In this document: positions 1 to 64,000 of the stretch, one piece after another
Position numbering within the stretch: the first letter of the stretch is position 1
How the letters are laid out: every line of letters begins with the position of its first letter
Assembly: GCA_021413965.1 (NCBI GenBank)
Contig: JAIOPI010000019.1
Span: 68,585-132,584 of the forward strand
Direction: 5' to 3'
DNA: 64,000 nucleotides
From: Lentisphaerota bacterium
GTDB lineage: Bacteria > Verrucomicrobiota > Kiritimatiellia > UBA8416 > JAIOPI01
Program-made: the position numbers and the translations under genes
The notes under the pieces: generated by a model
The model's database searches: none
The model's input: the letters and a program-made list of their open reading frames with translations, nothing else
What the model was told of the DNA's origin: nothing

Positions 1-3000
1 GCCAGGGTGTCGGCGTCCACGCGCAGCGACTGGACGGAGGTGCCGATACTCTGGCGCGCACGCAGGCCGACGTTGCGGGCCCGCAGGAGGCCGCTGAGCG
101 TGATGCTGCCGGCGGTGGCGTTGAGCACGAGCGTGTTGCCGGCCTGGACATTGCCCACGCCGCCGATGGATCGCGCGCTCATGACCACGTTGCCAGCGGT
201 CGCGCTGATCGAGCCGTTCAGGTTCAGCGTCCCGCCCGGTGCCGCTCCGTAGGCGGTCAGGAAGATTGTTCCGCTGTCGGAGCCGACGGTTGCCCCGGCG
301 TTCTGGCTGATGATCTGGCCGGAAATGTTCACATCGCCGTTGCCGCTGCGAACCGCCCCGCGCTTTTGGATGAAGTCTCCATCCGCCCACAGGGCGACGT
401 CCCCGGCTCCACCCGCGCGCACCGCCGACAAGGCGTTGTTCATCACGATGTCATCGGCCGAGTGCACCAGTACGCTGCCGGAGGTCGCGACGACCGGACC
501 CTGAAGGGTGATGGCGTCCGCGCTGCCGTTGGTAATCACGATATTGCCGCCGGCACTGGCAGCAAGGACCGTGAGTGCGTTGGCCTCGCCGATGTGGATG
601 TTGCCGTTGTTGGCCCGCGCCGAAACCGCGTCCACGTCCGTGTCGATCTCCGCGTTGACCGTTCCGGCGCCGATCGAGCCGCCCACGGCTTCGAGCAGCA
701 GCGAAGGCGTGACGATGCGGGTGGCGTTGTTCCCGTCGTCGAGGATGGAGCCGCCAGCGCTCAACTGAACCTGCTGGCCGGCGCTGAGGGTCTCGACCGT
801 GATGTTGCCGACGACCGTCGCGACTGAGGCGGTGCCTGCGACCGCGATGCCGGTCAGAAAGATCGTGTCGGCCTCGCCGATGTAGACGCTGCCGCCGGGG
901 GCATTGGCCTGCAGGGAGTAGGTCAGCGTGTCAATCTGCCCGGTCGGACCGGGGGCCCCGATGTTGCCCAGCAAGGCCGTCAGGATACCCGTGTCGGCCG
1001 TGATGCGCGTGCTGTTGTCATTGTCGTCCAGCAGTGAATTGGCCGCCGTCAGGGTCGCATCGCCGCCGGTGGAGTTTGTGCCGGCGGTGACCGTGCCGAC
1101 GATGATGTTGCCGGCGGAGTTGGTGATGACGATGTCGCCGCCCGCGGTGACGGTGCCGATGGTGAGGGCATTCTGCTCGCCGACGTGGAAGTCGCCGGCA
1201 TCCGCACGCCCGTTGAGGGTGCCAGCGGTCGTGTCGATTTGGGCGTTGGCGCCCGCCGCGCCCACGGCGTTGCCCGCGTTCAGGGTGACCGTTGCGGCGG
1301 TGATGCGGGTGGCATTGTTGCCGTCGTCGAGCAGGGAGTCGGCGGCACCCAGTGTTGCCGCCGTGCCCGCCGTCACGGTTTCCACCGTCATGACACCGGC
1401 CGAGTTGGTGACCACCACGGCCCCGGCGCTGATGACCGTCTTCAGCGTGATCCCGTTTTGCTCATTGATGAAGATACCGCCGGGGGCTGACGCGATCAGC
1501 GTGCTGGCATCCGTCTCGAGCTGCCCGCTGGCGCCGGTGGCGCCGATGCTGCCGCCGGCCGTCAGCGTCAGGAGATCGCCGCCCACGCGGGTCCCGTTGT
1601 CCAAATCGTCGAGCAGGGAGCCGGCCGCGACCAGGGTCGCGTCGCCGCCCGCGTTCACGGCCCCAGCCGTCATGTTGCCGGCGGAGTTGGTGATGACCAG
1701 GTCGTTGCCCGCCACTACCGTGCCGAGCGTGACGGCATCGGCCTCGCCGATGTGCACATTGCCGCTCGTGCCGTTCGCGTTGAGCGTGCCGGCTGTCGTA
1801 TCCATTTGCGCCGTCGCGCCAGTCGCCCCGATCGACCCGCCTGCGCCCAGTGTCACGGTCGTGCCGGTGATGCGGGTGGCATTGACGCTGTCATCCAGCA
1901 GATCGCCCGCGGCGACCAGGGTGGCGGTGCCCCCCGCCGTCACGGTGTTGACCGTCATGTCGCCGGTACTGTTGGTGACGACGATGTCGCCGGTGGCTGT
2001 GACATTGTTGAGGGTCACGCCGTCGCGCTCGCCAAGGAAAACCCCGCCGCTGGCCGCGGTCACATTCAGCGTCGTGGCGTCGGTTTCAAGCTGGCCGGTC
2101 GCACCGGTTGCGCCGATGGCACCAGCGGCGTTGAGAGTGAGCGTGCTGCCCGCGACGGTCGTGCTGTTGTCTCCGTCGTCCAGGATGGACCCGGCGGCGG
2201 TCAGGGTGACATCGCCGCCCGCGGTGACAACGCCGGCCGTCATGTTGCCGGCGGAGTTGGTGATCACGACGTTGCCACTGGCCGTGACGGTGTCGAGGGT
2301 GACGGCGTTGGATTCACCGACGTTCACGTCGCCAGCCGCGGCGGCCGCGTTGAGTGTGCCCGCGTCCGTATCCATCTGGCCGGTGGCCCCGGCGGCTCCA
2401 ACGGCACCGCCCGCCGCCAGGCTGACCGTGGCCCCCGTGATGCGCGTGCTGTTGTCGTTGTCGTCGATCAGGTTGCCAGCCGCCCCCAGCGTGGCGTCGC
2501 CACCCGCCGTCACCGTGGCGATCGTGAGGTCGCCGGCCGAGTTGGTGATCACAACGTCACCCGTGGCCGTCGCCAGCGTGACCGCAAGGGCATCCGCTTC
2601 GCCGACGTGCAGGTCGCCCGCCCCGGCCGTGGCGACGAGGGCGTCCACGTCCGTGTCGAGCTGTCCGGTCGCACCCGCGGCGCCGATCGCGCCTCCGGCG
2701 GTCAGGTTCACATTCGCGGCCGAGACGCCTGTGGTGTTATCGTCGTCGTCCAGAATGGATCCACCCGCCACGAGCGTCACATCAGCGCCGGACGTGACGG
2801 TGCCGAGCGCCACGCTGTCCGCTTCACCCACGAAGATGCTGTTCGCGCCACCGGACGTGGCGTTCAGTGTTTGGGCCGCCGTGTCGATCTGTGCCGTGGC
2901 GCCGGCCGCGCCGATGGCGCCGGCCGCGTTGAGGGTCACCGCGTTGCCGGTGACGCGCGTGCCATTCGCCCCGTCATCCACCAGGCTCCCGCCGCTGCCG

Positions 3001-6000
3001 AGCAGGACGTCGGCACCGGTCGCTGTGACGGTCCCGACGACCATGTCGGCTGCGCCGTTCGTCACCACGATGTCATCGTTGACCGCGGTGACCGTGCCGA
3101 GCGTCACGCCATCGGCCTCGCCAATGAACACGCCGCCCGCCGCTGCCGACGCGTGGATTGTGTCCACGGCCGTATCCATCTGCGCCACCGCTCCGATGGA
3201 GCCCACGGCCCCGGCCGCGGTGAGTGTAACCGTTCCGCCCGTCACGCGCGTGGCGTTGTCGTTGTCGTCGCCGATACTGCCGCCCGTTGAGGCCAGCGTG
3301 ACATCGCCGCCCGCCTTGACCGTGCCGACCACCATGTCGGCGGCACTCGTCACCACGACGTTGCCGCTGGCGAGCGCCGATTCGAGGCTCAGGTCGTTGA
3401 GTTCGCCGACATGCACGTCACCCGCGGCCGCCGAGGCGAAAAGGGTGATGGCGGCCGTATCGATCTGCTCGGCGGCGCCGGCGGCGCCAACCGCTCCGCC
3501 GGCCGTGAGCGTCACCGTGCTGCCCGTCACGCGGGTCGAGTTCAAGCCGTCGTCAACCAGGGACCCGGCGGCCGTCAGGGTCGCATCGCCGCCCGCTGTG
3601 ACCGCGCCGAGGGTCATATCGCCGGCGGAGTTGGTAACCACGATGTCACCGCTGGCGGTGACGGTGCCAAGCGTGAGCCCGCTGGCTTCGCCGACGTGGA
3701 GGCCGCCGGAGGCCGCCGAGGCGTGAAGGGTGCCGGCGTCGGTGTCGAGTTGCGCGTCGGCACCTGGCGCCCCGATAGCGGATCCCGCGCTCAGCGAGAC
3801 GATGCTGCCCGTGACGCGGGTCGCGTTGTCGTTATCATCGAGAATAGACCCGCCGGCCGCCAGCGTGGCATCGCCTCCGACCGAGATGACGGTGCCGACC
3901 GTCATGTTGCCGGTCGAGTTGGTGACCACGACGTTGCCGATGGCGCCAACACCCGTCAGGATGATGGCATCGGATTCCCCGACGTTCAGATCGCCGCCAA
4001 GTGCGATGGCAGTCAGGGAATCGGCGGCGGTATCGATCTGGCCGGTCGGGCCTGTCGCGCCAATGGCCGCGCCTGCCACGAGGGCAACCGTGCCGCCGGT
4101 GACGCGCGTGCTGTTCAGGTTGTCGTCCAGCAGGGATCCCGTGCTGCTGGTGAGGGTGACGGCCTGTCCGGAAACGGAGCCGATGGTCATGTCGCCCGCG
4201 AGGTTCTGGACGGTAACGGTGCTGCTGGCGCTCAGCGCGCCGAGCGTGACGGCGTCGGTCTCGATGATGCGGATATCGCCCGCGGCGGCCGTAGCGTTGA
4301 GCGTGTCGGCGGTCGTGTCAAGCTGGCCGTTCGCCGCGTCGGTACCGATCGTGCCGCCGGCCGTCAGGGTGACGGTGTCACCGGTGATGCGGGTCAGGTC
4401 GTTGTTGTCATCGAGGAGGGAGCCCCCTGCAGCCAGGGTGGTGTTGCCGCCCGCCGACACGGTGACGAGGGTCAGGTCGCCGCTCGAATTGGTCACCACC
4501 ACATCGCCGCCCGCCGTCAAAGAGGTCAGGGTGGCCGCATCGGTCTCGCCGATGTGAATGCTGCCGCTGGTGGCCGTGACTGTGAGGGCATCCGCCTGGG
4601 TCTCGAGCTGGCCGGTCGCGCCCGTGGCGCCGACGGCGTTGCCTGCCGTGAGCGTGACCGTGGTGCCCGCCACGCGCGTGGCGTTGTCGCCGTCGTCGAG
4701 GATGGAACCGTCCGCGCTGAGGGTGGCGGTGCTGCCGGCGGCTACGGTGCCGGCCGTGAGATTGGCGCCGTCGACGACGGCGAGGGTGATGGCGCCTGAC
4801 GCCGTGGCGTTAGTCACGGTCAGGGCGCCTCCGCCCGATTGTGTCAGGGCGATGGCGCCGGAGCCGGTGCGCAGGGCGCCGGCCGTCGTCGCGGCGGCGC
4901 TGGAATTGAGCAGCGTGACGTCGCCATTCGTGGTGATCGCATCGATGGATCGCGTGGCGAGTTGCGCCTGGATCCCTTCGCCGGCGGTCAGGGCGATCGC
5001 TTGTTCAGTCAGCGTGAAGTTGTCGGGGTCGGTGATGGCGCCCGCGGCCGTCAGGGACAGGGCGCTGGCGCCGTCCGGATTGATAGCGGCGGCCACCAGG
5101 ATGTTGCTGCCGCGGATCGCGATTTGCTGGGCCGTGATCGTGTCGAGCTCAGCGTCGGACAGGCCCAGAGCCGCCGCGGGATCTGCGGTGCCGAGTTTCA
5201 CGTCGTTGGTCGACGTCAGCGTCTGTAGCGCGACGGTCTGCCCGGCGACCGAGCTGCTGCCGGGCGTGAGCGTCATGGCGTCGGCGGTCAGGGTGACGTG
5301 GCCACCCGCGCTGATGGCGGCAGCGTTGGTCAGAACCGGGGTCGTGACGGCCAGGTTCTGACCGGCGGTCAGCCCGGCGTGGGGTGCGGTGGCCACCACG
5401 GTCAGCGGGCTGGCGTCGATGAGCGCGATGCTGCCGCCGGCCGTGCCGGAGACCGTATTGAAACTGTTGCTGGTCGAGGTCAGCGCGACGTTCGTGCCGG
5501 CCCGGAAGACCAACCGGTCCGTCAGGAGCGCTGCGGACGCGGGATCCTGCGTGATGGAATTCGTCGCCGAGAGGTCGATGAGGTTGGTTGCCGCGAGGTA
5601 CCCGTTGACGACGATATCAACCCCTGCTGTGACTATGATGGATAGGGGATCGATTCTGCCGGTTTTATCAATCTCGACCGATCCCGCAGAAATGATTGAG
5701 ACGGCACCCGTTGCGGTGTCAATCTTGCCTGCAATGAACACCCTTGGGACTCCGTGGGGTGATTGAGCGCCCGTCTTCCCGTGCAGGTTTACGTTGCCTC
5801 CCGCGACGAGCCGCGTGTCCGAACTCAGCGCAATGCTGGCGTTGATGTTTGTGAAGGCGGGAATGGAGAAGTATGAGCCTGCCAGGGAAATATCACCGGT
5901 GGCAATTAGCGTGGAGTTGGAAATCCCCACGCCGCCGATTCCATTGCCGTCAGAATCTGCGCTCAGTTTAATATCGCCATCGGTGGCGTGAAGGGATCCA

Positions 6001-9000
6001 TTGACGACAACTATGTTTCCTTTTGCCGATTTGGCTATGAAATCGTTGGTCAATCCGCCACTTATGAAGAGGTCTTGATTGGTGGTACTAGACTTGAGGA
6101 CCACGTGACTGGCAGCAGTGGCATTGCTCGCGTACGTATAGACGGCAGCGGGTGAGTGCTGCTCAATGATTCCGTCGACGAAAGCGTTTGGCACGATGTC
6201 GTTTCCTGACTTGTATCCTGTATCGACGCGTGCTTTCTCCGATCCAAGGACGACGTCGGCCTTGAGAACAATTCCATCACCGGCATAAATCGAAATGTTG
6301 TCATTGGGGTTGCTATCGTCCGAGCTCACAACAGGCCCCAATATGGTCAGAACGCCTACCGCTTGGGTGTATACGATGTCTCCGTTTGGAGTGAAGATGC
6401 CCGATATGGAGGAGTCACCCTGCCGCTTGTTCTCCAACAGGATGTTACCAGCCGCCGTGTTCGTCACCATCGCCGTGACCAGCGGCGTGCTGATGTCCAG
6501 CGGATCTTTGCTGGAGACTTGGCCACGGACATCACCAAAGGAGTGCAGGTCCACTTCCTGGGCATTAATCACGCCATTGGTCTGCAGGATCGCACCGCCA
6601 GACAGGATGGACGCCTTCCCGCCAGCTGTGATGGGCCCTGTCGTGAGGGTGCCCGCTGATTCGAGGGCGATGTTCCCGCCCGCCTGGGCATTCGTGACGA
6701 ACGCCTCGAAGCCGCCATCACGCAGGAAAATGTTAGTTCCCGCGACCAGCCCGATGCTGCCGACATCCGTATCCACCTGCGCCATGGCGCCAGCCGCACC
6801 AATGTTTCCACCGGCCTGGAGCCGCAGGGTGGAGGCGGTGATCGAAGTGGTATCGTCGCCGTCGTCGAGGATGCTACCCTGGGTGGTCAGGCGCAGGGTG
6901 CTGCCGGCGCCCGCCATAACCACAGTGAGATCCCCGGCGGCGGTGATGGCCGCGTTGGTTTGCGCCGAGATGAAGTTGAGCGTGGTGGCATCCCGTTCGT
7001 CAATCCACAGGCTGCGCGCGGTGGCGTTGAGCGTCGTGCTGGCCACATCGAGCTGCCCGGTGGGCCCCGCCGCCCCGATGTCACCATTCGCCGCGGTTAG
7101 CGTGATGGTGCCGCCCGTGACGCGCGTGGCGTTATTCAAGTCATCGACCAGCGAACCGGCCGCGCTCAGGGTGGCGCCGCCGCCGGCCGTCACGGTGCCG
7201 ACGGTCATGTTGCCCGCGCTGTTCGTGACCACAACGTTCCCGCCGGCCGTCACCGTCCCGATCGTGACCGCGTCGAGTTCGCCGAGGTGCACATCCCCGG
7301 TCGTGGCCGCCGCGTTCAACGTGCCGGCGTCCGTATCGATCTGGCCGGTGGCGCCGGCCGCGCCAATGCTGGCGCCCGCTGTCAGATTGACCGTGCCGCC
7401 CGCGATGGTGGTCGCGTTGTTGCCGTCGTCCAGGATTCCGGAACCCGCGATCAGAGTGACAACGCCGGCGCCCGCATCGAGGTTAGCACCCAGCGCGATG
7501 GCGTTGGTGACGGTCACGTTCAGCGTCCCGCCGCCGGTTTGCACGCTGCCGTTGCCAGTGTTGGCAAAGTTCGCGCCGCTGGCGGTAAAGTCGCCCCCGT
7601 TGAGTTCGACGCGCCCCGTGATGGTGACGTCGCCTGCGCCGGAGCCGTCGGCGTCTGCCAGCAGGGCAAGGCCCAGTTGATCCGTGGTGAGCAGCGTGTC
7701 GCTGTCGACAATGTCGGCAGCGATCGACAGGTTGTTGGCCGCCATCAGGGTAAGGGTGTTGGTGCCGCTCAGGTCATAGTCCAGATCCGCGTCTTCCAGC
7801 CAGGTGATGTTGCCGTCGACCAGATTGGTGGTCGTGGTGGTGATCACCACGTTGGCGCCGTTCGTCAGGGCCGCGCGGACCCAGATGACGTTTAGTATGG
7901 ATTCCGCATCCATGGCGATGAAGGGGCTGTTGGTGCTGATCTGGACCGCCGCCAGGCCGTTGCTGATGGTGATGTTGCTGGGGTCGATCAGCCAGGTGCC
8001 GGCCGCGCCCGCGGGAGCCGAGACGTCAGGCGTGGCGCCGATGTGGAAACTTTCGTGGCCACTGGTCTCGACCAGGCCGCCGTTGCCGGACTGGGCCCCG
8101 CCGCGGGCCTCCAGGCGGGCGCCCGTGGCCACGGTCGCGGAACGGTCGCCAACAACAAGGATGGTGCCGCCATTGCCGATGAGTCCGGCGTTTGCCGTGG
8201 TGACGCTGTCCGCGCTGAGGACGACCGCATCCGACGCGCGGAGCTCAACCGTGCCGCCGTCGCCCAGCAGGCCGTCCGCCTGGATCGTGCCGAACTGGCC
8301 GACCTGGGTTCCGGACACGCGCACCTCGCCGCCCTGTATGCCGGACACGGTGATGCTGCCCTGGTTGATGACCGTTCCGGCCTGGTCCGCCGGCGCCCCC
8401 GCGCTGGCCATGGCCGCCGTCAGTTGGGCGAGAACCGTGGACTGCTCCTGCTCCGTCGAGGTTGATGGAGCGGGAACGGCACCGGTGGCCTCCGCCGCCG
8501 GGGCGGTTGCGATGTCCGGCGCCGCATTGGTCAAGGTGCTGGGATCCGTATCGACCCCATCGATCACCAGGTGCACCTCGCCGCCCGCCACGCGGTCGAT
8601 CAGCACGGAGCCGCCAGCCGCCAGAATCACGTCCGACGCGCTGATGGAGCCGCTGTTGGCCACGGCGCCGCCGATCAGGTACACGAAGCCGCCGTTCAGG
8701 GAGCCCTGGTTCACGACATCCCCGCCACCGCCGGCGAAGGCCAGCCGCCCCGCCATGAAGTCGTTGTCGCTCATGTTGAGCGCGGAAGCAACGAGCCCGC
8801 CGACGTCGACGTTGGCGGAAGGCGAGAAGAGGATGCCGTTGGGGTTAATAAGGAAGACGCGCCCGTTGGCCAGCAGCGCACCCGCGATCTCGCTGGGGTC
8901 GCCGCCCACCACGCGGTTGAGAATGGCCGCGCTTGACCCCGGCTGCACGAACTGCAGCGACTCGCCCGAGAGGATGTCAAATCCCTCGTAATTCACGATG

Positions 9001-9194
9001 GCGCGGTCGGTGCCTTGATACACCACGACGGCATTTCCGTTGCGGGTGTAGGACACGTCCCCCGACACCACCTGGGGGCCGCGCGGCATCGCCAGCACCG
9101 GCAGGATCGGACTGAGGACCATGTACAGGGCCATGAGCCAGGTGGTCGCTCGCAGGACGGGACTCCGGCGAATACGTTGTCTTGGGGTCAGCAT
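1..9194 (-). CDS. Giant TpsA-type exoprotein (filamentous haemagglutinin-like), 3' end outside window
   Basis: One uninterrupted reading frame runs from the ATG at 9194 off the left edge, giving at least 3,064 residues. A GGAGG ribosome site lies 6 nt before the ATG, and the stop of the tpsB-like gene is only 16 nt upstream. The N-terminus has an extended Sec signal (about residues 1-36, ending PVLAMP). A TPS secretion domain follows (about 40-150) with the family hallmark NPNGILF near residue 115. The rest is Gly/Ala/Thr/Asn-rich, as expected of a long beta-helix. At least 18 copies of a unit of about 95 residues occur, each marked by a LLDDxxNxTR motif. A non-repetitive, AT-richer stretch separates two repeat blocks (roughly 5000-6800). 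The protein is expected to be secreted across the outer membrane by the adjacent TpsB and displayed as an adhesin or matrix protein. The C-terminus is not visible, so a terminal toxin or anchor domain cannot be judged. All longer frames on the plus strand here are antisense shadows. Confidence 0.9.
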   Translation of the reverse strand, partial: MLTPRQRIRRSPVLRATTWLMALYMVLSPILPVLAMPRGPQVVSGDVSYTRNGNAVVVYQGTDRAIVNYEGFDILSGESLQFVQPGSSAAILNRVVGGDPSEIAGALLANGRVFLINPNGILFSPSANVDVGGLVASALNMSDNDFMAGRLAFAGGGGDVVNQGSLNGGFVYLIGGAVANSGSISASDVILAAGGSVLIDRVAGGEVHLVIDGVDTDPSTLTNAAPDIATAPAAEATGAVPAPSTSTEQEQSTVLAQLTAAMASAGAPADQAGTVINQGSITVSGIQGGEVRVSGTQVGQFGTIQADGLLGDGGTVELRASDAVVLSADSVTTANAGLIGNGGTILVVGDRSATVATGARLEARGGAQSGNGGLVETSGHESFHIGATPDVSAPAGAAGTWLIDPSNITISNGLAAVQISTNSPFIAMDAESILNVIWVRAALTNGANVVITTTTTNLVDGNITWLEDADLDYDLSGTNTLTLMAANNLSIAADIVDSDTLLTTDQLGLALLADADGSGAGDVTITGRVELNGGDFTASGANFANTGNGSVQTGGGTLNVTVTNAIALGANLDAGAGVVTLIAGSGILDDGNNATTIAGGTVNLTAGASIGAAGATGQIDTDAGTLNAAATTGDVHLGELDAVTIGTVTAGGNVVVTNSAGNMTVGTVTAGGGATLSAAGSLVDDLNNATRVTGGTITLTAANGDIGAAGPTGQLDVASTTLNATARSLWIDERDATTLNFISAQTNAAITAAGDLTVVMAGAGSTLRLTTQGSILDDGDDTTSITASTLRLQAGGNIGAAGAMAQVDTDVGSIGLVAGTNIFLRDGGFEAFVTNAQAGGNIALESAGTLTTGPITAGGKASILSGGAILQTNGVINAQEVDLHSFGDVRGQVSSKDPLDISTPLVTAMVTNTAAGNILLENKRQGDSSISGIFTPNGDIVYTQAVGVLTILGPVVSSDDSNPNDNISIYAGDGIVLKADVVLGSEKARVDTGYKSGNDIVPNAFVDGIIEQHSPAAVYTYASNATAASHVVLKSSTTNQDLFISGGLTNDFIAKSAKGNIVVVNGSLHATDGDIKLSADSDGNGIGGVGISNSTLIATGDISLAGSYFSIPAFTNINASIALSSDTRLVAGGNVNLHGKTGAQSPHGVPRVFIAGKIDTATGAVSIISAGSVEIDKTGRIDPLSIIVTAGVDIVVNGYLAATNLIDLSATNSITQDPASAALLTDRLVFRAGTNVALTSTSNSFNTVSGTAGGSIALIDASPLTVVATAPHAGLTAGQNLAVTTPVLTNAAAISAGGHVTLTADAMTLTPGSSSVAGQTVALQTLTSTNDVKLGTADPAAALGLSDAELDTITAQQIAIRGSNILVAAAINPDGASALSLTAAGAITDPDNFTLTEQAIALTAGEGIQAQLATRSIDAITTNGDVTLLNSSAAATTAGALRTGSGAIALTQSGGGALTVTNATASGAITLAVVDGANLTAGTVAAGSTATLSADGSILDDGDNATRVAGTTVTLTAGNAVGATGATGQLETQADALTVTATSGSIHIGETDAATLTSLTAGGDVVVTNSSGDLTLVTVSAGGNTTLAAGGSLLDDNNDLTRITGDTVTLTAGGTIGTDAANGQLDTTADTLNATAAAGDIRIIETDAVTLGALSASSTVTVQNLAGDMTIGSVSGQAVTLTSSTGSLLDDNLNSTRVTGGTVALVAGAAIGATGPTGQIDTAADSLTAIALGGDLNVGESDAIILTGVGAIGNVVVTNSTGNMTVGTVISVGGDATLAAGGSILDDNDNATRVTGSIVSLSAGSAIGAPGADAQLDTDAGTLHASAASGGLHVGEASGLTLGTVTASGDIVVTNSAGDMTLGAVTAGGDATLTAAGSLVDDGLNSTRVTGSTVTLTAGGAVGAAGAAEQIDTAAITLFASAAAGDVHVGELNDLSLESALASGNVVVTSAADMVVGTVKAGGDVTLASTGGSIGDDNDNATRVTGGTVTLTAAGAVGSIGAVAQMDTAVDTIHASAAAGGVFIGEADGVTLGTVTAVNDDIVVTNGAADMVVGTVTATGADVLLGSGGSLVDDGANGTRVTGNAVTLNAAGAIGAAGATAQIDTAAQTLNATSGGANSIFVGEADSVALGTVTSGADVTLVAGGSILDDDDNTTGVSAANVNLTAGGAIGAAGATGQLDTDVDALVATAGAGDLHVGEADALAVTLATATGDVVITNSAGDLTIATVTAGGDATLGAAGNLIDDNDNSTRITGATVSLAAGGAVGAAGATGQMDTDAGTLNAAAAAGDVNVGESNAVTLDTVTASGNVVITNSAGNMTAGVVTAGGDVTLTAAGSILDDGDNSTTVAGSTLTLNAAGAIGATGATGQLETDATTLNVTAASGGVFLGERDGVTLNNVTATGDIVVTNSTGDMTVNTVTAGGTATLVAAGDLLDDSVNATRITGTTVTLGAGGSIGATGATAQMDTTAGTLNANGTSGNVHIGEADAVTLGTVVAGNDLVITNSAGNMTAGAVNAGGDATLVAAGSLLDDLDNGTRVGGDLLTLTAGGSIGATGASGQLETDASTLIASAPGGIFINEQNGITLKTVISAGAVVVTNSAGVMTVETVTAGTAATLGAADSLLDDGNNATRITAATVTLNAGNAVGAAGANAQIDTTAGTLNGRADAGDFHVGEQNALTIGTVTAGGDIVITNSAGNIIVGTVTAGTNSTGGDATLTAANSLLDDNDNSTRITADTGILTALLGNIGAPGPTGQIDTLTYSLQANAPGGSVYIGEADTIFLTGIAVAGTASVATVVGNITVETLSAGQQVQLSAGGSILDDGNNATRIVTPSLLLEAVGGSIGAGTVNAEIDTDVDAVSARANNGNIHIGEANALTVLAASAGGNIVITNGSADAITLQGPVVATSGSVLVHSADDIVMNNALSAVRAGGAGDVALWADGDFIQKRGAVRSGNGDVNISGQIISQNAGATVGSDSGTIFLTAYGAAPGGTLNLNGSISATAGNVVMSARSIGGVGNVQAGNTLVLNATAGSITLSGLLRARNVGLRARQSIGTSVQSLRVDADTL
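690..4760 (-). repeat. 285-bp (95-codon) tandem coding repeats, block A of TpsA, 15 copies
   Basis: The codon pair for the Asp-Asp of LLDD recurs at plus-strand positions 735, 1023, 1323, 1605, 1890, 2175, 2460, 2745, 2973, 3264, 3549, 3834, 4122, 4407 and 4692. Eight of the fourteen spacings are exactly 285 bp; one unit is shortened to 228 bp. Each unit reads approximately DDxxNATRVTGGTVTLTAGG, then IGAAGATGQxDTDAGTL, then HVGExDAVTLGTVTA, then GDVVVTNSAGDMTVG. Copies differ at many synonymous sites, so this is not a recent perfect tandem expansion. Confidence 0.9.
6840..7450 (-). repeat. Second block of the 285-bp TpsA repeat, 3 copies
   Basis: The LLDD marker codons recur at 6861, 7140 and 7425 (spacings 279 and 285 bp) in the same reading frame as block A. 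The units keep the IGAAG, TGQxD and TxGDLTV elements. About 2.1 kb of non-repetitive exoprotein sequence separates this block from block A. Confidence 0.8.
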
Positions 9195-9210
9195 GGGCTA
9201 CCTCCGCTTT

Positions 9211-11232
9211 CTAGAATTGGACTTGGGCGCTCAAGTGATAGCGTCCGGACTTCTCGACTGGGTCGTTTTCGCTGTCTTCAAACTCGCTCGGGAAGGACAG
9301 GGGCACGCCCCAGTCGAATTTCATCTGGGCGTAGCGTGTCATGCGCAGGCGCAGGCCCGCGCCGACGGAGAGGAGAGAGTAGCTGCTGTCGAGTCCCAGC
9401 GGATCCTTGATGCTGACATAGCCCGCATCGGAGAAGAGCACGAACTGGAGGTTGTCGCGCGCTTCACCCGCGGCCTCTCTGCTGTTCTGGCCCGCGGCGG
9501 AAGCGGCCTTGGCGCGGCGGCCGTAGCGCGCCGGGTTGAGCACGTCGGCGTACAGGGGGGTCCGCAATTCCAGCGAGCCCGACACGCCATCATCGCCGGC
9601 GGCGATACGCTCGGGAAAGCCGCGCACGGAGTCGCCGCCGCCGATCGACTTCTGTTCCGCGGGCACCAGCGGGCCACTGCCGATCTGGCCGTCGAGCTTG
9701 CCGAACAGCGTCCAATGCTTGGACGCATTCTTCTGGCTCGTGGTCGGGCTCATCAGCGGCTGCAGGCGGCCGATCTGCATGCGTTCGATAAAGTAGGTGG
9801 GGTCGGCATCCACGCGCAGGGCGGCAATTTCATCCTTGGTCGTCGGCAGGCCTTCGAAGTTACCCACGGACTGGCTGGTCAGGAAGTTGCGGCCGCCGAG
9901 GGCGTCGGGGCGACCCGAGGCGTAGGTGAGGGCAACGGAGAAGGGCAACAGGCGCACGCTGCGCGCGTCGGTCGCGAAATCCGGCTCGCTGCCGTTGCCC
10001 GCCAGGATCAGCTGGTCTTCAATATAGCGGTACACGCCTCCGAAGGCGGCCGTGACCTGGTGGCGGTCGTTGGCGACCAGCCGGTAGGATCCCTGCAGGC
10101 CGGTGAACCAGCCGTTACCCTTGATGTCGATCCCCTCGACCACGTCCTGCGCGTCCAGGTCGGAATAGCCGCCAAATGTCGTGAAGGCGCCGCCGTTTTT
10201 CCAGTCGTATGGCAGATAGTAGCTCGCCGCCACGGACTTCAGGTCCTTGAGGTTGGGCGAGACCGGGCCGAGGATCACGGACAGGACGTCGTCGTGCCGG
10301 GTCAGGTTCATGTGCTGCAACGTGATCGAGGGGCGCCAGTCGCCGGTGGCTTCCGTGCCGGAGCGGCTGATGCTGAACACCGTGTGCAGGGGCAGTTCCT
10401 CGTCGACGAAGTAATCCATGTCGGCGTAGCGGCGGGTGCGGCCGGCCTCGGCGTCGCGGCGCACATGCAGGTCGGTGTCCATCGTCAGGTCCGGATGGGC
10501 GTTGATGCCGTACATGCTGCGGTAGAAAGCCTCGTAATTGAAAGGCTCGCCTTCCTTGAGGCCGGATAGCTTGTAGCGCAACTGCTTCTCGCTGAAATAG
10601 CGCCCCTTGTACGGCACCTTGGGAGCTTCCGTGCCTTCGGGTGCCCCGGCCTTGGCGGGAACCTTCTTGTAGAAATTCATCTTGCCGTAGCGGCCGATGT
10701 CGACCTCGTAGATCACGGTGCCCCGGGTGTAGTCCGTCGGGGGCGTCCACACGCTGGCGAGGTAGTAGCCCTTCTCAACCAGCTTCTTCTTGTAGTTGCT
10801 GGCAATGGTCTGGATTTCGCGGGCCGTTAGAACGCGCCCCTCCACTTCCTTGCGCAACTCGTCGTACAGCCCGAGGGCCTTGAGTACATCCATGTCCCCG
10901 CGCACTTCGAGCTTCTGAATCTGGAATCCGTCCTTCTTGGGTGTACCGGCCTCCTCCTTGGGGGCCTCCACCGGCGTCGTGGCCTTCTCTTCCTGGGTTT
11001 CGGGCAGGCTGACGGCGGGCTGCTTCGGAACCTCGGGTGTCGTCTTCTGCTCCAGGATGTCGGCCTCCTGGGTCTTGAGTTCCTGGCCCATGCTGGCGCC
11101 GGGCAGCCGCGCGGCATTCGAAAGGCGGGCCTGCGCCCACGCCTGCCCGCTCCCGAGACCGCACCATGCGATCGCGACGATCAGCCATGCCTTGCGCCCA
11201 CTCAACTGCTTCGACTTCGCCGGCTGTGTCAT
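9211..11232 (-). CDS. TpsB-type two-partner secretion outer-membrane transporter (ShlB/FhaC family)
   Basis: The predicted 673-residue protein starts at the ATG at 11232, which has a strong GGAGGAG site 8 nt upstream and a clean Sec signal ending QAWAQA. A longer frame back to 11298 has no comparable site. After a Pro/Glu-rich linker (about 45-100) comes a POTRA-like region (about 100-200), beginning FQIQKLEVRGDMD and containing YKKKLVEKGYYLA. A C-terminal beta-barrel follows. The barrel carries the Omp85/TpsB hallmark GGGDSVRGFP (near residue 534) and ends with aromatic F in LSAQVQF. It should export the TpsA encoded 16 nt downstream. The lipoprotein gene ends 62 nt upstream, so the three genes probably form one transcript. 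Confidence 0.9.
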   Translation of the reverse strand: MTQPAKSKQLSGRKAWLIVAIAWCGLGSGQAWAQARLSNAARLPGASMGQELKTQEADILEQKTTPEVPKQPAVSLPETQEEKATTPVEAPKEEAGTPKKDGFQIQKLEVRGDMDVLKALGLYDELRKEVEGRVLTAREIQTIASNYKKKLVEKGYYLASVWTPPTDYTRGTVIYEVDIGRYGKMNFYKKVPAKAGAPEGTEAPKVPYKGRYFSEKQLRYKLSGLKEGEPFNYEAFYRSMYGINAHPDLTMDTDLHVRRDAEAGRTRRYADMDYFVDEELPLHTVFSISRSGTEATGDWRPSITLQHMNLTRHDDVLSVILGPVSPNLKDLKSVAASYYLPYDWKNGGAFTTFGGYSDLDAQDVVEGIDIKGNGWFTGLQGSYRLVANDRHQVTAAFGGVYRYIEDQLILAGNGSEPDFATDARSVRLLPFSVALTYASGRPDALGGRNFLTSQSVGNFEGLPTTKDEIAALRVDADPTYFIERMQIGRLQPLMSPTTSQKNASKHWTLFGKLDGQIGSGPLVPAEQKSIGGGDSVRGFPERIAAGDDGVSGSLELRTPLYADVLNPARYGRRAKAASAAGQNSREAAGEARDNLQFVLFSDAGYVSIKDPLGLDSSYSLLSVGAGLRLRMTRYAQMKFDWGVPLSFPSEFEDSENDPVEKSGRYHLSAQVQF

Positions 11233-11294
11233 GCAGACTCCTCCACTTCTTCTCGGCCGCACGGTCCTGCGCGCCTGATGTAATCTCCGCCCGT

Positions 11295-12635
11295 TCATGG
11301 CGTCGCGGCCTGCGCCGCCGGGGACGGCGGCACAGGCACCAGCTCATAAAGCGTGCGACTTTCCCGGTCGAACTGATAGTCCCGCTCCGGTACCATGGAG
11401 TACCGGTTGTTCAGGGCCAATTGCGTCCGCTCTTGCTCGAGTTGCTTCTCGCGCAGCAGTAGACGCAAGGCTTCCAGTTCCTGATTGATGACTTGTTTTG
11501 CGGCGAGAAGGCGCAGGAACTCGTGGGCTGTCGTCTCCTCGTCGAATTGACGGGAGACGCGACGTTCAAGTCCAGCCACGGGCGTGGAATCCTCGTCGGG
11601 ACCGGGGGTTGAACCCTGATGGGCGACTAGTTCATACAAGGTTTTGCTTTCGGTGTCGTACTGATATTTCTTGTCGGGTTCGACCGCGAAAGTCCCTTTT
11701 AGCCGTCCGTCCAAGACCAGCAGTTCGCGTTGCTTATCGCTGAGCAGTTGCGTCAGGACTCGCTGGGTTTCGTCCCCGGACTGCCGACGAGACGCCAGTG
11801 ACTCAAACTCCTGGGCAGCCTGATCTGAGGAAAATTGCAGGTGCGTTCGCCGTACGGCTCTTGCGCTGGCACCGGGGGACTCCATGGTATCCGGTGCATG
11901 GGGAGATGGTGGCTTCGACGTGGCGAAGGCGGGCGGATTGCGGTTTGCCTCGGCGATGGGTTGCGGCTGATCCGCTGCTGGTCTTTCAGCCAAAGTGCTC
12001 TTGGTGCTTGAGATGGTGTTGTACGGCTTGGCTCCTGCCGTTGACGGTGCGCTTGCGGGCAGAGGGCGACTTCCTCCCACGTTAGGCTGGCTGCTGGAGA
12101 CTGCGTTCTTAGCTGGTGCGGACGTGGGGTAGCTGGGTAGCGCCGCGGGGGCACCCGCGACTACCGTCGCAGGGATGCCGGCTGCGGTTGTGGCACCAGC
12201 CCCAGGCTGGGGGGTGCCGCCGCCGACCGTTGTTGAACGATTGGCGTTGAATGTCGTTCCCCTGCTGCTCGCAGGGGTCGAAAAGGACTGACTGTTTTGT
12301 GCGGCTGGCCGCACGGTAGTGGCATTGCGCTGATTAGTTTCAGATCCCCACAAGCGCCACCAAGACTTAGTGGACTTCCCGGTTGCGGCGTTACGGGTCG
12401 TTGATATCGCACTTGTGTCTGTGGAACGGACGCCAATCGCGGACGGCGTGTTCCGCGCGTCTCGCGTTAACGTGGGTCGGTTATCCTGACCTGAAGGACG
12501 CGTCACATAGGACGTGACGGGTTTCTGAGTTGGCATCCTGGCGTTGGAGGCCTTCCCAAAACCGCCCGGGTTGGCACATCCGACCAGCACACAGACAGAC
12601 GCGCACCGCAATCCCAACCTTAAAGCGCTCATCAT
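11295..12635 (-). CDS. Lipoprotein with a duplicated C-terminal domain, unknown function
   Basis: The N-terminus (LCASVCVLVGC region) has a lipobox ending at Cys20, so the protein is predicted to be lipid-anchored. Residues about 30-260 are low-complexity Ser/Thr/Ala/Pro-rich and probably disordered. The C-terminal third holds two copies of a domain of about 70 residues. Each copy has a Glu/Gln/Leu-rich helix (QEFESLASRRQ and HEFLRLLAAKQ) followed by a matching tail, YQYDTESKTLYELV and YQFDRESRTLYELV. No family is recognised. Its position directly ahead of tpsB suggests a role at the outer membrane for the TPS pair, which is an inference. The start is uncertain between two adjacent ATGs. Confidence 0.75.
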   Translation of the reverse strand: MMSALRLGLRCASVCVLVGCANPGGFGKASNARMPTQKPVTSYVTRPSGQDNRPTLTRDARNTPSAIGVRSTDTSAISTTRNAATGKSTKSWWRLWGSETNQRNATTVRPAAQNSQSFSTPASSRGTTFNANRSTTVGGGTPQPGAGATTAAGIPATVVAGAPAALPSYPTSAPAKNAVSSSQPNVGGSRPLPASAPSTAGAKPYNTISSTKSTLAERPAADQPQPIAEANRNPPAFATSKPPSPHAPDTMESPGASARAVRRTHLQFSSDQAAQEFESLASRRQSGDETQRVLTQLLSDKQRELLVLDGRLKGTFAVEPDKKYQYDTESKTLYELVAHQGSTPGPDEDSTPVAGLERRVSRQFDEETTAHEFLRLLAAKQVINQELEALRLLLREKQLEQERTQLALNNRYSMVPERDYQFDRESRTLYELVPVPPSPAAQAATP

Positions 12636-12826
12636 ATCGCAAGAAACTCCGGATACGAACTTGCGGCCTCACCGGCGGGGCTTGCAACAGGACACAACTC
12701 ATTCCCCCGCAGCACCCTTACCAATCATGCACATACGACTGGATGGGGTAAAGTTTGTCAACACCAAAAATGCACAGACCGAGACAGCTAACCGCCGTTG
12801 CTGGAATTCATTCTGACCGAAGTTCG

Positions 12827-14566
12827 TCATGGGTTTTGGCTATCCACGATGCGGGGCTCCACCAATCTCAAATAGCGCCCGGTCCAGTCACTCTCGTCAC
12901 ACAGGGCCACCAACTCCCTGTACAACTTCAGGGCCTCTTCCCGGTCCGCCAGGCTTTCGGCGTGTTCTTGCCCGTAGGCGCGATTCACCTGTTCTTGCAG
13001 GAGTGGTGCGGCCTGCGTCTCGAGCGCATCCACAGCCTTGCGTATGTCGGGTTGGCCGGGGACAAGCCGGTCGACCAATCGCAATACCTGAAGCGCTTCC
13101 AGAAAGGCCCCGCTCTGCGAGGCCTCTTTTGCCTTCCCAAGAAGGCGCTCGGCGTACGGCTGCACTCCGGCCAACAAACAGCGTTCCATGGCGTTGGAGA
13201 CGACGCGTGAGTTGCCACACGCCAGCAGAGTCTTCTGTCGAGACTGGGCGAGGAGCCGAGTGTCTGCGGCTGAGCCGGACAGAACCAGCAGGTCCAAACT
13301 GTTGACGTACTCCGTGAAACAGCCTAGGGCCTCAAGTGCAGTCGTGGCGGTGGGATTTTCGGGCGCCTCCTGAAGCGCGGTGCGTAACGCCGCTTCTGCC
13401 AACGCCACATGCCCCTTTTGGATACTGTTCATTGCGATTTCGGTAGCCTGCATGCTGCGTACCCGCCGAAGCAGTTTCTCGCGCAGCGCCGGCAGTGTGC
13501 CGGCAAGCCCCCCCTCTTCCGATTGCACCGCCAGCATCTGTGCCGCTTCTTCTAGCGATTGCGCGCGCCAGCCATTCGTGGAGGAAAGCAGTTGCTCTGC
13601 ATCCGCAATCCTGACGGCCAGATTTGATTCTGGTACCGCGTCAGGCGAGTGCTGATCCCCAGCGTCGACAGGGAGGGCGGTTTGCGTATCGGCAAGAGAA
13701 GGCCCATTGCCCGTGCGATGCTTCGTGCGCGACCACACGATGGCCAAGAACAGAGCCAAGAGGCTAACGCACGCCGCCAGGCCAATATAGCGCTGGGTTT
13801 GACGGCGAGTGGCGTCGATCCCGCCATCGGAGATGTGCACGTGAAGCACGACTTCGTCTGACAGGGTGATGATATCCCCGTGGTGCAATTTGCGGGGGCC
13901 CGTCACGCGCGCGTCATTGACAAAGGTGCCATTCTTGCTGCTCAGGTCCTGAATCATCAGGCCCGCTTGTTTGCCGGCAAAAATCTGGGCATGCATCCGT
14001 GAAACCGTCGTGGCTGTAGGAAACGCAACCTGCGACTTGCTGGCGTGACTGCCCAAGGTGACCGGCAGATGAACCAGGGGAATCTGTCGCCCAGGCTCGG
14101 GGCCGCTCCTGACAACCAACATCGGCGGTTGCCGAAGGGCCGGCGGTTCCACCGGCGGGGCGCTCGTATCCGATTCTGGCGCGGCCGCAGGCTCCTCCGG
14201 CCCGAACAAGCAGGATCCCAGTTGAATTCCGAAAGCAATGACCATGCCATCGCTGAGTCGATTGCTCGCGCCCAGTTCCTGACTGGTGATGTGGTCCGGG
14301 CTTGGTATCGAGGGAACGCGGCAAAGGCTGCGACCGTCCGGCCCTGTCTGCTGGCGTAGAAAAGTCCCGTTCGCGCTGGCCATATCCACGATATAGAACG
14401 CACCGTTTTGCGAAACGATGCAGGCGTGAAGCCCCGACACGCTATCGTGATCCAGCACCAGATCGTTGGATGCGTCCCGGCCCACCAGAAAGGGCAACTT
14501 GCGGACGACGACCTTCCGGTCAGGGCTGATGGAGATTGTCAGCGGCGTGTGTGGGGCGGGAATCAT
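12827..14566 (-). CDS. Membrane protein with two FHA domains and a helical C-terminus
   Basis: The predicted protein has 579 residues. FHA domain 1 (about 15-100) has the phosphothreonine-binding signature LVGRDASNDLVL, SGLHACI and SANGTFL. FHA domain 2 (about 155-245) has LGSHASKSQVAF, SRMHAQI and SSKNGTFVND. One membrane helix follows (YIGLAACVSLLALFLAIVW, about 259-277), then about 300 helical residues resembling TPR or coiled-coil repeats. FHA domains bind phosphothreonine peptides, so this is a plausible reader for the Ser/Thr kinase encoded about 20 kb upstream. The ATG has GGAG 6-7 nt before it and overlaps the 3' end of the preceding FHA gene by 47 bp, which indicates coupled expression. 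Confidence 0.85.
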   Translation of the reverse strand: MIPAPHTPLTISISPDRKVVVRKLPFLVGRDASNDLVLDHDSVSGLHACIVSQNGAFYIVDMASANGTFLRQQTGPDGRSLCRVPSIPSPDHITSQELGASNRLSDGMVIAFGIQLGSCLFGPEEPAAAPESDTSAPPVEPPALRQPPMLVVRSGPEPGRQIPLVHLPVTLGSHASKSQVAFPTATTVSRMHAQIFAGKQAGLMIQDLSSKNGTFVNDARVTGPRKLHHGDIITLSDEVVLHVHISDGGIDATRRQTQRYIGLAACVSLLALFLAIVWSRTKHRTGNGPSLADTQTALPVDAGDQHSPDAVPESNLAVRIADAEQLLSSTNGWRAQSLEEAAQMLAVQSEEGGLAGTLPALREKLLRRVRSMQATEIAMNSIQKGHVALAEAALRTALQEAPENPTATTALEALGCFTEYVNSLDLLVLSGSAADTRLLAQSRQKTLLACGNSRVVSNAMERCLLAGVQPYAERLLGKAKEASQSGAFLEALQVLRLVDRLVPGQPDIRKAVDALETQAAPLLQEQVNRAYGQEHAESLADREEALKLYRELVALCDESDWTGRYLRLVEPRIVDSQNP

Positions 14567-15299
14567 GCAGGCTCCGATCCAAGCGCTGAATCCGCTGCTC
14601 CATCCACAGACGCAGCGGATCGGATTCTGGCAGTCTCAGGGCCAGCAGTTGCCATTGATCTCTAGCCTCGGCCAGGCGCAGCGTCGTCTCGCGCGCAAGC
14701 GCAAAATCCATCTGGCTCTTCAATGCCCGATACTCAACATGAAGCGCCATGATCTGTCCATCCGGATCCGCACCGTGTTGAATGAGTTGTTGGAGAATGT
14801 GCAACGCCGAACCGAGGTCGCCCTCGTTGCGGGCCGCGATGGCCCGCTCAAGCCCCTGCGGAGAGGTGGCGGGCTGTGTGCCACGCTTCACGAGCAAGAG
14901 GACCAACAGCAGCAGAAGCAAGATCCCACATGCGATGACGATGCCCGTCGATTTGCCCCTGCTGGCGTTTGATTCATTCCGGATGGGGTGGCCTGAAGGC
15001 GCCTCAAAGTCCACTGTTATCACAGAATCGCCGAACCGGATGGCTTCGCCTGACAGGACGGTGGCCTTCTTCACTCGCTTGTCGCGGACAAAAGTTCCGG
15101 CCTTGCTGCCCGCATCGAGAATATGCACCTGGTGCTTTCGCAGGCAGATGACCGCATGCCGGCGCGAAACCGAGCGATCGTCATCCAGCGGCAAATCGAC
15201 TTCGGCCCCGCGTCCAACAACCACCTCGTCCTGATCGAAGGTGAACGTCCGCGAAAGCGCAGGGCCCTTGATGATCGATATAACGAACTTGCCCGGCAT
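14520..15299 (-). CDS. FHA-domain membrane protein
   Basis: The predicted protein has 259 residues from the ATG at 15299 (GGAG 10 nt upstream); a GTG nine bases earlier is too close to that site. An FHA domain occupies about residues 10-95, with VVVGRGAEVDLPLDD, SVSRRHAVI and GSKAGTFVRD, the last replacing the usual NGT/S loop residue with AGT. One leucine-rich membrane helix (about 116-136) follows, then a short helical region. It lies between tadC and the double-FHA gene, 22 nt after tadC. A role tying phospho-signals to the Tad machine is inferred from location only. Confidence 0.85.
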   Translation of the reverse strand: MPGKFVISIIKGPALSRTFTFDQDEVVVGRGAEVDLPLDDDRSVSRRHAVICLRKHQVHILDAGSKAGTFVRDKRVKKATVLSGEAIRFGDSVITVDFEAPSGHPIRNESNASRGKSTGIVIACGILLLLLLVLLLVKRGTQPATSPQGLERAIAARNEGDLGSALHILQQLIQHGADPDGQIMALHVEYRALKSQMDFALARETTLRLAEARDQWQLLALRLPESDPLRLWMEQRIQRLDRSLHDSRPTHAADNLHQP

Positions 15300-15321
15300 G
15301 GCAGACACACTCCAGGGACCT

Positions 15322-16212
15322 TTACCGCATAACTCCCAGTCCGCCGCCTTCCAGGATGGGCTTAAGCAGCGCGATCATAATGGGCACAATGCCCATGAGG
15401 ACGAACGCTGGCAAGATGAGCAGCAGGAGCGGGATCAGCAATTTTTGCTGGGCCTGCGTGCCGAGGCGTTCAGCCTGCTCGTAGCGCTCCAGGCGCATTT
15501 TCTCAGCTTGGGCTTCGAGGATATCCGCGACGCTGGCGCCCATCCGAACCGCCTGAACGAGGATGGCTGTAAACGAGAGGAGTTCGGGCATTTGCACGCG
15601 CGCCCCCAGACGCAGGAGGGCTTCCTGCTGGGACATTCCCAGTTGCACATCGCGACGTGCGATACGAAACTCATCCGTCAGTGGGCTCCGGTGGATGCGC
15701 GCCAGCACACGATCGATGGCCGCCCCGAGTTCCAGGCCCGCACTGGCGCAGAGCGAAAGAATATCCACGAAATAGGGCAGGTTGCGCCGGATCTGGGCGT
15801 GGCGGTCCTGGATGATCCCACTGAGCCACAGCTCGGGAAAGACCAGCGCAAAGAGCAGCGCCAGGAGGCGTAACCCCGGCGCGAATGGCGCGGTGGCAAA
15901 CCAAAGGACAGCGGCGGCGAGGAAGCGGAAAGCAAAGAACTCCTCGGCCGCGAGTTGCTCCTTGATTCCCGCAGCGTCCAGACGCCGTTCCAGCCATTGG
16001 CGATACTGCGGCCACATCAGGCTCGAAACCACGGGCACCAGGAGCCGCAGCACGGGCGCTGCATATGTGAACAGGGTCTTGTTCTCCGGTTGGTCGCCCT
16101 TCTTGCGCGGGGGTTGCGCGAGAATCGTGCGCACGCAAAGAAAGACCACGACGGCGGCCAGTCCGGCTCCGGTGAATGTCATGGCATCAAGCATATGCGT
16201 TTGAAATCCCAT
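15322..16212 (-). CDS. tadC: TadC-like pilus assembly inner-membrane protein
   Basis: The predicted protein has 296 residues and several hydrophobic helices. A T2SSF/GspF-type domain fills the C-terminal half (about 125-285), with YFVDILSLCASAGLELGAAI, MSQQEALLRLG and a terminal hydrophobic pair. TadC forms the inner-membrane platform of the Tad pilus with TadB and receives force from the TadA ATPase. It sits 20 nt after tadB, the usual tadBC arrangement. The start could also be one of the ATGs at 16194 or 16182. Confidence 0.88.
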   Translation of the reverse strand: MGFQTHMLDAMTFTGAGLAAVVVFLCVRTILAQPPRKKGDQPENKTLFTYAAPVLRLLVPVVSSLMWPQYRQWLERRLDAAGIKEQLAAEEFFAFRFLAAAVLWFATAPFAPGLRLLALLFALVFPELWLSGIIQDRHAQIRRNLPYFVDILSLCASAGLELGAAIDRVLARIHRSPLTDEFRIARRDVQLGMSQQEALLRLGARVQMPELLSFTAILVQAVRMGASVADILEAQAEKMRLERYEQAERLGTQAQQKLLIPLLLLILPAFVLMGIVPIMIALLKPILEGGGLGVMR

Positions 16213-16232
16213 TCCTGCAACAGCCCGGCGTG

Positions 16233-17060
16233 CTACACCTTCACGTCCGACATGCGCTGAATAGCGAGCAGTCCCAGAATATTGAGCACAGCACCTGCAA
16301 CGATCAGCGACAGGCCCAAGTTGGAGTCAAGAAGGCTCCGGACGCCTTCGGGATTGATAAAATACCGGCCCACAAGCAATAGGACCGGCAGCGCGGCAAT
16401 GACATACCCTTGCGTGCGGCCCTCAGATGTCATCGTGCGGATCCGATCTGCGACGCGCTCCCTATCGCGAATGGACGTGACCAGTTTATCCAGGACGGCG
16501 ACCAAATCGCCGCCGGTCCGCAGCGTGACCAGGATCGCGGTCACAAAGATGGTGACACTTTCGGAATCCATGCGTTCGCCCAAGCTCTCCATTGCGTCTT
16601 CCAGCGACGCGCCCAGATCTCGTTCGCGCTGAATCATCCCAAACTCCTCCCGGGCGGGCGAGGGCATTTCGTTGGCGACGATCTCGATCGTCTGGCTGAT
16701 GTTGAACCCGGCGTGCAACGAGTTGGTCATCAGGATCAGGAGGTCCACGAACTGCCGCAGGAAGAGGCGCCGTCGGCGCCACTGGGCGGCGCCGACCGCC
16801 CAGCCGGGAAACTGCCACACGAGGAAGGCGGCCAACGCGGCCAGCAAGAGGCTGCCGGTCATGGCCCAGCAGAGCAGGGCGATCCCGGCGCATCCCAGGA
16901 GCAGGAACCGGACGATGCGCCCGGCGGGGATCGTTATGCGCTGCCGATCCAAGTCCTTTGACACGCGCGTGGCCGTGGCGTAAAGGTGCGACCGCACGCG
17001 GGGGGCCAACAGAAGCACACCACCCGCGACGACCAGGCTGAAGCAGAAGTCGAGCCACAT
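16233..17060 (-). CDS. tadB: TadB-like pilus assembly inner-membrane protein
   Basis: The predicted 275-residue protein has an N-terminal membrane helix, paired central helices, and a T2SSF domain (about 95-235) with LLILMTNSLHAGFNISQTIE and GDLVAVLDKLVTSIRDRERV, typical of TadB. It forms the Tad platform together with the tadC product. It is unusual in being separated from tadA by about 8 kb of Rhs, TPR and secreted-repeat genes. A non-coding gap with palindromes precedes it, so it may have its own promoter. Confidence 0.88.
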   Translation of the reverse strand: MWLDFCFSLVVAGGVLLLAPRVRSHLYATATRVSKDLDRQRITIPAGRIVRFLLLGCAGIALLCWAMTGSLLLAALAAFLVWQFPGWAVGAAQWRRRRLFLRQFVDLLILMTNSLHAGFNISQTIEIVANEMPSPAREEFGMIQRERDLGASLEDAMESLGERMDSESVTIFVTAILVTLRTGGDLVAVLDKLVTSIRDRERVADRIRTMTSEGRTQGYVIAALPVLLLVGRYFINPEGVRSLLDSNLGLSLIVAGAVLNILGLLAIQRMSDVKV

Positions 17061-17354
17061 AACGTCAATTCCCCGCGTTCACGATGCGATTCCCTACCCG
17101 TTGCGCATACTTACGCAACGCTATACATACTGTCCCGGTCTGGGCGCCGCTTGTCGGCGCCCTTTCCCCCATAAGCCACGTCAAATTGCGGCAACTTGTC
17201 CTCGATGCGGGGCATCGTCCTCGCATTGGACCTACTACGCTGTGTTCAGCACCCCGGCCAGAAACGTTTCAAGGCGGCACGGGTGGCACCGCGCCCTTCC
17301 CTTTACCAGAGAAGGCCAGGTGCAACCCGGGCTGCGCCTTTGCGCCAGTAGCGG
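17061..17354. other. Intergenic region upstream of tadB with two hairpins
   Basis: No credible gene is present. It contains a 7-bp inverted repeat CGTTGCG/CGCAACG (17099-17120) with an 8-nt spacer, close enough to tadB to be an operator or leader hairpin. A second perfect hairpin lies at 17142-17162. No clear sigma70 or sigma54 promoter was found for tadB. Confidence 0.5.
17142..17162. repeat. Short palindromic element GGGCGCCG-CTTGT-CGGCGCCC
   Basis: A perfect 8-bp stem with a 5-nt loop. The same architecture, with compensatory stem changes, recurs twice at 31640-31722, so it looks like a dispersed REP-like family rather than a one-off terminator. Only three T residues follow on the plus strand. 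Confidence 0.6.
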
Positions 17355-19109
17355 CTAACGCCCAACGCTCCGCAAGATCACCCGCCACTGAGCGGAGGCG
17401 CTTTGGATGACCTGATTCCCCGCCGCGGCGCTGTCATGAATCTGCTTCAGGTAGCCCGCCGTGTCGGGGAGCCGGGCCACGTCGGCGGGCCGCACCACGT
17501 CAAACTGAACGACTGGCCAGGGGAGTGGTAGGTTTTGAATGGGGTCGGGCCAGAGCACAACCGAGATTGTAGCCTCTGGGGCTGTATTGATCCGGTTGCA
17601 ACAACACGCAATCAGTACTGAACCCATGTAAACGGCGTCGGTCAGTTCTGCCACGGGTGGTGGACTGATGGGGGGGGCGGCGTTCCACGTCAGCAGGGGG
17701 GGCCACAAAGGCGGCAACTGTGCGATGGACGGCAGAACAATGGTCTGAACCAGATTATTGACGCTGTCGGCGGCCAACCGCACGCCCTCCAATGCCAGAT
17801 CGGAAACAATTTCGAATCCGGCGCGAACGGCGGCATCCCTTGCATCCAGCACGAGCTTGTCAATCATGGCGCTGGGATCTTCGACAAATTCCGCCAGCCA
17901 CACGATCAGGGCTTCCATATCAGGCAACCCCAGACTATCGATCAGCTCCGATGCATCAACCGAAAAGGCGAGCCCCAGCGATCCCCCGATCCCGATGGAA
18001 ACACCGGCGCCCAGTTCGAACTCGATCATGCCATCGAATCCAACGCGCACGACAGCCGAACCGTAGGCCATGGCACCGGCGTGACCCTCGGCCGTGACGG
18101 TAACGTTTGTTTTGATGCCAAAAATGTGAGCTTCAAAATCCAGTTCCACTTCGGCGCTGACGTAGGCCCCGGCGCGCGCATCGACCCCCAAGGTTAACCC
18201 CGTCTCATCGAGATGCGCCTCTATTGTGCCTTTGGCCCCGATCAGCGCTTCGACTTTTCCCTTCAGTTGCGCGCTGGCACCCACATCCTCGTTGCCGGCG
18301 CTCAGCCGTTCCGAGGCGGCCTCCAGTTCAGCCGCGAGACCAACCTGTCCTTCGAGCGTCACATCTGCCGAGCCCTCGCCAATCTTGATCGTGGCATCTC
18401 CGCTTGCACCGGCCTGCACGTTGCCGGCCACCATGCTGCCATTCGCTCCCGTCTGGCTGAACGCCTGAGACGCGCCAACCTCGGTATGCACATTAGCTTC
18501 CGCCCCGTCCTTGTCAGCGGTCACAGTGCCCGTGGCATTGCCAGCCTCGAACTCGGCGTTTAAGGTCTGTTTGTTCAGATCGACATCGGCGGTTCCCTTC
18601 GCATCCGGACTGGCAACATCAAGGTGCACCGTCCCCTCGGCAAGGTTGGCCGTCCCGTCGGCACGGGCCTGCCCCGCCTGCACGCTGGCTTCGACCGTGT
18701 CGCTATTGAGATCGGCGTGTACGTTGCCCTTGGTATCGCCTGCTTCAAGGCGCCCCGCGATCGTTTGCTCATTGAGGTTGAGATCAGCGGACCCACTCAC
18801 GTCGCGATTCGCGGCATCGACGTGCATGGTCTCGTCAGCAAGACTGGCGCTAGCATTGACGCTCGCCGGCCCTGATTTCGCCCGGGCATCCATAGTGCCG
18901 GACGCGAGATCAGCTTGAGCGGCCCCGGAAACTCCCGGTTGCTCCACGACCACACGGAGCGGCTCAGCCGCGCGTGCGACCGGACAGAAAAAGCTGCCCG
19001 GTAAGCCCGCGTACACAAAGCCCGAAACCAGCAACGGAACGACGTACCGATTGGCGCGGCGAATGGCCGCCAGGGGTGAGCTTGCGATGGATAGGAAGCG
19101 CGCCTTCAT
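17355..19109 (-). CDS. Secreted repeat protein of unknown function
   Basis: The predicted 584-residue protein has a long N-terminal signal region ending VARAAEP. Residues about 60-210 are Ala/Asp/Gly/Asn-rich imperfect repeats, for example MHVDAANRDVSGSADLNLNE against VHLDVASPDAKGTADVDLNK. The middle (about 230-370) is glycine-rich and alternates hydrophobic residues, suggesting beta structure. The last 200 residues contain helices and a Cys triplet (IACCCN). No family is recognised. The ATG overlaps the stop of the TPR gene by 4 nt (ATGA), so translation is probably coupled to it and to the Rhs gene upstream. Confidence 0.7.
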   Translation of the reverse strand: MKARFLSIASSPLAAIRRANRYVVPLLVSGFVYAGLPGSFFCPVARAAEPLRVVVEQPGVSGAAQADLASGTMDARAKSGPASVNASASLADETMHVDAANRDVSGSADLNLNEQTIAGRLEAGDTKGNVHADLNSDTVEASVQAGQARADGTANLAEGTVHLDVASPDAKGTADVDLNKQTLNAEFEAGNATGTVTADKDGAEANVHTEVGASQAFSQTGANGSMVAGNVQAGASGDATIKIGEGSADVTLEGQVGLAAELEAASERLSAGNEDVGASAQLKGKVEALIGAKGTIEAHLDETGLTLGVDARAGAYVSAEVELDFEAHIFGIKTNVTVTAEGHAGAMAYGSAVVRVGFDGMIEFELGAGVSIGIGGSLGLAFSVDASELIDSLGLPDMEALIVWLAEFVEDPSAMIDKLVLDARDAAVRAGFEIVSDLALEGVRLAADSVNNLVQTIVLPSIAQLPPLWPPLLTWNAAPPISPPPVAELTDAVYMGSVLIACCCNRINTAPEATISVVLWPDPIQNLPLPWPVVQFDVVRPADVARLPDTAGYLKQIHDSAAAGNQVIQSASAQWRVILRSVGR

Positions 19110-20458
19110 TTCGTCTCCTTTCCATTCCAGCCCGGATCGCCGCCGGCGGCGATGGTTTCCAAATCCTGAATGAACGTGCGGGCCCGGATGGACGCCTCGC
19201 TCGTGCCGGTGCCGACCGCCACCAGGAGGCGCACCCCCCGCTCATAGTCCGCCTTGCTCACCACGAGTGCGCGGCCCAGGTTGTAGCGGGCGTCCGGATA
19301 GTAGGGGTTGGCGGCAACGGCTTTGGCAAAGTACGAGAGTGCGGCCTGAGTGTCGTCCTGTTTGGCGGCCAGGATGCCCAAATTGTTCAGGGCTTCGGCG
19401 TACTGGGGCGCCTGCTTCAGCGCCTTCTTGTAGCTGGTTTCGGCAGCTTTCAAATCGTCAAGGCGTTCCTCGCAGGCCCCGCGCACAAACCAGTTCTCCG
19501 CGCGGCCAGGTTGATCGGCCGTCGCCTTCAGGGCGATGACGAGGGCCTCCTTGGCCAGCCCCTGCTGGAGCAGCACCGCCGCCAGATCGTGCCGTGCCAT
19601 GGCGTCGTCCGGATAGGTCTTCACAAGGGACTCCAGAATGTCCTGCGCGGCTTTGGCGTTGCCTGTGGCGGCTTCGAGCCGGGCCTTTTGCAGCAGGGCC
19701 TCCGGCAGGCCGGGTGTCTTGTCCAAAACCTCGTCCAGCGTCTTGCCGGCCTTGTCGTTCACGCCGCGCGCCATCAACCGGGAGGCCACCAGGACCTTGG
19801 CCTGCGGGTCGTCCCCGGAGACCCTGATCAGCGTCTCCCAGACGTGATCCTCCTGCTCGGACATGCCGGCGAGATAGTAGAGCCGTGCGAGCATCAGAAG
19901 CGTCTCGCGGTTCAGGGGTTCAAGCTGCAGGCTTGTTCCCAGGTACTGGGCGGCCAACTTGAGATTGCCGGCATCGATCAGCAATTCCGCCAGGTTGTTC
20001 AAGGGCAGTGCCGACTTCGGATCCGCCTTGACTGCTTCTATAAACGCGGCTTGGGCCTCTTCGATCCGGCCCTGCTTGAGAAGTGCCGCACCCAGGTTAT
20101 TACGGGCAAGGGCATGGCTCGGTTCGGCAGCCAACGCCTGCCGGTAGCGCCGCTCGGCTTCTTCCGGATTCAGTTGCAGCATGAACACGTTGCCGGAGTT
20201 GTTGGCGGCCGCGGCCAGCAGCTTGCGCCCATCAGGGGAATCGATGTTCTCCACCGCCTGGATGGCGCTCCCGAAGGCATCCTGTGCGTGGTCGTACTTG
20301 CCCTGGTCCAGCATGCTTAGCCCCTTCGTGTAGATTTCCGCGGCGGGTTTCAGCGCCTCTGGCATGTTCGTGATGCTCCCGTTGTCCTGCGCCCACAACA
20401 CCCCCGCCCGCAGCGCGAGCAAAAGCACAACCGCCCAAGCAATTTTCGAGTTTCTCAT
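19106..20458 (-). CDS. Secreted TPR-repeat protein
   Basis: The predicted protein has 450 residues from the ATG at 20458, which has AAGGAG 11 nt upstream; an in-frame extension to 20512 would overlap the Rhs gene. A Sec signal (ending VLWAQD) is followed by about ten TPR motifs covering most of the chain, such as NNLGAALLKQGRIEEAQAAF and EALNNLGILAAKQDDTQAAL. TPR arrays scaffold protein complexes in the periplasm. It could stand in for TadD, the TPR lipoprotein of Tad systems, though it is longer and lacks an obvious lipobox. It starts 37 nt after the Rhs gene and overlaps the next gene by 4 nt. Confidence 0.8.
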   Translation of the reverse strand: MRNSKIAWAVVLLLALRAGVLWAQDNGSITNMPEALKPAAEIYTKGLSMLDQGKYDHAQDAFGSAIQAVENIDSPDGRKLLAAAANNSGNVFMLQLNPEEAERRYRQALAAEPSHALARNNLGAALLKQGRIEEAQAAFIEAVKADPKSALPLNNLAELLIDAGNLKLAAQYLGTSLQLEPLNRETLLMLARLYYLAGMSEQEDHVWETLIRVSGDDPQAKVLVASRLMARGVNDKAGKTLDEVLDKTPGLPEALLQKARLEAATGNAKAAQDILESLVKTYPDDAMARHDLAAVLLQQGLAKEALVIALKATADQPGRAENWFVRGACEERLDDLKAAETSYKKALKQAPQYAEALNNLGILAAKQDDTQAALSYFAKAVAANPYYPDARYNLGRALVVSKADYERGVRLLVAVGTGTSEASIRARTFIQDLETIAAGGDPGWNGKETK

Positions 20459-20495
20459 CGCGCGTTGACTCCTTGGTTGCCACTCAACACACACG

Positions 20496-23400
20496 TCACT
20501 TTCCGGCTCCATAAATCACCGCCCGCCCTTCGGCGGCCGCCTTCTCCACGGCGTCCCGCCCCGTCGTGGCGGATTTCTCGGCAGATTCGCGCCCGCTCCG
20601 GGCCGAGTCTTCAATAGCCTTCCGCGCCCCGTTCGTGTCGATTGTCGGTGGCGGCTCGTTTGGCTTGCCGTCGCCATCCGGATCATAGCCCGGCCAGTCC
20701 GGATCGGCCCAATTCTGAATGCCATCGTTGTCCAAGTCGTTGTCGACTAAATCGGGAGCGCCATCCCGATCCACGTCGGCGCCGAACAGCCCCCCGGGGA
20801 TCGCCCCTGCGTCCGGCGCTTTGCCCAACGTTTGCGGCGGCCCATAGTACGCGACCGTGCTGTCCGACATCCCGGAATAGTGGCCCACCGAACCCGCTGG
20901 TGGGCCACTAATACCATTACGTATGCCGGTGCCGATCCAAGTGGCGACTGACTCTATGTACGCCTTACCAGACAAAATTGCGTTTTTTACATTTGCGCCA
21001 TGCACAGTAGTGCTTCTACCTGATGCCACCTCATAGGAATACAAAAGAAGAGAAACAGGTACGCCCGTGCTCTTTCCAATAGCAGTCGGAATAAAATTCA
21101 ACAACGCGGCAGCAATGCCGCAGGTAACGTCCGTGGCCACATCCAACCCCAATGATACCACATCCATACTCCTGCTCAGTCCAACAGCCCAGCTCGGCGC
21201 ATTACCGTCTTTCATCGACCAGCTGAAATCTCTGATATCGTTGTGAATATCATCTATTGTCTCACCCGCAACATCGCCAATCATTGCACCAGTCTGGACA
21301 GCCTGCATGATGCCAAGAGGCATTTGAAATTCCGGTATGGCTTTTACATATTCCCGCGAATTTTCATATTCCTTCAAAAGACCTGCTGTGTTCTTGAGTA
21401 TTCCTAATGCTCGAACACTCATTAGACCTGAGGGATCCACAAAGTTGACTGAATCATTGGCGCAGTACGCATACTGATTTGGCCCCTGACTCAGTCCCAC
21501 TGGATCCTTGGTCAGGAAGCGTCCGGCATTGGGATTAAAGAACCGCGCCCGATAGAAATAACTGCCGGCCGTACCGTCCCATTCCCGGCCCGTATACCGG
21601 TATGGGTTTTCAACCGTGCTCGCAGTCTCCTTCGGCGTCCCAAACGCGTCGTATGTGTAGTGCGCGACTTGGGCGCCCTGCGCATCCGTCAGCCCCGTGA
21701 TGCTGCCCAATCCGTCCGCCTGGTAAAACGTTGTCGCGTCGCCGCGCGTTTGCGCCAGCGGCTCATCGATGCCCGGCCCGTGCAGGTACGACGCGGACTG
21801 GGCGTTCCCGGATATTTCCGCAATCACGGCTTCCTGATCGAAGAGGAAGCGCGTGGCGGGCTTGTCCGCCTCGGCCCGGCTTACCCGCGCGCCATTCGGC
21901 GCATACCCATACGTCGCGCTCCCCGACGGCCCCGACGCCGCAATCATCCGGTTGGCCGCGTCGTATTGATAGGTGTAGGCCGCCCCGTCAGCCGTGCTGC
22001 GCGACACGAGATTGCCGTCCGCATCGTAGGCAAAACTCGCGGCGCCGGCCTTCAGCAGCTGGTTGTCCTTGCCGGTGGCATAGTCGGCCTTCACGCCGTT
22101 GGCCGTCTCCACGACCCGGTTGCCCACGGCGTCGTACGCGTATGCCGTCACGTTGGTGCCCTCGGCCACGGTCGTCAGGCGCCCCAGCGCGTCGTACGTA
22201 TATTGCGTGACCTTGTCTGCGCCTTCGGTCATGCGCGTGCGGTTGCCCAGAAGATCATAGACGTACTGATACCGCGCGAGTTCTTGTCCATCCTTGCCGG
22301 TCGCCCGCAGATCCGTCAGCCGATTCAGCTTGTCGTACGAGTAGGTGGTATTGACGCCGTTGGGATACAGCATGGCGCTGCGCCGGCCGAACTGGTCATA
22401 CTCGAACGCGACCTTACCCACCGCACTTTCGATGGCGCTTAGCCGTCCATGCGCGTCGTAGGCGTAGCGGACTGCATCGACCCCCGCCATCATCTTCACC
22501 CGGCGGCCGGCCGCGTCATACTCGTAGGACACCGGCGCCCCGATGATCCCGTCGGTCACTGTTTGCAACAGGCCGTCCGCGGTAAACGCGAACCGGTAAT
22601 CGCTGTCGCTGTCCTTCATCCCCACGAGCCGGCCCGCCGGATCGTAGGCAAAGGTCGCCGGATCGCCGTTCAGATCGGTCGCGATTAACCGGCCCTGCCG
22701 ATCATAGGAAAAGGCCGTCTTCTGACCGCGCCGGTTGGTCTGCGCCTGCAACTGCCCCTGGGCGTTGTACTGGGCCACTTTGGGCTTACCCAACGCGTCC
22801 ACTTCACTCAGCACCCGGCCGGCGGAATCGTAGGTCCACTGCGTGACATTGGCGATGGCGTCGGTCAGGGCCGTCGGGCGTCCCAACGGGTCGTATGCCA
22901 GACGGGTCACCGCGCCGAGCGGATCCTGCACCGCTGTCAGCAGCCCCGCGGCATCGTACTCCATGCCGGTTTCATTCCCCGCCGGATCTACAACCTTGAT
23001 TACCTGGCCTAGGCCGTCCCGCACGAGGTAGGCCCGCTGTCCTTCCGAGTTCTCCACCCCGGTCAACCGGTCCAGCGGATCGTACTGGTATCGGATCTGC
23101 ACCCCCGTGGGCGTGGTCACCCCACGCAGGATCCCCAATAGCGTAAAATCGTACCCCATCTGCTGACCGTCTGCCGTGGTCACCGAGCGCACGTGTCCGT
23201 TGGCGTCATAGGCCAACGTCACCGCCTCTCCCGTGGCCCCCAAGACGCCCACCAGTTGCCCCAGGATGTTCCAAGTAAACTGCGTCCGGGCCCCACGCGC
23301 ATTTGAAACAGCCGTGACGTTCCGCCGCCCGTCGTAGGCCAGGCTGACGGACTCGCCGGTAGCTGCCGTCATGGTCTGCAGCGCATCGTCCGGCCCATAG

Positions 23401-24530
23401 GTAAACTGCGTCTGCGCGCTGTTGACGCCCACGGAGACCACGTTGGCATGCGCGTCATAGGCGATGGCTGCCGTGCGGCCATCCGCCCCAACGGCCTTTA
23501 CGGGTAGCTCGCGCTCGTTCAGCCAGATGGTTTCCTGCACCCCCGTGGGGTCCGTTACCGCCACTCGACCATCATCGTTCCCGTAAGCTGCATGCGACGT
23601 CGCCCGCAATGCGTCGGTGACGGCCACCTCCAGCCCCGCTTTGCCTTCATCATAGCGGTACTCCGCCAGCCGTGCGCGGCGCCCCTCAATCACACGATAC
23701 TGCGCAGCGATCCGTTCCCCTTTATACTGAATTTCGTAACGACTCCCGCCGGCGCCACGGATGTTGATCAGCCGGTGCGCCGCGTCATACTGGTACATCA
23801 CCACGCCCCCGGCCCGCGACTGGAACGCCGTCAGGTTCTGCTGCGTGTCGTAGCCGTACAGGCACATGCGACCGGCGCAATCCAGCATCCGGATGGCCCG
23901 GCCATCCGAATTCAACCAGAGCGTGATGCTTCGACCGTAACGGTCTTCCAGGCGAATCGTCTTCTCGGCGCCTGTCTCCGCGCGCGTAATCGTCAGGTGT
24001 CGGCCGTTGCGGTCCCGAATCTCCGTCAACCGGTAGGTATGATCGAAGTGGTACGTCACCCCGGTTTTGAGCTCTCGCACGAACCCGTCCCCTTCGGGAC
24101 GGATCGTCTCGTAGTCATACTTTTCCGACACAAAGCGCCCGTCGGGCTGAAGCCGATATTGGCGGTTCCGGCCGGCTTCATCCACCAGGCTGGCCTTCTC
24201 CGGTCCGGGCGTCACCGCCATATCCAGCACGGAGTGCCACTTCCATCCGAACACCCCCGGTTGCGGAACCGCCATCCCGCTGCGATAGGCGCGGCTCACC
24301 GCCAGCGGCAGCGAGTCGATCCCCACGCGTAGATCTTCGCTCCCCAGCACCAGCTCGCCCGTACGCAAATCGACCGGCAACGGCTGGCCGGCGGCCGTGT
24401 CATGAGGGTTCGCACTGCCGGCAACGGCCGCCCAGACCCCCATCGGCATCGTTTGAAAGAACAGAACAACCGAAAGCAGTCCGGAAAGGATGCGGGTGCT
24501 GCTTCCATACGATTTCATTCGCATTTCCAT
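20496..24530 (-). CDS. Secreted Rhs/YD-repeat protein with divergent C-terminal region
   Basis: The predicted protein has 1,344 residues. The N-terminal signal region (about 15-37) is followed by a DUF6531-like start (GQPLPVDLRTGELVLGSEDL). A long YD-repeat shell with dozens of YDAxGR motifs extends to about residue 970. The Rhs core closes with YTGREWDGTAGSYFYRARFF, then GRFLTKDPVGL and FVDPSGLM (about 975-1037). The variable tip after this (about 1038-1230) is encoded by clearly AT-richer DNA and matches no toxin family I recognise. It is followed by an Asp-rich thrombospondin-3-like segment (DVDRDGAPDLVDNDLDNDG, about 1247-1293) and a charged helical tail. YD shells usually encapsulate a C-terminal effector. 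No small immunity-type gene follows. The Sec signal suggests envelope or surface export rather than a type VI route. Confidence 0.88.
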   Translation of the reverse strand: MEMRMKSYGSSTRILSGLLSVVLFFQTMPMGVWAAVAGSANPHDTAAGQPLPVDLRTGELVLGSEDLRVGIDSLPLAVSRAYRSGMAVPQPGVFGWKWHSVLDMAVTPGPEKASLVDEAGRNRQYRLQPDGRFVSEKYDYETIRPEGDGFVRELKTGVTYHFDHTYRLTEIRDRNGRHLTITRAETGAEKTIRLEDRYGRSITLWLNSDGRAIRMLDCAGRMCLYGYDTQQNLTAFQSRAGGVVMYQYDAAHRLINIRGAGGSRYEIQYKGERIAAQYRVIEGRRARLAEYRYDEGKAGLEVAVTDALRATSHAAYGNDDGRVAVTDPTGVQETIWLNERELPVKAVGADGRTAAIAYDAHANVVSVGVNSAQTQFTYGPDDALQTMTAATGESVSLAYDGRRNVTAVSNARGARTQFTWNILGQLVGVLGATGEAVTLAYDANGHVRSVTTADGQQMGYDFTLLGILRGVTTPTGVQIRYQYDPLDRLTGVENSEGQRAYLVRDGLGQVIKVVDPAGNETGMEYDAAGLLTAVQDPLGAVTRLAYDPLGRPTALTDAIANVTQWTYDSAGRVLSEVDALGKPKVAQYNAQGQLQAQTNRRGQKTAFSYDRQGRLIATDLNGDPATFAYDPAGRLVGMKDSDSDYRFAFTADGLLQTVTDGIIGAPVSYEYDAAGRRVKMMAGVDAVRYAYDAHGRLSAIESAVGKVAFEYDQFGRRSAMLYPNGVNTTYSYDKLNRLTDLRATGKDGQELARYQYVYDLLGNRTRMTEGADKVTQYTYDALGRLTTVAEGTNVTAYAYDAVGNRVVETANGVKADYATGKDNQLLKAGAASFAYDADGNLVSRSTADGAAYTYQYDAANRMIAASGPSGSATYGYAPNGARVSRAEADKPATRFLFDQEAVIAEISGNAQSASYLHGPGIDEPLAQTRGDATTFYQADGLGSITGLTDAQGAQVAHYTYDAFGTPKETASTVENPYRYTGREWDGTAGSYFYRARFFNPNAGRFLTKDPVGLSQGPNQYAYCANDSVNFVDPSGLMSVRALGILKNTAGLLKEYENSREYVKAIPEFQMPLGIMQAVQTGAMIGDVAGETIDDIHNDIRDFSWSMKDGNAPSWAVGLSRSMDVVSLGLDVATDVTCGIAAALLNFIPTAIGKSTGVPVSLLLYSYEVASGRSTTVHGANVKNAILSGKAYIESVATWIGTGIRNGISGPPAGSVGHYSGMSDSTVAYYGPPQTLGKAPDAGAIPGGLFGADVDRDGAPDLVDNDLDNDGIQNWADPDWPGYDPDGDGKPNEPPPTIDTNGARKAIEDSARSGRESAEKSATTGRDAVEKAAAEGRAVIYGAGK

Positions 24531-25030
24531 CTGGTGATCGTCGTCGTCGTAAACTTGAACGCGCGATTTTGCATACTATGAGGCACCGTCCTCAAGACCC
24601 ATCAACCGCAACTTTCGGGCCAACCCGTCAACGAGAATGGCGCGAGCGCAAACACCAAGCTGCTGCGTGCACTCTCCCAATGCACAGCCGCGCTCGCCAT
24701 CAACCCGACACCGCACCAAACAGAGGGCGAACCTGCGGCGAGCCGTCCGCGAGCCAGGGCCAAAGAAGCCCTCACAAGTGCAACACACGCTGGATGCTGC
24801 GGTCCTAATCGTGCTTCCCGCCAATGTCCAGAATCCACACCCGCCAGTTCGGATTCTGGACAGGCCCAACCGGTTGGCCGGTCGTTGAAACATCTGGCGG
24901 AGGTGACGCGCCCGCTCCCGACCCGCGGGAGGGCTGGCGGGGAACCCAGACCTCCATATCCCCGATTCGAGCTGTTTCCCTGGATGGCGCGGTGCCCCCC
25001 GCGCTGCATCAATGCGTTCTTCAATGGTTG
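24531..25030. other. 500-bp intergenic region between tadA-like and Rhs genes
   Basis: Short frames here lack ribosome sites and coding character, so I call no gene. It contains a perfect 11-bp inverted repeat, GTCCAGAATCC (24826-24836) and GGATTCTGGAC (24851-24861), with a 14-nt spacer and no T-run. The region probably carries the Rhs promoter near 24540-24600, where the DNA becomes AT-richer, but no convincing -35/-10 pair can be named. Confidence 0.5.
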
Positions 25031-26584
25031 CTAGCCTTCCAGCGCTTCCGTCGTGCCGCCGGCTTCATCCGCTGCCGCCGTGGCGGTGTGACGCGTTTCG
25101 GATCCTGGATGAACAACTGATTCCACTGAGCCAACCGGGGATGGCGGGGGCTTCGTGACGGGGTCCCCAATGGTTTGAGGACGCTCGTCATCGTCAGGAG
25201 AGGAAACAAAGAGCGAATCGTCGAGTTCGATGCCACGCCACCGGCGCAATTCATCGAGGAAACTCGGCTTGTAGCCCGTGGGTTTCAGTTGGCCACAAAC
25301 CCGGCCCTTGGCGTCCAGCCCTGTGGCCTCAAAAACATACACATCCCGGATCTGAACCTCCCCGCCCACCATGCCGGTGACTTCACATACGCGGGACAAT
25401 TTGCGCGTGCCATCGCGCTGGCGCTCGATCTGCACCACCACGCTCAGAGCGGAGGCGATGTTCTGGCGGATGACCGGGATCGGGATGTCGATCCCCATCA
25501 GCACGAGATTCTCCAGGCGCGTCAACATGTCGGCCGGGGTGTTGGCGTGAATGGTGGTCAGGGAGCCTTCATGCCCCGTATTCATGGCCTGCAGCATGTC
25601 CAGCGCTTCCGGCCCGCGACACTCGCCCACCACAATGCGATCCGGGCGCATGCGCAGGGCGTTGCGCACCAAGTCGCGGATGGTGACTTCCCCCTTGCCC
25701 TCCACATTCGGCTTGCGCGCTTCCAGCGTTACCAGGTCGATCTTCGAAAGCCGCAGTTCGGCGGCATCTTCGATAGTCACGATGCGCTCGGTGTCGGGGA
25801 TGAACGCAGAGAGAATATTCAACAGGGTGGTCTTGCCGGTGCCCGTGCCCCCGGAAACGATCACGCTCTTCTTGCCCTTGACGCAACCTTCCAAGAAGCG
25901 ATTCACCTGCGTTGTGCTGGAGCCCTTGCGGACCAGGTCGTCGCCAGTCATCGGGCGTTTGGAAAACTTGCGGATGGTGATGGTCGGCCCGTTCAGGGCC
26001 AGCGGGGGAACGATAATGTGCACGCGCGAGCCATCGCGCTCGAGTCGGGCATCGACGAATGGGCTGCTCTCGTCGACGCGCCGCCCCACCGGGGACACAA
26101 TCCGCTCGATCACATTGTGGACCTGCTGGGCCGATGCGAACCGGTGGTTGGTGAGTTCGATTTTTCCCGCTCGCTCCACAAATATCCGGTCGGGTCCGTT
26201 CACCATGATCTCGTCCACGGTCTCGTCCGCCAGGAGCGCCTCCAGCGGACCAAGGCCCAGCGCTTCGTCCAGAATCTCCTTGATGAATTGTTCGAGGTCG
26301 ACGAGGCCGTCGGCGAGGCCCTGGCGTTTGAGCTCGAAGCGGACGACTTCGTCCGTTCTCCGCCGCAACTCGCTGAGCCTGCGGCTGTCGTCCATGGCCT
26401 CGAGGTCCAGCCGCCGCAGTTCTTCGTTCTCGTGAATGAACGGCAACACCTTCTCTTTGATCTGACGGCGCCGATCCAATTCCTGCGCCTCGAGCGCACG
26501 GAGTTCGGCCTGCACATCCCGGGTGACATCATAGTAGACCGTTTCCCCGTGTGCGCGCTGCTGGAGATCCTCGCGAATGCCCAT
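25031..26584 (-). CDS. tadA: TadA/CpaF-type pilus assembly ATPase
   Basis: The predicted 517-residue protein is a cytoplasmic secretion ATPase of the VirB11/CpaF family that powers Tad pilus assembly. It shows the CpaF signature in order: LLADETVDEIMVNG, RIVSPVGRRVDESSPFVDAR, Walker A GGTGTGKTT (about 242-250), the Asp/His-box region IEDAAELRL, Walker B GECRGPEALDMLQAM, and GSLTTIHANTPADML. A Pro/Thr-rich tail of about 60 residues extends beyond the usual end of the family. No FHA domain is fused to it; the FHA domains are in separate proteins here. It is preceded by the secretin gene with a 128-nt palindrome-bearing gap. Confidence 0.93.
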   Translation of the reverse strand: MGIREDLQQRAHGETVYYDVTRDVQAELRALEAQELDRRRQIKEKVLPFIHENEELRRLDLEAMDDSRRLSELRRRTDEVVRFELKRQGLADGLVDLEQFIKEILDEALGLGPLEALLADETVDEIMVNGPDRIFVERAGKIELTNHRFASAQQVHNVIERIVSPVGRRVDESSPFVDARLERDGSRVHIIVPPLALNGPTITIRKFSKRPMTGDDLVRKGSSTTQVNRFLEGCVKGKKSVIVSGGTGTGKTTLLNILSAFIPDTERIVTIEDAAELRLSKIDLVTLEARKPNVEGKGEVTIRDLVRNALRMRPDRIVVGECRGPEALDMLQAMNTGHEGSLTTIHANTPADMLTRLENLVLMGIDIPIPVIRQNIASALSVVVQIERQRDGTRKLSRVCEVTGMVGGEVQIRDVYVFEATGLDAKGRVCGQLKPTGYKPSFLDELRRWRGIELDDSLFVSSPDDDERPQTIGDPVTKPPPSPVGSVESVVHPGSETRHTATAAADEAGGTTEALEG

Positions 26585-26616
26585 GTACGTGAGTCCTCGA
26601 CTGGTCTATGTGGCCG

Positions 26617-26681
26617 GGGTGGCGCCCGGCCCTCCCGTCCGTCCGGGTTCGGGCCATTCGTTGGAAGGCGCGGCGCCACCC
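26617..26681. repeat. Palindromic element between cpaC-like and tadA-like genes
   Basis: Perfect 10-bp outer arms GGGTGGCGCC (26617-26626) and GGCGCCACCC (26672-26681) enclose smaller complementary GGGC/GCCC blocks. Its size and base composition match the other dispersed palindromes in the window. It could also act as an mRNA processing or attenuation hairpin inside the tad transcript. Confidence 0.6.
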
Positions 26682-26712
26682 GCGCCGTCGTGCAGTGGCT
26701 TTCGACAGGCGG

Positions 26713-28164
26713 CTAGCGTTTCGGCGTCGTCCCAGGGGCCATCTTTTCCGTAAGTTCCTGACGCAGCCCCACGTTTTCGGAGCTTCCGGCGGTCACCACG
26801 CGCGGGGTGATGAAGATGACCATTTCGCTCTTCCCCTCCTGGTAATCGGTCGACCGGAACAGCTCGCCCAGCACGGGTATATCGCCCAGCGCCGGAATTT
26901 TGGTGATCGTTTTCCGCATGTCGGTGCCCAGCAATGCCCCAAGGCTCAGGGTTTGTCCGTGCTTCACATTGACCGACGTCTTGAGCGTGCGCTTCAGCAG
27001 GGAGGGATACTTGTTGATTTCGGGCCCAATGCTGCTGAATTCAATGCTCACCGCCGTCTCGATGTTCTGCAACTTGTCCGTCTTTGGCTCGAAAGCCAGC
27101 TTGATCCCGTATTCGACTTCCTCGGTGGATATGTCCGTGCCCGCCAGGTAAGCCACGATCCAGAAGGATCCACCCGCGAAGAAGTCCGCCTGCTCGCCGT
27201 TCTCACAGACCAGGTTCTGGGAATAGAGCACCTTGGCATCGCCTTTCTGCACCTGTGGGATCAGCGCCCGGATCAAGGTTTCGGTGTTCACGGAGACAAA
27301 CCCGCTGCTGCCGCCCGAGTTCTCTGCGCGGTATCCCGCGCCGACCGTCACGGGCACAATGCCACCCCAGTCAACACCAAGCTGCTTAGCCGTGTCGTTC
27401 TTGATCTCCAGGATCTGGCACTGGAGTTGGATCAGGGGTTTCTCGAGCAAGACATCATCGGGCATGGCGACCGGGCGAACGACCAGGAAACTTTCGATCC
27501 TGGGGTACATGGCGCGCGCCATGGCTTCGATCTGGCCCTTTTCCGATGATGACGAAACCAGGCCGGAAAGAAAGACTACGCCGCCGGCGTGCGTCACATC
27601 CACGTTGGCATTGCCGATGCCCTCGCGAATCTCCTTGGCCATCTTCTCGAAATAGGTGGCATCGAGCGCCGTGAGGTCGATGATATTGTCCCCAAAGACC
27701 TGACGGATGGTGCGAATGCGGTCGAGATCCCGCTGGGCCATGACGGTTCCCGTGATGGCGATCACCTCCGAACCGGGTATGGCTTCCGCCGCCAGGGTCG
27801 GAATGGGCCGGCCCACGTCATCGCGGAGGAGGGACTGCACGGACTTGGCGTCGAATCCGGCCCTGTCGCCCACGACCACATCCAGCCGATCCCGCGCCTT
27901 GCCCGCGCCATCGATCAGTGTGAGCGTGGTGCGGCCCAGGGCAAGCGGCGCCACCGAAACCGTCTGACCGTTGATGTCGACGGCGACAATGGCGTCCCCC
28001 CCCGGCGGCAGGTCGCAGCGGGTAATGGTATACGACATCTGCCGCTGGGTGCCCTCCTGTCCGAGCCGCAACCACACGACCCCATTCTGGCTGTACCCGT
28101 CACGGGCGATCAGCAGCAGCGCCCCCAGCACCCATATCCCTAACGGCCATCGCTTCGCATGCAT
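26713..28164 (-). CDS. cpaC: CpaC/RcpA-type secretin of the Tad pilus
   Basis: The predicted protein has 483 residues with a Sec signal (LLLIARDGYSQ). An N-terminal beta domain is followed by a BON-like segment (about 180-225, VTHAGGVVFLSGLVSS). The secretin domain (about 245-465) has the conserved end LGDIPVLGELFRSTDYQEG followed by SEMVIFITPRVV. It forms the outer-membrane ring through which the pilus exits. The ATG at 28164 has AAGGTGG 5 nt upstream. It lies between cpaB and tadA, in the usual cpaB-cpaC-tadA order. Confidence 0.92.
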   Translation of the reverse strand: MHAKRWPLGIWVLGALLLIARDGYSQNGVVWLRLGQEGTQRQMSYTITRCDLPPGGDAIVAVDINGQTVSVAPLALGRTTLTLIDGAGKARDRLDVVVGDRAGFDAKSVQSLLRDDVGRPIPTLAAEAIPGSEVIAITGTVMAQRDLDRIRTIRQVFGDNIIDLTALDATYFEKMAKEIREGIGNANVDVTHAGGVVFLSGLVSSSSEKGQIEAMARAMYPRIESFLVVRPVAMPDDVLLEKPLIQLQCQILEIKNDTAKQLGVDWGGIVPVTVGAGYRAENSGGSSGFVSVNTETLIRALIPQVQKGDAKVLYSQNLVCENGEQADFFAGGSFWIVAYLAGTDISTEEVEYGIKLAFEPKTDKLQNIETAVSIEFSSIGPEINKYPSLLKRTLKTSVNVKHGQTLSLGALLGTDMRKTITKIPALGDIPVLGELFRSTDYQEGKSEMVIFITPRVVTAGSSENVGLRQELTEKMAPGTTPKR

Positions 28165-28188
28165 TCGTCCACCTTTCTCAATCCCGTC

Positions 28189-28217
28189 GGGGGCGTTGTC
28201 TAAGAGTCAACGCCCCC
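28189..28217. repeat. Perfect intercistronic hairpin between cpaB and cpaC
   Basis: A 10-bp stem GGGGGCGTTG/CAACGCCCCC with a 9-nt loop occupies most of the 69-nt gap between the two coding sequences. Read on the transcribed strand it begins TGTGGGGGCG, like the left arm of the element at 31640. It may be a REP-like repeat that doubles as an mRNA stabiliser or attenuator. Confidence 0.6.
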
Positions 28218-28233
28218 ACAGTCATCCTCGCGC

Positions 28234-29076
28234 TTACTGAACAACATCGTCCGGCCCTGGCTGTCCCGAGGGCCAAATGGTCTTGCCTCCGGCACCGAAC
28301 AGGACCCCGCTTTCGATCTTCGTCCGCTCCTCCATGAGCGGAACATACGGATGTTCCACCACATTCGTACGATAGCGCAGAATACATCGCAGATGGGCGA
28401 TCTGCGCGGCCAGGCTCAGCTTCCACGCTTCATCCGCCCCGACATCCAGTGTCACCAGCGAGGTGCCCTTGCCGCCATTCGATGGCGACTCCGTCTTGAG
28501 CAGCCGCCCGCCCGAAGCGCCGGCCGCCGGCAGTTCCGAGAGCCGGTCGTCCACGGCCAGCACCTTCACGGCCTGGACCAGGACCATGGCGTGATTCCCG
28601 GCGCCGGCGTCCGCCCCCGACTCGGACTCGAAGACGCCAATGATATCGACCACGTCGCCGGGCCGGAGCAGGCCCGCCAGGGCCCCTTCGCCATCCATCT
28701 TCAGCGTGATGGCCCGGCGGTCCGGCTCGGTCCTGATTCGCAGCGACAGCAAGCCCCCCTCCTCCGCCATAAGTTTGGTGTCCAGCACCTGCTCGCCACT
28801 ACGGATGGGCGTCTGGACGGTACGTCCCAGCGCAAACTCTATGCCGACCAACGCACCGGGTTGCATGAATTTCGCCGGGACTTTGGCGTCCATCTGAACA
28901 TCGTCTTTCTCCAGAACCGTTCCTGGCAGGAGATCCTTCACCGCGACCACCACATTGGTCATCTGCCCGTAGTCGCGCAGCACCTCGGTCTTGATGTTGC
29001 GCACCTTGGCCGCGAAGAGCGCAAACGCCAGCACGGCACACCCCAGAGCCAGGAGAAACGTCTGATTCTTGCTCAT
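28234..29076 (-). CDS. cpaB: CpaB/RcpC-type Tad pilus assembly protein
   Basis: The predicted 280-residue protein has an N-terminal membrane anchor (FLLALGCAVLAFALFA). An SAF domain follows (about 45-105; VAVKDLLPGTVLEKDDVQM, KFMQPGALVGIEFALGRTV), then the RcpC/CpaB domain with LLRPGDVVDIIGVFES. CpaB is a periplasmic partner of the secretin. It ends 69 nt before cpaC and begins 29 nt after the second TadE-like gene. Confidence 0.9.
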   Translation of the reverse strand: MSKNQTFLLALGCAVLAFALFAAKVRNIKTEVLRDYGQMTNVVVAVKDLLPGTVLEKDDVQMDAKVPAKFMQPGALVGIEFALGRTVQTPIRSGEQVLDTKLMAEEGGLLSLRIRTEPDRRAITLKMDGEGALAGLLRPGDVVDIIGVFESESGADAGAGNHAMVLVQAVKVLAVDDRLSELPAAGASGGRLLKTESPSNGGKGTSLVTLDVGADEAWKLSLAAQIAHLRCILRYRTNVVEHPYVPLMEERTKIESGVLFGAGGKTIWPSGQPGPDDVVQ

Positions 29077-29105
29077 ACCGGATTCAATACCCTTTCCGCC
29101 GGATG

Positions 29106-29480
29106 CTAGTCGCCACCCATCTCCGTTCCGGCTTCTATGTAATAGGTCCGTTCAAGGTGCAGGGAGTGGGGCTGCCAATCCGGAAACACGCGCTGCGTCT
29201 GTGGCAGAATCGGCACGTCGACGGACATGGGCGTGGAGAGCGTGCGCGCCGTGCCGCCGGCCCGTTCGGCCGCGGCGCGGATACAGGTGACCTGCGCGGA
29301 ACTGAGCAACTTCCGACTGTAGTGCTCGACCCGGTACACCTCCGTCATGGCCAGCACAAAAGGAACCCACAGGACCAACAGGCCGGCGGTGAACTCCACC
29401 GTGACGGATCCGGATGCGCCACGGAGGCGCTGAGGCACGGAGGCATCTTGTATCTCTTGATTCACAGGCATGGTTACCAT
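29106..29480 (-). CDS. TadE-like pseudopilin
   Basis: The predicted protein has about 124 residues from the ATG at 29480, overlapping the preceding stop by 7 nt; an ATG at 29471 is nearly as good. A short basic N-terminus leads to GSVTVEFTAGLLVLWVPFV, the classic TadE-like pseudopilin helix with a Glu five residues into the hydrophobic segment. The remainder is a small periplasmic domain. Frames that extend further upstream run through the 3' end of the neighbouring gene in another frame and are not coding. It would be processed by a prepilin peptidase, which is not encoded in this window. Confidence 0.72.
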   Translation of the reverse strand: MVTMPVNQEIQDASVPQRLRGASGSVTVEFTAGLLVLWVPFVLAMTEVYRVEHYSRKLLSSAQVTCIRAAAERAGGTARTLSTPMSVDVPILPQTQRVFPDWQPHSLHLERTYYIEAGTEMGGD

Positions 29481-30439
29481 TCCGCGCCCCAGCGGTCCGG
29501 GATCGGCGGGCGGGGCCGGACTTCCCCGGTCCGCACGAGCGACGCTTCGTATTCCGGCACGCCCCGTCGTCCGTTCCAGAGTTGGCCGCCAAATGGCAAG
29601 GCCGTGCCGTAGGTGCGCAGGTTTTCGAACACGGTCGGAAGCGCTTCCTGCCAATTGAAGAAGAACGCCTTCGAGGGCAACACAAGGTGACCGCACATGT
29701 AGGTCTGATCCGACGTTCCCTGTTCGTGTACCGTGGCCGTCACATTGGGGCCGGATGCCGTGCCTGTGCGGCGTACGCGTCCGTTGGCCGTCCGCACCGT
29801 GTAATAGTACCGGTAGCGGAAACTGGTATCCTTGCCCCGCACTCGAGCCAGCAGCGTCAAGACGCCGTGGCCGCAGGGAAACGCCTCCAGGCGCGCGGCG
29901 CTTTCATTTCGGCGCGCGATCGCGATGGCGGTCTGGATGCATTCGCGGCCGTAGCGGGAGTTGGCCGAGGATTGCGCCTCCAGCAGTTCGTCGTTGGTTC
30001 GCCGGAAGGTCCGGGCTTCGCGCTCCGCGGCGGAATTGCCGGATGACTTGCTGGAATACGGGCCGTTGCGCCAGACCTTGTTGCGATAAACATCAAGCAG
30101 TTCGATGATCTGATTGTTGATTCGAGCAATTTCGTTCATGCCCCGTGCCTGCACGACGGCGCCGGAAAAAGCTGCGCAATCCACGGTGGTCTGGAGGTGC
30201 ACATGGGTGGTCAGGAGTTCCGCGACGTTGAGCGTGCAGAACAGCACCAGGGCGCCCATGTACATCAGGAAGCAGTTGAGAATCGTGATCTGACCGCTAC
30301 GGGCATTCGGGCGGGGCCGCTGACCCTCCCCGGACGGAAAGGGAGGGACGCCGGCCCCGGCGTCCGTAGGCCACCCCGCCCCCATCAGGCCATCCCCGGT
30401 CGCGGGGTCATGGCACACACGGTTCGTTTCTCCTCGCAT
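29474..30439 (-). CDS. TadG-like envelope protein
   Basis: The predicted protein has 321 residues from the ATG at 30439; sequence upstream of this is antisense-like and overlaps the previous gene. A hydrophobic helix (SGQITILNCFLMYMGALVLF, about 50-70) resembles the TadG/TadE-family N-terminal anchor. It is followed by VHLQTTVDCAAFSGAVVQAR, typical of 'Flp pilus assembly TadE/G-like' proteins, and about 230 periplasmic residues. Residues about 16-45, before the anchor, are encoded by a multi-stem palindromic element (30309-30381), suggesting an in-frame insertion. The ribosome site is weak (AGGG), so the start is uncertain; a later ATG at the GAGWPTD segment is possible. Confidence 0.7.
   Translation of the reverse strand: MRGETNRVCHDPATGDGLMGAGWPTDAGAGVPPFPSGEGQRPRPNARSGQITILNCFLMYMGALVLFCTLNVAELLTTHVHLQTTVDCAAFSGAVVQARGMNEIARINNQIIELLDVYRNKVWRNGPYSSKSSGNSAAEREARTFRRTNDELLEAQSSANSRYGRECIQTAIAIARRNESAARLEAFPCGHGVLTLLARVRGKDTSFRYRYYYTVRTANGRVRRTGTASGPNVTATVHEQGTSDQTYMCGHLVLPSKAFFFNWQEALPTVFENLRTYGTALPFGGQLWNGRRGVPEYEASLVRTGEVRPRPPIPDRWGAEW
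30309..30381. repeat. Multi-stem palindromic element inside the TadG-like gene
   Basis: Outer arms GGGCGGGG (30309-30316) and CCCCGCCC (30374-30381) enclose two hairpins. One is CCCTCCC/GGGAGGG (30324-30330 and 30341-30347). The other is GGACGCCGG/CCGGCGTCC (30346-30354 and 30357-30365). The element is in frame and encodes a Gly/Pro-rich peptide (AGAGVPPFPSGEGQRPRP) ahead of the membrane anchor. Confidence 0.65.
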
Positions 30440-30495
30440 GGTGCCGGGATCCCTTGCCTGGTTACATTTTGTCAGCGCTCGTTTTCCGAGGGCGA

Positions 30496-30963
30496 TCACC
30501 GCAGGCTGGACCCCGCGGCTTGTTCCGCCGTCTGAAGGTCGCGGAATTCCACCGTTTCGAGCACGGGCGATGCCCCCTCCGTTTTGCCGGTGGGCATCCG
30601 GATGTTGTAAACGTCCCGAATGCTGACGGTCATCACCTTGGGGCGGGACTCCGCGGTGTGCTGCGAAACCTCGCCATGCCCCCGCATGCTGGCGCCGGCA
30701 TAGTGCCGCGCAATGTAGCTCGAATCCACCCCGCCCACGGCCCACCGGCGCGCGGCCGTAAAGGCCGCATGCGAATTGCAGATCTGCCGCAGCATCATCT
30801 CCTGAAAAACCAGCATCAGCAATGCGCACAAGGCCATCAGTGGTAGCAGTCCGACGAACTCGACCAGCAAGTAGCCTTCGCGATCTCTGCGACGCCGAAG
30901 GTTGCGTTCCGGTTTCTCGCGGAGTGGTCGCATCAGAATCGAGCTCTCAGCTGGTTGTTGCAT
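30496..30963 (-). CDS. TadE-like pseudopilin (first copy)
   Basis: The predicted protein has about 155 residues from the ATG at 30963; a GTG at 30972 and an ATG at 30933 are alternatives. A highly basic N-terminus (NLRRRRDREGYLLVEFVGLL) leads into the TadE-type hydrophobic helix with its characteristic Glu, then LCALLMLVFQEMMLRQI. The C-terminal part is a small soluble domain (RPKVMTVSIRDVYNIRMPTG). It follows the Flp pilin gene and precedes the TadG-like gene, as pseudopilin genes do in tad operons. Confidence 0.75.
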   Translation of the reverse strand: MQQPAESSILMRPLREKPERNLRRRRDREGYLLVEFVGLLPLMALCALLMLVFQEMMLRQICNSHAAFTAARRWAVGGVDSSYIARHYAGASMRGHGEVSQHTAESRPKVMTVSIRDVYNIRMPTGKTEGASPVLETVEFRDLQTAEQAAGSSLR

Positions 30964-31051
30964 GTTCCGCACACTAGGATCAGTCGATGAAAGGCGAGAG
31001 CGACGGGGCTCCCGGCGTCGGAGCCCAGTCGAATCTTCGGCGTTTTGTTGG

Positions 31052-31291
31052 TCACTTCAGCCCTAGCAATTCCATGAACTTGTCGAGCGCCCCTTGCATG
31101 ATCGCCTTCACCCCGTCATTGACTGTCGCGGCGGTTCCGAGTATTGCGCCCAACACCACCAGCGTGATGGCGATCATGGACACCAAGTTCACCTCTCCCC
31201 GCTTCTCGGTGACTACCCGGTGAACTTCCTCGGAAACCCACACAGCGATCCGCAGGCCCACTTGCTGCATCTTGTTTACCAACGTCTTCAT
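31052..31291 (-). CDS. Flp-type major pilin candidate
   Basis: The predicted protein has 79 residues, the usual size for Flp pilins. A charged leader-like half (residues 1-33) ends KRGEVNLVSMIAITLVVLG, running into one hydrophobic helix that carries a Glu near its start. A short amphipathic tail follows (ALDKFMELLGLK). The Gly-Glu step in KRGE is the likely prepilin cleavage region. It lacks the usual EYGLIA core, so the match rests on size, topology and position at the head of the tad genes. GAGGAG lies 9 nt before the ATG. A sigma54 promoter lies about 75 bp upstream, making this the first gene of the transcript. Confidence 0.72.
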   Translation of the reverse strand: MKTLVNKMQQVGLRIAVWVSEEVHRVVTEKRGEVNLVSMIAITLVVLGAILGTAATVNDGVKAIMQGALDKFMELLGLK

Positions 31292-31366
31292 GTTTCCCGT
31301 CTCCTCTGCTTTCCTGTCGTTTACCGATATTCGGCTGTGCGGCTTCAGTCTCTATCGCACGCTACC

Positions 31367-31381
31367 GCAAAAGGCGTGCCA
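31367..31381 (-). promoter_or_regulatory. Sigma54 (-24/-12) promoter of the flp/tad genes
   Basis: On the minus strand the sequence is TGGCACGCCTTTTGC, a perfect match to the sigma54 consensus TGGCACG-N4-TTGC with correct GG-to-GC spacing. Transcription should start near 31355, about 64 nt before the pilin ATG at 31291. The divergent-risk reading on the plus strand is meaningless. The adjacent gene encodes a sigma54-dependent activator, which strongly supports the assignment. Confidence 0.88.
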
Positions 31382-31639
31382 ACGCCGAAGGGGGGCGTTA
31401 TCCGCGGGAAACCTCAGGAATTGGGCGTGATCGCCGGGGAGCAACGTTGTGGTTGTGTCTGGGGCCTGGACACCTCGTGCCCGGAAAGTGAACACTCGCG
31501 GTATGGACGCACTTCATAAGCCCACCGACGTACGCACGCGATCTGACGCCGCAACGTAGGTTGATCATCATCGACATTGATCACGCCGGCAAGTCCGAAC
31601 TGATAAATAGTTATCGGAATCAAGCCGGTACCAAGGCCC

Positions 31640-31722
31640 AATGTGGGGGCGTCGCTTGCCGACGCCCGCCAATCGGCTTGACTAGGTGCAGACGGGCGGC
31701 GACGAGCGCCGCCCCCACATTC
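31640..31722. repeat. Long imperfect palindrome with internal REP-like hairpins
   Basis: Outer arms of about 31 bp starting AATGTGGGGGCG and ending CGCCCCCACATT match at about 26 positions. Each arm also folds on itself: GGGCGTCG-CTTGC-CGACGCCC in the left arm and GGGCGGCG-ACGAG-CGCCGCCC in the right. This looks like two inverted copies of the short palindrome seen at 17142, arranged as a small MITE-like unit without coding capacity. Confidence 0.7.
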
Positions 31723-31835
31723 GCACAACTCGGCACGTTGCATTCAGCTAACGATGCCACCGAACTGCCGTGTAGCGCCGCCTCGCACATGACAACCCAA
31801 TGCGTTGATACGCTTATTATGCAGCAGCATTGCGA

Positions 31836-33662
31836 TTAAAACTCGGCTGGATTCCGCAGTTTCTCGTAGAGCGTGGTGCGGCTGATCCCAAGGCGTTCGG
31901 CGGCTAACTTCTTGTTGCCCGCGCACTCCTGCAGGACGCGCCGAATATGGTGGTGTTCCACCCCTCTCAAGTCACCGGCGGGCGATTCCAAGACTTCCGC
32001 CGCCGGTTCGCACGGCGCGCAAGCCATGATGATCTCCGGCGGCAGGTCGTCCAGTTTCAGTTCTGGGCCTGACGTCAGGACGAGACACCGCTCCACGACG
32101 TTGCGCACTTCGCGCACGTTTCCCGGCCAGGGGTAGGTGCACAACGCCTGCATGGCCTCCGGCGACACTCTCCGAACGTCCGTCGCAACACTGCGCCGCA
32201 AATCGCCGACGAAGAAATCCACTAGGTCGGGAATATCCTCGGTGCGCGCGCGCAATGCCGGGAGTCGGACTTCGATCACCTTCAGCCGGAAATAGAGATC
32301 CTCACGAAAGGCACCCTCCTTGACCGCAGCCTCCAAGTCGCGATTGGTGGCCGCAATGACTCGCACATCCACCTTAATCTGTTTATTGCCGCCGACCCGC
32401 ATGAATTCCTGCTCCTGCAGCACGCGCAACAGCTTCACTTGCATGACTAGGGACAACTCGCCGATCTCGTCGAGGAAAATGGTTCCGCCATCGGCATCCT
32501 CGAATAGCCCGCGGCGGGCGGTCACCGCGCCCGTAAACGCCCCCTTTTCGTGCCCGAAGAGGGTGCTGCCCAGCAAGTTTTCCTCGATGGCACTACTGTG
32601 CACGGGAATAAACGGGCCGTCCCGACGCGGGCTTTCGCCGACAATGAGGCGCGCAAAGAGTTCTTTCCCGGTACCGGACTCGCCGCGCAGCAGAATCGTG
32701 GCGTCCGTGCGGGCCGCGCGCATGGTGGTCGCCATGCAGGCCTGCAAGGCCTTGCTGCGCCCGATAATCTCCGCGGATGGGGCCGCCGGAATAGCGGTCG
32801 CCCTGGCGCTGGACGTGGCGTGCAGAGCCAGTCCCATACCGAGCGCTTCCGCGGCCAGGCGCACGACATCCATCGGCTCAGGATCGAGGGGCTCCGTGCC
32901 TTCGACATAAAGCGCCCCCCGTGGGCGGCCCGCCATCAGCACGGCGTGGCAAGCTGCATCGTCGGCTTCTGCCGCGCCAGCGCCACGGTCGCGGACCGGC
33001 GTGTCACCGGCGGCCACGGCGCGCAGCAGGTCTTCCGAGAAGGGCGTGCCGGAACGGCTGCGGGGGTCGCCGCGCTTGATCCAGCGCTCCGTATGGCCGC
33101 AAACGCCCGGGGCAAGGTAGAGCACCACCCGCCTCACATTGCAGAGCCCCGCCAGATCGGACACGACCTGTTCCGCCACGGCCCCGGTCTGGTGCGCATG
33201 CGCGGCATTGAACGCGCGCATAATCTGCCAACCGTGCAGCGTCGGGTCGCTGCCGCGTTTTCGACGCTCGGATGCCGGCTGACAGATGGTGGCGCCATCC
33301 GGTATAATCCCGTCCGCGGCACTCCTCGCCGGGAGGGAATCGATGGCGGGCTGTTCGGGGGCGGCCAGTTCGTCTGCCAAGTTGAACACCAGTTCGACGT
33401 TGCCAATAGCAATGCGGTCGCCGTCGCGCAGCAGCCGCCGGCATATCGCAATGCCATTGACACGGGTCCCGTTGCGGCTGTTGTGATCGACCAGTACGTA
33501 GCCCTCAGGTCGGGATTCAATCGAAGCATGCTCGCGCGAAAGGTTGCGGTCGTTCAGGCAAAGTTCGCAAGCCTGTGCGCGTCCGATGCGGATGCGCCTG
33601 GCGTCGAGACGCAAGGGGCTGACTCCCGCCTGGTCGAGGCGCATGAGAAGGCCGATCGACAT
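31836..33662 (-). CDS. FHA-domain sigma54-dependent transcriptional activator
   Basis: The predicted protein has 608 residues from the ATG at 33662 (GGGAG 5-6 nt upstream), preferred to an ATG 51 nt earlier. The N-terminus is an FHA domain (about 12-95; RIGRAQACELCL, LSREHASIE, SRNGTRVNG). A GAF-like region follows (about 125-295). The AAA+ sigma54-interaction domain (about 310-545) has Walker A GESGTGKE, the GAFTGA loop required for sigma54 contact, Walker B GGTIFLDEIGEL and arginine-finger region FREDLYFRL. A Fis-type helix-turn-helix (GNKKLAAERLGISRTTLYEK) closes it. There is no receiver domain, so control is probably through phosphothreonine binding by the FHA domain. The likely target is the sigma54 promoter of the pilin gene directly downstream. 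Confidence 0.93.
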   Translation of the reverse strand: MSIGLLMRLDQAGVSPLRLDARRIRIGRAQACELCLNDRNLSREHASIESRPEGYVLVDHNSRNGTRVNGIAICRRLLRDGDRIAIGNVELVFNLADELAAPEQPAIDSLPARSAADGIIPDGATICQPASERRKRGSDPTLHGWQIMRAFNAAHAHQTGAVAEQVVSDLAGLCNVRRVVLYLAPGVCGHTERWIKRGDPRSRSGTPFSEDLLRAVAAGDTPVRDRGAGAAEADDAACHAVLMAGRPRGALYVEGTEPLDPEPMDVVRLAAEALGMGLALHATSSARATAIPAAPSAEIIGRSKALQACMATTMRAARTDATILLRGESGTGKELFARLIVGESPRRDGPFIPVHSSAIEENLLGSTLFGHEKGAFTGAVTARRGLFEDADGGTIFLDEIGELSLVMQVKLLRVLQEQEFMRVGGNKQIKVDVRVIAATNRDLEAAVKEGAFREDLYFRLKVIEVRLPALRARTEDIPDLVDFFVGDLRRSVATDVRRVSPEAMQALCTYPWPGNVREVRNVVERCLVLTSGPELKLDDLPPEIIMACAPCEPAAEVLESPAGDLRGVEHHHIRRVLQECAGNKKLAAERLGISRTTLYEKLRNPAEF

Positions 33663-33840
33663 GTTGCTCCCATTTGCCGCGATGCGGCACCAACCTGGGC
33701 TAACGCCCTCCATCGATGGGCCATCATTTCCAGAAGGCCGGAAACAGAATCATCAGCGAGGGGGCAGCCCTAAATGCACCACCTGAACAAGAAATACACG
33801 CCCGATGCGGATCATCAAGCCCAAAACGAAGAAACGCGAG

Positions 33841-36800
33841 TCACTTAAATCCGGCTGAGAGAGCAAGCAGGATTTTGCGATCGTCGCTGTATTCGGTGCC
33901 CATCTCTAGTTGTGTCTGTAGACCGCTACGCACTAACGTCTCACGTAGTGCCGTTCGCTCAAACCCTGGTAGGATGCACAGGGCCAGACTCGCGTCGCGG
34001 AAGGGCCTGCTCAAGTCGCTTCGGCCGCTGCTCGCGCTTGCTGTCCTGACTTCAACGGCAACAAGACTGGCCGTTGTCTGCACGGCCCCGTCGGGTGCGG
34101 CATCCACAATGCGCTTTAGATCCGAGAGTACTCTGAGGGTCAGGTCTCTATGTGCCCTTATGGAATGTTCCCATGCCCACACAGGGTCCAAGGGTTGTAT
34201 GCGGCCATCTTTGGTGGGCGGTTTGTTCTTCTGTTCTTTCACCCCCAAAATGTTGTTTCCTAGGCAGAGTCCCGCCTGATAAATGGCCAATTGAAGGTCG
34301 TAATTATTCGGCTGGCCTCCCCTCTGGACCCACTGCGCAAGATTGTCCAGCACTTCGAACGTAGGTTCGCCCGGCCGAAAAGTCCTGTGCGCGCGCCACC
34401 GAAAGGATTCTGGCATACGTGTGTCGGCGGGTGGCGGGGCCGTCGCCCCATCCCACGCGAGCAATTGCCTGTCGAATTCCAGTTCCGTGCGCATGGAGAG
34501 TTCGTTTTGGGCGAGCTGTGCGAGTTTCTGGGTCAGTTCTCGCCTTCCGGGCAGATCTCCGACTGCATATTTAGTCCAAACGGCCGCCCGCCGCCAACGC
34601 GCGGCGGTGGCCGCGTCGAGTCGGGCAATTGCCCGGTCAGGCCAGGGCGGCATGCGGGATAAGTTCAGATTAGGTGCCCTGCCGGGCGGGGCGCAAAGCT
34701 CACCGCTCGACGGATCCATGACCTGATAAAGCGCGGCCCTGTACCCGGCAATAGCGGCCTCGATGGGTAGCAATGCCTTGGTGACTTCGTCCGTGGCCTT
34801 GCTCACCCACAGTGCCTCCAGTCGCCGGTAGCGCTCCTCGTGAGCTTGCCATTCGAATTTCGGCTGGCGTTCGTCGGGAATCCAGCGTGTCAAAAGACCC
34901 GGATTCGGGGACGTCAAGGCAGCTTGAAGCCTGTCAAGCGCGTCCAGTTGCGGACTTGGCGTCCACACCGGCGGAAACTCAAGCGTCGGACTGGTCCCGC
35001 CCACCTTCAGCACGATATTGCTGTCGACGTTGTCATAGTCGGGGCGCGACAGACGCAGTTCATAACGGCCCGGAGGCAGTGCCAACTCGGGCGCCCAAGG
35101 GCGAAAGTCCCCTTGTCCGGCCAAGCGGTAGGCGATTGACACCGGGGGATCAAGCGCTCGTACGGTTTCGCCGCCGATTGCAATGGTCAGCCGTTTTGGC
35201 GCCAAGGACCCAAGGCCGATTTCGCATCCGCCGCCCGGCGAGAGGGTGAATTCCTGTTCTTTCGTCTCATAACCGTACCGACTTGCCAAAACGCGTCCCG
35301 CACCGGGCTTCTGGACGGGAACTGAAACAACAATGCGACTTCCCGCAGCGAGTCTGCGCTCATACCCCAACCCGGAAATGTTGACCGTTAGTTCGTTCGC
35401 GTCCTCATTATGCAAGGCCAAACGGCAGACCCCCAACTGGTCATTCACGCCTGCAATCATCCCACTCATCGCCTCCGCGCCCAGCAAAGCGGAAACGGCT
35501 GGCTCCCTCAGCAAATCGTTGACGCCCTTGAGTCGCTTCCCGCGCTCGAGCAGCGGTTCGTCCTGCCCGACAATCCGACCGATGGCATTGGTGAGGGCGG
35601 CCGCGACCAGCGCCTGAAACGACGCGCGATTCGCGCGCTCCGAAATGCGCGCCAGCGCCTTTTCTGCGGTGGTAACCTCGGACAGCAGTTGGGGTGGATT
35701 CAACCCTCCAGCAGCCACCCTGTCGAGAACCTGAGCCAAATCCCGGCGGGCGGACAAGGCGCTGGCGTTCAGGCGTTGTTTGGCCTCATCACTCGCCTGT
35801 TTGGCAAGAGCTCGCGAGGACTGTACACAGGACCTCAGGGACGGCGGGAGGAGGCGGAGGACCGGATCCAGCCCATCCAGTGCTTCCTGGAAGTCATCAC
35901 AGGGCTGAAAATTCGAAGCCTCCAGGGATTCCGCTCGTGCGCAAGCGCTAGTGACAATTCCGATGTCGTGTGTCAGCGTACGTTTCACCGTGTTTGCGAG
36001 TTCGGTCTGAAATCGTTGCTCTCGCTCGGCGGTCCATGCCAGGCTGGCCAATTGCGCATTTCGTTCAAACCATTTGACCAGCGCTTGAGTTGTTTGGACC
36101 GGCTGCAATTCGTCCATAAGTCGTCTCAACACTTGTTCCTGGAAGGTGCTGTCAACTTGCGAACGAATGCCGTCGAGTAGCGTGGCGGCGGCTGGCCCGG
36201 CCAGTCGGTGCAGGACGGGCACGCTGTTCGTGAGCGCCAGTGTGGAACTGTCGATCTTACTTAGATTCAGGAAGGCCACGTAGTTTGAGGATAATTCGGC
36301 GATCTTGGCGGCCACGGTGCGGGTGGCTTCGGTACGAATACCTGGGGGCCAAGACTGCTGTTGTAGCTCGGAGAGGTCTACCACGCAGGCCTCTGCCTGC
36401 TCCAGGGTGGCCTCGGTAATGCGTGTCGGCAGGTTCTTCGTCGCCGCCAAGTACGCCTGCCGAAACGCAACCCAGTCCGTCTGTTGCTTGGCGAACGTTT
36501 CAATCGTGGCGTACCGCACGGGTTCCAGCCAGTCCGATGGCACCGTCCGCCAAAGCGCCACCAGTTGCGCGACATTCGTGACCCCGCCTTTCGCCGCCGC
36601 CACGGCCATGGCATTGGTCATGTCGCCGAGTAGCGCTGCGGTCCGGGACTCCATCGTTTGGATCTGGCGTTCGAGGGCCGCATCTCCGGGGTGCTGCGCC
36701 AGTTGTTCACCAAAATAGTGGCGGTACTGGACCAATTGACTCACGTAATCGGGCGAAAGCTGGGGCGATTTCAATGCAAATGTTTCTGTGGCTCGGGCGC

Positions 36801-38811
36801 GTTGAAGCGTCCAACGGCCATAAGACCAGTTCACGATGCCCACCAAGGCGCATGCGACGAGCAGCCATGGCACGACTTTCGGCGCCCAACGCGAAACAAG
36901 GGTAAGTAGAGGATTCGAAGGATCAGGGGGTGGGACGACAACGGTTACACCATCGGCCTTCGTTTTCCCCGGAACACTTTGCGTTACGGTGCCGACGTCG
37001 GTATGTTGGGCCACCATCAAACCGGAGAGCGCGGCCAGCATGTCGCTTGCCGACTTGTATCGCCGACGGGGATCGACATGGGTCGCCTTCAGCAGAACTT
37101 GAAGCAGTCCTGGCCACGCCCGAAAGATGACATCGTCGGTATTGACGACGACAGCAGGCGCGGGGTTAAGCCAGGCGGCCTTGGGCGAGACGCGGGGAGA
37201 AGGCGATGGCGGAGCGGTGGGCCTCTGACCGCCCAAAGCCTCGTACATGCTGACGCCAAGCGCATATATATCCGATTGAACCGTCCCCCGAACCTTCTCG
37301 GACGCGAGCAATTCCGGGGCCATGTACTCCGGCGTCCCCGGAACGGGGCCAATCTTCGTCACGATCGTGTCGCGCTCTTCGCGCACGATCCCCAGATCAA
37401 AAATCTTGGGCTCAGAACTCGCCCCAAGTGGCGGGGCATAGAGATTGGCAGGCTTAATGTCCCGATGAATCATGTTTTGGCCGTGAAGATGGTCCAAACC
37501 GCGCAGATAGCAAATGAACAGGCGAATCACCTCGTCCACGGGCAGGCCGTGCGGCTTGGCGGCCCGGATGCGCCGGTTCAGGATGTCCTCCGGTGCCCCT
37601 TCCAGAAATTCAAGAACTAGATAAAGCTCCTCCAGCCCTGGCACATCGGAATGCGCGATGAAGTCGAGGTACCGGATGACGTGCGGGTGTCCGCCTGCAT
37701 CGGATATTTCCCGCAGGCGCTTGGCCTCCCGGATGAATCGCGCGGGATCGCGCTGTGCGGTCAGGTGTTTGACGGCAACCAAGGCGCCATCGCGGCCTCG
37801 GATCGCCTTGTAGACCTCGCCAAAGCCTCCTGCGGCAATCCACTCGACAAGTTGATACGACTCCGGCCCCTGGCGGAGGGTGAAGTAGTCGATTTGGAGA
37901 TACTCGGCCAGGGCCTCCGCGAACGATTGGAATCGCTTTTCCGGGTCGACGTCGAGGCACTTCCGGATGAATGCACGCAGGCGCGGGAGCACATTGAAAA
38001 CGCGCTCGGGAAACTTCAGTTCGGGCAATTCACGCCCACCTGCCCAGCGTCGGATATGCTGCGAAATTGTTTTGATGGATGGAGGAAAGGGCAGCCGGCC
38101 ACAGAGCGCGACGTACAGGCACGCGCCAAAGCTGAAGATGTCGCTACGCTCGTCGCCGTGCCAGTTTTCGTCATCGCGCTCCTCCGCAAACTCGGGGGCC
38201 ATGAAGTCCGGCGTCCCCTTGATGCCGCCCGGGGTGCGATCGGCCGTGGTTTCATCGTCAAGACGAGCAATGCCGAAGTCGATGAGGCGGGCCGACCCAT
38301 CCTTCAGGATGAGGATATTCGATGGTTTGATATCCAGGTGGTGGACGTGCCGGCTTCTGGCGTGACACAAACCTTCCAGGCACTGGCGAAAGATCTCGCG
38401 TCCCTGGGCCCATGGAATCTCGGTTCCGTTTTGCCCCGCTTCATCGCACGCGATAACGTCGCGCAGGGACCGGTTTTCCACGAAGTCCATGACGATACAA
38501 GGATGCCGTGGAAGTTCCGACGCAAAGTCCTCCAGATACCGGACAATCGCCGGATGCGATAGCCTTTGGAGAATCTTGATGTGACGATGAAAGCGATGTT
38601 CGTTCTCGGCGCCGTCCAGCGTGGCGTAGAGCAGCTTGAGCGCAACAATGGCGCCGTGGGGAATGGATGGCGTTCCACTGTCTTCGCGAACGGCCTCATA
38701 GACGATTCCTTCGCCACCCTTGCCAATAATCCTGACAATGCGATAGGGCCCCAGGCGTTCGGAGCCGCGGGCAGCGGAAGCATCGGCCGAGTCTTGTCGT
38801 TCCAGTTCCAT
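33841..38811 (-). CDS. Double Ser/Thr protein kinase with large extracytoplasmic part
   Basis: The predicted protein has 1,656 residues from the ATG at 38811. Kinase domain 1 (about 20-285) has the loop IGKGGEG, catalytic HLDIKPSN and DFG in LIDFGIAR. Kinase domain 2 (about 320-610) has AAGGFGEVYKA, VAVKHL, HRDIKPAN and a DLG in place of DFG (KIFDLGIVRE), then GTPEYMAPEL. A membrane helix (about 645-665; VVPWLLVACALVGIVNW) separates these from about 990 residues that are largely helical, with a beta-rich PEGA-like segment (for example LPPGRYELRLSRPDYDN). The phosphatase gene lies 68 nt upstream and the FHA-type activator downstream, so the locus encodes writer, eraser and readers of phosphothreonine. 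Confidence 0.9.
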   Translation of the reverse strand: MELERQDSADASAARGSERLGPYRIVRIIGKGGEGIVYEAVREDSGTPSIPHGAIVALKLLYATLDGAENEHRFHRHIKILQRLSHPAIVRYLEDFASELPRHPCIVMDFVENRSLRDVIACDEAGQNGTEIPWAQGREIFRQCLEGLCHARSRHVHHLDIKPSNILILKDGSARLIDFGIARLDDETTADRTPGGIKGTPDFMAPEFAEERDDENWHGDERSDIFSFGACLYVALCGRLPFPPSIKTISQHIRRWAGGRELPELKFPERVFNVLPRLRAFIRKCLDVDPEKRFQSFAEALAEYLQIDYFTLRQGPESYQLVEWIAAGGFGEVYKAIRGRDGALVAVKHLTAQRDPARFIREAKRLREISDAGGHPHVIRYLDFIAHSDVPGLEELYLVLEFLEGAPEDILNRRIRAAKPHGLPVDEVIRLFICYLRGLDHLHGQNMIHRDIKPANLYAPPLGASSEPKIFDLGIVREERDTIVTKIGPVPGTPEYMAPELLASEKVRGTVQSDIYALGVSMYEALGGQRPTAPPSPSPRVSPKAAWLNPAPAVVVNTDDVIFRAWPGLLQVLLKATHVDPRRRYKSASDMLAALSGLMVAQHTDVGTVTQSVPGKTKADGVTVVVPPPDPSNPLLTLVSRWAPKVVPWLLVACALVGIVNWSYGRWTLQRARATETFALKSPQLSPDYVSQLVQYRHYFGEQLAQHPGDAALERQIQTMESRTAALLGDMTNAMAVAAAKGGVTNVAQLVALWRTVPSDWLEPVRYATIETFAKQQTDWVAFRQAYLAATKNLPTRITEATLEQAEACVVDLSELQQQSWPPGIRTEATRTVAAKIAELSSNYVAFLNLSKIDSSTLALTNSVPVLHRLAGPAAATLLDGIRSQVDSTFQEQVLRRLMDELQPVQTTQALVKWFERNAQLASLAWTAEREQRFQTELANTVKRTLTHDIGIVTSACARAESLEASNFQPCDDFQEALDGLDPVLRLLPPSLRSCVQSSRALAKQASDEAKQRLNASALSARRDLAQVLDRVAAGGLNPPQLLSEVTTAEKALARISERANRASFQALVAAALTNAIGRIVGQDEPLLERGKRLKGVNDLLREPAVSALLGAEAMSGMIAGVNDQLGVCRLALHNEDANELTVNISGLGYERRLAAGSRIVVSVPVQKPGAGRVLASRYGYETKEQEFTLSPGGGCEIGLGSLAPKRLTIAIGGETVRALDPPVSIAYRLAGQGDFRPWAPELALPPGRYELRLSRPDYDNVDSNIVLKVGGTSPTLEFPPVWTPSPQLDALDRLQAALTSPNPGLLTRWIPDERQPKFEWQAHEERYRRLEALWVSKATDEVTKALLPIEAAIAGYRAALYQVMDPSSGELCAPPGRAPNLNLSRMPPWPDRAIARLDAATAARWRRAAVWTKYAVGDLPGRRELTQKLAQLAQNELSMRTELEFDRQLLAWDGATAPPPADTRMPESFRWRAHRTFRPGEPTFEVLDNLAQWVQRGGQPNNYDLQLAIYQAGLCLGNNILGVKEQKNKPPTKDGRIQPLDPVWAWEHSIRAHRDLTLRVLSDLKRIVDAAPDGAVQTTASLVAVEVRTASASSGRSDLSRPFRDASLALCILPGFERTALRETLVRSGLQTQLEMGTEYSDDRKILLALSAGFK

Positions 38812-38879
38812 TTCCAAAGCCAGGCGTTCAACAGGCCGGACAACCGTCGCGTCAGAGGAAGGCGACGCGGACGATGGCG

Positions 38880-41315
38880 TTATCGTGTCTGACGGGGCTG
38901 TTTCTCAGAGGCTTCTGTATTTGCGCTGTCGACGGTTTTGTTGACGTACTGGATGAGTTCACGCAGCGCGTCCAACAAATCCGGGGGCATGGGCTGGCCA
39001 GTCTGGCGTCCCGCCGTCAGCAGACGAATGCGTTGCTGCATGCGGGCTACTTCGTTCAGGTCGACCGGCGGCACCGGAGCCACTTTTCGGTTTAACTCCG
39101 CTAACGCACGCGGTAAAGCCGTGGCGACGGCACGGCTCAAAGCTGCTTCGGCCAGGACCGGCACACCCGCATCCAGGGAGTCGAGATCATCGCGTGGCGG
39201 ATAGTGAGCAAGAATCCACGGACCAACCGCAGACCGCGCCATGACGACCCAGTCATCAACACGGCCGGCGACCCGGCTTACCGTGGCTGCGCTGCGAGAC
39301 ACTGCCGGCCAGTCTACCGACAACAGGCATCCGCCAACGCACATTAGGTTCGACAGGGATGCAAACGGATTCGGTCCTATAGCCGAAAGCATCGGCGCGT
39401 GCACTGCCTGCCGATTCGAAACAAGGGCCAGCACCGACGCTTGCGTTTCCTGAAGGAGTCGACAAACGTTTCCGGGAGCACGCTCGGGCTCTGCGTCGAA
39501 TGCCGATAGACTGTCGAGAATCGACGACGATGAAGGGGGGAGCAGATTAATGAGCACGTTTGAAACCAGCACCATACACTCGGACATCTTTGACGGGGTA
39601 GACGCCAATTCTCTCCAAAAGCAAATCCAGGCGTCCGCGTTGGCCGTCTGATGCGAATCAAGCAGCGAGGCGTCGGCGAGACGATTGGTGGGCAGCCACG
39701 AGGCCGTATCACCCCAACCGCCGGAGGCCAACGCCGCGGTGTACCGATTTCTTGCATCTGCGCGTAGCTCCGATTCGTCCGCCGAACGGGTTTCGGTTTT
39801 CGAAGCCGGTTCCATTATGGCCTCCATGGTCGAGGATGGCATGACCTGATCAGCGACCTCGCTCACAGGGGAACTGGCAGGAGCCGAATCCTCAGGCTCA
39901 ACGTGACCCGAAGCAAGGAAGGTGGCGTCTCGGTCGGAAAATTCTTCGATTGGAGGCCGTGTGCGAGAATCAACCTCGGGCCTGGGCGCCTCGTCAGCAA
40001 CGGTGGCCTGAACCGATATCACTGACGGGCTCAGCACTTCCTGTGAGCCCGTTGGTTCTTCAGCCGTTTCTCCACCGGAGGCGTTCACCGCATCGGATTC
40101 CGACTTTGGGTAGATTGAAACAACGGGGCCAGAATAGGCGGGAACGGAGATGATGACTTCTTCATGCGAAGGCTTCACGGGAGTGGCCGATTGGCCGCCG
40201 TCTGTCTCCGTGAAAGGCGCTTCCACGTCTTTCGCAAGAGCATGAGGATGAGGGGCCTCGATCTGTTCCCCGGTGGTGGCCACAGACGCTTCCTGTTCAA
40301 GCACAGATAAAGTGGGGCCCGCATCCCGTCGCTGAACAACAAGTGCGATACTCAGGGCCACCGCGATGGATACGACCATGGCGAAGGTTGTCTTCATCCC
40401 TCGTTGCGGCCGCCTCGCTCCCGTGGTCGGCGAGGGATTGATGCATGAGTTATCGTCGGAATTGCGCGTGTCGGGAGTCTTCCCTTTTGCGTCTCGGTCC
40501 GGAGGCGGTGGCTGCGCTTCCGGTGTCGGGGGGCCGTCGAGCACGGCGTCAGTTACGGGCGTGGCGGCGTCCAGTGTTGCGCCAGCATGACCGATGGCCA
40601 GCAGAAGAACAGTAGTATTGTCGAAGCCCCCCTTGCGGTTGGCTTCATCGACTAGCACCTGCGCCATTCTCGTAACGTCCGGCCCTTCTCTTCGCATGAC
40701 CTGCGCGATCTGATCATCGTTCAGCATCGTGGTCAGGCCATCGGTGCAGAGCAGCAGCAAATCGTTTTCCCGGATATCGATTCTCTTCTGTTCCAATCCT
40801 AGGTCGTCGCCTACGCCGACGGCCCGGGTTAGGGCATGCCGGTACCGCTTCGCGACCCTATAATGAGGGCCGAGTTCACCCTGAATGGAGTGATCCGTGG
40901 TGAGTTGCGCGAGTTGGCCCTGCCGAAGGCGATAACAGCGGCTGTCCCCGGCGTGCAATATCCGGGCTTCGGCGGGGGTCCGTTCGTCGAGCAGTGCCGC
41001 GACGACGGTACTACCCATTGACGCAAAATCCCGTTCTTCTGCAAATCGTTTGATCCAACTATGTGCTTCTGCCACGGCAGCGTTTGTGTCCAGCGCCTTT
41101 TCGTCCAGCGTCCGCCGTGCCGGTTCCGAAGTTTTGAACCTGCTGCGAATGGCATCGACAACGGCCTTGCTCGCCTGATCGCCCGCCTGCCCGCCGCCCA
41201 TGCCGTCCGCGACGCAAAAGACCCCGTAGTCACACAGTTGAAGCGCAGAATCCTCGTTCGCCCGGCGCTTGAGTCCCATATGGGATTGGATGGTGCAAGT
41301 TAGCCATTGTCGCAT
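38880..41315 (-). CDS. PP2C-type protein phosphatase with membrane helix and C-terminal extension
   Basis: The predicted protein has 811 residues; the ATG has GAGGG 8 nt upstream. An N-terminal PPM domain (about 1-240) carries the metal-binding motifs RANEDSAL, VADGMGGGQAGDQAS, LLCTDGLTTML and GGFDNTTVLLL. A Pro-rich linker, one membrane helix (about 310-330; FAMVVSIAVALSIALVV), an acidic low-complexity stretch and an Ala-rich helical C-terminal region follow, the last two without recognised family. Bacterial PPMs of this layout oppose Hanks-type kinases, and the double kinase gene follows 68 nt downstream. Confidence 0.9.
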   Translation of the reverse strand: MRQWLTCTIQSHMGLKRRANEDSALQLCDYGVFCVADGMGGGQAGDQASKAVVDAIRSRFKTSEPARRTLDEKALDTNAAVAEAHSWIKRFAEERDFASMGSTVVAALLDERTPAEARILHAGDSRCYRLRQGQLAQLTTDHSIQGELGPHYRVAKRYRHALTRAVGVGDDLGLEQKRIDIRENDLLLLCTDGLTTMLNDDQIAQVMRREGPDVTRMAQVLVDEANRKGGFDNTTVLLLAIGHAGATLDAATPVTDAVLDGPPTPEAQPPPPDRDAKGKTPDTRNSDDNSCINPSPTTGARRPQRGMKTTFAMVVSIAVALSIALVVQRRDAGPTLSVLEQEASVATTGEQIEAPHPHALAKDVEAPFTETDGGQSATPVKPSHEEVIISVPAYSGPVVSIYPKSESDAVNASGGETAEEPTGSQEVLSPSVISVQATVADEAPRPEVDSRTRPPIEEFSDRDATFLASGHVEPEDSAPASSPVSEVADQVMPSSTMEAIMEPASKTETRSADESELRADARNRYTAALASGGWGDTASWLPTNRLADASLLDSHQTANADAWICFWRELASTPSKMSECMVLVSNVLINLLPPSSSSILDSLSAFDAEPERAPGNVCRLLQETQASVLALVSNRQAVHAPMLSAIGPNPFASLSNLMCVGGCLLSVDWPAVSRSAATVSRVAGRVDDWVVMARSAVGPWILAHYPPRDDLDSLDAGVPVLAEAALSRAVATALPRALAELNRKVAPVPPVDLNEVARMQQRIRLLTAGRQTGQPMPPDLLDALRELIQYVNKTVDSANTEASEKQPRQTR

Positions 41316-41625
41316 GGACCGGCCCTCAAGTTACTGGCTTGAATTCTCCGCCAAGTGTCGTGCTTGTTCGTGCCCATGCCGCTGACGAAACCGTAGAATC
41401 GCCTGAGACGTCGCGACACATGTTCATCAAGGCAACAAATCCGCACAAGTACTTTCTACCGAAGTGCGTAGCGGAATTCATGCAGTATGCGGCATTCGAC
41501 GCCGCAGGTCCTCCCTGATCGAGGGGGCACGAGGTTTTCGCGTCGTACGTAGACCGTCCACAAGGCGGTAACCTTCCGCAGATGAAAAGCCTTGGTTTGG
41601 GGTCCCGTGCCGTTGAAGCCGTAGA
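41316..41625. other. Intergenic region between tRNA-Pro and the phosphatase gene
   Basis: No coding frame with a ribosome site is present on either strand. It should hold the promoter of the phosphatase-kinase genes, but no clear sigma70 or sigma54 element is visible. Confidence 0.5.
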
Positions 41626-41702
41626 TGGTCGGGGCGGCGGGATTTGAACCCGCGACCTTCAGGTCCCAAACCTGACGCGCTACCAAGCTGCGCTACACCC
41701 CG
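41626..41702 (-). tRNA. tRNA-Pro (anticodon TGG), CCA encoded
   Basis: On the minus strand the 77-nt sequence folds as a standard tRNA. The acceptor stem CGGGGTG pairs with CGCCCCG with one T-G wobble. The D arm contains AGCTTGGTAG, the anticodon loop TTTGGGA gives anticodon TGG, and the T arm has GGTTCAAATCC. The discriminator base is A, followed by an encoded CCA (41626-41628). Confidence 0.96.
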
Positions 41703-41773
41703 CTTCCAACTGGTGTGGGAGGCGGCAAGGGTAGTTTGGTATCCAGCGAAAAGCGAGTGGATACATGTGGGAT

Positions 41774-42367
41774 CTATAATCCCGCTTTGACCTTGTTGAT
41801 CATCCAGCCGGCGACGGGGATCCGGCTGTAGAGCACGTCGCTGGGGTCCCAGTAGTCCTGCTGGAAGATCACCTGCCCGGCTGCATTGAACCGCATATGG
41901 CTCATGCCCACGACCTGCTCGACGCGCTCCGGTCGGTCGCGCTTGAGGTTCACGACCATGATCCAGCGCAGGTAGTACTCGCCATGCTTCGAGGTTACGT
42001 CCTCGAACTGGAAGGTGCAGCGCCGGTGAGGCTCCGTGCTGCGGATCATGTAGGGCGCAATCGCCTCCACGCCGTGCAGTTCCTTGAACCCGTCGCGCAA
42101 GTAGGCGTCAGTCGCGTAAACTATTCGTACATGGTCGGTTACGTTGCTCGTGCTGAAGGTCTCGAACATCGCCATGACGCGCGCCAGGGCGGCCCGCTCT
42201 TCCTGACTGCCCGGGATGAGCGGCGGGTTGTCGCCGGGGGCTGTTGCGGCCAGCGCCGCCCGATAGGCCGCCGAGGGCTCCGTGATCTTGTCCGTGGCCG
42301 TCTTGCAGCCCATGCTCGTCACCATGATGATCCCTCCCAGCAAACATGTCGCCCATGCCAGATTCAT
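41774..42367 (-). CDS. NTF2-like lipoprotein
   Basis: The predicted 197-residue protein has a lipobox-like N-terminus (IIMVTSMGC, Cys21). The remainder has the size and pattern of an NTF2/SnoaL-like alpha-beta barrel: DHVRIVYATDAYLRDGFKEL, PYMIRSTEPHRRCTFQFEDV and DYWDPSDVLY. It overlaps the chalcone-isomerase-like gene by 4 nt (ATGA). NTF2-like proteins with a DYWD-type motif occur in ECF-linked lipid clusters with CFA-type methyltransferases, as here. The ligand is unknown. Confidence 0.75.
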   Translation of the reverse strand: MNLAWATCLLGGIIMVTSMGCKTATDKITEPSAAYRAALAATAPGDNPPLIPGSQEERAALARVMAMFETFSTSNVTDHVRIVYATDAYLRDGFKELHGVEAIAPYMIRSTEPHRRCTFQFEDVTSKHGEYYLRWIMVVNLKRDRPERVEQVVGMSHMRFNAAGQVIFQQDYWDPSDVLYSRIPVAGWMINKVKAGL

Positions 42368-42948
42368 TCCTGCTCCGATCCCAGCAAGGCGGTTCGTAGC
42401 GCCACGCTGGCAGGCTCCGATCCCAGCCAGATCCCGAAGTATGCGCGCTGAAAATCATCCCCGGGGATGACGCCCAGCACGCGCCCATTGTAGCGCAGCT
42501 CGGTTCCTGCGCCGGGCTGATAGGTCAGCGCGCAGCGGTCGCGCGGCACGGGATTGGGGTACAAGGCCTGGATCTGTTCAATCCGGACGCGCAGATCCGC
42601 GTAGGCCGCCGGCGTCAGGGATGCCTTCAGTATCCGCTCGCCGGCCTCGTTGAAGTCGCGCGCGTCGGCCTTCACCAGGTACTCGACCTCTAGGCGCTTG
42701 GCCACCGTTCCGAGCACATCCTGCCCCGCGGACTGCGGCGCCACATACAGCGCCGCCACATACACGGGCACGATCCGCTTGTACCGCAACACGCCTGCGC
42801 CCTTCAGCACCAGCGGTTGATCGCCGACCGTCAGCTCGCGCCCAAACTGCGCGCCGCGGATCGTGATGAAGGCCTCCTCGGCGGCGTAGGCGCCCGCCAC
42901 GGCCAGCAGCACCATCCCGGCCCATCCCACCCGTCGCAACCTCCTCAT
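42364..42948 (-). CDS. Chalcone-isomerase-like periplasmic protein
   Basis: The predicted protein has 194 residues from the ATG at 42948, which has AGGGAGG 5 nt upstream; the in-frame extension to 43020 lacks a site. A Sec signal (GMVLLAVAGAYAAEE) precedes a chalcone_isomerase-like domain with LVLKGAGVLRYKRIVPVYVA, ALYVAP, YQPGAGTELRYNGRVLGVIPG and FQRAYFGIWLGSEPAS. Members outside plants bind or modify fatty acids, which fits the neighbouring lipid genes. It is transcribed away from the ECF sigma gene, with about 180 bp between the starts. Confidence 0.82.
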   Translation of the reverse strand: MRRLRRVGWAGMVLLAVAGAYAAEEAFITIRGAQFGRELTVGDQPLVLKGAGVLRYKRIVPVYVAALYVAPQSAGQDVLGTVAKRLEVEYLVKADARDFNEAGERILKASLTPAAYADLRVRIEQIQALYPNPVPRDRCALTYQPGAGTELRYNGRVLGVIPGDDFQRAYFGIWLGSEPASVALRTALLGSEQE

Positions 42949-43129
42949 GCATCCTCCCTGTCCCCCTATGATCGCACAGTCAGCCCCATCCTTACAGTGT
43001 CTACAGGGATCGCAGAGCATATGCCGGACACACGTTTCCCCCGGACATCGAGACTTGATGAACGACGCCGCCTGTCCGATACTGCCGCCTTCTGGTGGGC
43101 CTTCGCCGCGCGTGTCGCTCGCTCACGCC

Positions 43130-43699
43130 ATGACTGACAAGCCACAACCGTCCCCTGACGACTGGGTCGACCTGTACGGCGACTATCTCTACCGCTACGC
43201 CCTGCTTCGCCTGAAGAACCCCGCCACGGCCGAAGACGCCGTTCAGGAAACCTTCCTCGCCGCCGTCAAGGGGCAGGACCGGTTCGACGGTCGCACCGAC
43301 ATCAAGTTCTGGCTGCGTGGCATCCTGCGAAACAAGATCGTCGACCACATTCGCAAGGCCGTGCGCGAGGATGTGGTGGAGGACACCGAAGCCCAAGGCA
43401 TTCTCGACAGCTTCTGGTTCAAGCATTCCGGCGTGGCGGCCATCCGCCCCGCGCCCTGGCAGTTCGATCCTTACCGCGCCTTCGAGAAGACCGAGTTCTG
43501 GGAGATCTTCCGCTCCTGCCTCGACCAACTGCGCGAGCCACTGCGCACGGCGTTCACCCTCAAGATGCTGGAAGACCAGTCTTCCGAAGAGATCTGTAAG
43601 ATTTTGGGCGTCAGTCCGAACAATCTCTGGGTGATGATGCACCGTGCCCGCAGTTTGCTGAAAACCTGTCTCGAGAAGAAATGGGCCAAGCGTGCTTAA
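43130..43699 (+). CDS. ECF-type RNA polymerase sigma factor
   Basis: The predicted protein has 189 residues from the ATG at 43130; another ATG at 43058 would add 24 residues, and neither has a good ribosome site. Region 2 reads LYRYALLRLKNPATAEDAVQ, then ETFLAAVKG and FWLRGILRNKIVDHIRK. Region 4 reads LREPLRTAFTLKMLEDQSSE, then EICKILGVSPNNLWVMMHRA. A small zinc-binding protein gene follows 14 nt after the stop. The flanking fatty-acid modification genes are the likely regulon. Confidence 0.9.
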   Translation: MTDKPQPSPDDWVDLYGDYLYRYALLRLKNPATAEDAVQETFLAAVKGQDRFDGRTDIKFWLRGILRNKIVDHIRKAVREDVVEDTEAQGILDSFWFKHSGVAAIRPAPWQFDPYRAFEKTEFWEIFRSCLDQLREPLRTAFTLKMLEDQSSEEICKILGVSPNNLWVMMHRARSLLKTCLEKKWAKRA

Positions 43700-43713
43700 G
43701 AAATCGGAGTGGA

Positions 43714-43980
43714 ATGCTGACGTGTAAGCAGGTTTCGCGGGCTCTTGAACGTGGCGACTACGCCAAGTTGCCCCCCTTGTCCCGCCTGGCGTTGCGTCTG
43801 CACGTCGCGATGTGCGTCGTGTGCGGCGGCTACAATCGCCAGGTCATGGCCTTCTACGACGCCGTGCGCGCCTTCCTGAAAGCGGAGGACGCAGACCTTG
43901 GCAACGCCAGGGTCCGGCTGCCAGACGCCACCCGCGTGCGCCTCAAGGAAACCCTGCGCGGCACGTCCCCGGGCCGGTAA
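43714..43980 (+). CDS. Small zinc-finger (zf-HC2-like) anti-sigma candidate
   Basis: The predicted protein has 88 residues from the ATG at 43714, with GGAG 4-5 nt upstream. The N-terminal part has LTCKQVSRALE and then LRLHVAMCVVCGGYNRQ, giving the C-x(n)-H-x3-C-x2-C metal pattern of the zf-HC2/ZAS family. No membrane helix is present, so it would be a soluble anti-sigma factor or a cofactor of the ECF sigma factor encoded just upstream. Confidence 0.82.
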   Translation: MLTCKQVSRALERGDYAKLPPLSRLALRLHVAMCVVCGGYNRQVMAFYDAVRAFLKAEDADLGNARVRLPDATRVRLKETLRGTSPGR

Positions 43981-44000
43981 GTTGCTCCCGCCTCCGGCCC

Positions 44001-45446
44001 TCAGTCCCGCGCGGCGGCGCGTGCGATTCCCCGCAGCATGCCGGCGAAGACCAGCCGGTGCAGGGGATAGATGCCGTACCAGTAGAGTAGCCCGCCAAGT
44101 CCGAGCGGATCGAACAGCGCGGTCTGCTGCAGCACGCAGTGACCGGCGTCCGTGGGCGTGACCTCAAACTCCAGCCACGCGCGCCCCGGCAGCTTCATCT
44201 CCGCAACCAGTCGGAGGCGGTGCCCCGGCTCAACCTGCTCGACCCGCCAGCAATCAATCACGTCGCCTGCGCGCAAAGCCTCCGGATGCCGCCGGCCGCG
44301 TCGCATGCCCACGCCGCCGACCAGCAGGTCCAGCCAGCCACGCAGGCGCCAGAGCGCGTTGCCGAAATACCAGCCCTGTCGCCCCCCGATGCGCGCCACC
44401 GGGCGGAATGCCTGCGCCGCCGGCATCGCGAGCGTGACGCAGCGGCTATCCATCAGCCGCGAGCCGAAGCGCGCGCCCCCCCAGGTGCGCAGCGTGTTTC
44501 CCGCGGCCAGGGAGTCGGACCAGCGCGTCTGCTCGTAATCGTGATCCTCGGCCGCCAGCGCCCGGGCGATCGCCTCGCGCACGCCCACGGGGTGGAACGG
44601 AAAGACGTCGCGCGCCGCCGGATGCTTCACCACGCTCGGGTGCCGCAGGCTGTCGACCAGCTTGCGCCCCACGCGCGCATACAGGGGCGTGACCAGGCCG
44701 AGCCACAGGCTGGAGAGCCACGGCGTGAGCACCGGCACGGGAATGATCCAACGATGCAGCCCGCGCTGGCGGGCATATTCCCGCATCAGGTCCGCGTAGG
44801 TCACCACGTCCGCGCCGCCAATCTCGTAAACGGCGTCACCCCTGCCGGGCAGGTCCGCGCAAGCTTCGAGATAGAGCAGCAGATCGTCCACCGCGATCGG
44901 CTGGGCCTGCACGTTCACCCAGCGCGGCGCGGTCATGACCGGCAGCTTCTGCACGAGCGCCCGGATCATCTCGAAGGACAGGCTGCCCGCGCCGATGACG
45001 ATCGAGGCGCGCAACTCGATCACCGGCACGCCCGCTTCGCGCAGGGCCGCGCCGGTTTCGAGCCGGCTGCGCAAGTGCGTGGAGAGCGGGCCGTCCTCGG
45101 CGGCGAGCCCGCCCAGGTAGATGATGCGCTGCACGCCCGCCGCCCGCGCGGCCCGCGCAAAGTTCAGCGCTCCCTCCCGGTCCTTGGCGGCGAACGCCCC
45201 CCGCGCGCCCATGGAATGCACGAGGTAGTACGCCGTCGCCACGCCCGCGAATGCGGCGGGCAGGGTGTCCGGCGCGAGGACGTCGCCCGCCACGAGTTCC
45301 ACCCCCTCCGGCGCGCGAGGCCGCAGGTACGCGGGCTTTCGCACGAGGCAGCGCACGCGATAGCCGCGCGCGACCAGCCGGGGCAGAAGCCGCCCGCCCA
45401 CGTAACCCGTCGCTCCCGTCAATAGCACTGGTGATGAAGGTGGCAT
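44001..45446 (-). CDS. NAD(P)-binding SDR-family protein with C-terminal DUF2867 domain
   Basis: The predicted protein has 481 residues. The N-terminal Rossmann fold starts VLLTGATGYVGGRLLPRLVA (GxxGxxG) and continues with LVHSMGA and IIYLGGLAAE, the atypical SDR pattern of NmrA-like proteins. The C-terminal part (about 310-481) matches DUF2867, with GGRQGWYFGNALWRLRGWLD and LFDPLGLGGLLYWYGIYPLH. Its stop faces the zinc-finger gene, and its start is divergent from the DUF1295 gene. It probably acts on a lipid-linked substrate with the other genes of the cluster. Confidence 0.85.
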   Translation of the reverse strand: MPPSSPVLLTGATGYVGGRLLPRLVARGYRVRCLVRKPAYLRPRAPEGVELVAGDVLAPDTLPAAFAGVATAYYLVHSMGARGAFAAKDREGALNFARAARAAGVQRIIYLGGLAAEDGPLSTHLRSRLETGAALREAGVPVIELRASIVIGAGSLSFEMIRALVQKLPVMTAPRWVNVQAQPIAVDDLLLYLEACADLPGRGDAVYEIGGADVVTYADLMREYARQRGLHRWIIPVPVLTPWLSSLWLGLVTPLYARVGRKLVDSLRHPSVVKHPAARDVFPFHPVGVREAIARALAAEDHDYEQTRWSDSLAAGNTLRTWGGARFGSRLMDSRCVTLAMPAAQAFRPVARIGGRQGWYFGNALWRLRGWLDLLVGGVGMRRGRRHPEALRAGDVIDCWRVEQVEPGHRLRLVAEMKLPGRAWLEFEVTPTDAGHCVLQQTALFDPLGLGGLLYWYGIYPLHRLVFAGMLRGIARAAARD

Positions 45447-45743
45447 TTGGCGTGACAGGCCTCCCGTGGACTTTTATGCTCGATCGTGCTTCACGCGCAC
45501 GGCTTCCGTCGGTCGCCGCCCGCGTGTTCGGTCGTGGCGTGCGCGGAGAACATCGCACCCCGGAGCGCAACCTTACGGTGGACAACCTCGCGACGGATGT
45601 AAGGTGCGTGGCGGGCGCGCGATGTGTGGAGCGTACATCGGTTCGTCCGTGCCTGCGAGCGCGGACGGGATTCCGAATCCATTCGTGGTGGGTCCGTGAT
45701 CCGGCGCGTGGCGCGCCATCCTGACATTCGGATTGATTGTGGC
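45447..45743. promoter_or_regulatory. Divergent intergenic region between SDR and DUF1295 genes
   Basis: No gene is supported. It holds an inverted repeat, GCGCAACCTTAC near 45565-45576 and GTAAGGTGCG at 45599-45608 (one-base bulge). It also has a TGATCC (45697-45702) followed 18 bp later by CTGACA, 12 bp or so before the DUF1295 start. TGATCC resembles the -35 element of RpoE/ChrR-type ECF promoters; the -10 match is poor. A 6-bp hairpin GGCGCG-TGG-CGCGCC follows TGATCC directly. Confidence 0.35.
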
Positions 45744-46640
45744 ATGACGATACTGTCCCTGCTCCTGCTGTCCCTGGTCCTGGCCGGCGTCCTCATGGGG
45801 GCCCTGCTCGTGGTAGGCCTGCGCCGGCGCGACATGGGGCTGGTGGATGTCGGCTGGGCGGCCGGCGTCGGCCTTTCGGCGATCCTGTACGCCGCGCTGC
45901 TGGACACCGCGCCCTGGCGGCGATGGGCGGTGGCGGGTGTGGCCGTGCTATGGTCCGCGCGGCTGGCGGCGCACATCCTGCGGCACCGCGTGCTGGGCGC
46001 GCCCGAGGACGCGCGCTATCGCGCGCTGCGTGAACGCTGGGGCGCCCGGGCGAAGGTCTACGTGCCGCTGCTGTACCTGGGAGAGGCCCCGCTCGTGACC
46101 CTGTTCTCCCTGCCGATCCTCGTGGCGCTCCGCCAGCCCGCGCCGGATGTCTCCGGTTGGGCGCTGGCCGGCCTGGTGGTGGGGGTGGCGGCGATCGCCG
46201 GCGAAGCGCTGGCCGATGCGCAGCTGGCGCGCTTCCGCGCCGATCCGCAACACCGCGGCCGGACGTGCCGCGCCGGGCTCTGGCGCCTCTCGCGCCATCC
46301 GAACTACTTCTTTGAGTGGCTGCACTGGTGGGCCTACGTGCTGCTCGCGGTGGGGGCGCCCCACGCCTGGGTCACGCTGCTCGGGCCGGCGCTCATGCTG
46401 GCGTTTCTCTTCAAAGTCACCGGCATTCCCCACGCCGAACGCCAGGCCCTCGCCTCGCGCGGCGACGACTACCGCCGCTACCAGGCCACCACCAGCATCT
46501 TCTTTCCGTGGTTCCCCAAGGACGTTGCGGCGCGGCCGCGAAAAGGCGCCGAAGGCGCAAACGGGGCTCTGCTGTTGAGCCTTGTGTGCCTCTTCGCGGC
46601 TAACCGTTTCGCCATCGTACCGCTGGTGGCCACGTCATAA
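45744..46640 (+). CDS. DUF1295 integral-membrane reductase-like protein
   Basis: The predicted protein has 298 residues from the ATG at 45744, with about seven hydrophobic helices. The family motif is clear: RAGLWRLSRHPNYFFEWLHW, followed by FLFKVTGIPHAERQALASRG and DYRRYQATTSIFFPWFPK. DUF1295 proteins relate to steroid 5-alpha-reductase and isoprenylcysteine methyltransferase membrane enzymes. The last 40 residues beyond FFPWFPK come from an imperfect palindrome (46535-46601), so the native C-terminus was probably replaced. It is the first gene of a run with methyltransferase, oxidase and fused DUF1365-CFA genes. Confidence 0.85.
   Translation: MTILSLLLLSLVLAGVLMGALLVVGLRRRDMGLVDVGWAAGVGLSAILYAALLDTAPWRRWAVAGVAVLWSARLAAHILRHRVLGAPEDARYRALRERWGARAKVYVPLLYLGEAPLVTLFSLPILVALRQPAPDVSGWALAGLVVGVAAIAGEALADAQLARFRADPQHRGRTCRAGLWRLSRHPNYFFEWLHWWAYVLLAVGAPHAWVTLLGPALMLAFLFKVTGIPHAERQALASRGDDYRRYQATTSIFFPWFPKDVAARPRKGAEGANGALLLSLVCLFAANRFAIVPLVATS
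46535..46601. repeat. Imperfect palindrome at the 3' end of the DUF1295 gene
   Basis: The left arm begins GCCGCGAAAAGGCGC at 46535. The right arm (46580-46601), read on the minus strand, gives AGCCGCGAAGAGGCACACAA; about 17 of 22 positions pair. The right arm also matches a stretch at 60629-60650 at about 20 of 22 positions, so it belongs to a dispersed repeat family. Confidence 0.6.
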
Positions 46641-46656
46641 CCTTGCCGACGCTGAC

Positions 46657-47763
46657 ATGCTAAACTTAGGCATACATCTCGCGGAATGGGGGCTGGTGCC
46701 GGATCGCGTCGTGCGCGCCGGCATCCGGCGGCTGCTCGGCGAACGTCTCGCCGCGCTGGACGCCGAAGCCGGCCCCGATGCGTCGCGTTTCGAAGCGGCG
46801 TTCGTCGAGCGGCTCAAGCGCCATGCGCTGGCCGAGCATACGGCGGACGCCAACGCGCAGCACTACGAGGTGCCCACGGCGCTCTTCGAAACCATGCTCG
46901 GACCGCGCCTGAAATACAGTTCGGCCTACTACGCGCAGCCGGACACCACGCTGGCCGAGGCCGAAGAGGCGATGCTGCAGATGACCGCCGCGCATGCCGA
47001 GCTGTGCGACGGACAGAACATCCTGGAGCTGGGCTGCGGCTGGGGCTCGCTGACGCTCTGGATGGCCGAGCACTACCCGCGGGCGCGCATCACGGCCGTC
47101 ACGAACTCCGCGACTCAGGCGGCCCATGTGCAGGGCCAGGCGCAGACGCGCGGGCTCTCCGGCGTCCGCGTGCTGCGCGCCAACGTCAGGGACTTCCTCT
47201 CCGACCAGACGTATGATCGCATCGTGTCCGTGGAAATGTTCGAGCACGTCCGAAACTATGCCGTGCTCTTCAATCGCCTGCAGCAGTGGCTGGTGCCCGG
47301 CGGGAAGCTGTTCGTCCACGTGTTCAGCCACCGGCGGTTCCCGTACCTGTTTGAAACCGAGGGCGCGGACGATTGGATGGGGCGCTACTTCTTCACCGGC
47401 GGGACCATGCCGTCCCACGGCTTGCTGCCGCGATTCGCGGGTGCGCTCACGCTCGAGGAGGCGTGGCGCCTGGACGGCCGCCACTACGCGCGCACGCTGG
47501 AGGACTGGCTCGTCAACCTCGACCGGAACCGCCGCAGGGTGAGGCGGCTCTTTGCCGATACCTACGGCTCATGGCACGCTCGCGTCTGGCGGCAACGTTG
47601 GCGTATATTCCTGATGGCCAGCGCCGAACTGTTTGCTTATGACGGCGGTGCGGAGTGGGGCGTCTCGCACTACCGCTTCGCCGCGCGCGCCGGACGGCCG
47701 GCAGAATCCAAACCCGCCCGGCGCCAGGATGCCGGCGGCGGTTCGACACGATCGGAAAGGTGA
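46657..47763 (+). CDS. Cyclopropane-fatty-acid-synthase-type SAM methyltransferase
   Basis: The predicted protein has 368 residues from the ATG at 46657, 16 nt after the DUF1295 stop. The SAM-binding motif I is ILELGCGWGSLTLWMAEHYP (near residue 122). It is followed by the CFA-family features YDRIVSVEMFEHVRNY, the TGGTMPSH segment and MASAELFAYDGGAEWGVSHY. The N-terminus has AQHYEVPTALFETMLGPRLK, then YSSAYY. The family adds methyl or methylene groups to unsaturated acyl chains. A second, different CFA-type domain is encoded 2 kb downstream, so successive methylations are possible. Confidence 0.88.
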   Translation: MLNLGIHLAEWGLVPDRVVRAGIRRLLGERLAALDAEAGPDASRFEAAFVERLKRHALAEHTADANAQHYEVPTALFETMLGPRLKYSSAYYAQPDTTLAEAEEAMLQMTAAHAELCDGQNILELGCGWGSLTLWMAEHYPRARITAVTNSATQAAHVQGQAQTRGLSGVRVLRANVRDFLSDQTYDRIVSVEMFEHVRNYAVLFNRLQQWLVPGGKLFVHVFSHRRFPYLFETEGADDWMGRYFFTGGTMPSHGLLPRFAGALTLEEAWRLDGRHYARTLEDWLVNLDRNRRRVRRLFADTYGSWHARVWRQRWRIFLMASAELFAYDGGAEWGVSHYRFAARAGRPAESKPARRQDAGGGSTRSER

Positions 47764-47791
47764 AGGAGCCCGCTCGCGGAGTGGGCGTACC

Positions 47792-49072
47792 ATGACAAAT
47801 CCACCCTCCCAACCACCGGCTGTCGCGATCGTCGGCGGCGGGGTCGCCGGGCTGACCGTCGCGTGGCTGCTCCAGCGCGTCGTCGACGTTCACCTTTTTG
47901 AACGCAATGACTACGCCGGGGGCCACACGCGAACCATCGTCATCCCCGACGGCCCCGATGCCGGCACCGCCATCGACATCGGGTTCATCGTCATGAACCA
48001 CCGCAACTACCCGCTGCTCACGCGCCTCTTCAAGCAACTCGCCGTCGACCTGGGCGACAGCGATATGTCCTTCGGCTACTCCTGTGAGCGCACGGGCTAT
48101 GCCTACTCCGGCAGCGGCCTGGGCGGACTCTTCGCGCGCACCACGAACCTGGTGAGCGCCGACCATTGGCGCCTGCTGCGGGATATCGTCGCCTTCAATC
48201 GAGATGCCGTGCGGCAGCTTCGCGCGGGCGCGCTGGCGGGCGTCACGCTGGGGCAGTACCTGGACAGCCGGCGCTACAGCCGCGCCTTCGCGGATCACTA
48301 CCTGCTTGCCATGGGCGCCGCCATCTGGTCCGCGCCTGCCGCCGACATCCGCGACTTTCCCGCGCTGCCCTTTGTCCGCTTCTTCCATAACCACGGGCTG
48401 CTGACGCTGGATGACCGGCCCGCGTGGAAGTATGTGAAGGGCGGGAGCCAGCGCTACGTGCAAACCATGCTGCGGTCGTTCCGCGGCACGCTCCATCTGA
48501 ACGCGCGCATCGCGGGCATCCGCCGCGGGCCGGCCGGGGCATGCCTGCGCTTCGCCGACGGTTCCGAGGCGACGTTCTCGCACCTGGTGCTGGCCGCGCA
48601 TGCGGATGAGTCGCTCGCGCTGCTGGACGATCCATCGCCATCGGAGCGCGAGTGGCTGGGCGCGTGGCGCTACCAGGCCAACGAGACGGTGCTCCACACC
48701 GACACCACCGTGCTGCCGCCGGCCACCCGCGCCTGGGCCTCGTGGAACTTCTGCCGCGTGGCCGAGGGCGATGCCCAGAAACCGGTGTCGGTGACGTACG
48801 ACATGAACCGGCTCCAGCAGCTGGGCACGCGCGCACGCTACCTCGTGACCCTGAACCGCACCGCCCGCATTCCCGAGGCGCAGCGCGTGTACAGCACGGT
48901 CTTCACGCACCCCATGTACAGCTTCGCGTCGCTCGCGTCGCAGGACAAGCTGCGCGAACTGAACGGTTCGGCCAACACCTACTACTGCGGCAGCTACCTG
49001 GGCTACGGCTTTCACGAGGACGCCGTCCGTTCCGCCGTCGACGTGGCGACGCACTTTGGAGTGAGCCTGTGA
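47792..49072 (+). CDS. FAD-dependent amine-oxidase-like protein
   Basis: The predicted protein has 426 residues from the ATG at 47792. The N-terminal dinucleotide-binding motif is VAIVGGGVAGLTVAWLLQ, followed by LFERNDYAGGHTRTI, and FIVMNHRNYPLLTRLF is characteristic of the COG2907 amine-oxidase-like group. The C-terminus ends with YYCGSYLGYGFHEDAVRSA. COG2907 proteins are regularly encoded beside DUF1365 and CFA-type methyltransferases, exactly as here, and are thought to act on acyl chains. The stop overlaps the next gene's GTG start by 4 nt. Confidence 0.88.
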   Translation: MTNPPSQPPAVAIVGGGVAGLTVAWLLQRVVDVHLFERNDYAGGHTRTIVIPDGPDAGTAIDIGFIVMNHRNYPLLTRLFKQLAVDLGDSDMSFGYSCERTGYAYSGSGLGGLFARTTNLVSADHWRLLRDIVAFNRDAVRQLRAGALAGVTLGQYLDSRRYSRAFADHYLLAMGAAIWSAPAADIRDFPALPFVRFFHNHGLLTLDDRPAWKYVKGGSQRYVQTMLRSFRGTLHLNARIAGIRRGPAGACLRFADGSEATFSHLVLAAHADESLALLDDPSPSEREWLGAWRYQANETVLHTDTTVLPPATRAWASWNFCRVAEGDAQKPVSVTYDMNRLQQLGTRARYLVTLNRTARIPEAQRVYSTVFTHPMYSFASLASQDKLRELNGSANTYYCGSYLGYGFHEDAVRSAVDVATHFGVSL

Positions 49073-51264
49073 GGTCTTCTGGGGCGAGGGTGTCGGTCGC
49101 TGAGCAGTTCCCCTCCCTGGGAGGGGTGGCCGCAGGCCGGGGTGGGTTTCGTTCCGCCATCTTCGACGGCTCGGTCTTCCATCGCCGCCTGGCACCCGTG
49201 GACCACCGCTTCGAGTACCCGGTGCATGTCCTGGCGCTCGATCTGGACGAGCTGCCGCAGCTCCCGCGCTCCGTGCGGGGGTTCGGACACAACCGCGTGC
49301 TGCCCGTGGCCATTCATGATCGCGATTACCTGGACGGCGCGCCGGCGCCCATCGCGCCGAGGCTGCGCGCGCAGCTGGCGCAGGCCGGGGTGGCAGCGCC
49401 GCCCGCCCGCCTCGTCCTGGTCACGGCCGCCCGCCTGTGGCACTACGTCTTCAATCCCGTCAGCTTCTACCTCGGGTTTGATGCGGACGACCAACTCTCC
49501 TGCGCGCTCGCGGAAGTGAACAACACGTTTGGCGACCGGCACCTGTACGTCCTGCCGCGCCTGGAGCCGGGCGCTTCGCCCGGCTCGTTCATCGCCTCCG
49601 TGCCCAAGCAATTCCACGTCTCCCCGTTCAACGACCTGCAGGGCTCCTATCACTTTTCGTTTTCGTTCAGCGCCGACGCGCTCGACATCCGGGTCGACCT
49701 TCACCGCGGGGGCCAGGCCGTGTTCTGCTCGCGCCTGTACGGGCGCGGCACGCCGCTGTCCACGCGCAGCCTGTGGCGCACGGTGGGCCGTCGCCCGTGG
49801 GTGAACGCGCTGACATTTCCGCGGATCCTGGCGCAGGCCGCGTGGTTGCACTACCAGAAGAAGCTGCCTGTGTTCGCGCGGCCCGAGCCGACCAGCCCGC
49901 ACACGGTGATCCGCCGGCCGCCGGGTGCGCTGGCGCGGCTCGCCACGCGCGGCTTTTGCGACGTGCTCGGCCGCATCCGGCATGGAACCTTGCAGATGAC
50001 CCTGCCCGATGGCACGAGCCGCACCTTCGGGCGCGCGGACACGGGACCGCGGGAAGCGATCGTGGTCCATCGCTGGGACTTCTTCACGCGCTTGCTGAGC
50101 GCCGGGGATGTGGGGCTGGGTGAGGCCTATGTCGCCGGCGATTTCACCTCGGCCAACGTCACCGGCTTCCTGCAGCTGCTGATCGCCAACCGGCGTGAAC
50201 TCTCCGACGGAAACCTGGCCCTCGCCTGGCTGAGCCGCGTGGCGAACCGCCTCGGTCACGTCCTGCGCGCGAATACGCGTCGCAAGAGCCGGCGCAATAT
50301 CCACGAGCACTATGATCTCGGAAATGCGTTCTTCGAAACGTTCCTGGACCCGTCGCTGATGTACTCGTGCGCGGTGTATGGCGCTGGCGACGAGTCGCTG
50401 GAGGCGGCGCAGCAGCGCAAGATCGCGGACCTGATCGAGACGGCGCGCATCCGTCCCGAGCACCACATCCTCGAGATCGGCTCCGGCTGGGGCTCGTTTG
50501 CCATTGAGGCCGCGCGCCGCACCGGATGCCGGGTGACCTCGCTGACCGTCTCGGACGCCCAGCACCAGCTGGCAACCGAACGGGTGCGCGCGGCCGGGCT
50601 CAGCGACCGCGTCGACATTCGCCTCTGTGACTACCGCGACATCCGGGGCTCCTTCGACCGCATTGTGTCGATCGAAATGCTGGAGGCGGTGGGTCACCGG
50701 TTCCTGGGCACATTCTTTCATCAGTGCGGGCGCTTGCTGGCCCCCGGCGGACTCGTCGTCCTGCAGGTCATCACCATTCCTGATCACCGCTACGACGCCT
50801 ATCGGCACGGTTGCGACTGGATTCAGAAGCACATCTTTCCGGGCGGGCACCTGCCATCGCTGGCGGCCATGACCGCCGCGATGGCGACGCACAGTGAACT
50901 GGGGGTGGAACAGCTGGAGAATGTCGGGCCGCATTACGCCACGACGCTGCGTCACTGGCGCGAGCGCTTCGACGCGGCTGAAGGCCGGGTGCGCGCACAG
51001 GGCTTCGATGATGAGTTCATTCGCAAGTGGCGCTACTACCTCGCGTACTGCGAGGCCGCATTCGCCTCGCGCACGCTCAACACGCTGCACCTGGTGTTGA
51101 CGCGCCCGAACAACGTGGAGCTGGACGCGGCCATCGCACCCACCCCGCCCTGCGGGCACCCCTCCGTGGGAGGGGATCTCAGCCGTGGTGTACCACTTCG
51201 CGTCATCGCCTCCCGGGAAGGGTGCCCGCAGGGCGGGGTGGGTGCCGCGCAGGTCCGATCGTGA
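49069..51264 (+). CDS. Fusion of DUF1365 and CFA-type methyltransferase
   Basis: The predicted protein has 731 residues from a GTG at 49069 that overlaps the preceding stop (GTGA), with TGGAG about 8 nt upstream; upstream in-frame sequence is the antisense-like frame of the oxidase gene. Residues about 28-275 are DUF1365 (AIFDGSVFHRRLAPVDHRFE, then YPVHVL; WHYVFNPVSFYLGFD; FHVSPFNDLQGSYHF). Residues about 300-690 are a CFA synthase domain (VGLGEAYVAGDFTSANVTGF, IHEHYDLGN, SLMYSCAVY, LEIGSGWGSFAIEAA near 468, IVSIEMLEAVGH, GCDWIQKHIFPGGHLPS). These two are usually separate neighbouring genes. Both ends of the protein, residues about 14-26 and the last 40, are encoded by GC-rich palindromic repeat sequence. 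Confidence 0.88.
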   Translation: MRSSGARVSVAEQFPSLGGVAAGRGGFRSAIFDGSVFHRRLAPVDHRFEYPVHVLALDLDELPQLPRSVRGFGHNRVLPVAIHDRDYLDGAPAPIAPRLRAQLAQAGVAAPPARLVLVTAARLWHYVFNPVSFYLGFDADDQLSCALAEVNNTFGDRHLYVLPRLEPGASPGSFIASVPKQFHVSPFNDLQGSYHFSFSFSADALDIRVDLHRGGQAVFCSRLYGRGTPLSTRSLWRTVGRRPWVNALTFPRILAQAAWLHYQKKLPVFARPEPTSPHTVIRRPPGALARLATRGFCDVLGRIRHGTLQMTLPDGTSRTFGRADTGPREAIVVHRWDFFTRLLSAGDVGLGEAYVAGDFTSANVTGFLQLLIANRRELSDGNLALAWLSRVANRLGHVLRANTRRKSRRNIHEHYDLGNAFFETFLDPSLMYSCAVYGAGDESLEAAQQRKIADLIETARIRPEHHILEIGSGWGSFAIEAARRTGCRVTSLTVSDAQHQLATERVRAAGLSDRVDIRLCDYRDIRGSFDRIVSIEMLEAVGHRFLGTFFHQCGRLLAPGGLVVLQVITIPDHRYDAYRHGCDWIQKHIFPGGHLPSLAAMTAAMATHSELGVEQLENVGPHYATTLRHWRERFDAAEGRVRAQGFDDEFIRKWRYYLAYCEAAFASRTLNTLHLVLTRPNNVELDAAIAPTPPCGHPSVGGDLSRGVPLRVIASREGCPQGGVGAAQVRS
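49108..49147. repeat. GC-rich dispersed repeat at the 5' end of the fusion gene
   Basis: A CTCCCTGGGAGG hairpin core followed by a GGTGGCCGCAGGCCGGGGTG stretch. It aligns closely with the right arm of the palindrome at 51136-51244 (CTCCCGGGAAGG then GTGCCCGCAGGGCGGGGTGG). It encodes FPSLGGVAAGRGGF in frame. Confidence 0.65.
51136..51244. repeat. Long palindromic element at the 3' end of the fusion gene
   Basis: A 26-bp perfect inverted repeat (left arm 51136-51161, right arm 51219-51244; core CACCCCGCCCTGCGGGCACC) plus a few more paired bases encloses about 57 bp. It is in frame, encodes APTPPCGHPSVGG through CPQGGVGA, and supplies the last part of the fusion protein. It ends 20 bp before the stop codon, which overlaps the next gene. 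Confidence 0.8.
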
Positions 51265-51731
51265 AACACGCCGTGGCCAAATTGCGAATCCTGATTGTGT
51301 CCCTGCTGCGCCAGGGCACGTCGCCCACGCCCCTGGCCGCCTGCATCGCGCTGAGCGCCGTCATCGGCGTGTTCCCAATCATCGGAGTGCCCACGCCGCT
51401 GCTCACCGTGATCGTGCTGGCGCGGCGCTGGAACCTGCCGGTCGCGCAGGCGGTGAACTACCTGGCCACCCCGTTTCAGTGGCTGCTGATCGTGCCCTGC
51501 ATCCGCATCGGCGAATGGCTGCTGCGCGCCGCGCCCATCCCGCTCTCGCCCGCCGAAATCGTCGCCCGCCTGCGCGCCGCGCCGGGCGACTTCTTCCGCG
51601 ATTTCTCCACCGCCGCCGCGCACGCCGTGCTCGGCTGGCTCGTCATCGGCGCGCCGCTGTTCCTGATCCTCTTCAGCCTGAGCCGCGCCATCCTCCGCCG
51701 CGCCACCCGCCGCCATTCAACAAATATTTAA
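51261..51731 (+). CDS. DUF2062 membrane protein
   Basis: The predicted protein has 156 residues from a GTG overlapping the fusion-gene stop (GTGA). The family pattern is clear: LLRQGTSPTPLAACIALSAV, then IGVFPIIGVPTPLLTVIVLA and NYLATPFQWLLIVPCIRIGE. Three or four membrane helices are predicted. It is the last gene of the lipid-modification run. Its function is unknown; DUF2062 proteins are often encoded with glycosyl or acyl-transfer genes. Confidence 0.85.
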   Translation: MKHAVAKLRILIVSLLRQGTSPTPLAACIALSAVIGVFPIIGVPTPLLTVIVLARRWNLPVAQAVNYLATPFQWLLIVPCIRIGEWLLRAAPIPLSPAEIVARLRAAPGDFFRDFSTAAAHAVLGWLVIGAPLFLILFSLSRAILRRATRRHSTNI

Positions 51732-51816
51732 CAGGCTCTTGACGCCGCCATGACAACCGCGGCGCGCACAGGGCGTATCCTGTCCCGTGGTGGAACCAGA
51801 CGGAGGAGGACCCGCC

Positions 51817-52371
51817 ATGCGCACACACCGTTGTTGGCCGTTCGCTTTGCTTTTCGGCCTGGCGCTGCTCAACGCCCCGCGCGCCGATGCACAAGGTGCC
51901 CTCGAACCGCCCGGCCCCCCGGGGCCCACCATGGTCACGCTGGACCAGCTTCACAGCTCACTGGACGCCGTCAACACGGCCGTGACCGGGCTGGCGACCG
52001 CCGTCGACGAGGTGGATTTCGCGGCCATCGCAGCCGCCATGGAGATGCTGACCAACAGCCTCGCCGTGATCTCGACCCAAGCCGACCTGTTGCCCCACAT
52101 GGATACCGACCTGCACGTGATGACCAATCAGCTCGCCGTGGTGGTGACCGGCATGAATGGGTTGACGAAGTCGCTCGGCGACATGGACTGGACGGACATT
52201 CTCGACATCCGCTGGAATGTCAGTGTCTTGACGAATGTCGTGGTACATGTGGAAGCGCAACTTCAACAGATGTCCCTTGCGCTGGAAGACCAACAGGCGG
52301 ACTTAGTCGAACTCCGCGCCATCGAGGCCGAGAACAACGCGCTGTTGCGGGCCTTGACGAACAGCCCATAG
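51817..52371 (+). CDS. Small secreted protein, helical, unknown family
   Basis: The predicted protein has 184 residues from the ATG at 51817 (GGAGGAGG about 7 nt upstream). A Sec signal ends RADAQGALEPPGPPGP. The rest is predicted helical with regularly spaced small and hydrophobic residues (LDAVNTAVTGLATAVDEVDF, DLHVMTNQLAVVVTGMNGLT), consistent with a coiled-coil. It shares the segment after the signal with the next gene (GALEPPGPPGPTMVTLDQLH against GPLQPPSMPQPTWVSLADLH), so the two are probably diverged paralogues. Confidence 0.75.
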   Translation: MRTHRCWPFALLFGLALLNAPRADAQGALEPPGPPGPTMVTLDQLHSSLDAVNTAVTGLATAVDEVDFAAIAAAMEMLTNSLAVISTQADLLPHMDTDLHVMTNQLAVVVTGMNGLTKSLGDMDWTDILDIRWNVSVLTNVVVHVEAQLQQMSLALEDQQADLVELRAIEAENNALLRALTNSP

Positions 52372-52383
52372 GAGGACGTCGTC

Positions 52384-52959
52384 ATGCGCTCAAGCCGATT
52401 GCCGGGAGGCTGGATTCTTGCAGCGCTCGCCGGCCTGCTGATCGCCCTGCGCGCCGCGGGCCAGGGGCCGCTGCAGCCACCGTCCATGCCACAGCCGACC
52501 TGGGTCTCGCTGGCAGACCTGCATGGCGACGCGGAGAGCCTGTGGGTCCCGGTGTCCGCCTTGACCAATGGTTTCGGCCGCGTGGACTGGCGCGCCTTGG
52601 ATGTCATGGCTGGCGGGTTTGTGGTCACCAATCTCTTAGTCCCGCCGATGCTGCCCGGCGACATGATCAGTCCCATTTCCATATCGAACCAGATCGCGTC
52701 CGCCGCGGTATCCATCGCGGGGTTGGCCGACAGCTTCGGCAGCATCGTTTCGATCAGCAATGGGTGGTGCGTCAGATGGGATCTGGTGGACGGGATCGAG
52801 GCGGATATGACATCCCTGAGTCATTCCGCGGATGTGTTGGCGGGCGACGTGGCGGAACTGGAGAACACGATCGCGGTGCGCGGCCAGTCGCTGCGGGCGT
52901 GGCGCGCAGCCGCGGAGACCAATCGCATGCTCCTGCGCGGGCTGAGGAGAGGACTATGA
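52384..52959 (+). CDS. Small secreted protein, paralogue-like to its upstream neighbour
   Basis: The predicted protein has 191 residues; the ATG follows a GGAGGACGTCGTC stretch. A signal peptide (GGWILAALAGLLIALRAAGQ) is followed by GPLQPPSMPQPTWVSLADLH, matching the preceding protein, then a helical remainder ending RAAAETNRMLLRGLRRGL. No family is recognised. Its stop overlaps the next ATG by 4 nt (ATGA), so the three secreted proteins probably form one translationally coupled operon. Confidence 0.75.
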   Translation: MRSSRLPGGWILAALAGLLIALRAAGQGPLQPPSMPQPTWVSLADLHGDAESLWVPVSALTNGFGRVDWRALDVMAGGFVVTNLLVPPMLPGDMISPISISNQIASAAVSIAGLADSFGSIVSISNGWCVRWDLVDGIEADMTSLSHSADVLAGDVAELENTIAVRGQSLRAWRAAAETNRMLLRGLRRGL

Positions 52960-53840
52960 ATTCGGTCGCGTTCAATAGCGCCGCCGTCCTGGTGTTCCTG
53001 CTCCTCGCGGCGCGTCTCCCGGCAGAGCCCACGATCACCAGGGCCAACCGCTTCAGCCATGGCGCCAACATCGGGTGGATCGACTGGCGCCCCGGCACGA
53101 ACATGGGCGCGTCAATCGGTGAGTTCTACTGTGGCGGGCAAATCTACAGCGCAAACTGCGGGTGGATCTCGCTTGGCAGCGGCAGGCCGGCGAACGGCCA
53201 TGCCTTCGGTAATCAGTCCGCCGGCGATTCCGGGGTCAATATGGATGGGGCGGGCAATCTGCGCGGCTTTGCCTACGGGGCAAACATTGGCTGGATCGCC
53301 TTCGAAAGCAACGGCGCGCCGCGCGTCGACATCCTCACCGGCGCCCTCACCGGCCACGCCTATGGCGCGAACGTGGGCTGGATCTCGTTGAGCAATGCGC
53401 AAGCTTTTGTGGAAACCGCGACGCTTGACGTGGGGCCTGACACCGACCACGACGCCATGCCGGACGCGTGGGAGTGGCGGGTGGCGGGCGGCCTGGATGC
53501 GCTGCGAGTCACGGCCGACGCCGATGCCGATGGATTGGACGATGCCGCCGAGTTTATCGCTGGCACCTCGCCGCTGAATCCGGACGATTGCCTCGCCTTC
53601 ACGGGACTGGCCGTGATGACCAATGGCGTGGCGCTCACGCTAAGTTGGGCGAGCAAACCCAATCGCCTCTATGCTGTTGAGGCGACGAGCAACCTGCTGA
53701 GCGCAGCCGCCTGGCGGGACGACGGCAGCGGTTGGCGACGGCCGGGGACGGGTGACACCTCGCAGGCGGTCGTGTTTGTCAACGCGGCACCTGCCACTGT
53801 TTACCGGATCCAGGTGCGGCGATTCGGGATGATGCCGTGA
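52956..53840 (+). CDS. Secreted GANIGWI-repeat protein with Asp-rich calcium-binding-like motifs
   Basis: The predicted protein has 294 residues from the ATG at 52956. A signal peptide (AAVLVFLLLAARLPAEP) precedes four or five repeats of the type GANIGWIDW, SANCGWISLG, GANIGWIAFE and GANVGWISLS (about 35-150). Next comes a thrombospondin-3-like Asp-rich segment, DTDHDAMPDAWEW and DADADGLDDAAEF, ending GTSPLNPDD (about 165-210). A C-terminal beta domain follows (LSWASKPNRLYAVEATSNL). The DxDxDGLxDxxEFxxGTxP pattern is common in surface proteins of PVC bacteria. Confidence 0.82.
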   Translation: MNSVAFNSAAVLVFLLLAARLPAEPTITRANRFSHGANIGWIDWRPGTNMGASIGEFYCGGQIYSANCGWISLGSGRPANGHAFGNQSAGDSGVNMDGAGNLRGFAYGANIGWIAFESNGAPRVDILTGALTGHAYGANVGWISLSNAQAFVETATLDVGPDTDHDAMPDAWEWRVAGGLDALRVTADADADGLDDAAEFIAGTSPLNPDDCLAFTGLAVMTNGVALTLSWASKPNRLYAVEATSNLLSAAAWRDDGSGWRRPGTGDTSQAVVFVNAAPATVYRIQVRRFGMMP

Positions 53841-53898
53841 ACACGCCTGGCGTCCGTGTCGTCCACGAAAGCCGTGGTCTTCCCGGTGACGGACAGCG

Positions 53899-54273
53899 TC
53901 AGAGCGTCCGCACGATCTGAACCAGGATATTGAAGGCGTGTTCGCGATCGCAGATGAGGTCTCGGTAGGTCTCCGAGTCGGCCTCGAACTGTTTGAAGAG
54001 AAACTGGCGGGACTCGGTGAGCTCCAGGGTGAGGCGGGGTTGGTGGGCGGGAGGATCGCCCAGCGGCTGGCGCGTGAGAGTCAGCACGTCGTTCACCAGA
54101 GTCGGGTATACCGCCGCACAGGTTTGCGAGGTGGAGATTTGCTTCACCAGGTCGAAAAGCGGGTGCAGATGTTCCCACCCCGGGCGCGCCACCAGGGCGC
54201 CATAGTAACGAATCAGCCCCAGCCATAGCGCCAGCGGTTTCTGCGCCTCGTCCCGGGGTTCAGGTGTGTTCAT
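53899..54273 (-). CDS. Small soluble protein of unknown function
   Basis: The predicted protein has 124 residues with no signal or membrane segment. It is mostly helical with an aromatic-rich start (LALWLGLIRYYGALVARPGW) and Leu-rich heptads toward the end (ESRQFLFKQFEADSETYRDL). No family is recognised. It is convergent with the GANIGWI-repeat gene and separated from the next gene by a hexamer repeat. Confidence 0.6.
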   Translation of the reverse strand: MNTPEPRDEAQKPLALWLGLIRYYGALVARPGWEHLHPLFDLVKQISTSQTCAAVYPTLVNDVLTLTRQPLGDPPAHQPRLTLELTESRQFLFKQFEADSETYRDLICDREHAFNILVQIVRTL

Positions 54274-54344
54274 CGATGTTAAGCTCTCTGGATGGAATGG
54301 CGATCAACTAAGCGCAGCCCAGAATTGCCATCCCAATCCCAATC

Positions 54345-54428
54345 CTGATCGTAATCGTAATCGTAATCGTAATCGTAATCGCCTCGTGTGGAATGGATTA
54401 TGATTACGATTATGATTGTGATTATGAC
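54345..54428. repeat. Inverted GTAATC hexamer microsatellite
   Basis: Five perfect GTAATC units (54351-54380) are followed, after 14 nt, by a block of degenerate reverse-complement units GATTATGATTACGATTATGA and on to 54427. The two halves can fold into a long AT-rich hairpin in otherwise GC-rich DNA. A plus-strand frame through it reads YDYDYDYDCDYD, which is an artefact of the repeat. Confidence 0.85.
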
Positions 54429-54475
54429 AGGGATGGCTGCATTCGCTTAAGTAGCCGCCATTCCCTTCTCTGGCG

Positions 54476-55546
54476 TCAGCCTTTTGCATTCATCCAGCGC
54501 CGTGCGGCGGCGAGCAGTTCGCGGCCCTCGTCAGGCGTGTCGCAAGCCGTATCGAGCATCAGGCGAGCCGGATCCAGCGCCCGCACCAGCGGCTCCACAT
54601 GCTGCTTTGGAACCTGGATGTGGACAATCTTCCCCGCGGCCTGAACCTGCCGGTAGAAGTCGAGGTGTGCGGGACCGTTGGGGGGCTCGGCGGGCGTTGG
54701 GGTGTACTGCAGGACGCGAAGATACGGCAACGAGAGCAGGCGCGGTAGATGCTGGCGGGCGTCGTGCCCGTCGAGGTGATACCAGAGCGCCCCAAAGGCC
54801 CCGGCGTATAGCGCCAGTTCGGGCAGGATGAAGGTCTCGTACATCTCGGGCGAGAGCATGCAGGAGACGTCCGACTGGCACCCTTCGAAGGGGTTCGGTG
54901 CCCAGAAGGGCATCCAGCCGGCGTTGCCGTACCACATGTGATGGCGCCCGCGGATCGCGTCGTGCAGCTGCGTGCGCGCGGCGAGCAATTCGCGCGCGCC
55001 CGTCAGGATCGCCTGACGCATCCAGTCGGGTTCGTCGATCAACGCCGTGAGAAATTGCTGTGCACCTAAGTGCATGGATATCAAATCGTTAGCCGGAAGT
55101 ATCGGGGGGCGACCGATGGCAAAATCGTCGTACCCGGCCATGTCGGTCATGCGGTTATACAGGTGCAGGAATTTCTGCACCCAGGGATTTTCAGGATCGT
55201 GGACGAACGGCGAGGGACGGGTGAAATCCACGGTCATGGGGGCATGCCAGATCGTGTGGTGGTCAAAGCGCGGCGTACCGCCGAGACAAAGGACCCAGCC
55301 GCCCATGAGCAGGTAGGAGGGAATGGCCTCGCCGCCCCACCACGTATTCTCCAGCGTCGCCAGCGCGTCGGCCCACACCCAATCCGGATCGAGCCAGCGC
55401 CGTTCAGGATCAGAAGGAGACGGTGGCCGGGGAACGCTCCTGCCACTGGGGGCGGTGACGGCGATACAGGGGCGATCCTTTACCTGTCCCCGCCAGAGCG
55501 CCGTCAGGCGTTCCTGAGCCTCAGGCCAATCGTGCTTGTACTTCAC
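54476..55546 (-). CDS. Uroporphyrinogen-decarboxylase-like (URO-D superfamily) protein
   Basis: The predicted protein has about 356 residues from a GTG at 55546 (VKYKHDWPEAQERL); an in-frame TTG at 55591 is the alternative, and neither has a clear ribosome site. The sequence has the TIM-barrel pattern of the URO-D/MtaA superfamily, with WWGGEAIPSYLLMGGW, FILPELALYAGAFGALWYHL, DGHDARQHLPRLL and AAGKIVHIQVPKQHVEPLVR. True HemE active-site motifs are not evident. Such paralogues often act as methyltransferase-related or sugar-cluster proteins in PVC bacteria, so the substrate is unknown. Confidence 0.65.
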   Translation of the reverse strand: MKYKHDWPEAQERLTALWRGQVKDRPCIAVTAPSGRSVPRPPSPSDPERRWLDPDWVWADALATLENTWWGGEAIPSYLLMGGWVLCLGGTPRFDHHTIWHAPMTVDFTRPSPFVHDPENPWVQKFLHLYNRMTDMAGYDDFAIGRPPILPANDLISMHLGAQQFLTALIDEPDWMRQAILTGARELLAARTQLHDAIRGRHHMWYGNAGWMPFWAPNPFEGCQSDVSCMLSPEMYETFILPELALYAGAFGALWYHLDGHDARQHLPRLLSLPYLRVLQYTPTPAEPPNGPAHLDFYRQVQAAGKIVHIQVPKQHVEPLVRALDPARLMLDTACDTPDEGRELLAAARRWMNAKG

Positions 55547-55680
55547 TAGCGAATCAATACTGCATGAACATATTGCCGCACAATCATTCAAATTGCCAAA
55601 TGGTCATCGGGCCGTTCATTTTCCACTTAAGCGTTTCGCTGGTGATTGCCGTGATCGTGCGAAAGCCGTAAGCTGCGGCC

Positions 55681-56346
55681 ATGACGGTACGCGAACAGTA
55701 TGATCGGGACGGTTTTTATAAGGCCGCCGGACTCTTCTCGCCCACCGAGGCGGCCGTCCTCAAGGAGGAGACGATGGCCGTCGTGCGTGAGCGGGGTCTC
55801 GGATCCCCCGAGGGCGGTCTGACGGTGTGGATGGCCGACGCGCTTGCCCCGCCCATTCGGCGTTGTGTGTGCGATCCGCGCATCGTTCGCCTGCTCCAGA
55901 AATGCATCGGCACCAGCATCGAGTTCCTGAGCGTGAAACCGGTGTTCAAGGATGGCAAAACCACTTTCGGCTCTCCCTGGCATCAGGACTGGTTTTACTG
56001 GAAAGGCACACCGAAGACGTCCATCTGGATCGCGCTGGATGCCGCCACGCCCGAGAACGGCTGCCTGCGCGTCATTCCCGGCAGTCACACACAGCTTTTT
56101 CCGCTGCGCGATGCCGCCGGCGCGCGGGCCTTTGTCCATTGCACGGATGAGGCCCAACTTTCAGGATTCCAAATTGTGGATGTATGTATGGCGCAAGGAG
56201 ATGCGCTTATATTTCATGACCGGATCCTGCACGCATCCCATACCAACACCAGCGGGCGAGACCGTTGGTCCCTGATTCCAACCTACCGCAACGCGGCGGT
56301 TGCGGACGACTCCACTGTCTGGAAAACCGCCCTGCCTGTCGAGTGA
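55681..56346 (+). CDS. Phytanoyl-CoA dioxygenase (PhyH) family protein
   Basis: The predicted 221-residue protein is a cupin-fold Fe(II)/2-oxoglutarate oxygenase. The metal ligands are visible as HQD in GSPWHQDWFYWKG and a later His in LIFHDRILHASHTNTSGRDR; the Arg of SGRDRWSLIP probably binds 2-oxoglutarate. Other family features are WIALDAATPENGCLRVIPGS and SVKPVFKDG. It is divergent from the URO-D-like gene with about 135 bp between starts. The substrate cannot be inferred. Confidence 0.88.
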   Translation: MTVREQYDRDGFYKAAGLFSPTEAAVLKEETMAVVRERGLGSPEGGLTVWMADALAPPIRRCVCDPRIVRLLQKCIGTSIEFLSVKPVFKDGKTTFGSPWHQDWFYWKGTPKTSIWIALDAATPENGCLRVIPGSHTQLFPLRDAAGARAFVHCTDEAQLSGFQIVDVCMAQGDALIFHDRILHASHTNTSGRDRWSLIPTYRNAAVADDSTVWKTALPVE

Positions 56347-56413
56347 AGCACGCAAAGGTCGCAAGGGCGGATGTTCGATTCGTGCCGGCTGCGCGCCCTT
56401 GCCGAGGGGATCG

Positions 56414-58303
56414 TCAGGCAACAGTGCGGCGGGCGATCATCACGGCCAAGATGGCGACGTCTGCGGGGTTCACGCCGGAGATGCGGGCCGCCTGGGCCAG
56501 GCTCTCGGGCCGCACGCGGGTCAGCTTCTCGCGGGCCTCGAAGCGCAGGGCTTTGATGGCGTGGTAGTCGAGGTCGAGTGGAATGCGGACATTCTCCGAC
56601 TGGCGGGCTTTTGCGATTTGGCGCGTTTCGCGCTCGATGTAGCCCTCGTACTTTACCTGGATCTCGACTTGCCGGCGAACTTCAGCGTCGAGAGTCAGGT
56701 CGGCTCCGGCCATGGCGTCGTAACGTGTGTCGGGGCTTCGCAACTGGCGCGCCAACCGATCGTCGCCACCTGCCCGTCCAGCCAGCCGGTCCAGTTCCTG
56801 AGCGATATCCCGGGCAAATCGCTCCGTTTCCTCGACGAATTCCGGCTGGACGATGCCGATCTCCTTGGCCGCCTCCAACATGCGGAAGCGGGCATTGTCC
56901 TGTCTGAGGATCAGCCGCCGCTCGGCGCGCGACGTGAACATCCGATAGGGCTCGTCCACGCCCTTGGTCACGAGATCATCGATCAACACGCCGAGATAGG
57001 CATCGTTGCGGGAAAACGTGATAGGCTTCCGCCCCAGCGCCTTGCGGGCGGCATTCATACCCGCAACAAAGCCCTGGGCAGCGGCTTCTTCGTACCCCGT
57101 GGTGCCGTTGATCTGGCCGGCAAAGAACAGATTTTCGACCAGCTTGGTCTCCAAGGTATGAAAAAGCTGAGTGGGATCTGAATAGTCGTACTCAATGGCG
57201 TAGGCCCAGGCAATGAACTGGGCGCGCTCGAACCCCGGGATGCTGTGGACGAGGCGCTCCTGCACGTCTTCCGGCAGGCTGTTGGAAATGCCGTTGGGAT
57301 AGACGAGATCCGTGTGGCGCCCTTCCGGTTCGACAAAGACGTGGTGGGTGTCCTTTTCTGAGAATTTGACCACCTTATCCTCAATGGATGGACAGTAGCG
57401 CACGCCGGTGGCTTTGATGGCGCCTCCGTAAAGGGCGCTGCGCTTCAGGTTATCGCGGATGATATCGTGCGTGACCGCGGTCGTGTGCGTCAGATAGCAC
57501 GGCATCTGGTCCGTTCCGGGTCTCCACGGTTGAAGGTGATCATGCGCTTGTTCCACGTGGAACATGGCGTCCTGCCCAGCCTTTTGTTCCACGTGGAACA
57601 GTCCATGATAGCGCCGCGCCCACCAAGAGAAGAACGGTGGCGGCACCTCGCCGGGTTGGATCTCCATCTTGGTGTAGTCCAGGCTGTCCTTGTGCAGGCG
57701 TGGCGGTGTGCCGGTCTTGAGCCGGCCCAATCGAAAGCCGAGATCGGTGAAGGACGCGCTCAACTGCTCGGCAGAAGGAATTCCGCCCCGGCCGCCCGGT
57801 GTGCAGTGATCTCCAATATGAATTCGCCCCTTGAGAAATGTTCCCGTGGTGACAACCACGGTCTTGCCCGTAATTTCAGCGCCGTCCTCCGTGGCGATGC
57901 CGCGCAGGCGCCCGCCCTCGACCCAGAGTCGCCCCGCCGTCGCGTCAACAATCTCCAAATGGGGCGTGGTCGCGATGATGGCCTGCATCCGCCGCGGATA
58001 GGCGTGCTTGTCGCACTGGACCCGCGTGGCCTGAACCGCCGGGCCGCGCCGGGTGTTCAGCGTCCGGAACTGAATGCCGGTGCAATCCGCGTTTCGGGCC
58101 ATCTCGCCACCGAGGGCATCAATCTCGAAAACCAGGTGAGACTTGGCGATGCCACCCACGGCGGGATTGCATGGCATGGTGGCAAATCCGGCGCCAGGGA
58201 TGGTCACCAGAGCCGTGTGCGCACCGGAGCGGGCCGCCGCCAGGGCGGCTTCACAGCCAGCGTGCCCCGCGCCGATCACGATGACATCAAAGGGGGTTTT
58301 CAT
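56414..58303 (-). CDS. mnmG: tRNA uridine-5-carboxymethylaminomethyl modification enzyme MnmG (GidA)
   Basis: The predicted 629-residue FAD protein modifies the wobble U34 of tRNAs with MnmE. It has the N-terminal FAD motif [20 protein letters not shown], the family block [58 protein letters not shown] and the C-terminal domain (YEGYIERE). An insertion of about 30 residues near 235-265 contains two copies of FHVEQ, each the translation of a 16-bp parS-like palindrome. MnmE is encoded about 160 bp upstream on the same strand. Confidence 0.96.
57549..57564. promoter_or_regulatory. parS-like centromere site 1, TGTTCCACGTGGAACA
   Basis: A perfect 16-bp palindrome matching the general ParB-binding consensus TGTTnCACGTGnAACA. 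It lies inside mnmG in frame (FHVEQ). Confidence 0.85.
57585..57600. promoter_or_regulatory. parS-like centromere site 2, TGTTCCACGTGGAACA
   Basis: An identical 16-bp palindrome 36 bp (12 codons) from site 1, again encoding FHVEQ. A pair of identical sites is hard to explain by coding constraint. parA/parB are not in the window, but the mnmE-mnmG neighbourhood is often close to parAB and the origin. Confidence 0.85.
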
Positions 58304-58460
58304 TCAGAATGTGACGAGTTATCAACCGGGCCGTTGACACCTACCAGAGCGGGATTCACGCGTCAATTCGGCTTCCCGGTCCATCCATGAACAGGTTATT
58401 AACAAGCAGACCGAATGGCGAGCCCGCTCGCGTTAATCGGAAGGATTCTTGCATCCACGG
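58304..58460. other. mnmE-mnmG intergenic spacer with DnaA-box-like sequences
   Basis: It contains TTATCAACC (near 58319) and TTATTAACA (near 58395), which resemble the DnaA box TTATnCACA; the second is 8/9. The spacer is short and not strongly AT-rich, so it is only a weak origin candidate. Confidence 0.3.
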
Positions 58461-59843
58461 CTACTTGCCGATGCAGAAGCGGCTGAAGATGGCGTCCAGC
58501 AGTTCGGTCGAGTATTCCCGGCCGGTGATCTCGCCCAACGACTCCAGCACCGCGCGAAGATGCTCGGCGGCGAGCAAAGCCCCGTCGTTCCCCGGATCGC
58601 AAAGCGCCCCCTCCGCTTGATCCAATTCCGCCAACGCACCCGTCAGCACCGCAAAATGCCGTTCTGAGATTACCGCGTGAGGGGGAACCCCCTCCCGAAC
58701 ACCAAGAACCCCAATTAGCGCCGTCTTGATGGCCGTGACGTCCGGATCCCTCAACAGGCTGGCGCGAACGACCTTCAGTCCACCGTCGATGGCCGATTCG
58801 GAAATCCGGGTACCCAGATCACACTTGTTTACGATGACCAGACACCGGCTGGGATCGGCCGCAGCCAGACGGGCGGCATCCTCAGTCGTGAGCCCGCCGG
58901 CGGCATCGACCATATAGATGAAAACATCGGCCGTTCGGATGGCGTCTTCCGCGCGCCGGATGCCTTCACGCTCGACCCGGCAGTCCGCGTCGCGAAGTCC
59001 TGCCGTGTCGATCAGCCGGATGGGAATTTCCGCCAGAATCAATTGCTCCTCTATGGTGTCGCGCGTCGTCCCCGGAATGTCGGTGACAATGGAGCGGTCT
59101 CGCTCCAGGAGTCGATTCATCAGTGTGGACTTCCCGACATTCGGTTCGCCCGCAATGACCACGCGAGCACCCTCGCGCAAGAGGTGCCCCTCATGCCATG
59201 TCTGCACCAGGGACGTTACCTGTCCCCGCGCGGTCTGCAGGCGCGCAATCAGTCCACCTATGGTTGTGGGTGGGAGCTCGTCGTCTACAAAATCCATGGT
59301 GGCCTCAATGTCGGCCGAAAGATTTATCAAGCAATCGTAAAGTGCTTGTATAGAAGAGCTTAACGATCCACCTAACTGGTCGATGGCGACGGCTGCCGCC
59401 CGTTCGGACTGGGCGCCAATCAAGTCCGCCACGGCCTCGGCCTGCAGCAGATCGATACGCCCGTTGAGGAAGGCGCGACGGGTAAACTCGCCGGGTTCGG
59501 CCGATCGCGCCCCGCATGCCAACACGGCACGCAGTATGCGGTGAGCCGCCACCCGGCCACCATGCCCCTGGATCTCGACGACATCTTCGCAGGTGTAACT
59601 ATGTGGCGCACGGAACAGCAGGAGAATGACCTCGTCAACCGCCGCGTCGCCGGGCTCCAGTGGATTCTTCACGTGACCATATAGCATGGTACGGGGTGGC
59701 GCGTCCGAGGGTTTGGTCTTCGACGCCACCACGCGATCCGCGATAGCAAAGGCGTCTGGCCCGGACAACCGGATCACGGCAATGCCGGCCTCCCCGGGCG
59801 CCGTCGATATGGCCGCGATCGTGTCAGGGGCCAACATGCTCAT
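58461..59843 (-). CDS. mnmE: tRNA modification GTPase MnmE (TrmE)
   Basis: The predicted protein has about 460 residues; ATGs at 59849, 59843 and 59837 are all possible, and none has a clear ribosome site. The formyl-THF-binding N-terminus starts DTIAAISTAPGEAGIAVIRL and continues with VEIQGHGGRVAAHRILRAVL. The G domain has GEPNVGKSTLMNRLL, the switch segment VTDIPGTTRDTIEE, DTAGLRD and NKCD. The C-terminus ends with the catalytic motif FCIGK. It works with MnmG on tRNA U34. Confidence 0.95.
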   Translation of the reverse strand: MSMLAPDTIAAISTAPGEAGIAVIRLSGPDAFAIADRVVASKTKPSDAPPRTMLYGHVKNPLEPGDAAVDEVILLLFRAPHSYTCEDVVEIQGHGGRVAAHRILRAVLACGARSAEPGEFTRRAFLNGRIDLLQAEAVADLIGAQSERAAAVAIDQLGGSLSSSIQALYDCLINLSADIEATMDFVDDELPPTTIGGLIARLQTARGQVTSLVQTWHEGHLLREGARVVIAGEPNVGKSTLMNRLLERDRSIVTDIPGTTRDTIEEQLILAEIPIRLIDTAGLRDADCRVEREGIRRAEDAIRTADVFIYMVDAAGGLTTEDAARLAAADPSRCLVIVNKCDLGTRISESAIDGGLKVVRASLLRDPDVTAIKTALIGVLGVREGVPPHAVISERHFAVLTGALAELDQAEGALCDPGNDGALLAAEHLRAVLESLGEITGREYSTELLDAIFSRFCIGK

Positions 59844-60130
59844 CACCATGCGTAGGCCGCGCCGGCGCTTCACTCGCCGGCCCGGACCAGATCGTGCCGA
59901 GGCAAAGTCGACCCCCCGACAACCCCGTGCGGCCCAATTCGGCGTATTTCATGGAAGCCCCCGTGCGTGAACTCGTTGGAAGCGCGCCATTGTAGCCGCC
60001 GGCGGCAATCCGGCAAAGCAATACCCGCAGCGCGTCCGCAGGCGAACCTCGCTTGACGCGCGGTGCGGATGGCGAAACAATGCCATCGCGGCTTCACGAA
60101 CGGGTTCGATGGAGCCACGAGGGCATTGTC

Positions 60131-60499
60131 ATGGCTGCCAACATTAAAGGGCTCGAAACCACCGCCAAGTTCCGCCACATCGGCGCCATCAAGCGGCACC
60201 TTTTCTTGTGTTGCGATCAGAAGAAGCCCAAGTGCTGCACCGAGGAAGCCGGGCTCGCGTCTTGGGAATTCCTGAAGGCGCGCCTGGATGAATTGGGGTT
60301 GACGGGTGCGGGCGGTGTTTACCGCACGAAGGTGAACTGCTTTCGCATCTGCCACAGCGGTCCGATCGCCGTCGTGTATCCCGAGGGGACTTGGTATCAC
60401 TCGTGCACGCCCGAGGTGCTTGAGCGCATCATTCAGGAACACCTCATCGGCGGCCAGCCCGTGAAGGAATTCATCTTCGCCGAGAAGAAGTTGGTGTAA
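60131..60499 (+). CDS. Thioredoxin-like [2Fe-2S] ferredoxin
   Basis: The predicted protein has 122 residues from the ATG at 60131. The arrangement of cysteines ([13 protein letters not shown] near 21-31, then [10 protein letters not shown] near 70) and the ending [20 protein letters not shown] are those of the thioredoxin-like 2Fe-2S ferredoxin family. It probably carries electrons to an unidentified partner. It is isolated between mnmE (divergent) and araD (convergent). Confidence 0.85.
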
Positions 60500-60628
60500 C
60501 GGTCAATGGTGGCTCGCCCCGGGCCGAACGGATGCGCCCGCAGAGACACGGCGACAAGGCGCGATGATCTCTTCTGCCCGAACCGGTAGAGGCCGGCCCG
60601 GGCTGTTCTGTCCCGGTGGCGATTTCTT

Positions 60629-60650
60629 GCCGCGAAAAGGCACAAAAGGC
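60629..60650 (+). repeat. Dispersed repeat fragment GCCGCGAAAAGGCACAAAAG
   Basis: It matches about 20 of 22 positions with the right arm of the palindrome at 46580-46601 (minus strand). It lies in the non-coding gap between the ferredoxin gene and araD, where a neighbouring stretch (near 60541) also resembles short dispersed repeats. Confidence 0.5.
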
Positions 60651-60696
60651 CGCATTCAGTCTTCGTGGTGGCGATCGCGGCGGGGAGAACCTGCGG

Positions 60697-61395
60697 CTAC
60701 CGCTTGCCGCTCTGTCCGTAGGTCGCCTGCGGGCCGTGCTTGCGCTGGTAGTGCTTGTCGAGGATGTGCGCGGGGATCGGCCCCAGGCCCGGTGCCAGCT
60801 GCAGGGTATCCAGTGCCATCTTCGCCACCGCTTCCAGCGCGACCGCGTTTTCCAGCGCCTTGCGTGGCGTGGGGCCCCAGGCAAAGGGCGCGTGGTGCGC
60901 CACCAGGACCCCCGGCATCGCCAGCGGATCGAGCCCCTCGAAGCGCTCGACAATGACGCGCCCCGTGTGGTGCTCGTAACTCTCCACCACCTCGGCCTCT
61001 GTCAGCGCGCGCGCCAGTGGCACCGTGCCGTAAAAATGATCGGCGTGCGTCGTGCCGAAACAGGGCAGCTCGCGTCCCGCCTGGCAGAATGCCGTCGCGT
61101 GCGGACTGTGCGTGTGCACGATTCCGTAGACGCCGCGAAAATGCTTGTACAACAGGATATGGGTTGGCGTGTCGGAGGAGGGACGCAGCGAGCCCTCGAC
61201 AACCCGGCCCTCCAGGTCCACCACCACCAGGTTCTCGGGCTTCAGCTCCGCATACGGCACGCCGCTGGGCTTGATGACCACCAGCTTGCGCTCGGGGTTG
61301 AACCCGCTGACGTTGCCCCAGGTCAGCGTGACCAGCGCCTCCCGCTCGAGATCGCGGTTGGCATCACAGACTTCCTTCTTCAAGGCTTCAAGCAT
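60697..61395 (-). CDS. araD: L-ribulose-5-phosphate 4-epimerase
   Basis: The predicted 232-residue protein is a class II aldolase/epimerase. Family motifs are LTWGNVSGFNPERKLVVIKP, SGVPYAELKPENLVVVDLEG, the zinc His pair in GIVHTHSPHATAF and the third His in LVAHHAPFAWG, with FGTTHADHFYG. It converts L-ribulose 5-phosphate to D-xylulose 5-phosphate. It lies 72 nt downstream of araB on the same strand, forming the araB-araD pair for arabinose use. Confidence 0.93.
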   Translation of the reverse strand: MLEALKKEVCDANRDLEREALVTLTWGNVSGFNPERKLVVIKPSGVPYAELKPENLVVVDLEGRVVEGSLRPSSDTPTHILLYKHFRGVYGIVHTHSPHATAFCQAGRELPCFGTTHADHFYGTVPLARALTEAEVVESYEHHTGRVIVERFEGLDPLAMPGVLVAHHAPFAWGPTPRKALENAVALEAVAKMALDTLQLAPGLGPIPAHILDKHYQRKHGPQATYGQSGKR

Positions 61396-61467
61396 ATGCG
61401 CGTTCTCCCCGCTCCTGAACGGTTTGCGTCGCGTCGAACCGGCCGGCCATCTCCGCCGTTCATCGCG

Positions 61468-63165
61468 CTAGCGCCGCTGCTTCTCGCGCAGCGCGATGAG
61501 CTGCTTCATCACCTGGTGCAGCTGCCCGGACCACTCGCGGGTGCCGAACGCGTCATGCAGGCGGCGATAGATCTGGTAGAGGTAGGTGTAGACTTCATGC
61601 CGCGCGGCGTCGGGCGTATACACGAGGTCGCGCGTGCCGCAAAGCGCCTGCTGGGCATCGGCCACGGTGGCGAATCCCCCGGCCTCCGCGCCGGCCGCGA
61701 CGGCGCCGAACAGCGCCGCACCGAGCGCGCAGGTTTGATCGCTGCGCGACACCTTCATGGGGCGCCCGGTGATGTCAGCGTAAATCTGCATGAGCAGGGG
61801 TTGCTTCACGGCCAGCCCGCCGCAGTTCACGATTTCCTTCACGGGCACGCCGAACTCCTCGATGCGCCGGATAATCGTCAGCGCGCCGAACGCGGTGGCC
61901 TCGATCAGCGCCCGGTAGATTTCGTGCGCCTCCGTGTGCAGCGTCTGCCCGATCAGCAGCCCGCTCAGGCGTACGTCGACGAGGATGGTGCGGTTGCCGT
62001 TGTTCCAGTCGAGCGCCATCAGCCCGTGCGCGCCGGGTTCCTGGGCCGCCGCGGCCGCCGCGAGCTTCTCAAACTTCTCGTCCAGCGTGCGCCCGTAGCT
62101 GTCCGGCACGAGGTGGTTGACGAACCAGAGGAAAATGTCGCCCACGGCGGATTGTCCGGCCTCGATGCCGTAGGACCCGGGCAGGACGGATCCGTCGACG
62201 ATGCCGCACACGCCGGGAATATCCGCCAGCTTCTCCGTGTTCGGCCGGACCATCATGTCGCATGTGCTGGTGCCGAGGATCTTGACCAGCGTGCCTTCGC
62301 GAATGCCCGCGCCCACGGCGCCCATGTGCGCGTCGAAGGCGCCCGCGGCGATGGCGATGCCAGGGGTGAGCCCCAGTTTCGCGGCCCACGCTGGACACAG
62401 CCGTCCCGCCAGCCGGTCCGCCGGCACGGCTTCGTCAAAGAGCCGCTCGCGCAGGCTCGCCAGCTCGGGGGCGAGCTTGCCGAGAAAGTCTGCATCCGGG
62501 AGCCCGCCCCACTCGCGGCAGTACATGGCCTTGTGCCCGGCGGCGCAGACGCTGCGCACCAGCGCCTCCGGACGCGTGTTGCCCGCCAGCAGCGCCGGAA
62601 TGTAATCGCAGTGCTCCACGAAGCTGTGCGCCGCCGCAAACACGCGCGGGGCCACGGCGTGCAGGTGCAGAATCTTGCTCCAGAACCATTCCGACGAATA
62701 GGTGCCGCCGCACTTGGCCAGATACTGGGGCCGCTCCTTGGCCGCCAGTGCCGTGATGCGCGCCGCTTCCTCATGCCCCGTGTGGTCCTTCCACAGCCAG
62801 GCCATGGCGTTCAAGTCGCCCTTGAATTCCGGCAGCAGGGCGAGCGGCGTGCCCTCCCGGTTGACGGGGATCGGCGTGCTGCCCGTCGTGTCCACGCCGA
62901 TGCCGATGATGGCGGACGGCGCGAAGGTTTTGTCCGCGGCGCGGGCCTTGCCGATGGCTCCAGCGACCACCGCCACGATGCCGTCGAGATAGTCCTGCGG
63001 ATGCTGGCGTGCGACGTTGGGATCCTTGGAATCCAGCAGGATGCCTGCTTCGCCCGACGGGTAGTTGAACACGTGCCCGGCCAACTCGCGGCCATTGGCA
63101 AGGTCCACAATCAACCCGCGCACGGAATTTGTTCCGAAATCCAACCCGAGGGCGTATCTGCTCAT
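61468..63165 (-). CDS. araB: Ribulokinase
   Basis: The predicted 565-residue FGGY-family kinase has the N-terminal ATPase motif YALGLDFGTNSVRGLIVDLA and IGIGVDTTGSTPIPVNREG. Other conserved segments are FDAHMGAVGAGIREGTLVKI, LGTSTCDMM, the nucleotide-binding NCGGLAVKQPLLMQIYADIT and CALGAALFGAVAAGAEAGGF. The length is typical of ribulokinase. It phosphorylates L-ribulose ahead of the adjacent epimerase. Confidence 0.94.
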   Translation of the reverse strand: MSRYALGLDFGTNSVRGLIVDLANGRELAGHVFNYPSGEAGILLDSKDPNVARQHPQDYLDGIVAVVAGAIGKARAADKTFAPSAIIGIGVDTTGSTPIPVNREGTPLALLPEFKGDLNAMAWLWKDHTGHEEAARITALAAKERPQYLAKCGGTYSSEWFWSKILHLHAVAPRVFAAAHSFVEHCDYIPALLAGNTRPEALVRSVCAAGHKAMYCREWGGLPDADFLGKLAPELASLRERLFDEAVPADRLAGRLCPAWAAKLGLTPGIAIAAGAFDAHMGAVGAGIREGTLVKILGTSTCDMMVRPNTEKLADIPGVCGIVDGSVLPGSYGIEAGQSAVGDIFLWFVNHLVPDSYGRTLDEKFEKLAAAAAAQEPGAHGLMALDWNNGNRTILVDVRLSGLLIGQTLHTEAHEIYRALIEATAFGALTIIRRIEEFGVPVKEIVNCGGLAVKQPLLMQIYADITGRPMKVSRSDQTCALGAALFGAVAAGAEAGGFATVADAQQALCGTRDLVYTPDAARHEVYTYLYQIYRRLHDAFGTREWSGQLHQVMKQLIALREKQRR

Positions 63166-63269
63166 GACCTGATCCCCTGTGACGCTTCAGGCCGGCGACA
63201 TGCCAGGCCCGCCCAAATCTAAGCGGGCGGCGGAAGGATGTCCAGAATCGAGCGGCGGTACGTCAGAGC

Positions 63270-63365
63270 GCGAAGGGTCACCACGAAGACACGAAGAGCA
63301 CGAAGCGAAGCACCAAGGCTTCTGCTTGGTGTCCAACGTCGTGCGCTCGGGCCTTCGTGGTTTCT
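63270..63365. repeat. MITE-like palindromic stretch between araB and the partial gene
   Basis: ACCACGAAG (near 63281-63289) and its complement CTTCGTGGT (near 63354-63362) flank a smaller CACCAAG/CTTGGTG pair around 63311-63332. The left arm reads CACCACGAAGACACGAAGAG, a kind of sequence dispersed in many genomes of the PVC group. No coding capacity. Confidence 0.5.
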
Positions 63366-63377
63366 CCGCGATCCCGT

Positions 63378-64000
63378 TCAGCCGCCGAGTGTCGGCCGGT
63401 ACCAGCCGATTTCGGCGTCGCGCCAGTGCTTCAGCATGATCTGCACCTTGAGGCGCAGGTGCTTGAGCACGTTGGGGCCGAGCACGAGAGAGCCCTCGCG
63501 CGCTTCATCCGGCGCCGTCATCAGGATCGGCTCCGGACAGGATTCCAGGATCTTGATCAGGGCGTTGACGTTGTCGAGCTCCCAGCGCAGGGCGCGGTGC
63601 ATGAAGAACAGCCCCGCGGAGCCGCCATTGCCGATGGGCAGGTCCGGCCGCTCCGGCTTGGTCGAGCCCATCACCTCGCCGCGCGCCGTGAGCTGCGCGA
63701 GTTGCTGGTCGCGCAGGCGGATCAGCGTACCGACCTGCACGAAGTGGCGTGTCGTCAGGAACATGCTGCGGCGCACGAGCACGCGATAGTGATCGAGCAG
63801 CAGCGCCTTCCTGGCCTCCGGCTGTTCAGCCTTCTCGGACGCCGCCTTCAGGATTCCCGCCGCTTCGGCCAGCGTGCCGTCGATCTGGTCGATGCCCAGC
63901 GCAATGCGCGTGGCGTCCCACCAGTTGTCCGGGTCCCGGATGCCGCAGGGGTTGCAGTAATCCAGGTAAGAGTCCGGCTCCGATTCTCGAGACTGGTACA
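63378..64000 (-). CDS. C-terminal part of an unknown protein, 5' end outside window
   Basis: The frame is open from the right edge to the stop at 63378, giving about 207 residues. An apparent GTG start at 63782 lies inside it, and the preceding codons remain coding (SYLDYCNPCGIRDPDNWWDA, then IDQIDGTLAEAAGILKAASE). The sequence is helical and Leu/Arg-rich (FLTTRHFVQVGTLIRLRDQQ; RALRWELDNVNALIKILESC) and ends WYRPTLGG. No family is recognised. It precedes araB-araD on the same strand, suggesting a role in carbohydrate use, possibly as the end of a large glycosidase. That is inference from position. Confidence 0.65.
   Translation of the reverse strand, partial: YQSRESEPDSYLDYCNPCGIRDPDNWWDATRIALGIDQIDGTLAEAAGILKAASEKAEQPEARKALLLDHYRVLVRRSMFLTTRHFVQVGTLIRLRDQQLAQLTARGEVMGSTKPERPDLPIGNGGSAGLFFMHRALRWELDNVNALIKILESCPEPILMTAPDEAREGSLVLGPNVLKHLRLKVQIMLKHWRDAEIGWYRPTLGG

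What the first reader, a model, noticed from the sequence alone, without database searches (positions are those of the whole stretch)
1..41315. A 41-kb colinear locus joining phospho-signalling, a Tad pilus, an Rhs protein and a two-partner secretion exoprotein
Every gene from the phosphatase to the giant exoprotein is on one strand in one block. It includes writer (double Ser/Thr kinase), eraser (PP2C) and three readers (FHA activator, FHA and double-FHA membrane proteins) of phosphothreonine. It also has a Tad pilus apparatus split around an Rhs/TPR/secreted-repeat trio, followed by TpsB-TpsA. Each component is a known family; I do not know of a described system that combines them under one regulator. 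The inferred role is a controlled surface-attachment and contact system in which pilus assembly, Rhs protein and filamentous adhesin are deployed together. This is the best candidate in the window for an undescribed system.
Basis: partly seen in the sequence, partly recalled or inferred. Interest (0 to 1): 0.85.

Follow-up and report, generated by a model that had tools for sequence, protein, structure and literature searches.

The report
Phosphothreonine-wired Tad pilus and exoprotein locus
In an uncultured PVC-group bacterium, genes for a Tad-type pilus, a giant secreted protein and a threonine-phosphorylation switch sit together, and distant relatives keep the same parts together in another order, which suggests one contact or attachment machine under one switch; the Rhs gene in the middle is a private addition of this strain.

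Summary
The exoprotein runs past the window edge (3485 aa), and a second PP2C-tandem kinase pair starts 172 bp after it, followed further on by a paralogous FHA-rich Tad locus. The exact 41-kb arrangement is not conserved: in the two genomes with the orthologous Tad set (of 346 in the class) there is no Rhs, no TPS after the FHA gene, and activator and kinase lie elsewhere. TPR and the secreted repeat protein do belong to the Tad core. The combination, however, recurs. G242 carries one 39-kb run: FHA-sigma54 activator, Tad, FHA proteins, three tandem kinases, PP2C, TpsB-TpsA, CpaF. G206, G228, G253, G264, G298 and G049 carry subsets. The only perfect sigma54 site in the window is 90 nt before flp, and five of five activator-bearing genomes that could be checked have a strong site at that place; Tad loci without the activator have none. 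Best reading: a phosphothreonine-controlled, sigma54-driven Tad machine, often carrying a TPS exoprotein, closest to the Kil system of Myxococcus. Rhs was probably recruited.

The parts
38880..41315 (-). PP2C phosphatase with long C-terminal extension (eraser)
   Evidence: Pfam PP2C_2 1e-13; homologue next to kinase in G115, G049, G242, G206, G264
33841..38817 (-). membrane tandem Ser/Thr kinase, 1658 aa (writer)
   Evidence: Pfam Pkinase, two stretches; one transmembrane stretch near residue 645 and both catalytic motif sets by eye; N and C kinase domains fall into two clades shared by all loci
31836..33713 (-). FHA-sigma54 activator with Fis HTH
   Evidence: Pfam; orthologues only in G115, G049, G206, G098, G242 of 346 genomes
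31367..31381 (-). sigma54 -24/-12 site TGGCACGCCTTTTGC, 90 nt before flp ATG
   Evidence: only perfect match in the window, both strands; equivalents in relatives
31052..31291 (-). Flp-type pilin
   Evidence: no Pfam hit; similar pilins at the same place in G049 and G115
30496..30972 (-). TadE-like pseudopilin (start uncertain)
   Evidence: homologues in G049 and G115
29474..30439 (-). TadG-like protein (start uncertain)
   Evidence: codon scoring; homologues in G049 and G115
29106..29480 (-). second TadE-like protein
   Evidence: homologue in G115
28234..29076 (-). CpaB/RcpC
   Evidence: Pfam RcpC 7e-18
26713..28164 (-). CpaC secretin
   Evidence: Pfam Secretin 4e-33
25031..26584 (-). CpaF/TadA ATPase without FHA domain
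   Evidence: Pfam T2SSE 3e-63
24608..24622 (-). possible second sigma54 site TGGCCCGAAAGTTGC, 92 nt before Rhs ATG
   Evidence: one mismatch, score 14.5, background 0.036 per kb and strand: suggestive only
20496..24530 (-). secreted Rhs protein, 1344 aa; strain-specific insertion in the Tad operon
   Evidence: Pfam RHS_repeat, DUF6531; absent from G049, G115, G206
19106..20512 (-). TPR protein at the TadD position (start probably about 20458)
   Evidence: conserved between cpaF and sec584 in G049 and G115
17355..19109 (-). sec584: secreted beta-repeat protein, no Pfam family
   Evidence: no Pfam hit; conserved before tadB in G049 and G115 and before PP2C in G264
16233..17060 (-). TadB
   Evidence: Pfam T2SSF
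15322..16212 (-). TadC
   Evidence: Pfam T2SSF
14520..15308 (-). FHA membrane protein
   Evidence: Pfam FHA 1e-14; conserved after tadC in G049 and G115
12827..14566 (-). 2xFHA membrane protein
   Evidence: Pfam FHA, two stretches
11295..12635 (-). lipoprotein-like orf446, TPS-associated
   Evidence: homologue precedes tpsB in G042, G027, G094, G048, G123, G038, G041
9211..11298 (-). TpsB transporter
   Evidence: Pfam ShlB and POTRA_2
1..9194 (-). TpsA exoprotein, 3485 aa, ends at C24:67321 outside the window
   Evidence: Pfam TPS 4e-29; full frame

Best explanation
The locus is a composite surface and contact machine wired by threonine phosphorylation. The membrane tandem kinase (periplasmic part about 1000 aa, presumably the sensor) phosphorylates threonines; PP2C reverses this. 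FHA domains then act at two levels. In the FHA-sigma54 activator, phosphothreonine binding would license open-complex formation at the sigma54 promoter before flp (and cpaB in relatives), switching on the Tad operon. In the FHA membrane proteins next to TadC (and FHA-CpaF in cluster B), it would control assembly of the machine after translation. TpsB-TpsA supply a secreted filamentous exoprotein that belongs to the same module in several families. Here Rhs entered the operon between cpaF and the TadD-like gene, possibly under its own sigma54 site. Shown: gene content, recurrent linkage, conserved sigma54-like sites. Inferred: sensing, phosphorylation, FHA readout, joint deployment, contact function.
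For: G242:C2 holds the same parts on one strand over 39 kb: activator 4239, CpaB, CpaC, FHA-CpaF, TadB, TadC, FHA, 2xFHA, pilins, TadG/E, kinase 22.8k, PP2C, kinase, TpsB 31.6k, TpsA, kinase 38.4k, CpaF2 to 43.7k. G206: activator-Tad-2xFHA-PP2C-kinase-CpaF2; G228 and G253: Tad-FHA and CpaF2-TpsB-TpsA; G264: TPR-sec584-PP2C-kinase-CpaF2-TpsB; G298: TpsB-TpsA-kinase; G049: TpsB-PP2C-kinase; G115: PP2C-kinase-activator. Tandem kinases of this family are rare, 0-3 per genome, yet lie within about 20 kb of TpsB in five genomes. Sigma54 score >=15 occurs 0.0114 times per kb and strand, but stands 31-105 nt before flp or cpaB in G000, G242, G206, G049 and G115, and 51 nt before the TPR-sec584-PP2C run of G264; none in five Tad loci without the activator. 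rpoN found in G000, G049, G115, G242, G098.
Against: In G049 and G115 the orthologous Tad set is not next to activator, kinase or TPS. TpsB of the orf446 type stands alone in G042, G041, G027 and G094. G228 and G253 carry Tad and TPS without an activator in the sequence read, and their kinases are on other contigs. rpoN was not found in the incomplete G206. Most linked cases are from one family (f42), so independent lineages are about three. No good sigma54 site precedes orf446/tpsB or the PP2C gene in the window. FHA function is inferred from domain family only.
Confidence: 0.6

Rival explanations
1. Kil-like contact weapon: the Tad apparatus is assembled at the contact site with other cells and serves killing or predation; FHA and kinase relay contact; TpsA and Rhs are the effector side.
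For: The Myxococcus Kil system is a Tad-like machine with FHA-fused ATPase and many FHA proteins, assembled on prey contact (PMC8460266). Cluster B has the FHA-CpaF fusion. Rhs and TPS proteins can be contact toxins (own knowledge).
Against: Window CpaF lacks the FHA domain; TadG-like and TadD-like genes are present although Kil lacks them; no toxin domain or immunity gene found for Rhs; nothing is known of predation by this organism.
Confidence: 0.25
2. Plain attachment island: independent adhesion systems (Tad, TPS, Rhs) stacked in one genomic region without shared control.
For: Tad A set is present in only 3 of 346 genomes and is unlinked from activator and TPS in two of them; TPS with orf446 stands alone in several genomes.
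Against: The same combination recurs in f42 and partly f35, with rare tandem kinases beside TpsB and sigma54 sites at matching places.
Confidence: 0.25
3. The TPS pair belongs functionally with the downstream PP2C-kinase of cluster B (outside the window), not with Tad A.
For: tpsA ends 172 bp before the cluster-B PP2C on the same strand; G049 has TpsB-PP2C-kinase, and its TpsB groups with the window's (90/89).
Against: G049 TpsB sits on a long branch, so its place is unsure; orf446-tpsB-tpsA also follows the Tad A genes with a 192-bp gap and no obvious promoter.
Confidence: 0.3

Closest known systems
Kil system of Myxococcus xanthus (Tad-like, PMC8460266)
   Same: Tad-type secretin, ATPase, platform and pilins with several FHA proteins; a signalling role of the FHA domains is proposed there; FHA fused to CpaF in cluster B
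   Different: Here kinase, PP2C and FHA-sigma54 activator are encoded in the locus, TPS and (in this strain) Rhs are included, TadG-like and TadD-like genes are kept, and the window CpaF has no FHA
Tad (tight adherence) pilus loci; CpaF class III with FHA (PMC12019362)
   Same: Flp, CpaB, CpaC, CpaF, TadB, TadC, TadE/G-like, TPR
   Different: No CpaA or TadZ recognised in the window cluster (a CpaA-like gene lies near cluster B); added FHA membrane proteins, sec584, kinase and phosphatase
Two-partner secretion
   Same: TpsB with POTRA and ShlB barrel; TpsA with TPS domain
   Different: Placed in a phospho-signalling and Tad context, with orf446 upstream
Kinase/phosphatase/FHA control of secretion machines: T6SS (cited as a parallel in PMC8460266) and T7SS variants, two of them beside Tad loci (PMC11217815)
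   Same: Threonine phosphorylation enzymes and FHA proteins encoded with a secretion machine; RHS substrates in T7SS
   Different: Other secretion machines; no FHA-sigma54 activator described in the passages read

Membership tests
Tad pilus | CpaF ATPase, TadB, TadC, secretin, CpaB in one locus | tested here: met
   Pfam
Tad pilus | Flp prepilin with cleavage motif | tested here: inconclusive
   79-aa Flp-like protein, no Pfam hit; Glu+5 present in the G115 pilin but not evident in the window pilin
Tad pilus | prepilin peptidase CpaA and TadZ/CpaE in the locus | tested here: not met
   not found within the window cluster; CpaA-like gene near cluster B at C24:30539-31048 (sequence); TadZ not searched genome-wide
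Kil system | FHA fused to CpaF | tested here: not met
   window CpaF lacks FHA; met in cluster B
Kil system | absence of TadG and TadD | tested here: not met
   TadG-like and TPR genes present
Kil system | contact-dependent killing | not testable with these tools
   needs experiment
Two-partner secretion | TpsB barrel with POTRA and TpsA TPS domain | tested here: met
Rhs polymorphic toxin | Rhs core | tested here: met
   11 RHS repeat stretches, DUF6531
Rhs polymorphic toxin | C-terminal toxin domain with immunity gene | tested here: not met
   no Pfam toxin domain in the C-terminal 300 aa; next gene is the conserved TPR gene
sigma54 regulon | -24/-12 promoter at target genes and rpoN in genome | tested here: met
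   transcription itself not tested

The most novel reading that the evidence does not exclude
A conserved supersystem of one PVC class: a kinase-phosphatase-FHA relay read by an FHA-sigma54 activator fires a Tad machine together with a TPS exoprotein, as one contact-triggered device, and lineages plug in further cargo such as Rhs.
Probability: 0.35. Interest if true: 0.8.

Novelty: new variant of a known kind. Interest (0 to 1): 0.62.

Why it matters
In Kil, FHA domains are conspicuous but no kinase is mentioned in the paper (0 occurrences). These loci encode writer, eraser, transcriptional reader and machine readers next to the pilus, so the open question of how phosphothreonine signals drive Tad assembly becomes directly testable. 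They also suggest that Tad pili and TPS exoproteins can be one functional unit.

Tried and rejected
Rhs/TPR/secreted-repeat as one inserted trio: rejected, TPR and sec584 are conserved there without Rhs. TPS as an unrelated neighbour: my first view after G049/G115, withdrawn. Viral origin: no relative of CpaC in viral contigs. AlphaFold of sec584: pLDDT 41 with three sequences, not usable, so no fold search. Sigma70 promoter and terminator scans: at the chance level. Genome-wide scan with the CpaC alignment found only G049 and G115 by name. Activator beyond the class: none in a sample of the phylum. Literature: no paper found that combines Tad, TPS and FHA control; the library is incomplete.

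Full report
WHAT IS THERE. The window is C24:68585-132584 of a 5.43-Mb genome in 42 contigs. The two relatives that could be named are metagenome assemblies, one labelled PVC group bacterium. Pfam confirms every named protein class on the minus strand from 41315 down to the window start. Pilin-level genes have no Pfam hit and rest on orthologues. The exoprotein continues to C24:67321, 3485 aa.

A SECOND CLUSTER. 172 bp beyond tpsA, on the same strand, lies another PP2C (65088-67148) and another tandem kinase (58485-65054). A stretch of Mla, DnaJ and other genes follows, then flp, cpaB, cpaC, FHA-cpaF, tadB, tadC, FHA and 2xFHA (44.4-34.8 kb). This cluster-B type of Tad locus recurs in the class, often with PP2C and the tandem kinase beside it: G071, G048, G043. 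So a Tad-FHA-kinase-phosphatase association is general in the class. The window cluster A is a rarer type, found in 3 of 346 genomes.

In G049 and G115 the type-A Tad order is tadE-tadG-cpaB-cpaC-cpaF-TPR-sec584-tadB-tadC-FHA. cpaF is followed directly by TPR, without Rhs. No TPS follows. The activator sits on another contig in both; in G115 it is preceded by PP2C and kinase, and in G049 PP2C and kinase stand behind TpsB. Rhs has no homologue in G049, G115 or G206. The block as such is therefore not a conserved unit, and Rhs is an addition.

THE COMBINATION RECURS. TpsB is found in 23 of 334 genomes. In family f42 and in G049 it sits beside kinase, PP2C or the second CpaF. G242 has the whole set on one strand over 39 kb, including a Pfam-confirmed TPS domain protein and the FHA-sigma54 activator. 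Among about 17 TpsB loci with enough flank, nine are linked to these genes (my count); the tandem kinases number only 0-3 per genome, so chance linkage to a kinase would be around one per cent per locus (rough estimate). Most linked cases are of one family, so about three independent lineages stand behind this. The TpsB tree puts the window's TpsB with G049 and G027, apart from the f42 clade, with moderate support and a long G049 branch. The kinase tree splits all N from all C domains of the tandem kinases, so the tandem kinase is one old family.

SIGMA54. The only perfect TGGCAC-N5-TTGC in 64 kb is at 31367-31381, 90 nt before flp. The looser two-mismatch pattern is not enriched in the window (75 found, 84 expected), so the argument rests on position and conservation. 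Sites of score 15 or more, background 0.0114 per kb and strand, lie 31-105 nt before flp or cpaB in all five genomes that carry the activator and whose Tad start could be read; they are absent from five Tad loci without it. The weights of this score were set by me from the known consensus, and the sites were looked for in chosen regions first and over whole stretches afterwards. The site before Rhs (one mismatch) is suggestive only.

MECHANISM. The stated model (kinase writes, PP2C erases, FHA activator turns on the Tad operon, FHA membrane proteins gate the machine, TpsA and here Rhs are cargo) follows from family knowledge and the comparative pattern. None of its biochemical steps was tested. 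Kil of Myxococcus is the nearest described machine (PMC8460266), but two of its distinguishing features are not met by cluster A.

Noticed in passing
C24:34846-67148 of G000 (outside the window): Second, paralogous Tad-FHA locus with its own PP2C and 2189-aa tandem kinase directly beyond the window; a third Tad-FHA set on contig C17 (12.4-18.2 kb).
   Followed up: partly
31052-31291: The window pilin seems to lack the Glu+5 typical of Flp pilins, which its G115 counterpart keeps.
   Followed up: no
17355-19109: sec584, a secreted beta-repeat protein without Pfam family, conserved beside TPR in Tad-A loci and in G264.
   Followed up: partly
42364-53840: Lipid-type cluster: chalcone isomerase-like, sigma70-family factor, CMAS twice, amine oxidase, DUF1295, DUF1365.
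   Followed up: no
42506-42598: ARAGORN tRNA-Pro(cgg) antisense to the chalcone isomerase-like gene; possibly a false call. tRNA-Pro(tgg) at 41626-41702 borders the block.
   Followed up: no
L111/L118 (G298:C9 40.7-47.3 kb): ORFs starting like TIR-domain proteins directly after the TpsB-TpsA-kinase genes.
   Followed up: no
14235-14249: Sigma54-like site (score 15.7) inside the 2xFHA gene; meaning unclear.
   Followed up: no

What the first reader, a model, noticed from the sequence alone, without database searches (positions are those of the whole stretch)
17355..24530. Rhs/TPR/repeat-protein island splits the tad genes
tadA and tadB are normally adjacent, but here three coupled genes (gaps of 37 nt and a 4-nt overlap) lie between them on the same strand. 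The Rhs protein carries a Sec signal, its variable tip is encoded by distinctly AT-rich DNA (about 20930-21420), and no immunity-sized gene follows. Either the tip is not a toxin, the TPR or repeat protein has an accessory or immunity role, or the island was recently acquired.
Basis: partly seen in the sequence, partly recalled or inferred. Interest (0 to 1): 0.6.

Follow-up and report, generated by a model that had tools for sequence, protein, structure and literature searches.

The report
Rhs gene added to Tad-pilus operon
Between two genes of a bacterial pilus machine sit an old, inherited pair of accessory genes and one later arrival, a toxin-like 'Rhs' shell protein with a foreign tip, which appears to be switched on together with the pilus and so may be a contact weapon or surface factor tied to it.

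Summary
The three genes exist as described, but they are not one island. The TPR gene and the repeat-protein gene (called REP here) form an older cassette. They lie in the same order between tadA and tadB in two genomes of another family of the class, and beside Tad genes at other positions in further genomes. Those loci have no Rhs gene at this place.

Only the Rhs gene is specific to this genome. Its core has host-like codon usage. The foreign DNA is codons ~1010-1210, starting at the conserved DPxGL region, and a host-like 134-residue tail follows it. That looks like a tip swap, not a newly arrived whole gene.

The Rhs gene has a good sigma-54 (-24/-12) site 78 nt before its start. The pilin gene has one at 77 nt, and a sigma-54 activator gene with an FHA domain lies beside the pilin gene. 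Pilin-linked sites and the activator recur in the two Rhs-less relatives. I infer that Rhs is co-expressed with the pilus.

No immunity gene is visible; TPR and REP are unlikely candidates, because they occur without Rhs. The tip has no recognised relative and its fold prediction failed, so toxicity is unproven. Best reading: a Sec-exported Rhs effector or surface protein recruited into a Tad regulon.

The parts
31366..31382 (-). sigma-54-like -24/-12 site TTGGCACGCCTTTTGCG upstream of the Flp pilin gene
   Evidence: score 14.4 of 15.6; -12 GC 77 nt before the pilin ATG
31052..31291 (-). Flp-type major pilin (79 aa)
   Evidence: pilins at the same place in G049 and G095
31836..33713 (-). FHA-domain sigma-54 activator (enhancer-binding protein), proposed regulator of pilin and Rhs promoters
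   Evidence: Pfam FHA, Sigma54_activat, HTH_8; full-length relatives in G049 and G095, not in the two same-genus genomes tested
28234..29076 (-). RcpC/CpaB
   Evidence: Pfam PF16976
26713..28164 (-). RcpA-type secretin
   Evidence: Pfam PF00263, BON
25031..26584 (-). tadA ATPase
   Evidence: 61% identical to TadA of G049
24607..24623 (-). sigma-54-like -24/-12 site TTGGCCCGAAAGTTGCG upstream of Rhs
   Evidence: score 14.2, third best of 64 kb; about 2 sites of this strength expected by chance in the whole window on both strands
20496..24530 (-). Rhs/YD-repeat protein: Sec signal, DUF6531, YD core, Rhs_assc_core ending DPVGL...DPSGL, tip
20900..21503 (-). AT-rich, atypical-codon segment of Rhs (about codons 1010-1210), swapped tip
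   Evidence: no relative found
20496..20899 (-). host-like C-terminal tail of Rhs: Asp-rich thrombospondin-type-3-like repeats plus amphipathic helix
19106..20512 (-). TPR protein (Sec-type signal, no lipobox), first gene of the TPR-REP cassette
17355..19109 (-). REP protein: Sec-type N-terminus, beta-rich conserved middle (about residues 250-410), second gene of the cassette
16233..17060 (-). tadB
   Evidence: Pfam T2SSF; 41% identical to TadB of G049
15322..16212 (-). tadC
   Evidence: Pfam T2SSF

Best explanation
The locus is a Tad (type IVc) pilus operon of a subtype that carries its own two-gene accessory cassette. TPR is a Sec-exported TPR protein, probably a periplasmic assembly partner in the role of a pilotin. 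REP is a Sec-exported, beta-rich surface or pilus-associated protein. In this lineage an Rhs gene was inserted between tadA and TPR, together with or beside a sigma-54 promoter matching the pilin promoter, so the FHA-containing activator would turn on pilin and Rhs together (inferred). Rhs is exported by Sec, folds as a YD-repeat shell, and by analogy with other Rhs proteins cuts itself at the DPxGL motif to free its tip (motif seen, cleavage inferred). The tip was exchanged later by recombination at the conserved core end, leaving an older host-like tail behind (composition break shown by codon usage; mechanism inferred). Most likely the protein is a contact-dependent effector or surface factor used when the Tad pilus is made. 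The toxic step is inferred, not shown.
For: Order secretin-tadA-TPR-REP-tadB without Rhs in G049 and G095. TadA of the window groups with theirs at 100/100 support, apart from the Tad systems of its own genus and order. The TPR-REP pair keeps its order at other positions beside Tad genes in f38/f48 genomes. Only the tip has foreign codon usage. Sigma-54 sites lie upstream of Rhs and of the pilin at 77-78 nt, with pilin-linked sites in both relatives. The activator gene sits beside the pilin, has full-length relatives in exactly those two of the four genomes tested, and rpoN is present. The Rhs core matches solved toxin-encapsulating Rhs shells. A Tad pilus that kills on contact has been demonstrated in Myxococcus (PMC8460266, PMC12075869).
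Against: The tip matches no toxin family and its model is unusable (pLDDT 39). No immunity gene. No outer-membrane route for Rhs identified. Promoters are predictions; the Rhs site was first spotted by eye, then scored. Only one genome with the Rhs insertion was found, so tip swapping between strains could not be observed.
Confidence: 0.5

Rival explanations
1. Rhs here is not a weapon but a secreted surface or adhesin protein: the YD shell displays a calcium-binding (thrombospondin-type-3-like) tail, strengthening the adhesion role of the Tad pilus.
For: Asp-rich TSP3-like repeats and an amphipathic helix in the host-like tail; no toxin family in the tip; no immunity gene.
Against: The core carries the intact DPxGL...DPxGL ending typical of toxin-releasing Rhs, the AT-rich tip with foreign codons is the pattern of toxin-tip exchange, and TSP_3 is far below the Pfam cut-off (11.8 vs 25 bits).
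Confidence: 0.3
2. The Rhs gene is a passenger: an Rhs element landed in the operon by chance and is neutral, with transcription provided incidentally.
For: Rhs genes are common in the class (43 of 334 genomes at E<=1e-40) and the best other copies examined have no Tad neighbour within 1.5 kb; none of the other genomes with the cassette shows Rhs at this place.
Against: Intact 1344-codon frame, same strand, 37-nt coupling to TPR, host-like codon usage of the core implying long residence, and a dedicated sigma-54-like site at the same spacing as the pilin's.
Confidence: 0.15
3. TPR or REP is an immunity or chaperone partner dedicated to Rhs and came in with it as one island.
For: Tight gene coupling Rhs-TPR-REP.
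Against: TPR-REP occurs in nine other genomes, mostly on contigs with Tad genes, with no Rhs at the locus.
Confidence: 0.05

Closest known systems
Kil system of Myxococcus xanthus (Tad-like apparatus for contact-dependent prey killing; PMC8460266, PMC12075869)
   Same: A Tad pilus operon tied to cell-contact function; Tad pili there are customised by variable tip proteins.
   Different: Kil tips are TadE/F/G-like minor pilins, not Rhs; the 2025 paper's main text mentions neither Rhs nor TPR. Killing is not shown here.
Rhs/YD-repeat polymorphic toxins (WapA-type Sec-exported and T6SS Rhs)
   Same: DUF6531, YD repeats, Rhs_assc_core, DPxGL ending, atypical tip; core similar to PDB 7q97 and 8h8b.
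   Different: No immunity gene; tip family unknown; host-like tail after the tip; located in a Tad operon with a sigma-54-like site.
TadD pilotin of Tad systems (P. aeruginosa RcpA-TadD; PMC10499894)
   Same: TPR protein in the tad locus with an export signal; PilW-like hit below cut-off.
   Different: 468 aa, no lipobox here or in G049 (one is present in G095, LGAC), and paired with REP.

Membership tests
Tad (type IVc) pilus system | TadA-type ATPase, two T2SSF platform proteins, secretin, RcpC, Flp pilin in one cluster | tested here: met
Tad (type IVc) pilus system | tadA and tadB adjacent (usual, not obligatory, order) | tested here: not met
   Three genes between them here, two in G049/G095; a variant order, not grounds for exclusion
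Rhs/YD-repeat polymorphic toxin | YD-repeat shell with Rhs_assc_core and DPxGL core end | tested here: met
Rhs/YD-repeat polymorphic toxin | C-terminal tip belongs to a toxin family | tested here: inconclusive
   No Pfam, NCBIfam or PADLOC hit; AF2 pLDDT 39
Rhs/YD-repeat polymorphic toxin | Immunity gene directly downstream (toxin-immunity order, PMC3482391) | tested here: not met
   Next genes are TPR and REP, which exist without Rhs
Rhs/YD-repeat polymorphic toxin | Tip exchanged between related strains | tested here: inconclusive
   Tip composition is foreign to the gene but no second strain with this Rhs was found
TadD pilotin | Lipoprotein with TPR repeats | tested here: not met
   TPR yes, lipobox absent in the window protein; function as secretin partner not testable
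Kil-type killing Tad pilus | Contact-dependent killing | not testable with these tools
   Needs cells

The most novel reading that the evidence does not exclude
A Tad pilus has recruited an Rhs toxin-shell protein as a co-regulated, swappable effector, with the conserved TPR-REP pair as a new Tad-accessory export or display module: a Tad-linked delivery system distinct from T6SS and CDI.
Probability: 0.15. Interest if true: 0.8.

Novelty: new variant of a known kind. Interest (0 to 1): 0.42.

Why it matters
Tad pili are now known to kill on contact in predatory bacteria, with swappable tips, but no Rhs protein had been tied to a Tad operon in the papers I could search. A Tad operon with an Rhs gene and a matching promoter gives a testable link between pilus contact and toxin-shell proteins. 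The TPR-REP cassette adds an unnamed accessory pair to Tad biology in an uncultured class.

Tried and rejected
Rfam scan of 8-45 kb found only a tRNA. REP profile against PDB sequences: no hit. Foldseek of the REP model gave only weak matches, largely outer-membrane barrels, best E 0.03; taken as 'beta meander', no more. Tip against 346 class genomes: only TSP3-like repeats in unrelated proteins; AT-rich part of the tip against plasmids: none. REP domain in plasmids: none. The intergenic gaps are not mobile-element copies and share no repeats beyond 11 nt with each other. The palindrome TGTCCAGAATCC...GGATTCTGGACA (24825-24862) was considered as an activator site, but no second copy lies near the pilin. 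Phylum-wide search with the REP profile added no genome outside the class.

Full report
Observation. The minus-strand order Flp pilin, RcpC, secretin, tadA, Rhs, TPR, repeat protein (REP), tadB, tadC, FHA protein is real. Coordinates and coupling match the finding. The Rhs protein has a Sec-type N-terminus, DUF6531, 12 RHS-repeat stretches, an Rhs_assc_core and a DPVGL...DPSGL core end followed by a 308-residue tip.

The AT-rich tip. GC3 falls from about 0.8 in the core to 0.40-0.60 in codons 1001-1200 and returns to 0.70-0.73 after codon 1201. Scored against the codon usage of nine neighbouring genes, windows starting at codons 1009-1153 lie at -1.40 to -1.57 per codon; the neighbours average -1.04 with SD 0.105 and a minimum of -1.29. 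The rest of Rhs is normal. The foreign segment therefore begins in the conserved core end, about 23 residues before the last DPxGL, and ends 134 codons before the stop. The simplest reading is a tip exchange by recombination in the conserved core end that left an older tail in place. The tail is rich in thrombospondin-type-3-like Asp repeats (below the Pfam cut-off) and ends in an amphipathic helix, the only part of the tip that AlphaFold2 modelled with any confidence.

What is old and what is new. A search of 95 relatives found one clear REP relative, in G049, another family of the class. There the order is secretin, tadA, TPR, REP, tadB, with no Rhs. TPR is 40% identical over 426 residues, TadA 61%, TadB 41%. 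A class-wide search with a two-row profile found REP in 10 of 346 genomes including this one. In G095 the order is again tadA, TPR, REP, tadB without Rhs. In f38 and f48 genomes TPR-REP lies after a TadG-like pilin gene and upstream of the RcpC-secretin-tadA block, or directly before a tadA-like gene. The pair keeps its order in every locus where the contig shows it. None of these loci shows Rhs beside the pair, as far as the contigs reach. A TadA tree puts the window with G049 and G095 at 100/100, apart from the Tad systems of its own genus and order, including another Tad system of the same genome. Same-genus genomes gave only that other Tad type, and their completeness is 73-76%, so true absence of this type there is not certain. 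So TPR and REP are an old accessory cassette of a Tad subtype, and only Rhs is added. The gaps on both sides of the block (500 and 294 nt) are also peculiar to this genome.

Rhs in the class. Rhs cores are frequent (43 of 334 genomes at E<=1e-40), at most 38% identical to this one in the best matches, and none of the best 29 other loci has a Tad gene within the 1.5 kb flanks. The tip has no relative in the class beyond TSP3-like repeats in other proteins, and its AT-rich part has none on plasmids. The own genome has one other Rhs_assc_core gene on another contig.

Regulation. A scan for the sigma-54 consensus with GG and GC fixed gave TTGGCACGCCTTTTGCG 77 nt before the pilin ATG and TTGGCCCGAAAGTTGCG 78 nt before the Rhs ATG. 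They are two of the three best sites in 64 kb; about 2.3 sites scoring at least 13.9 are expected by chance on both strands of the whole window. The remaining one of the three lies inside a gene. Sites of 13.6 and 14.1 lie about 84 and 92 nt before the pilin genes of G049 and G095. The gene next to the pilin, 31836-33713, encodes FHA, Sigma54_activat and HTH_8 domains. Its full-length relatives were found in G049 and G095, whereas the two same-genus genomes matched only the general AAA+ part. RpoN is present in G000, G049 and G095. Co-regulation of pilin and Rhs is a well-grounded prediction, not a demonstration; the Rhs site was noticed by eye before it was scored.

TPR and REP. TPR carries a Sec-type signal without lipobox in this genome and G049; G095 has a lipobox. 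A pilotin role like TadD (PMC10499894) is the natural guess, but the lipoprotein criterion is not met. REP has no Pfam, NCBIfam or PDB sequence relative. Its conserved middle (about residues 250-410) is predicted as a long antiparallel beta meander, with the last four strands at about pLDDT 70-87; Foldseek gives only weak barrel-like matches.

Mechanism and rivals. The committed reading is a Sec-exported Rhs effector or surface factor recruited into the Tad regulon, used at cell contact. Contact-dependent killing by a Tad pilus with variable tips is established in Myxococcus (PMC8460266, PMC12075869), but there the tips are minor pilins and the paper's main text does not mention Rhs. The absence of an immunity gene counts against a kin-directed polymorphic toxin, which normally has the toxin-immunity gene order (PMC3482391). 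It does not exclude a toxin aimed at other species. The adhesin reading remains a serious rival because of the TSP3-like tail and the unknown tip.

Verdict. 'Recently changed tip on an added Rhs gene' is supported, and 'tip is not a toxin' stays open.

Noticed in passing
window 9211-11298 and 11295-12635 (-): An outer-membrane ShlB/FhaC-type transporter gene (POTRA_2 + ShlB) overlaps by 4 nt with an unknown upstream gene at the end of the Tad cluster; its two-partner substrate is not obvious, and it is not seen in the stretches read around the G049/G095 clusters. It could be an outer-membrane route for Rhs or REP.
   Followed up: partly
window 33841-38817 and 38880-41315 (-): A 1658-aa protein with a Ser/Thr protein kinase domain and a PP2C phosphatase lie upstream of the FHA-type sigma-54 activator, suggesting phospho-control of FHA proteins in this Tad cluster.
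   Followed up: no
window 24825-24862: Perfect 12-bp palindrome arms TGTCCAGAATCC / GGATTCTGGACA in the tadA-Rhs gap, about 215 nt upstream of the sigma-54-like site; possible activator site or terminator.
   Followed up: partly
L105 (G000:C24:32500-52400), L106, L109: The same genome holds four further TadA-family loci, two within about 55 kb on the same contig, one of them with an in-frame TGA.
   Followed up: partly
L020, L021, L024, L025 REP C-termini; L005, L019 REP C-termini: REP relatives end in a conserved short motif (YKR...WSK after a Gly-rich stretch, or F-W-P-rich ...WPSL), possibly a sorting or docking signal.
   Followed up: no
L034 667-8067 (+) (G000:C37): Second Rhs_assc_core gene of the genome, open frame 2466 aa, on another contig.
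   Followed up: no
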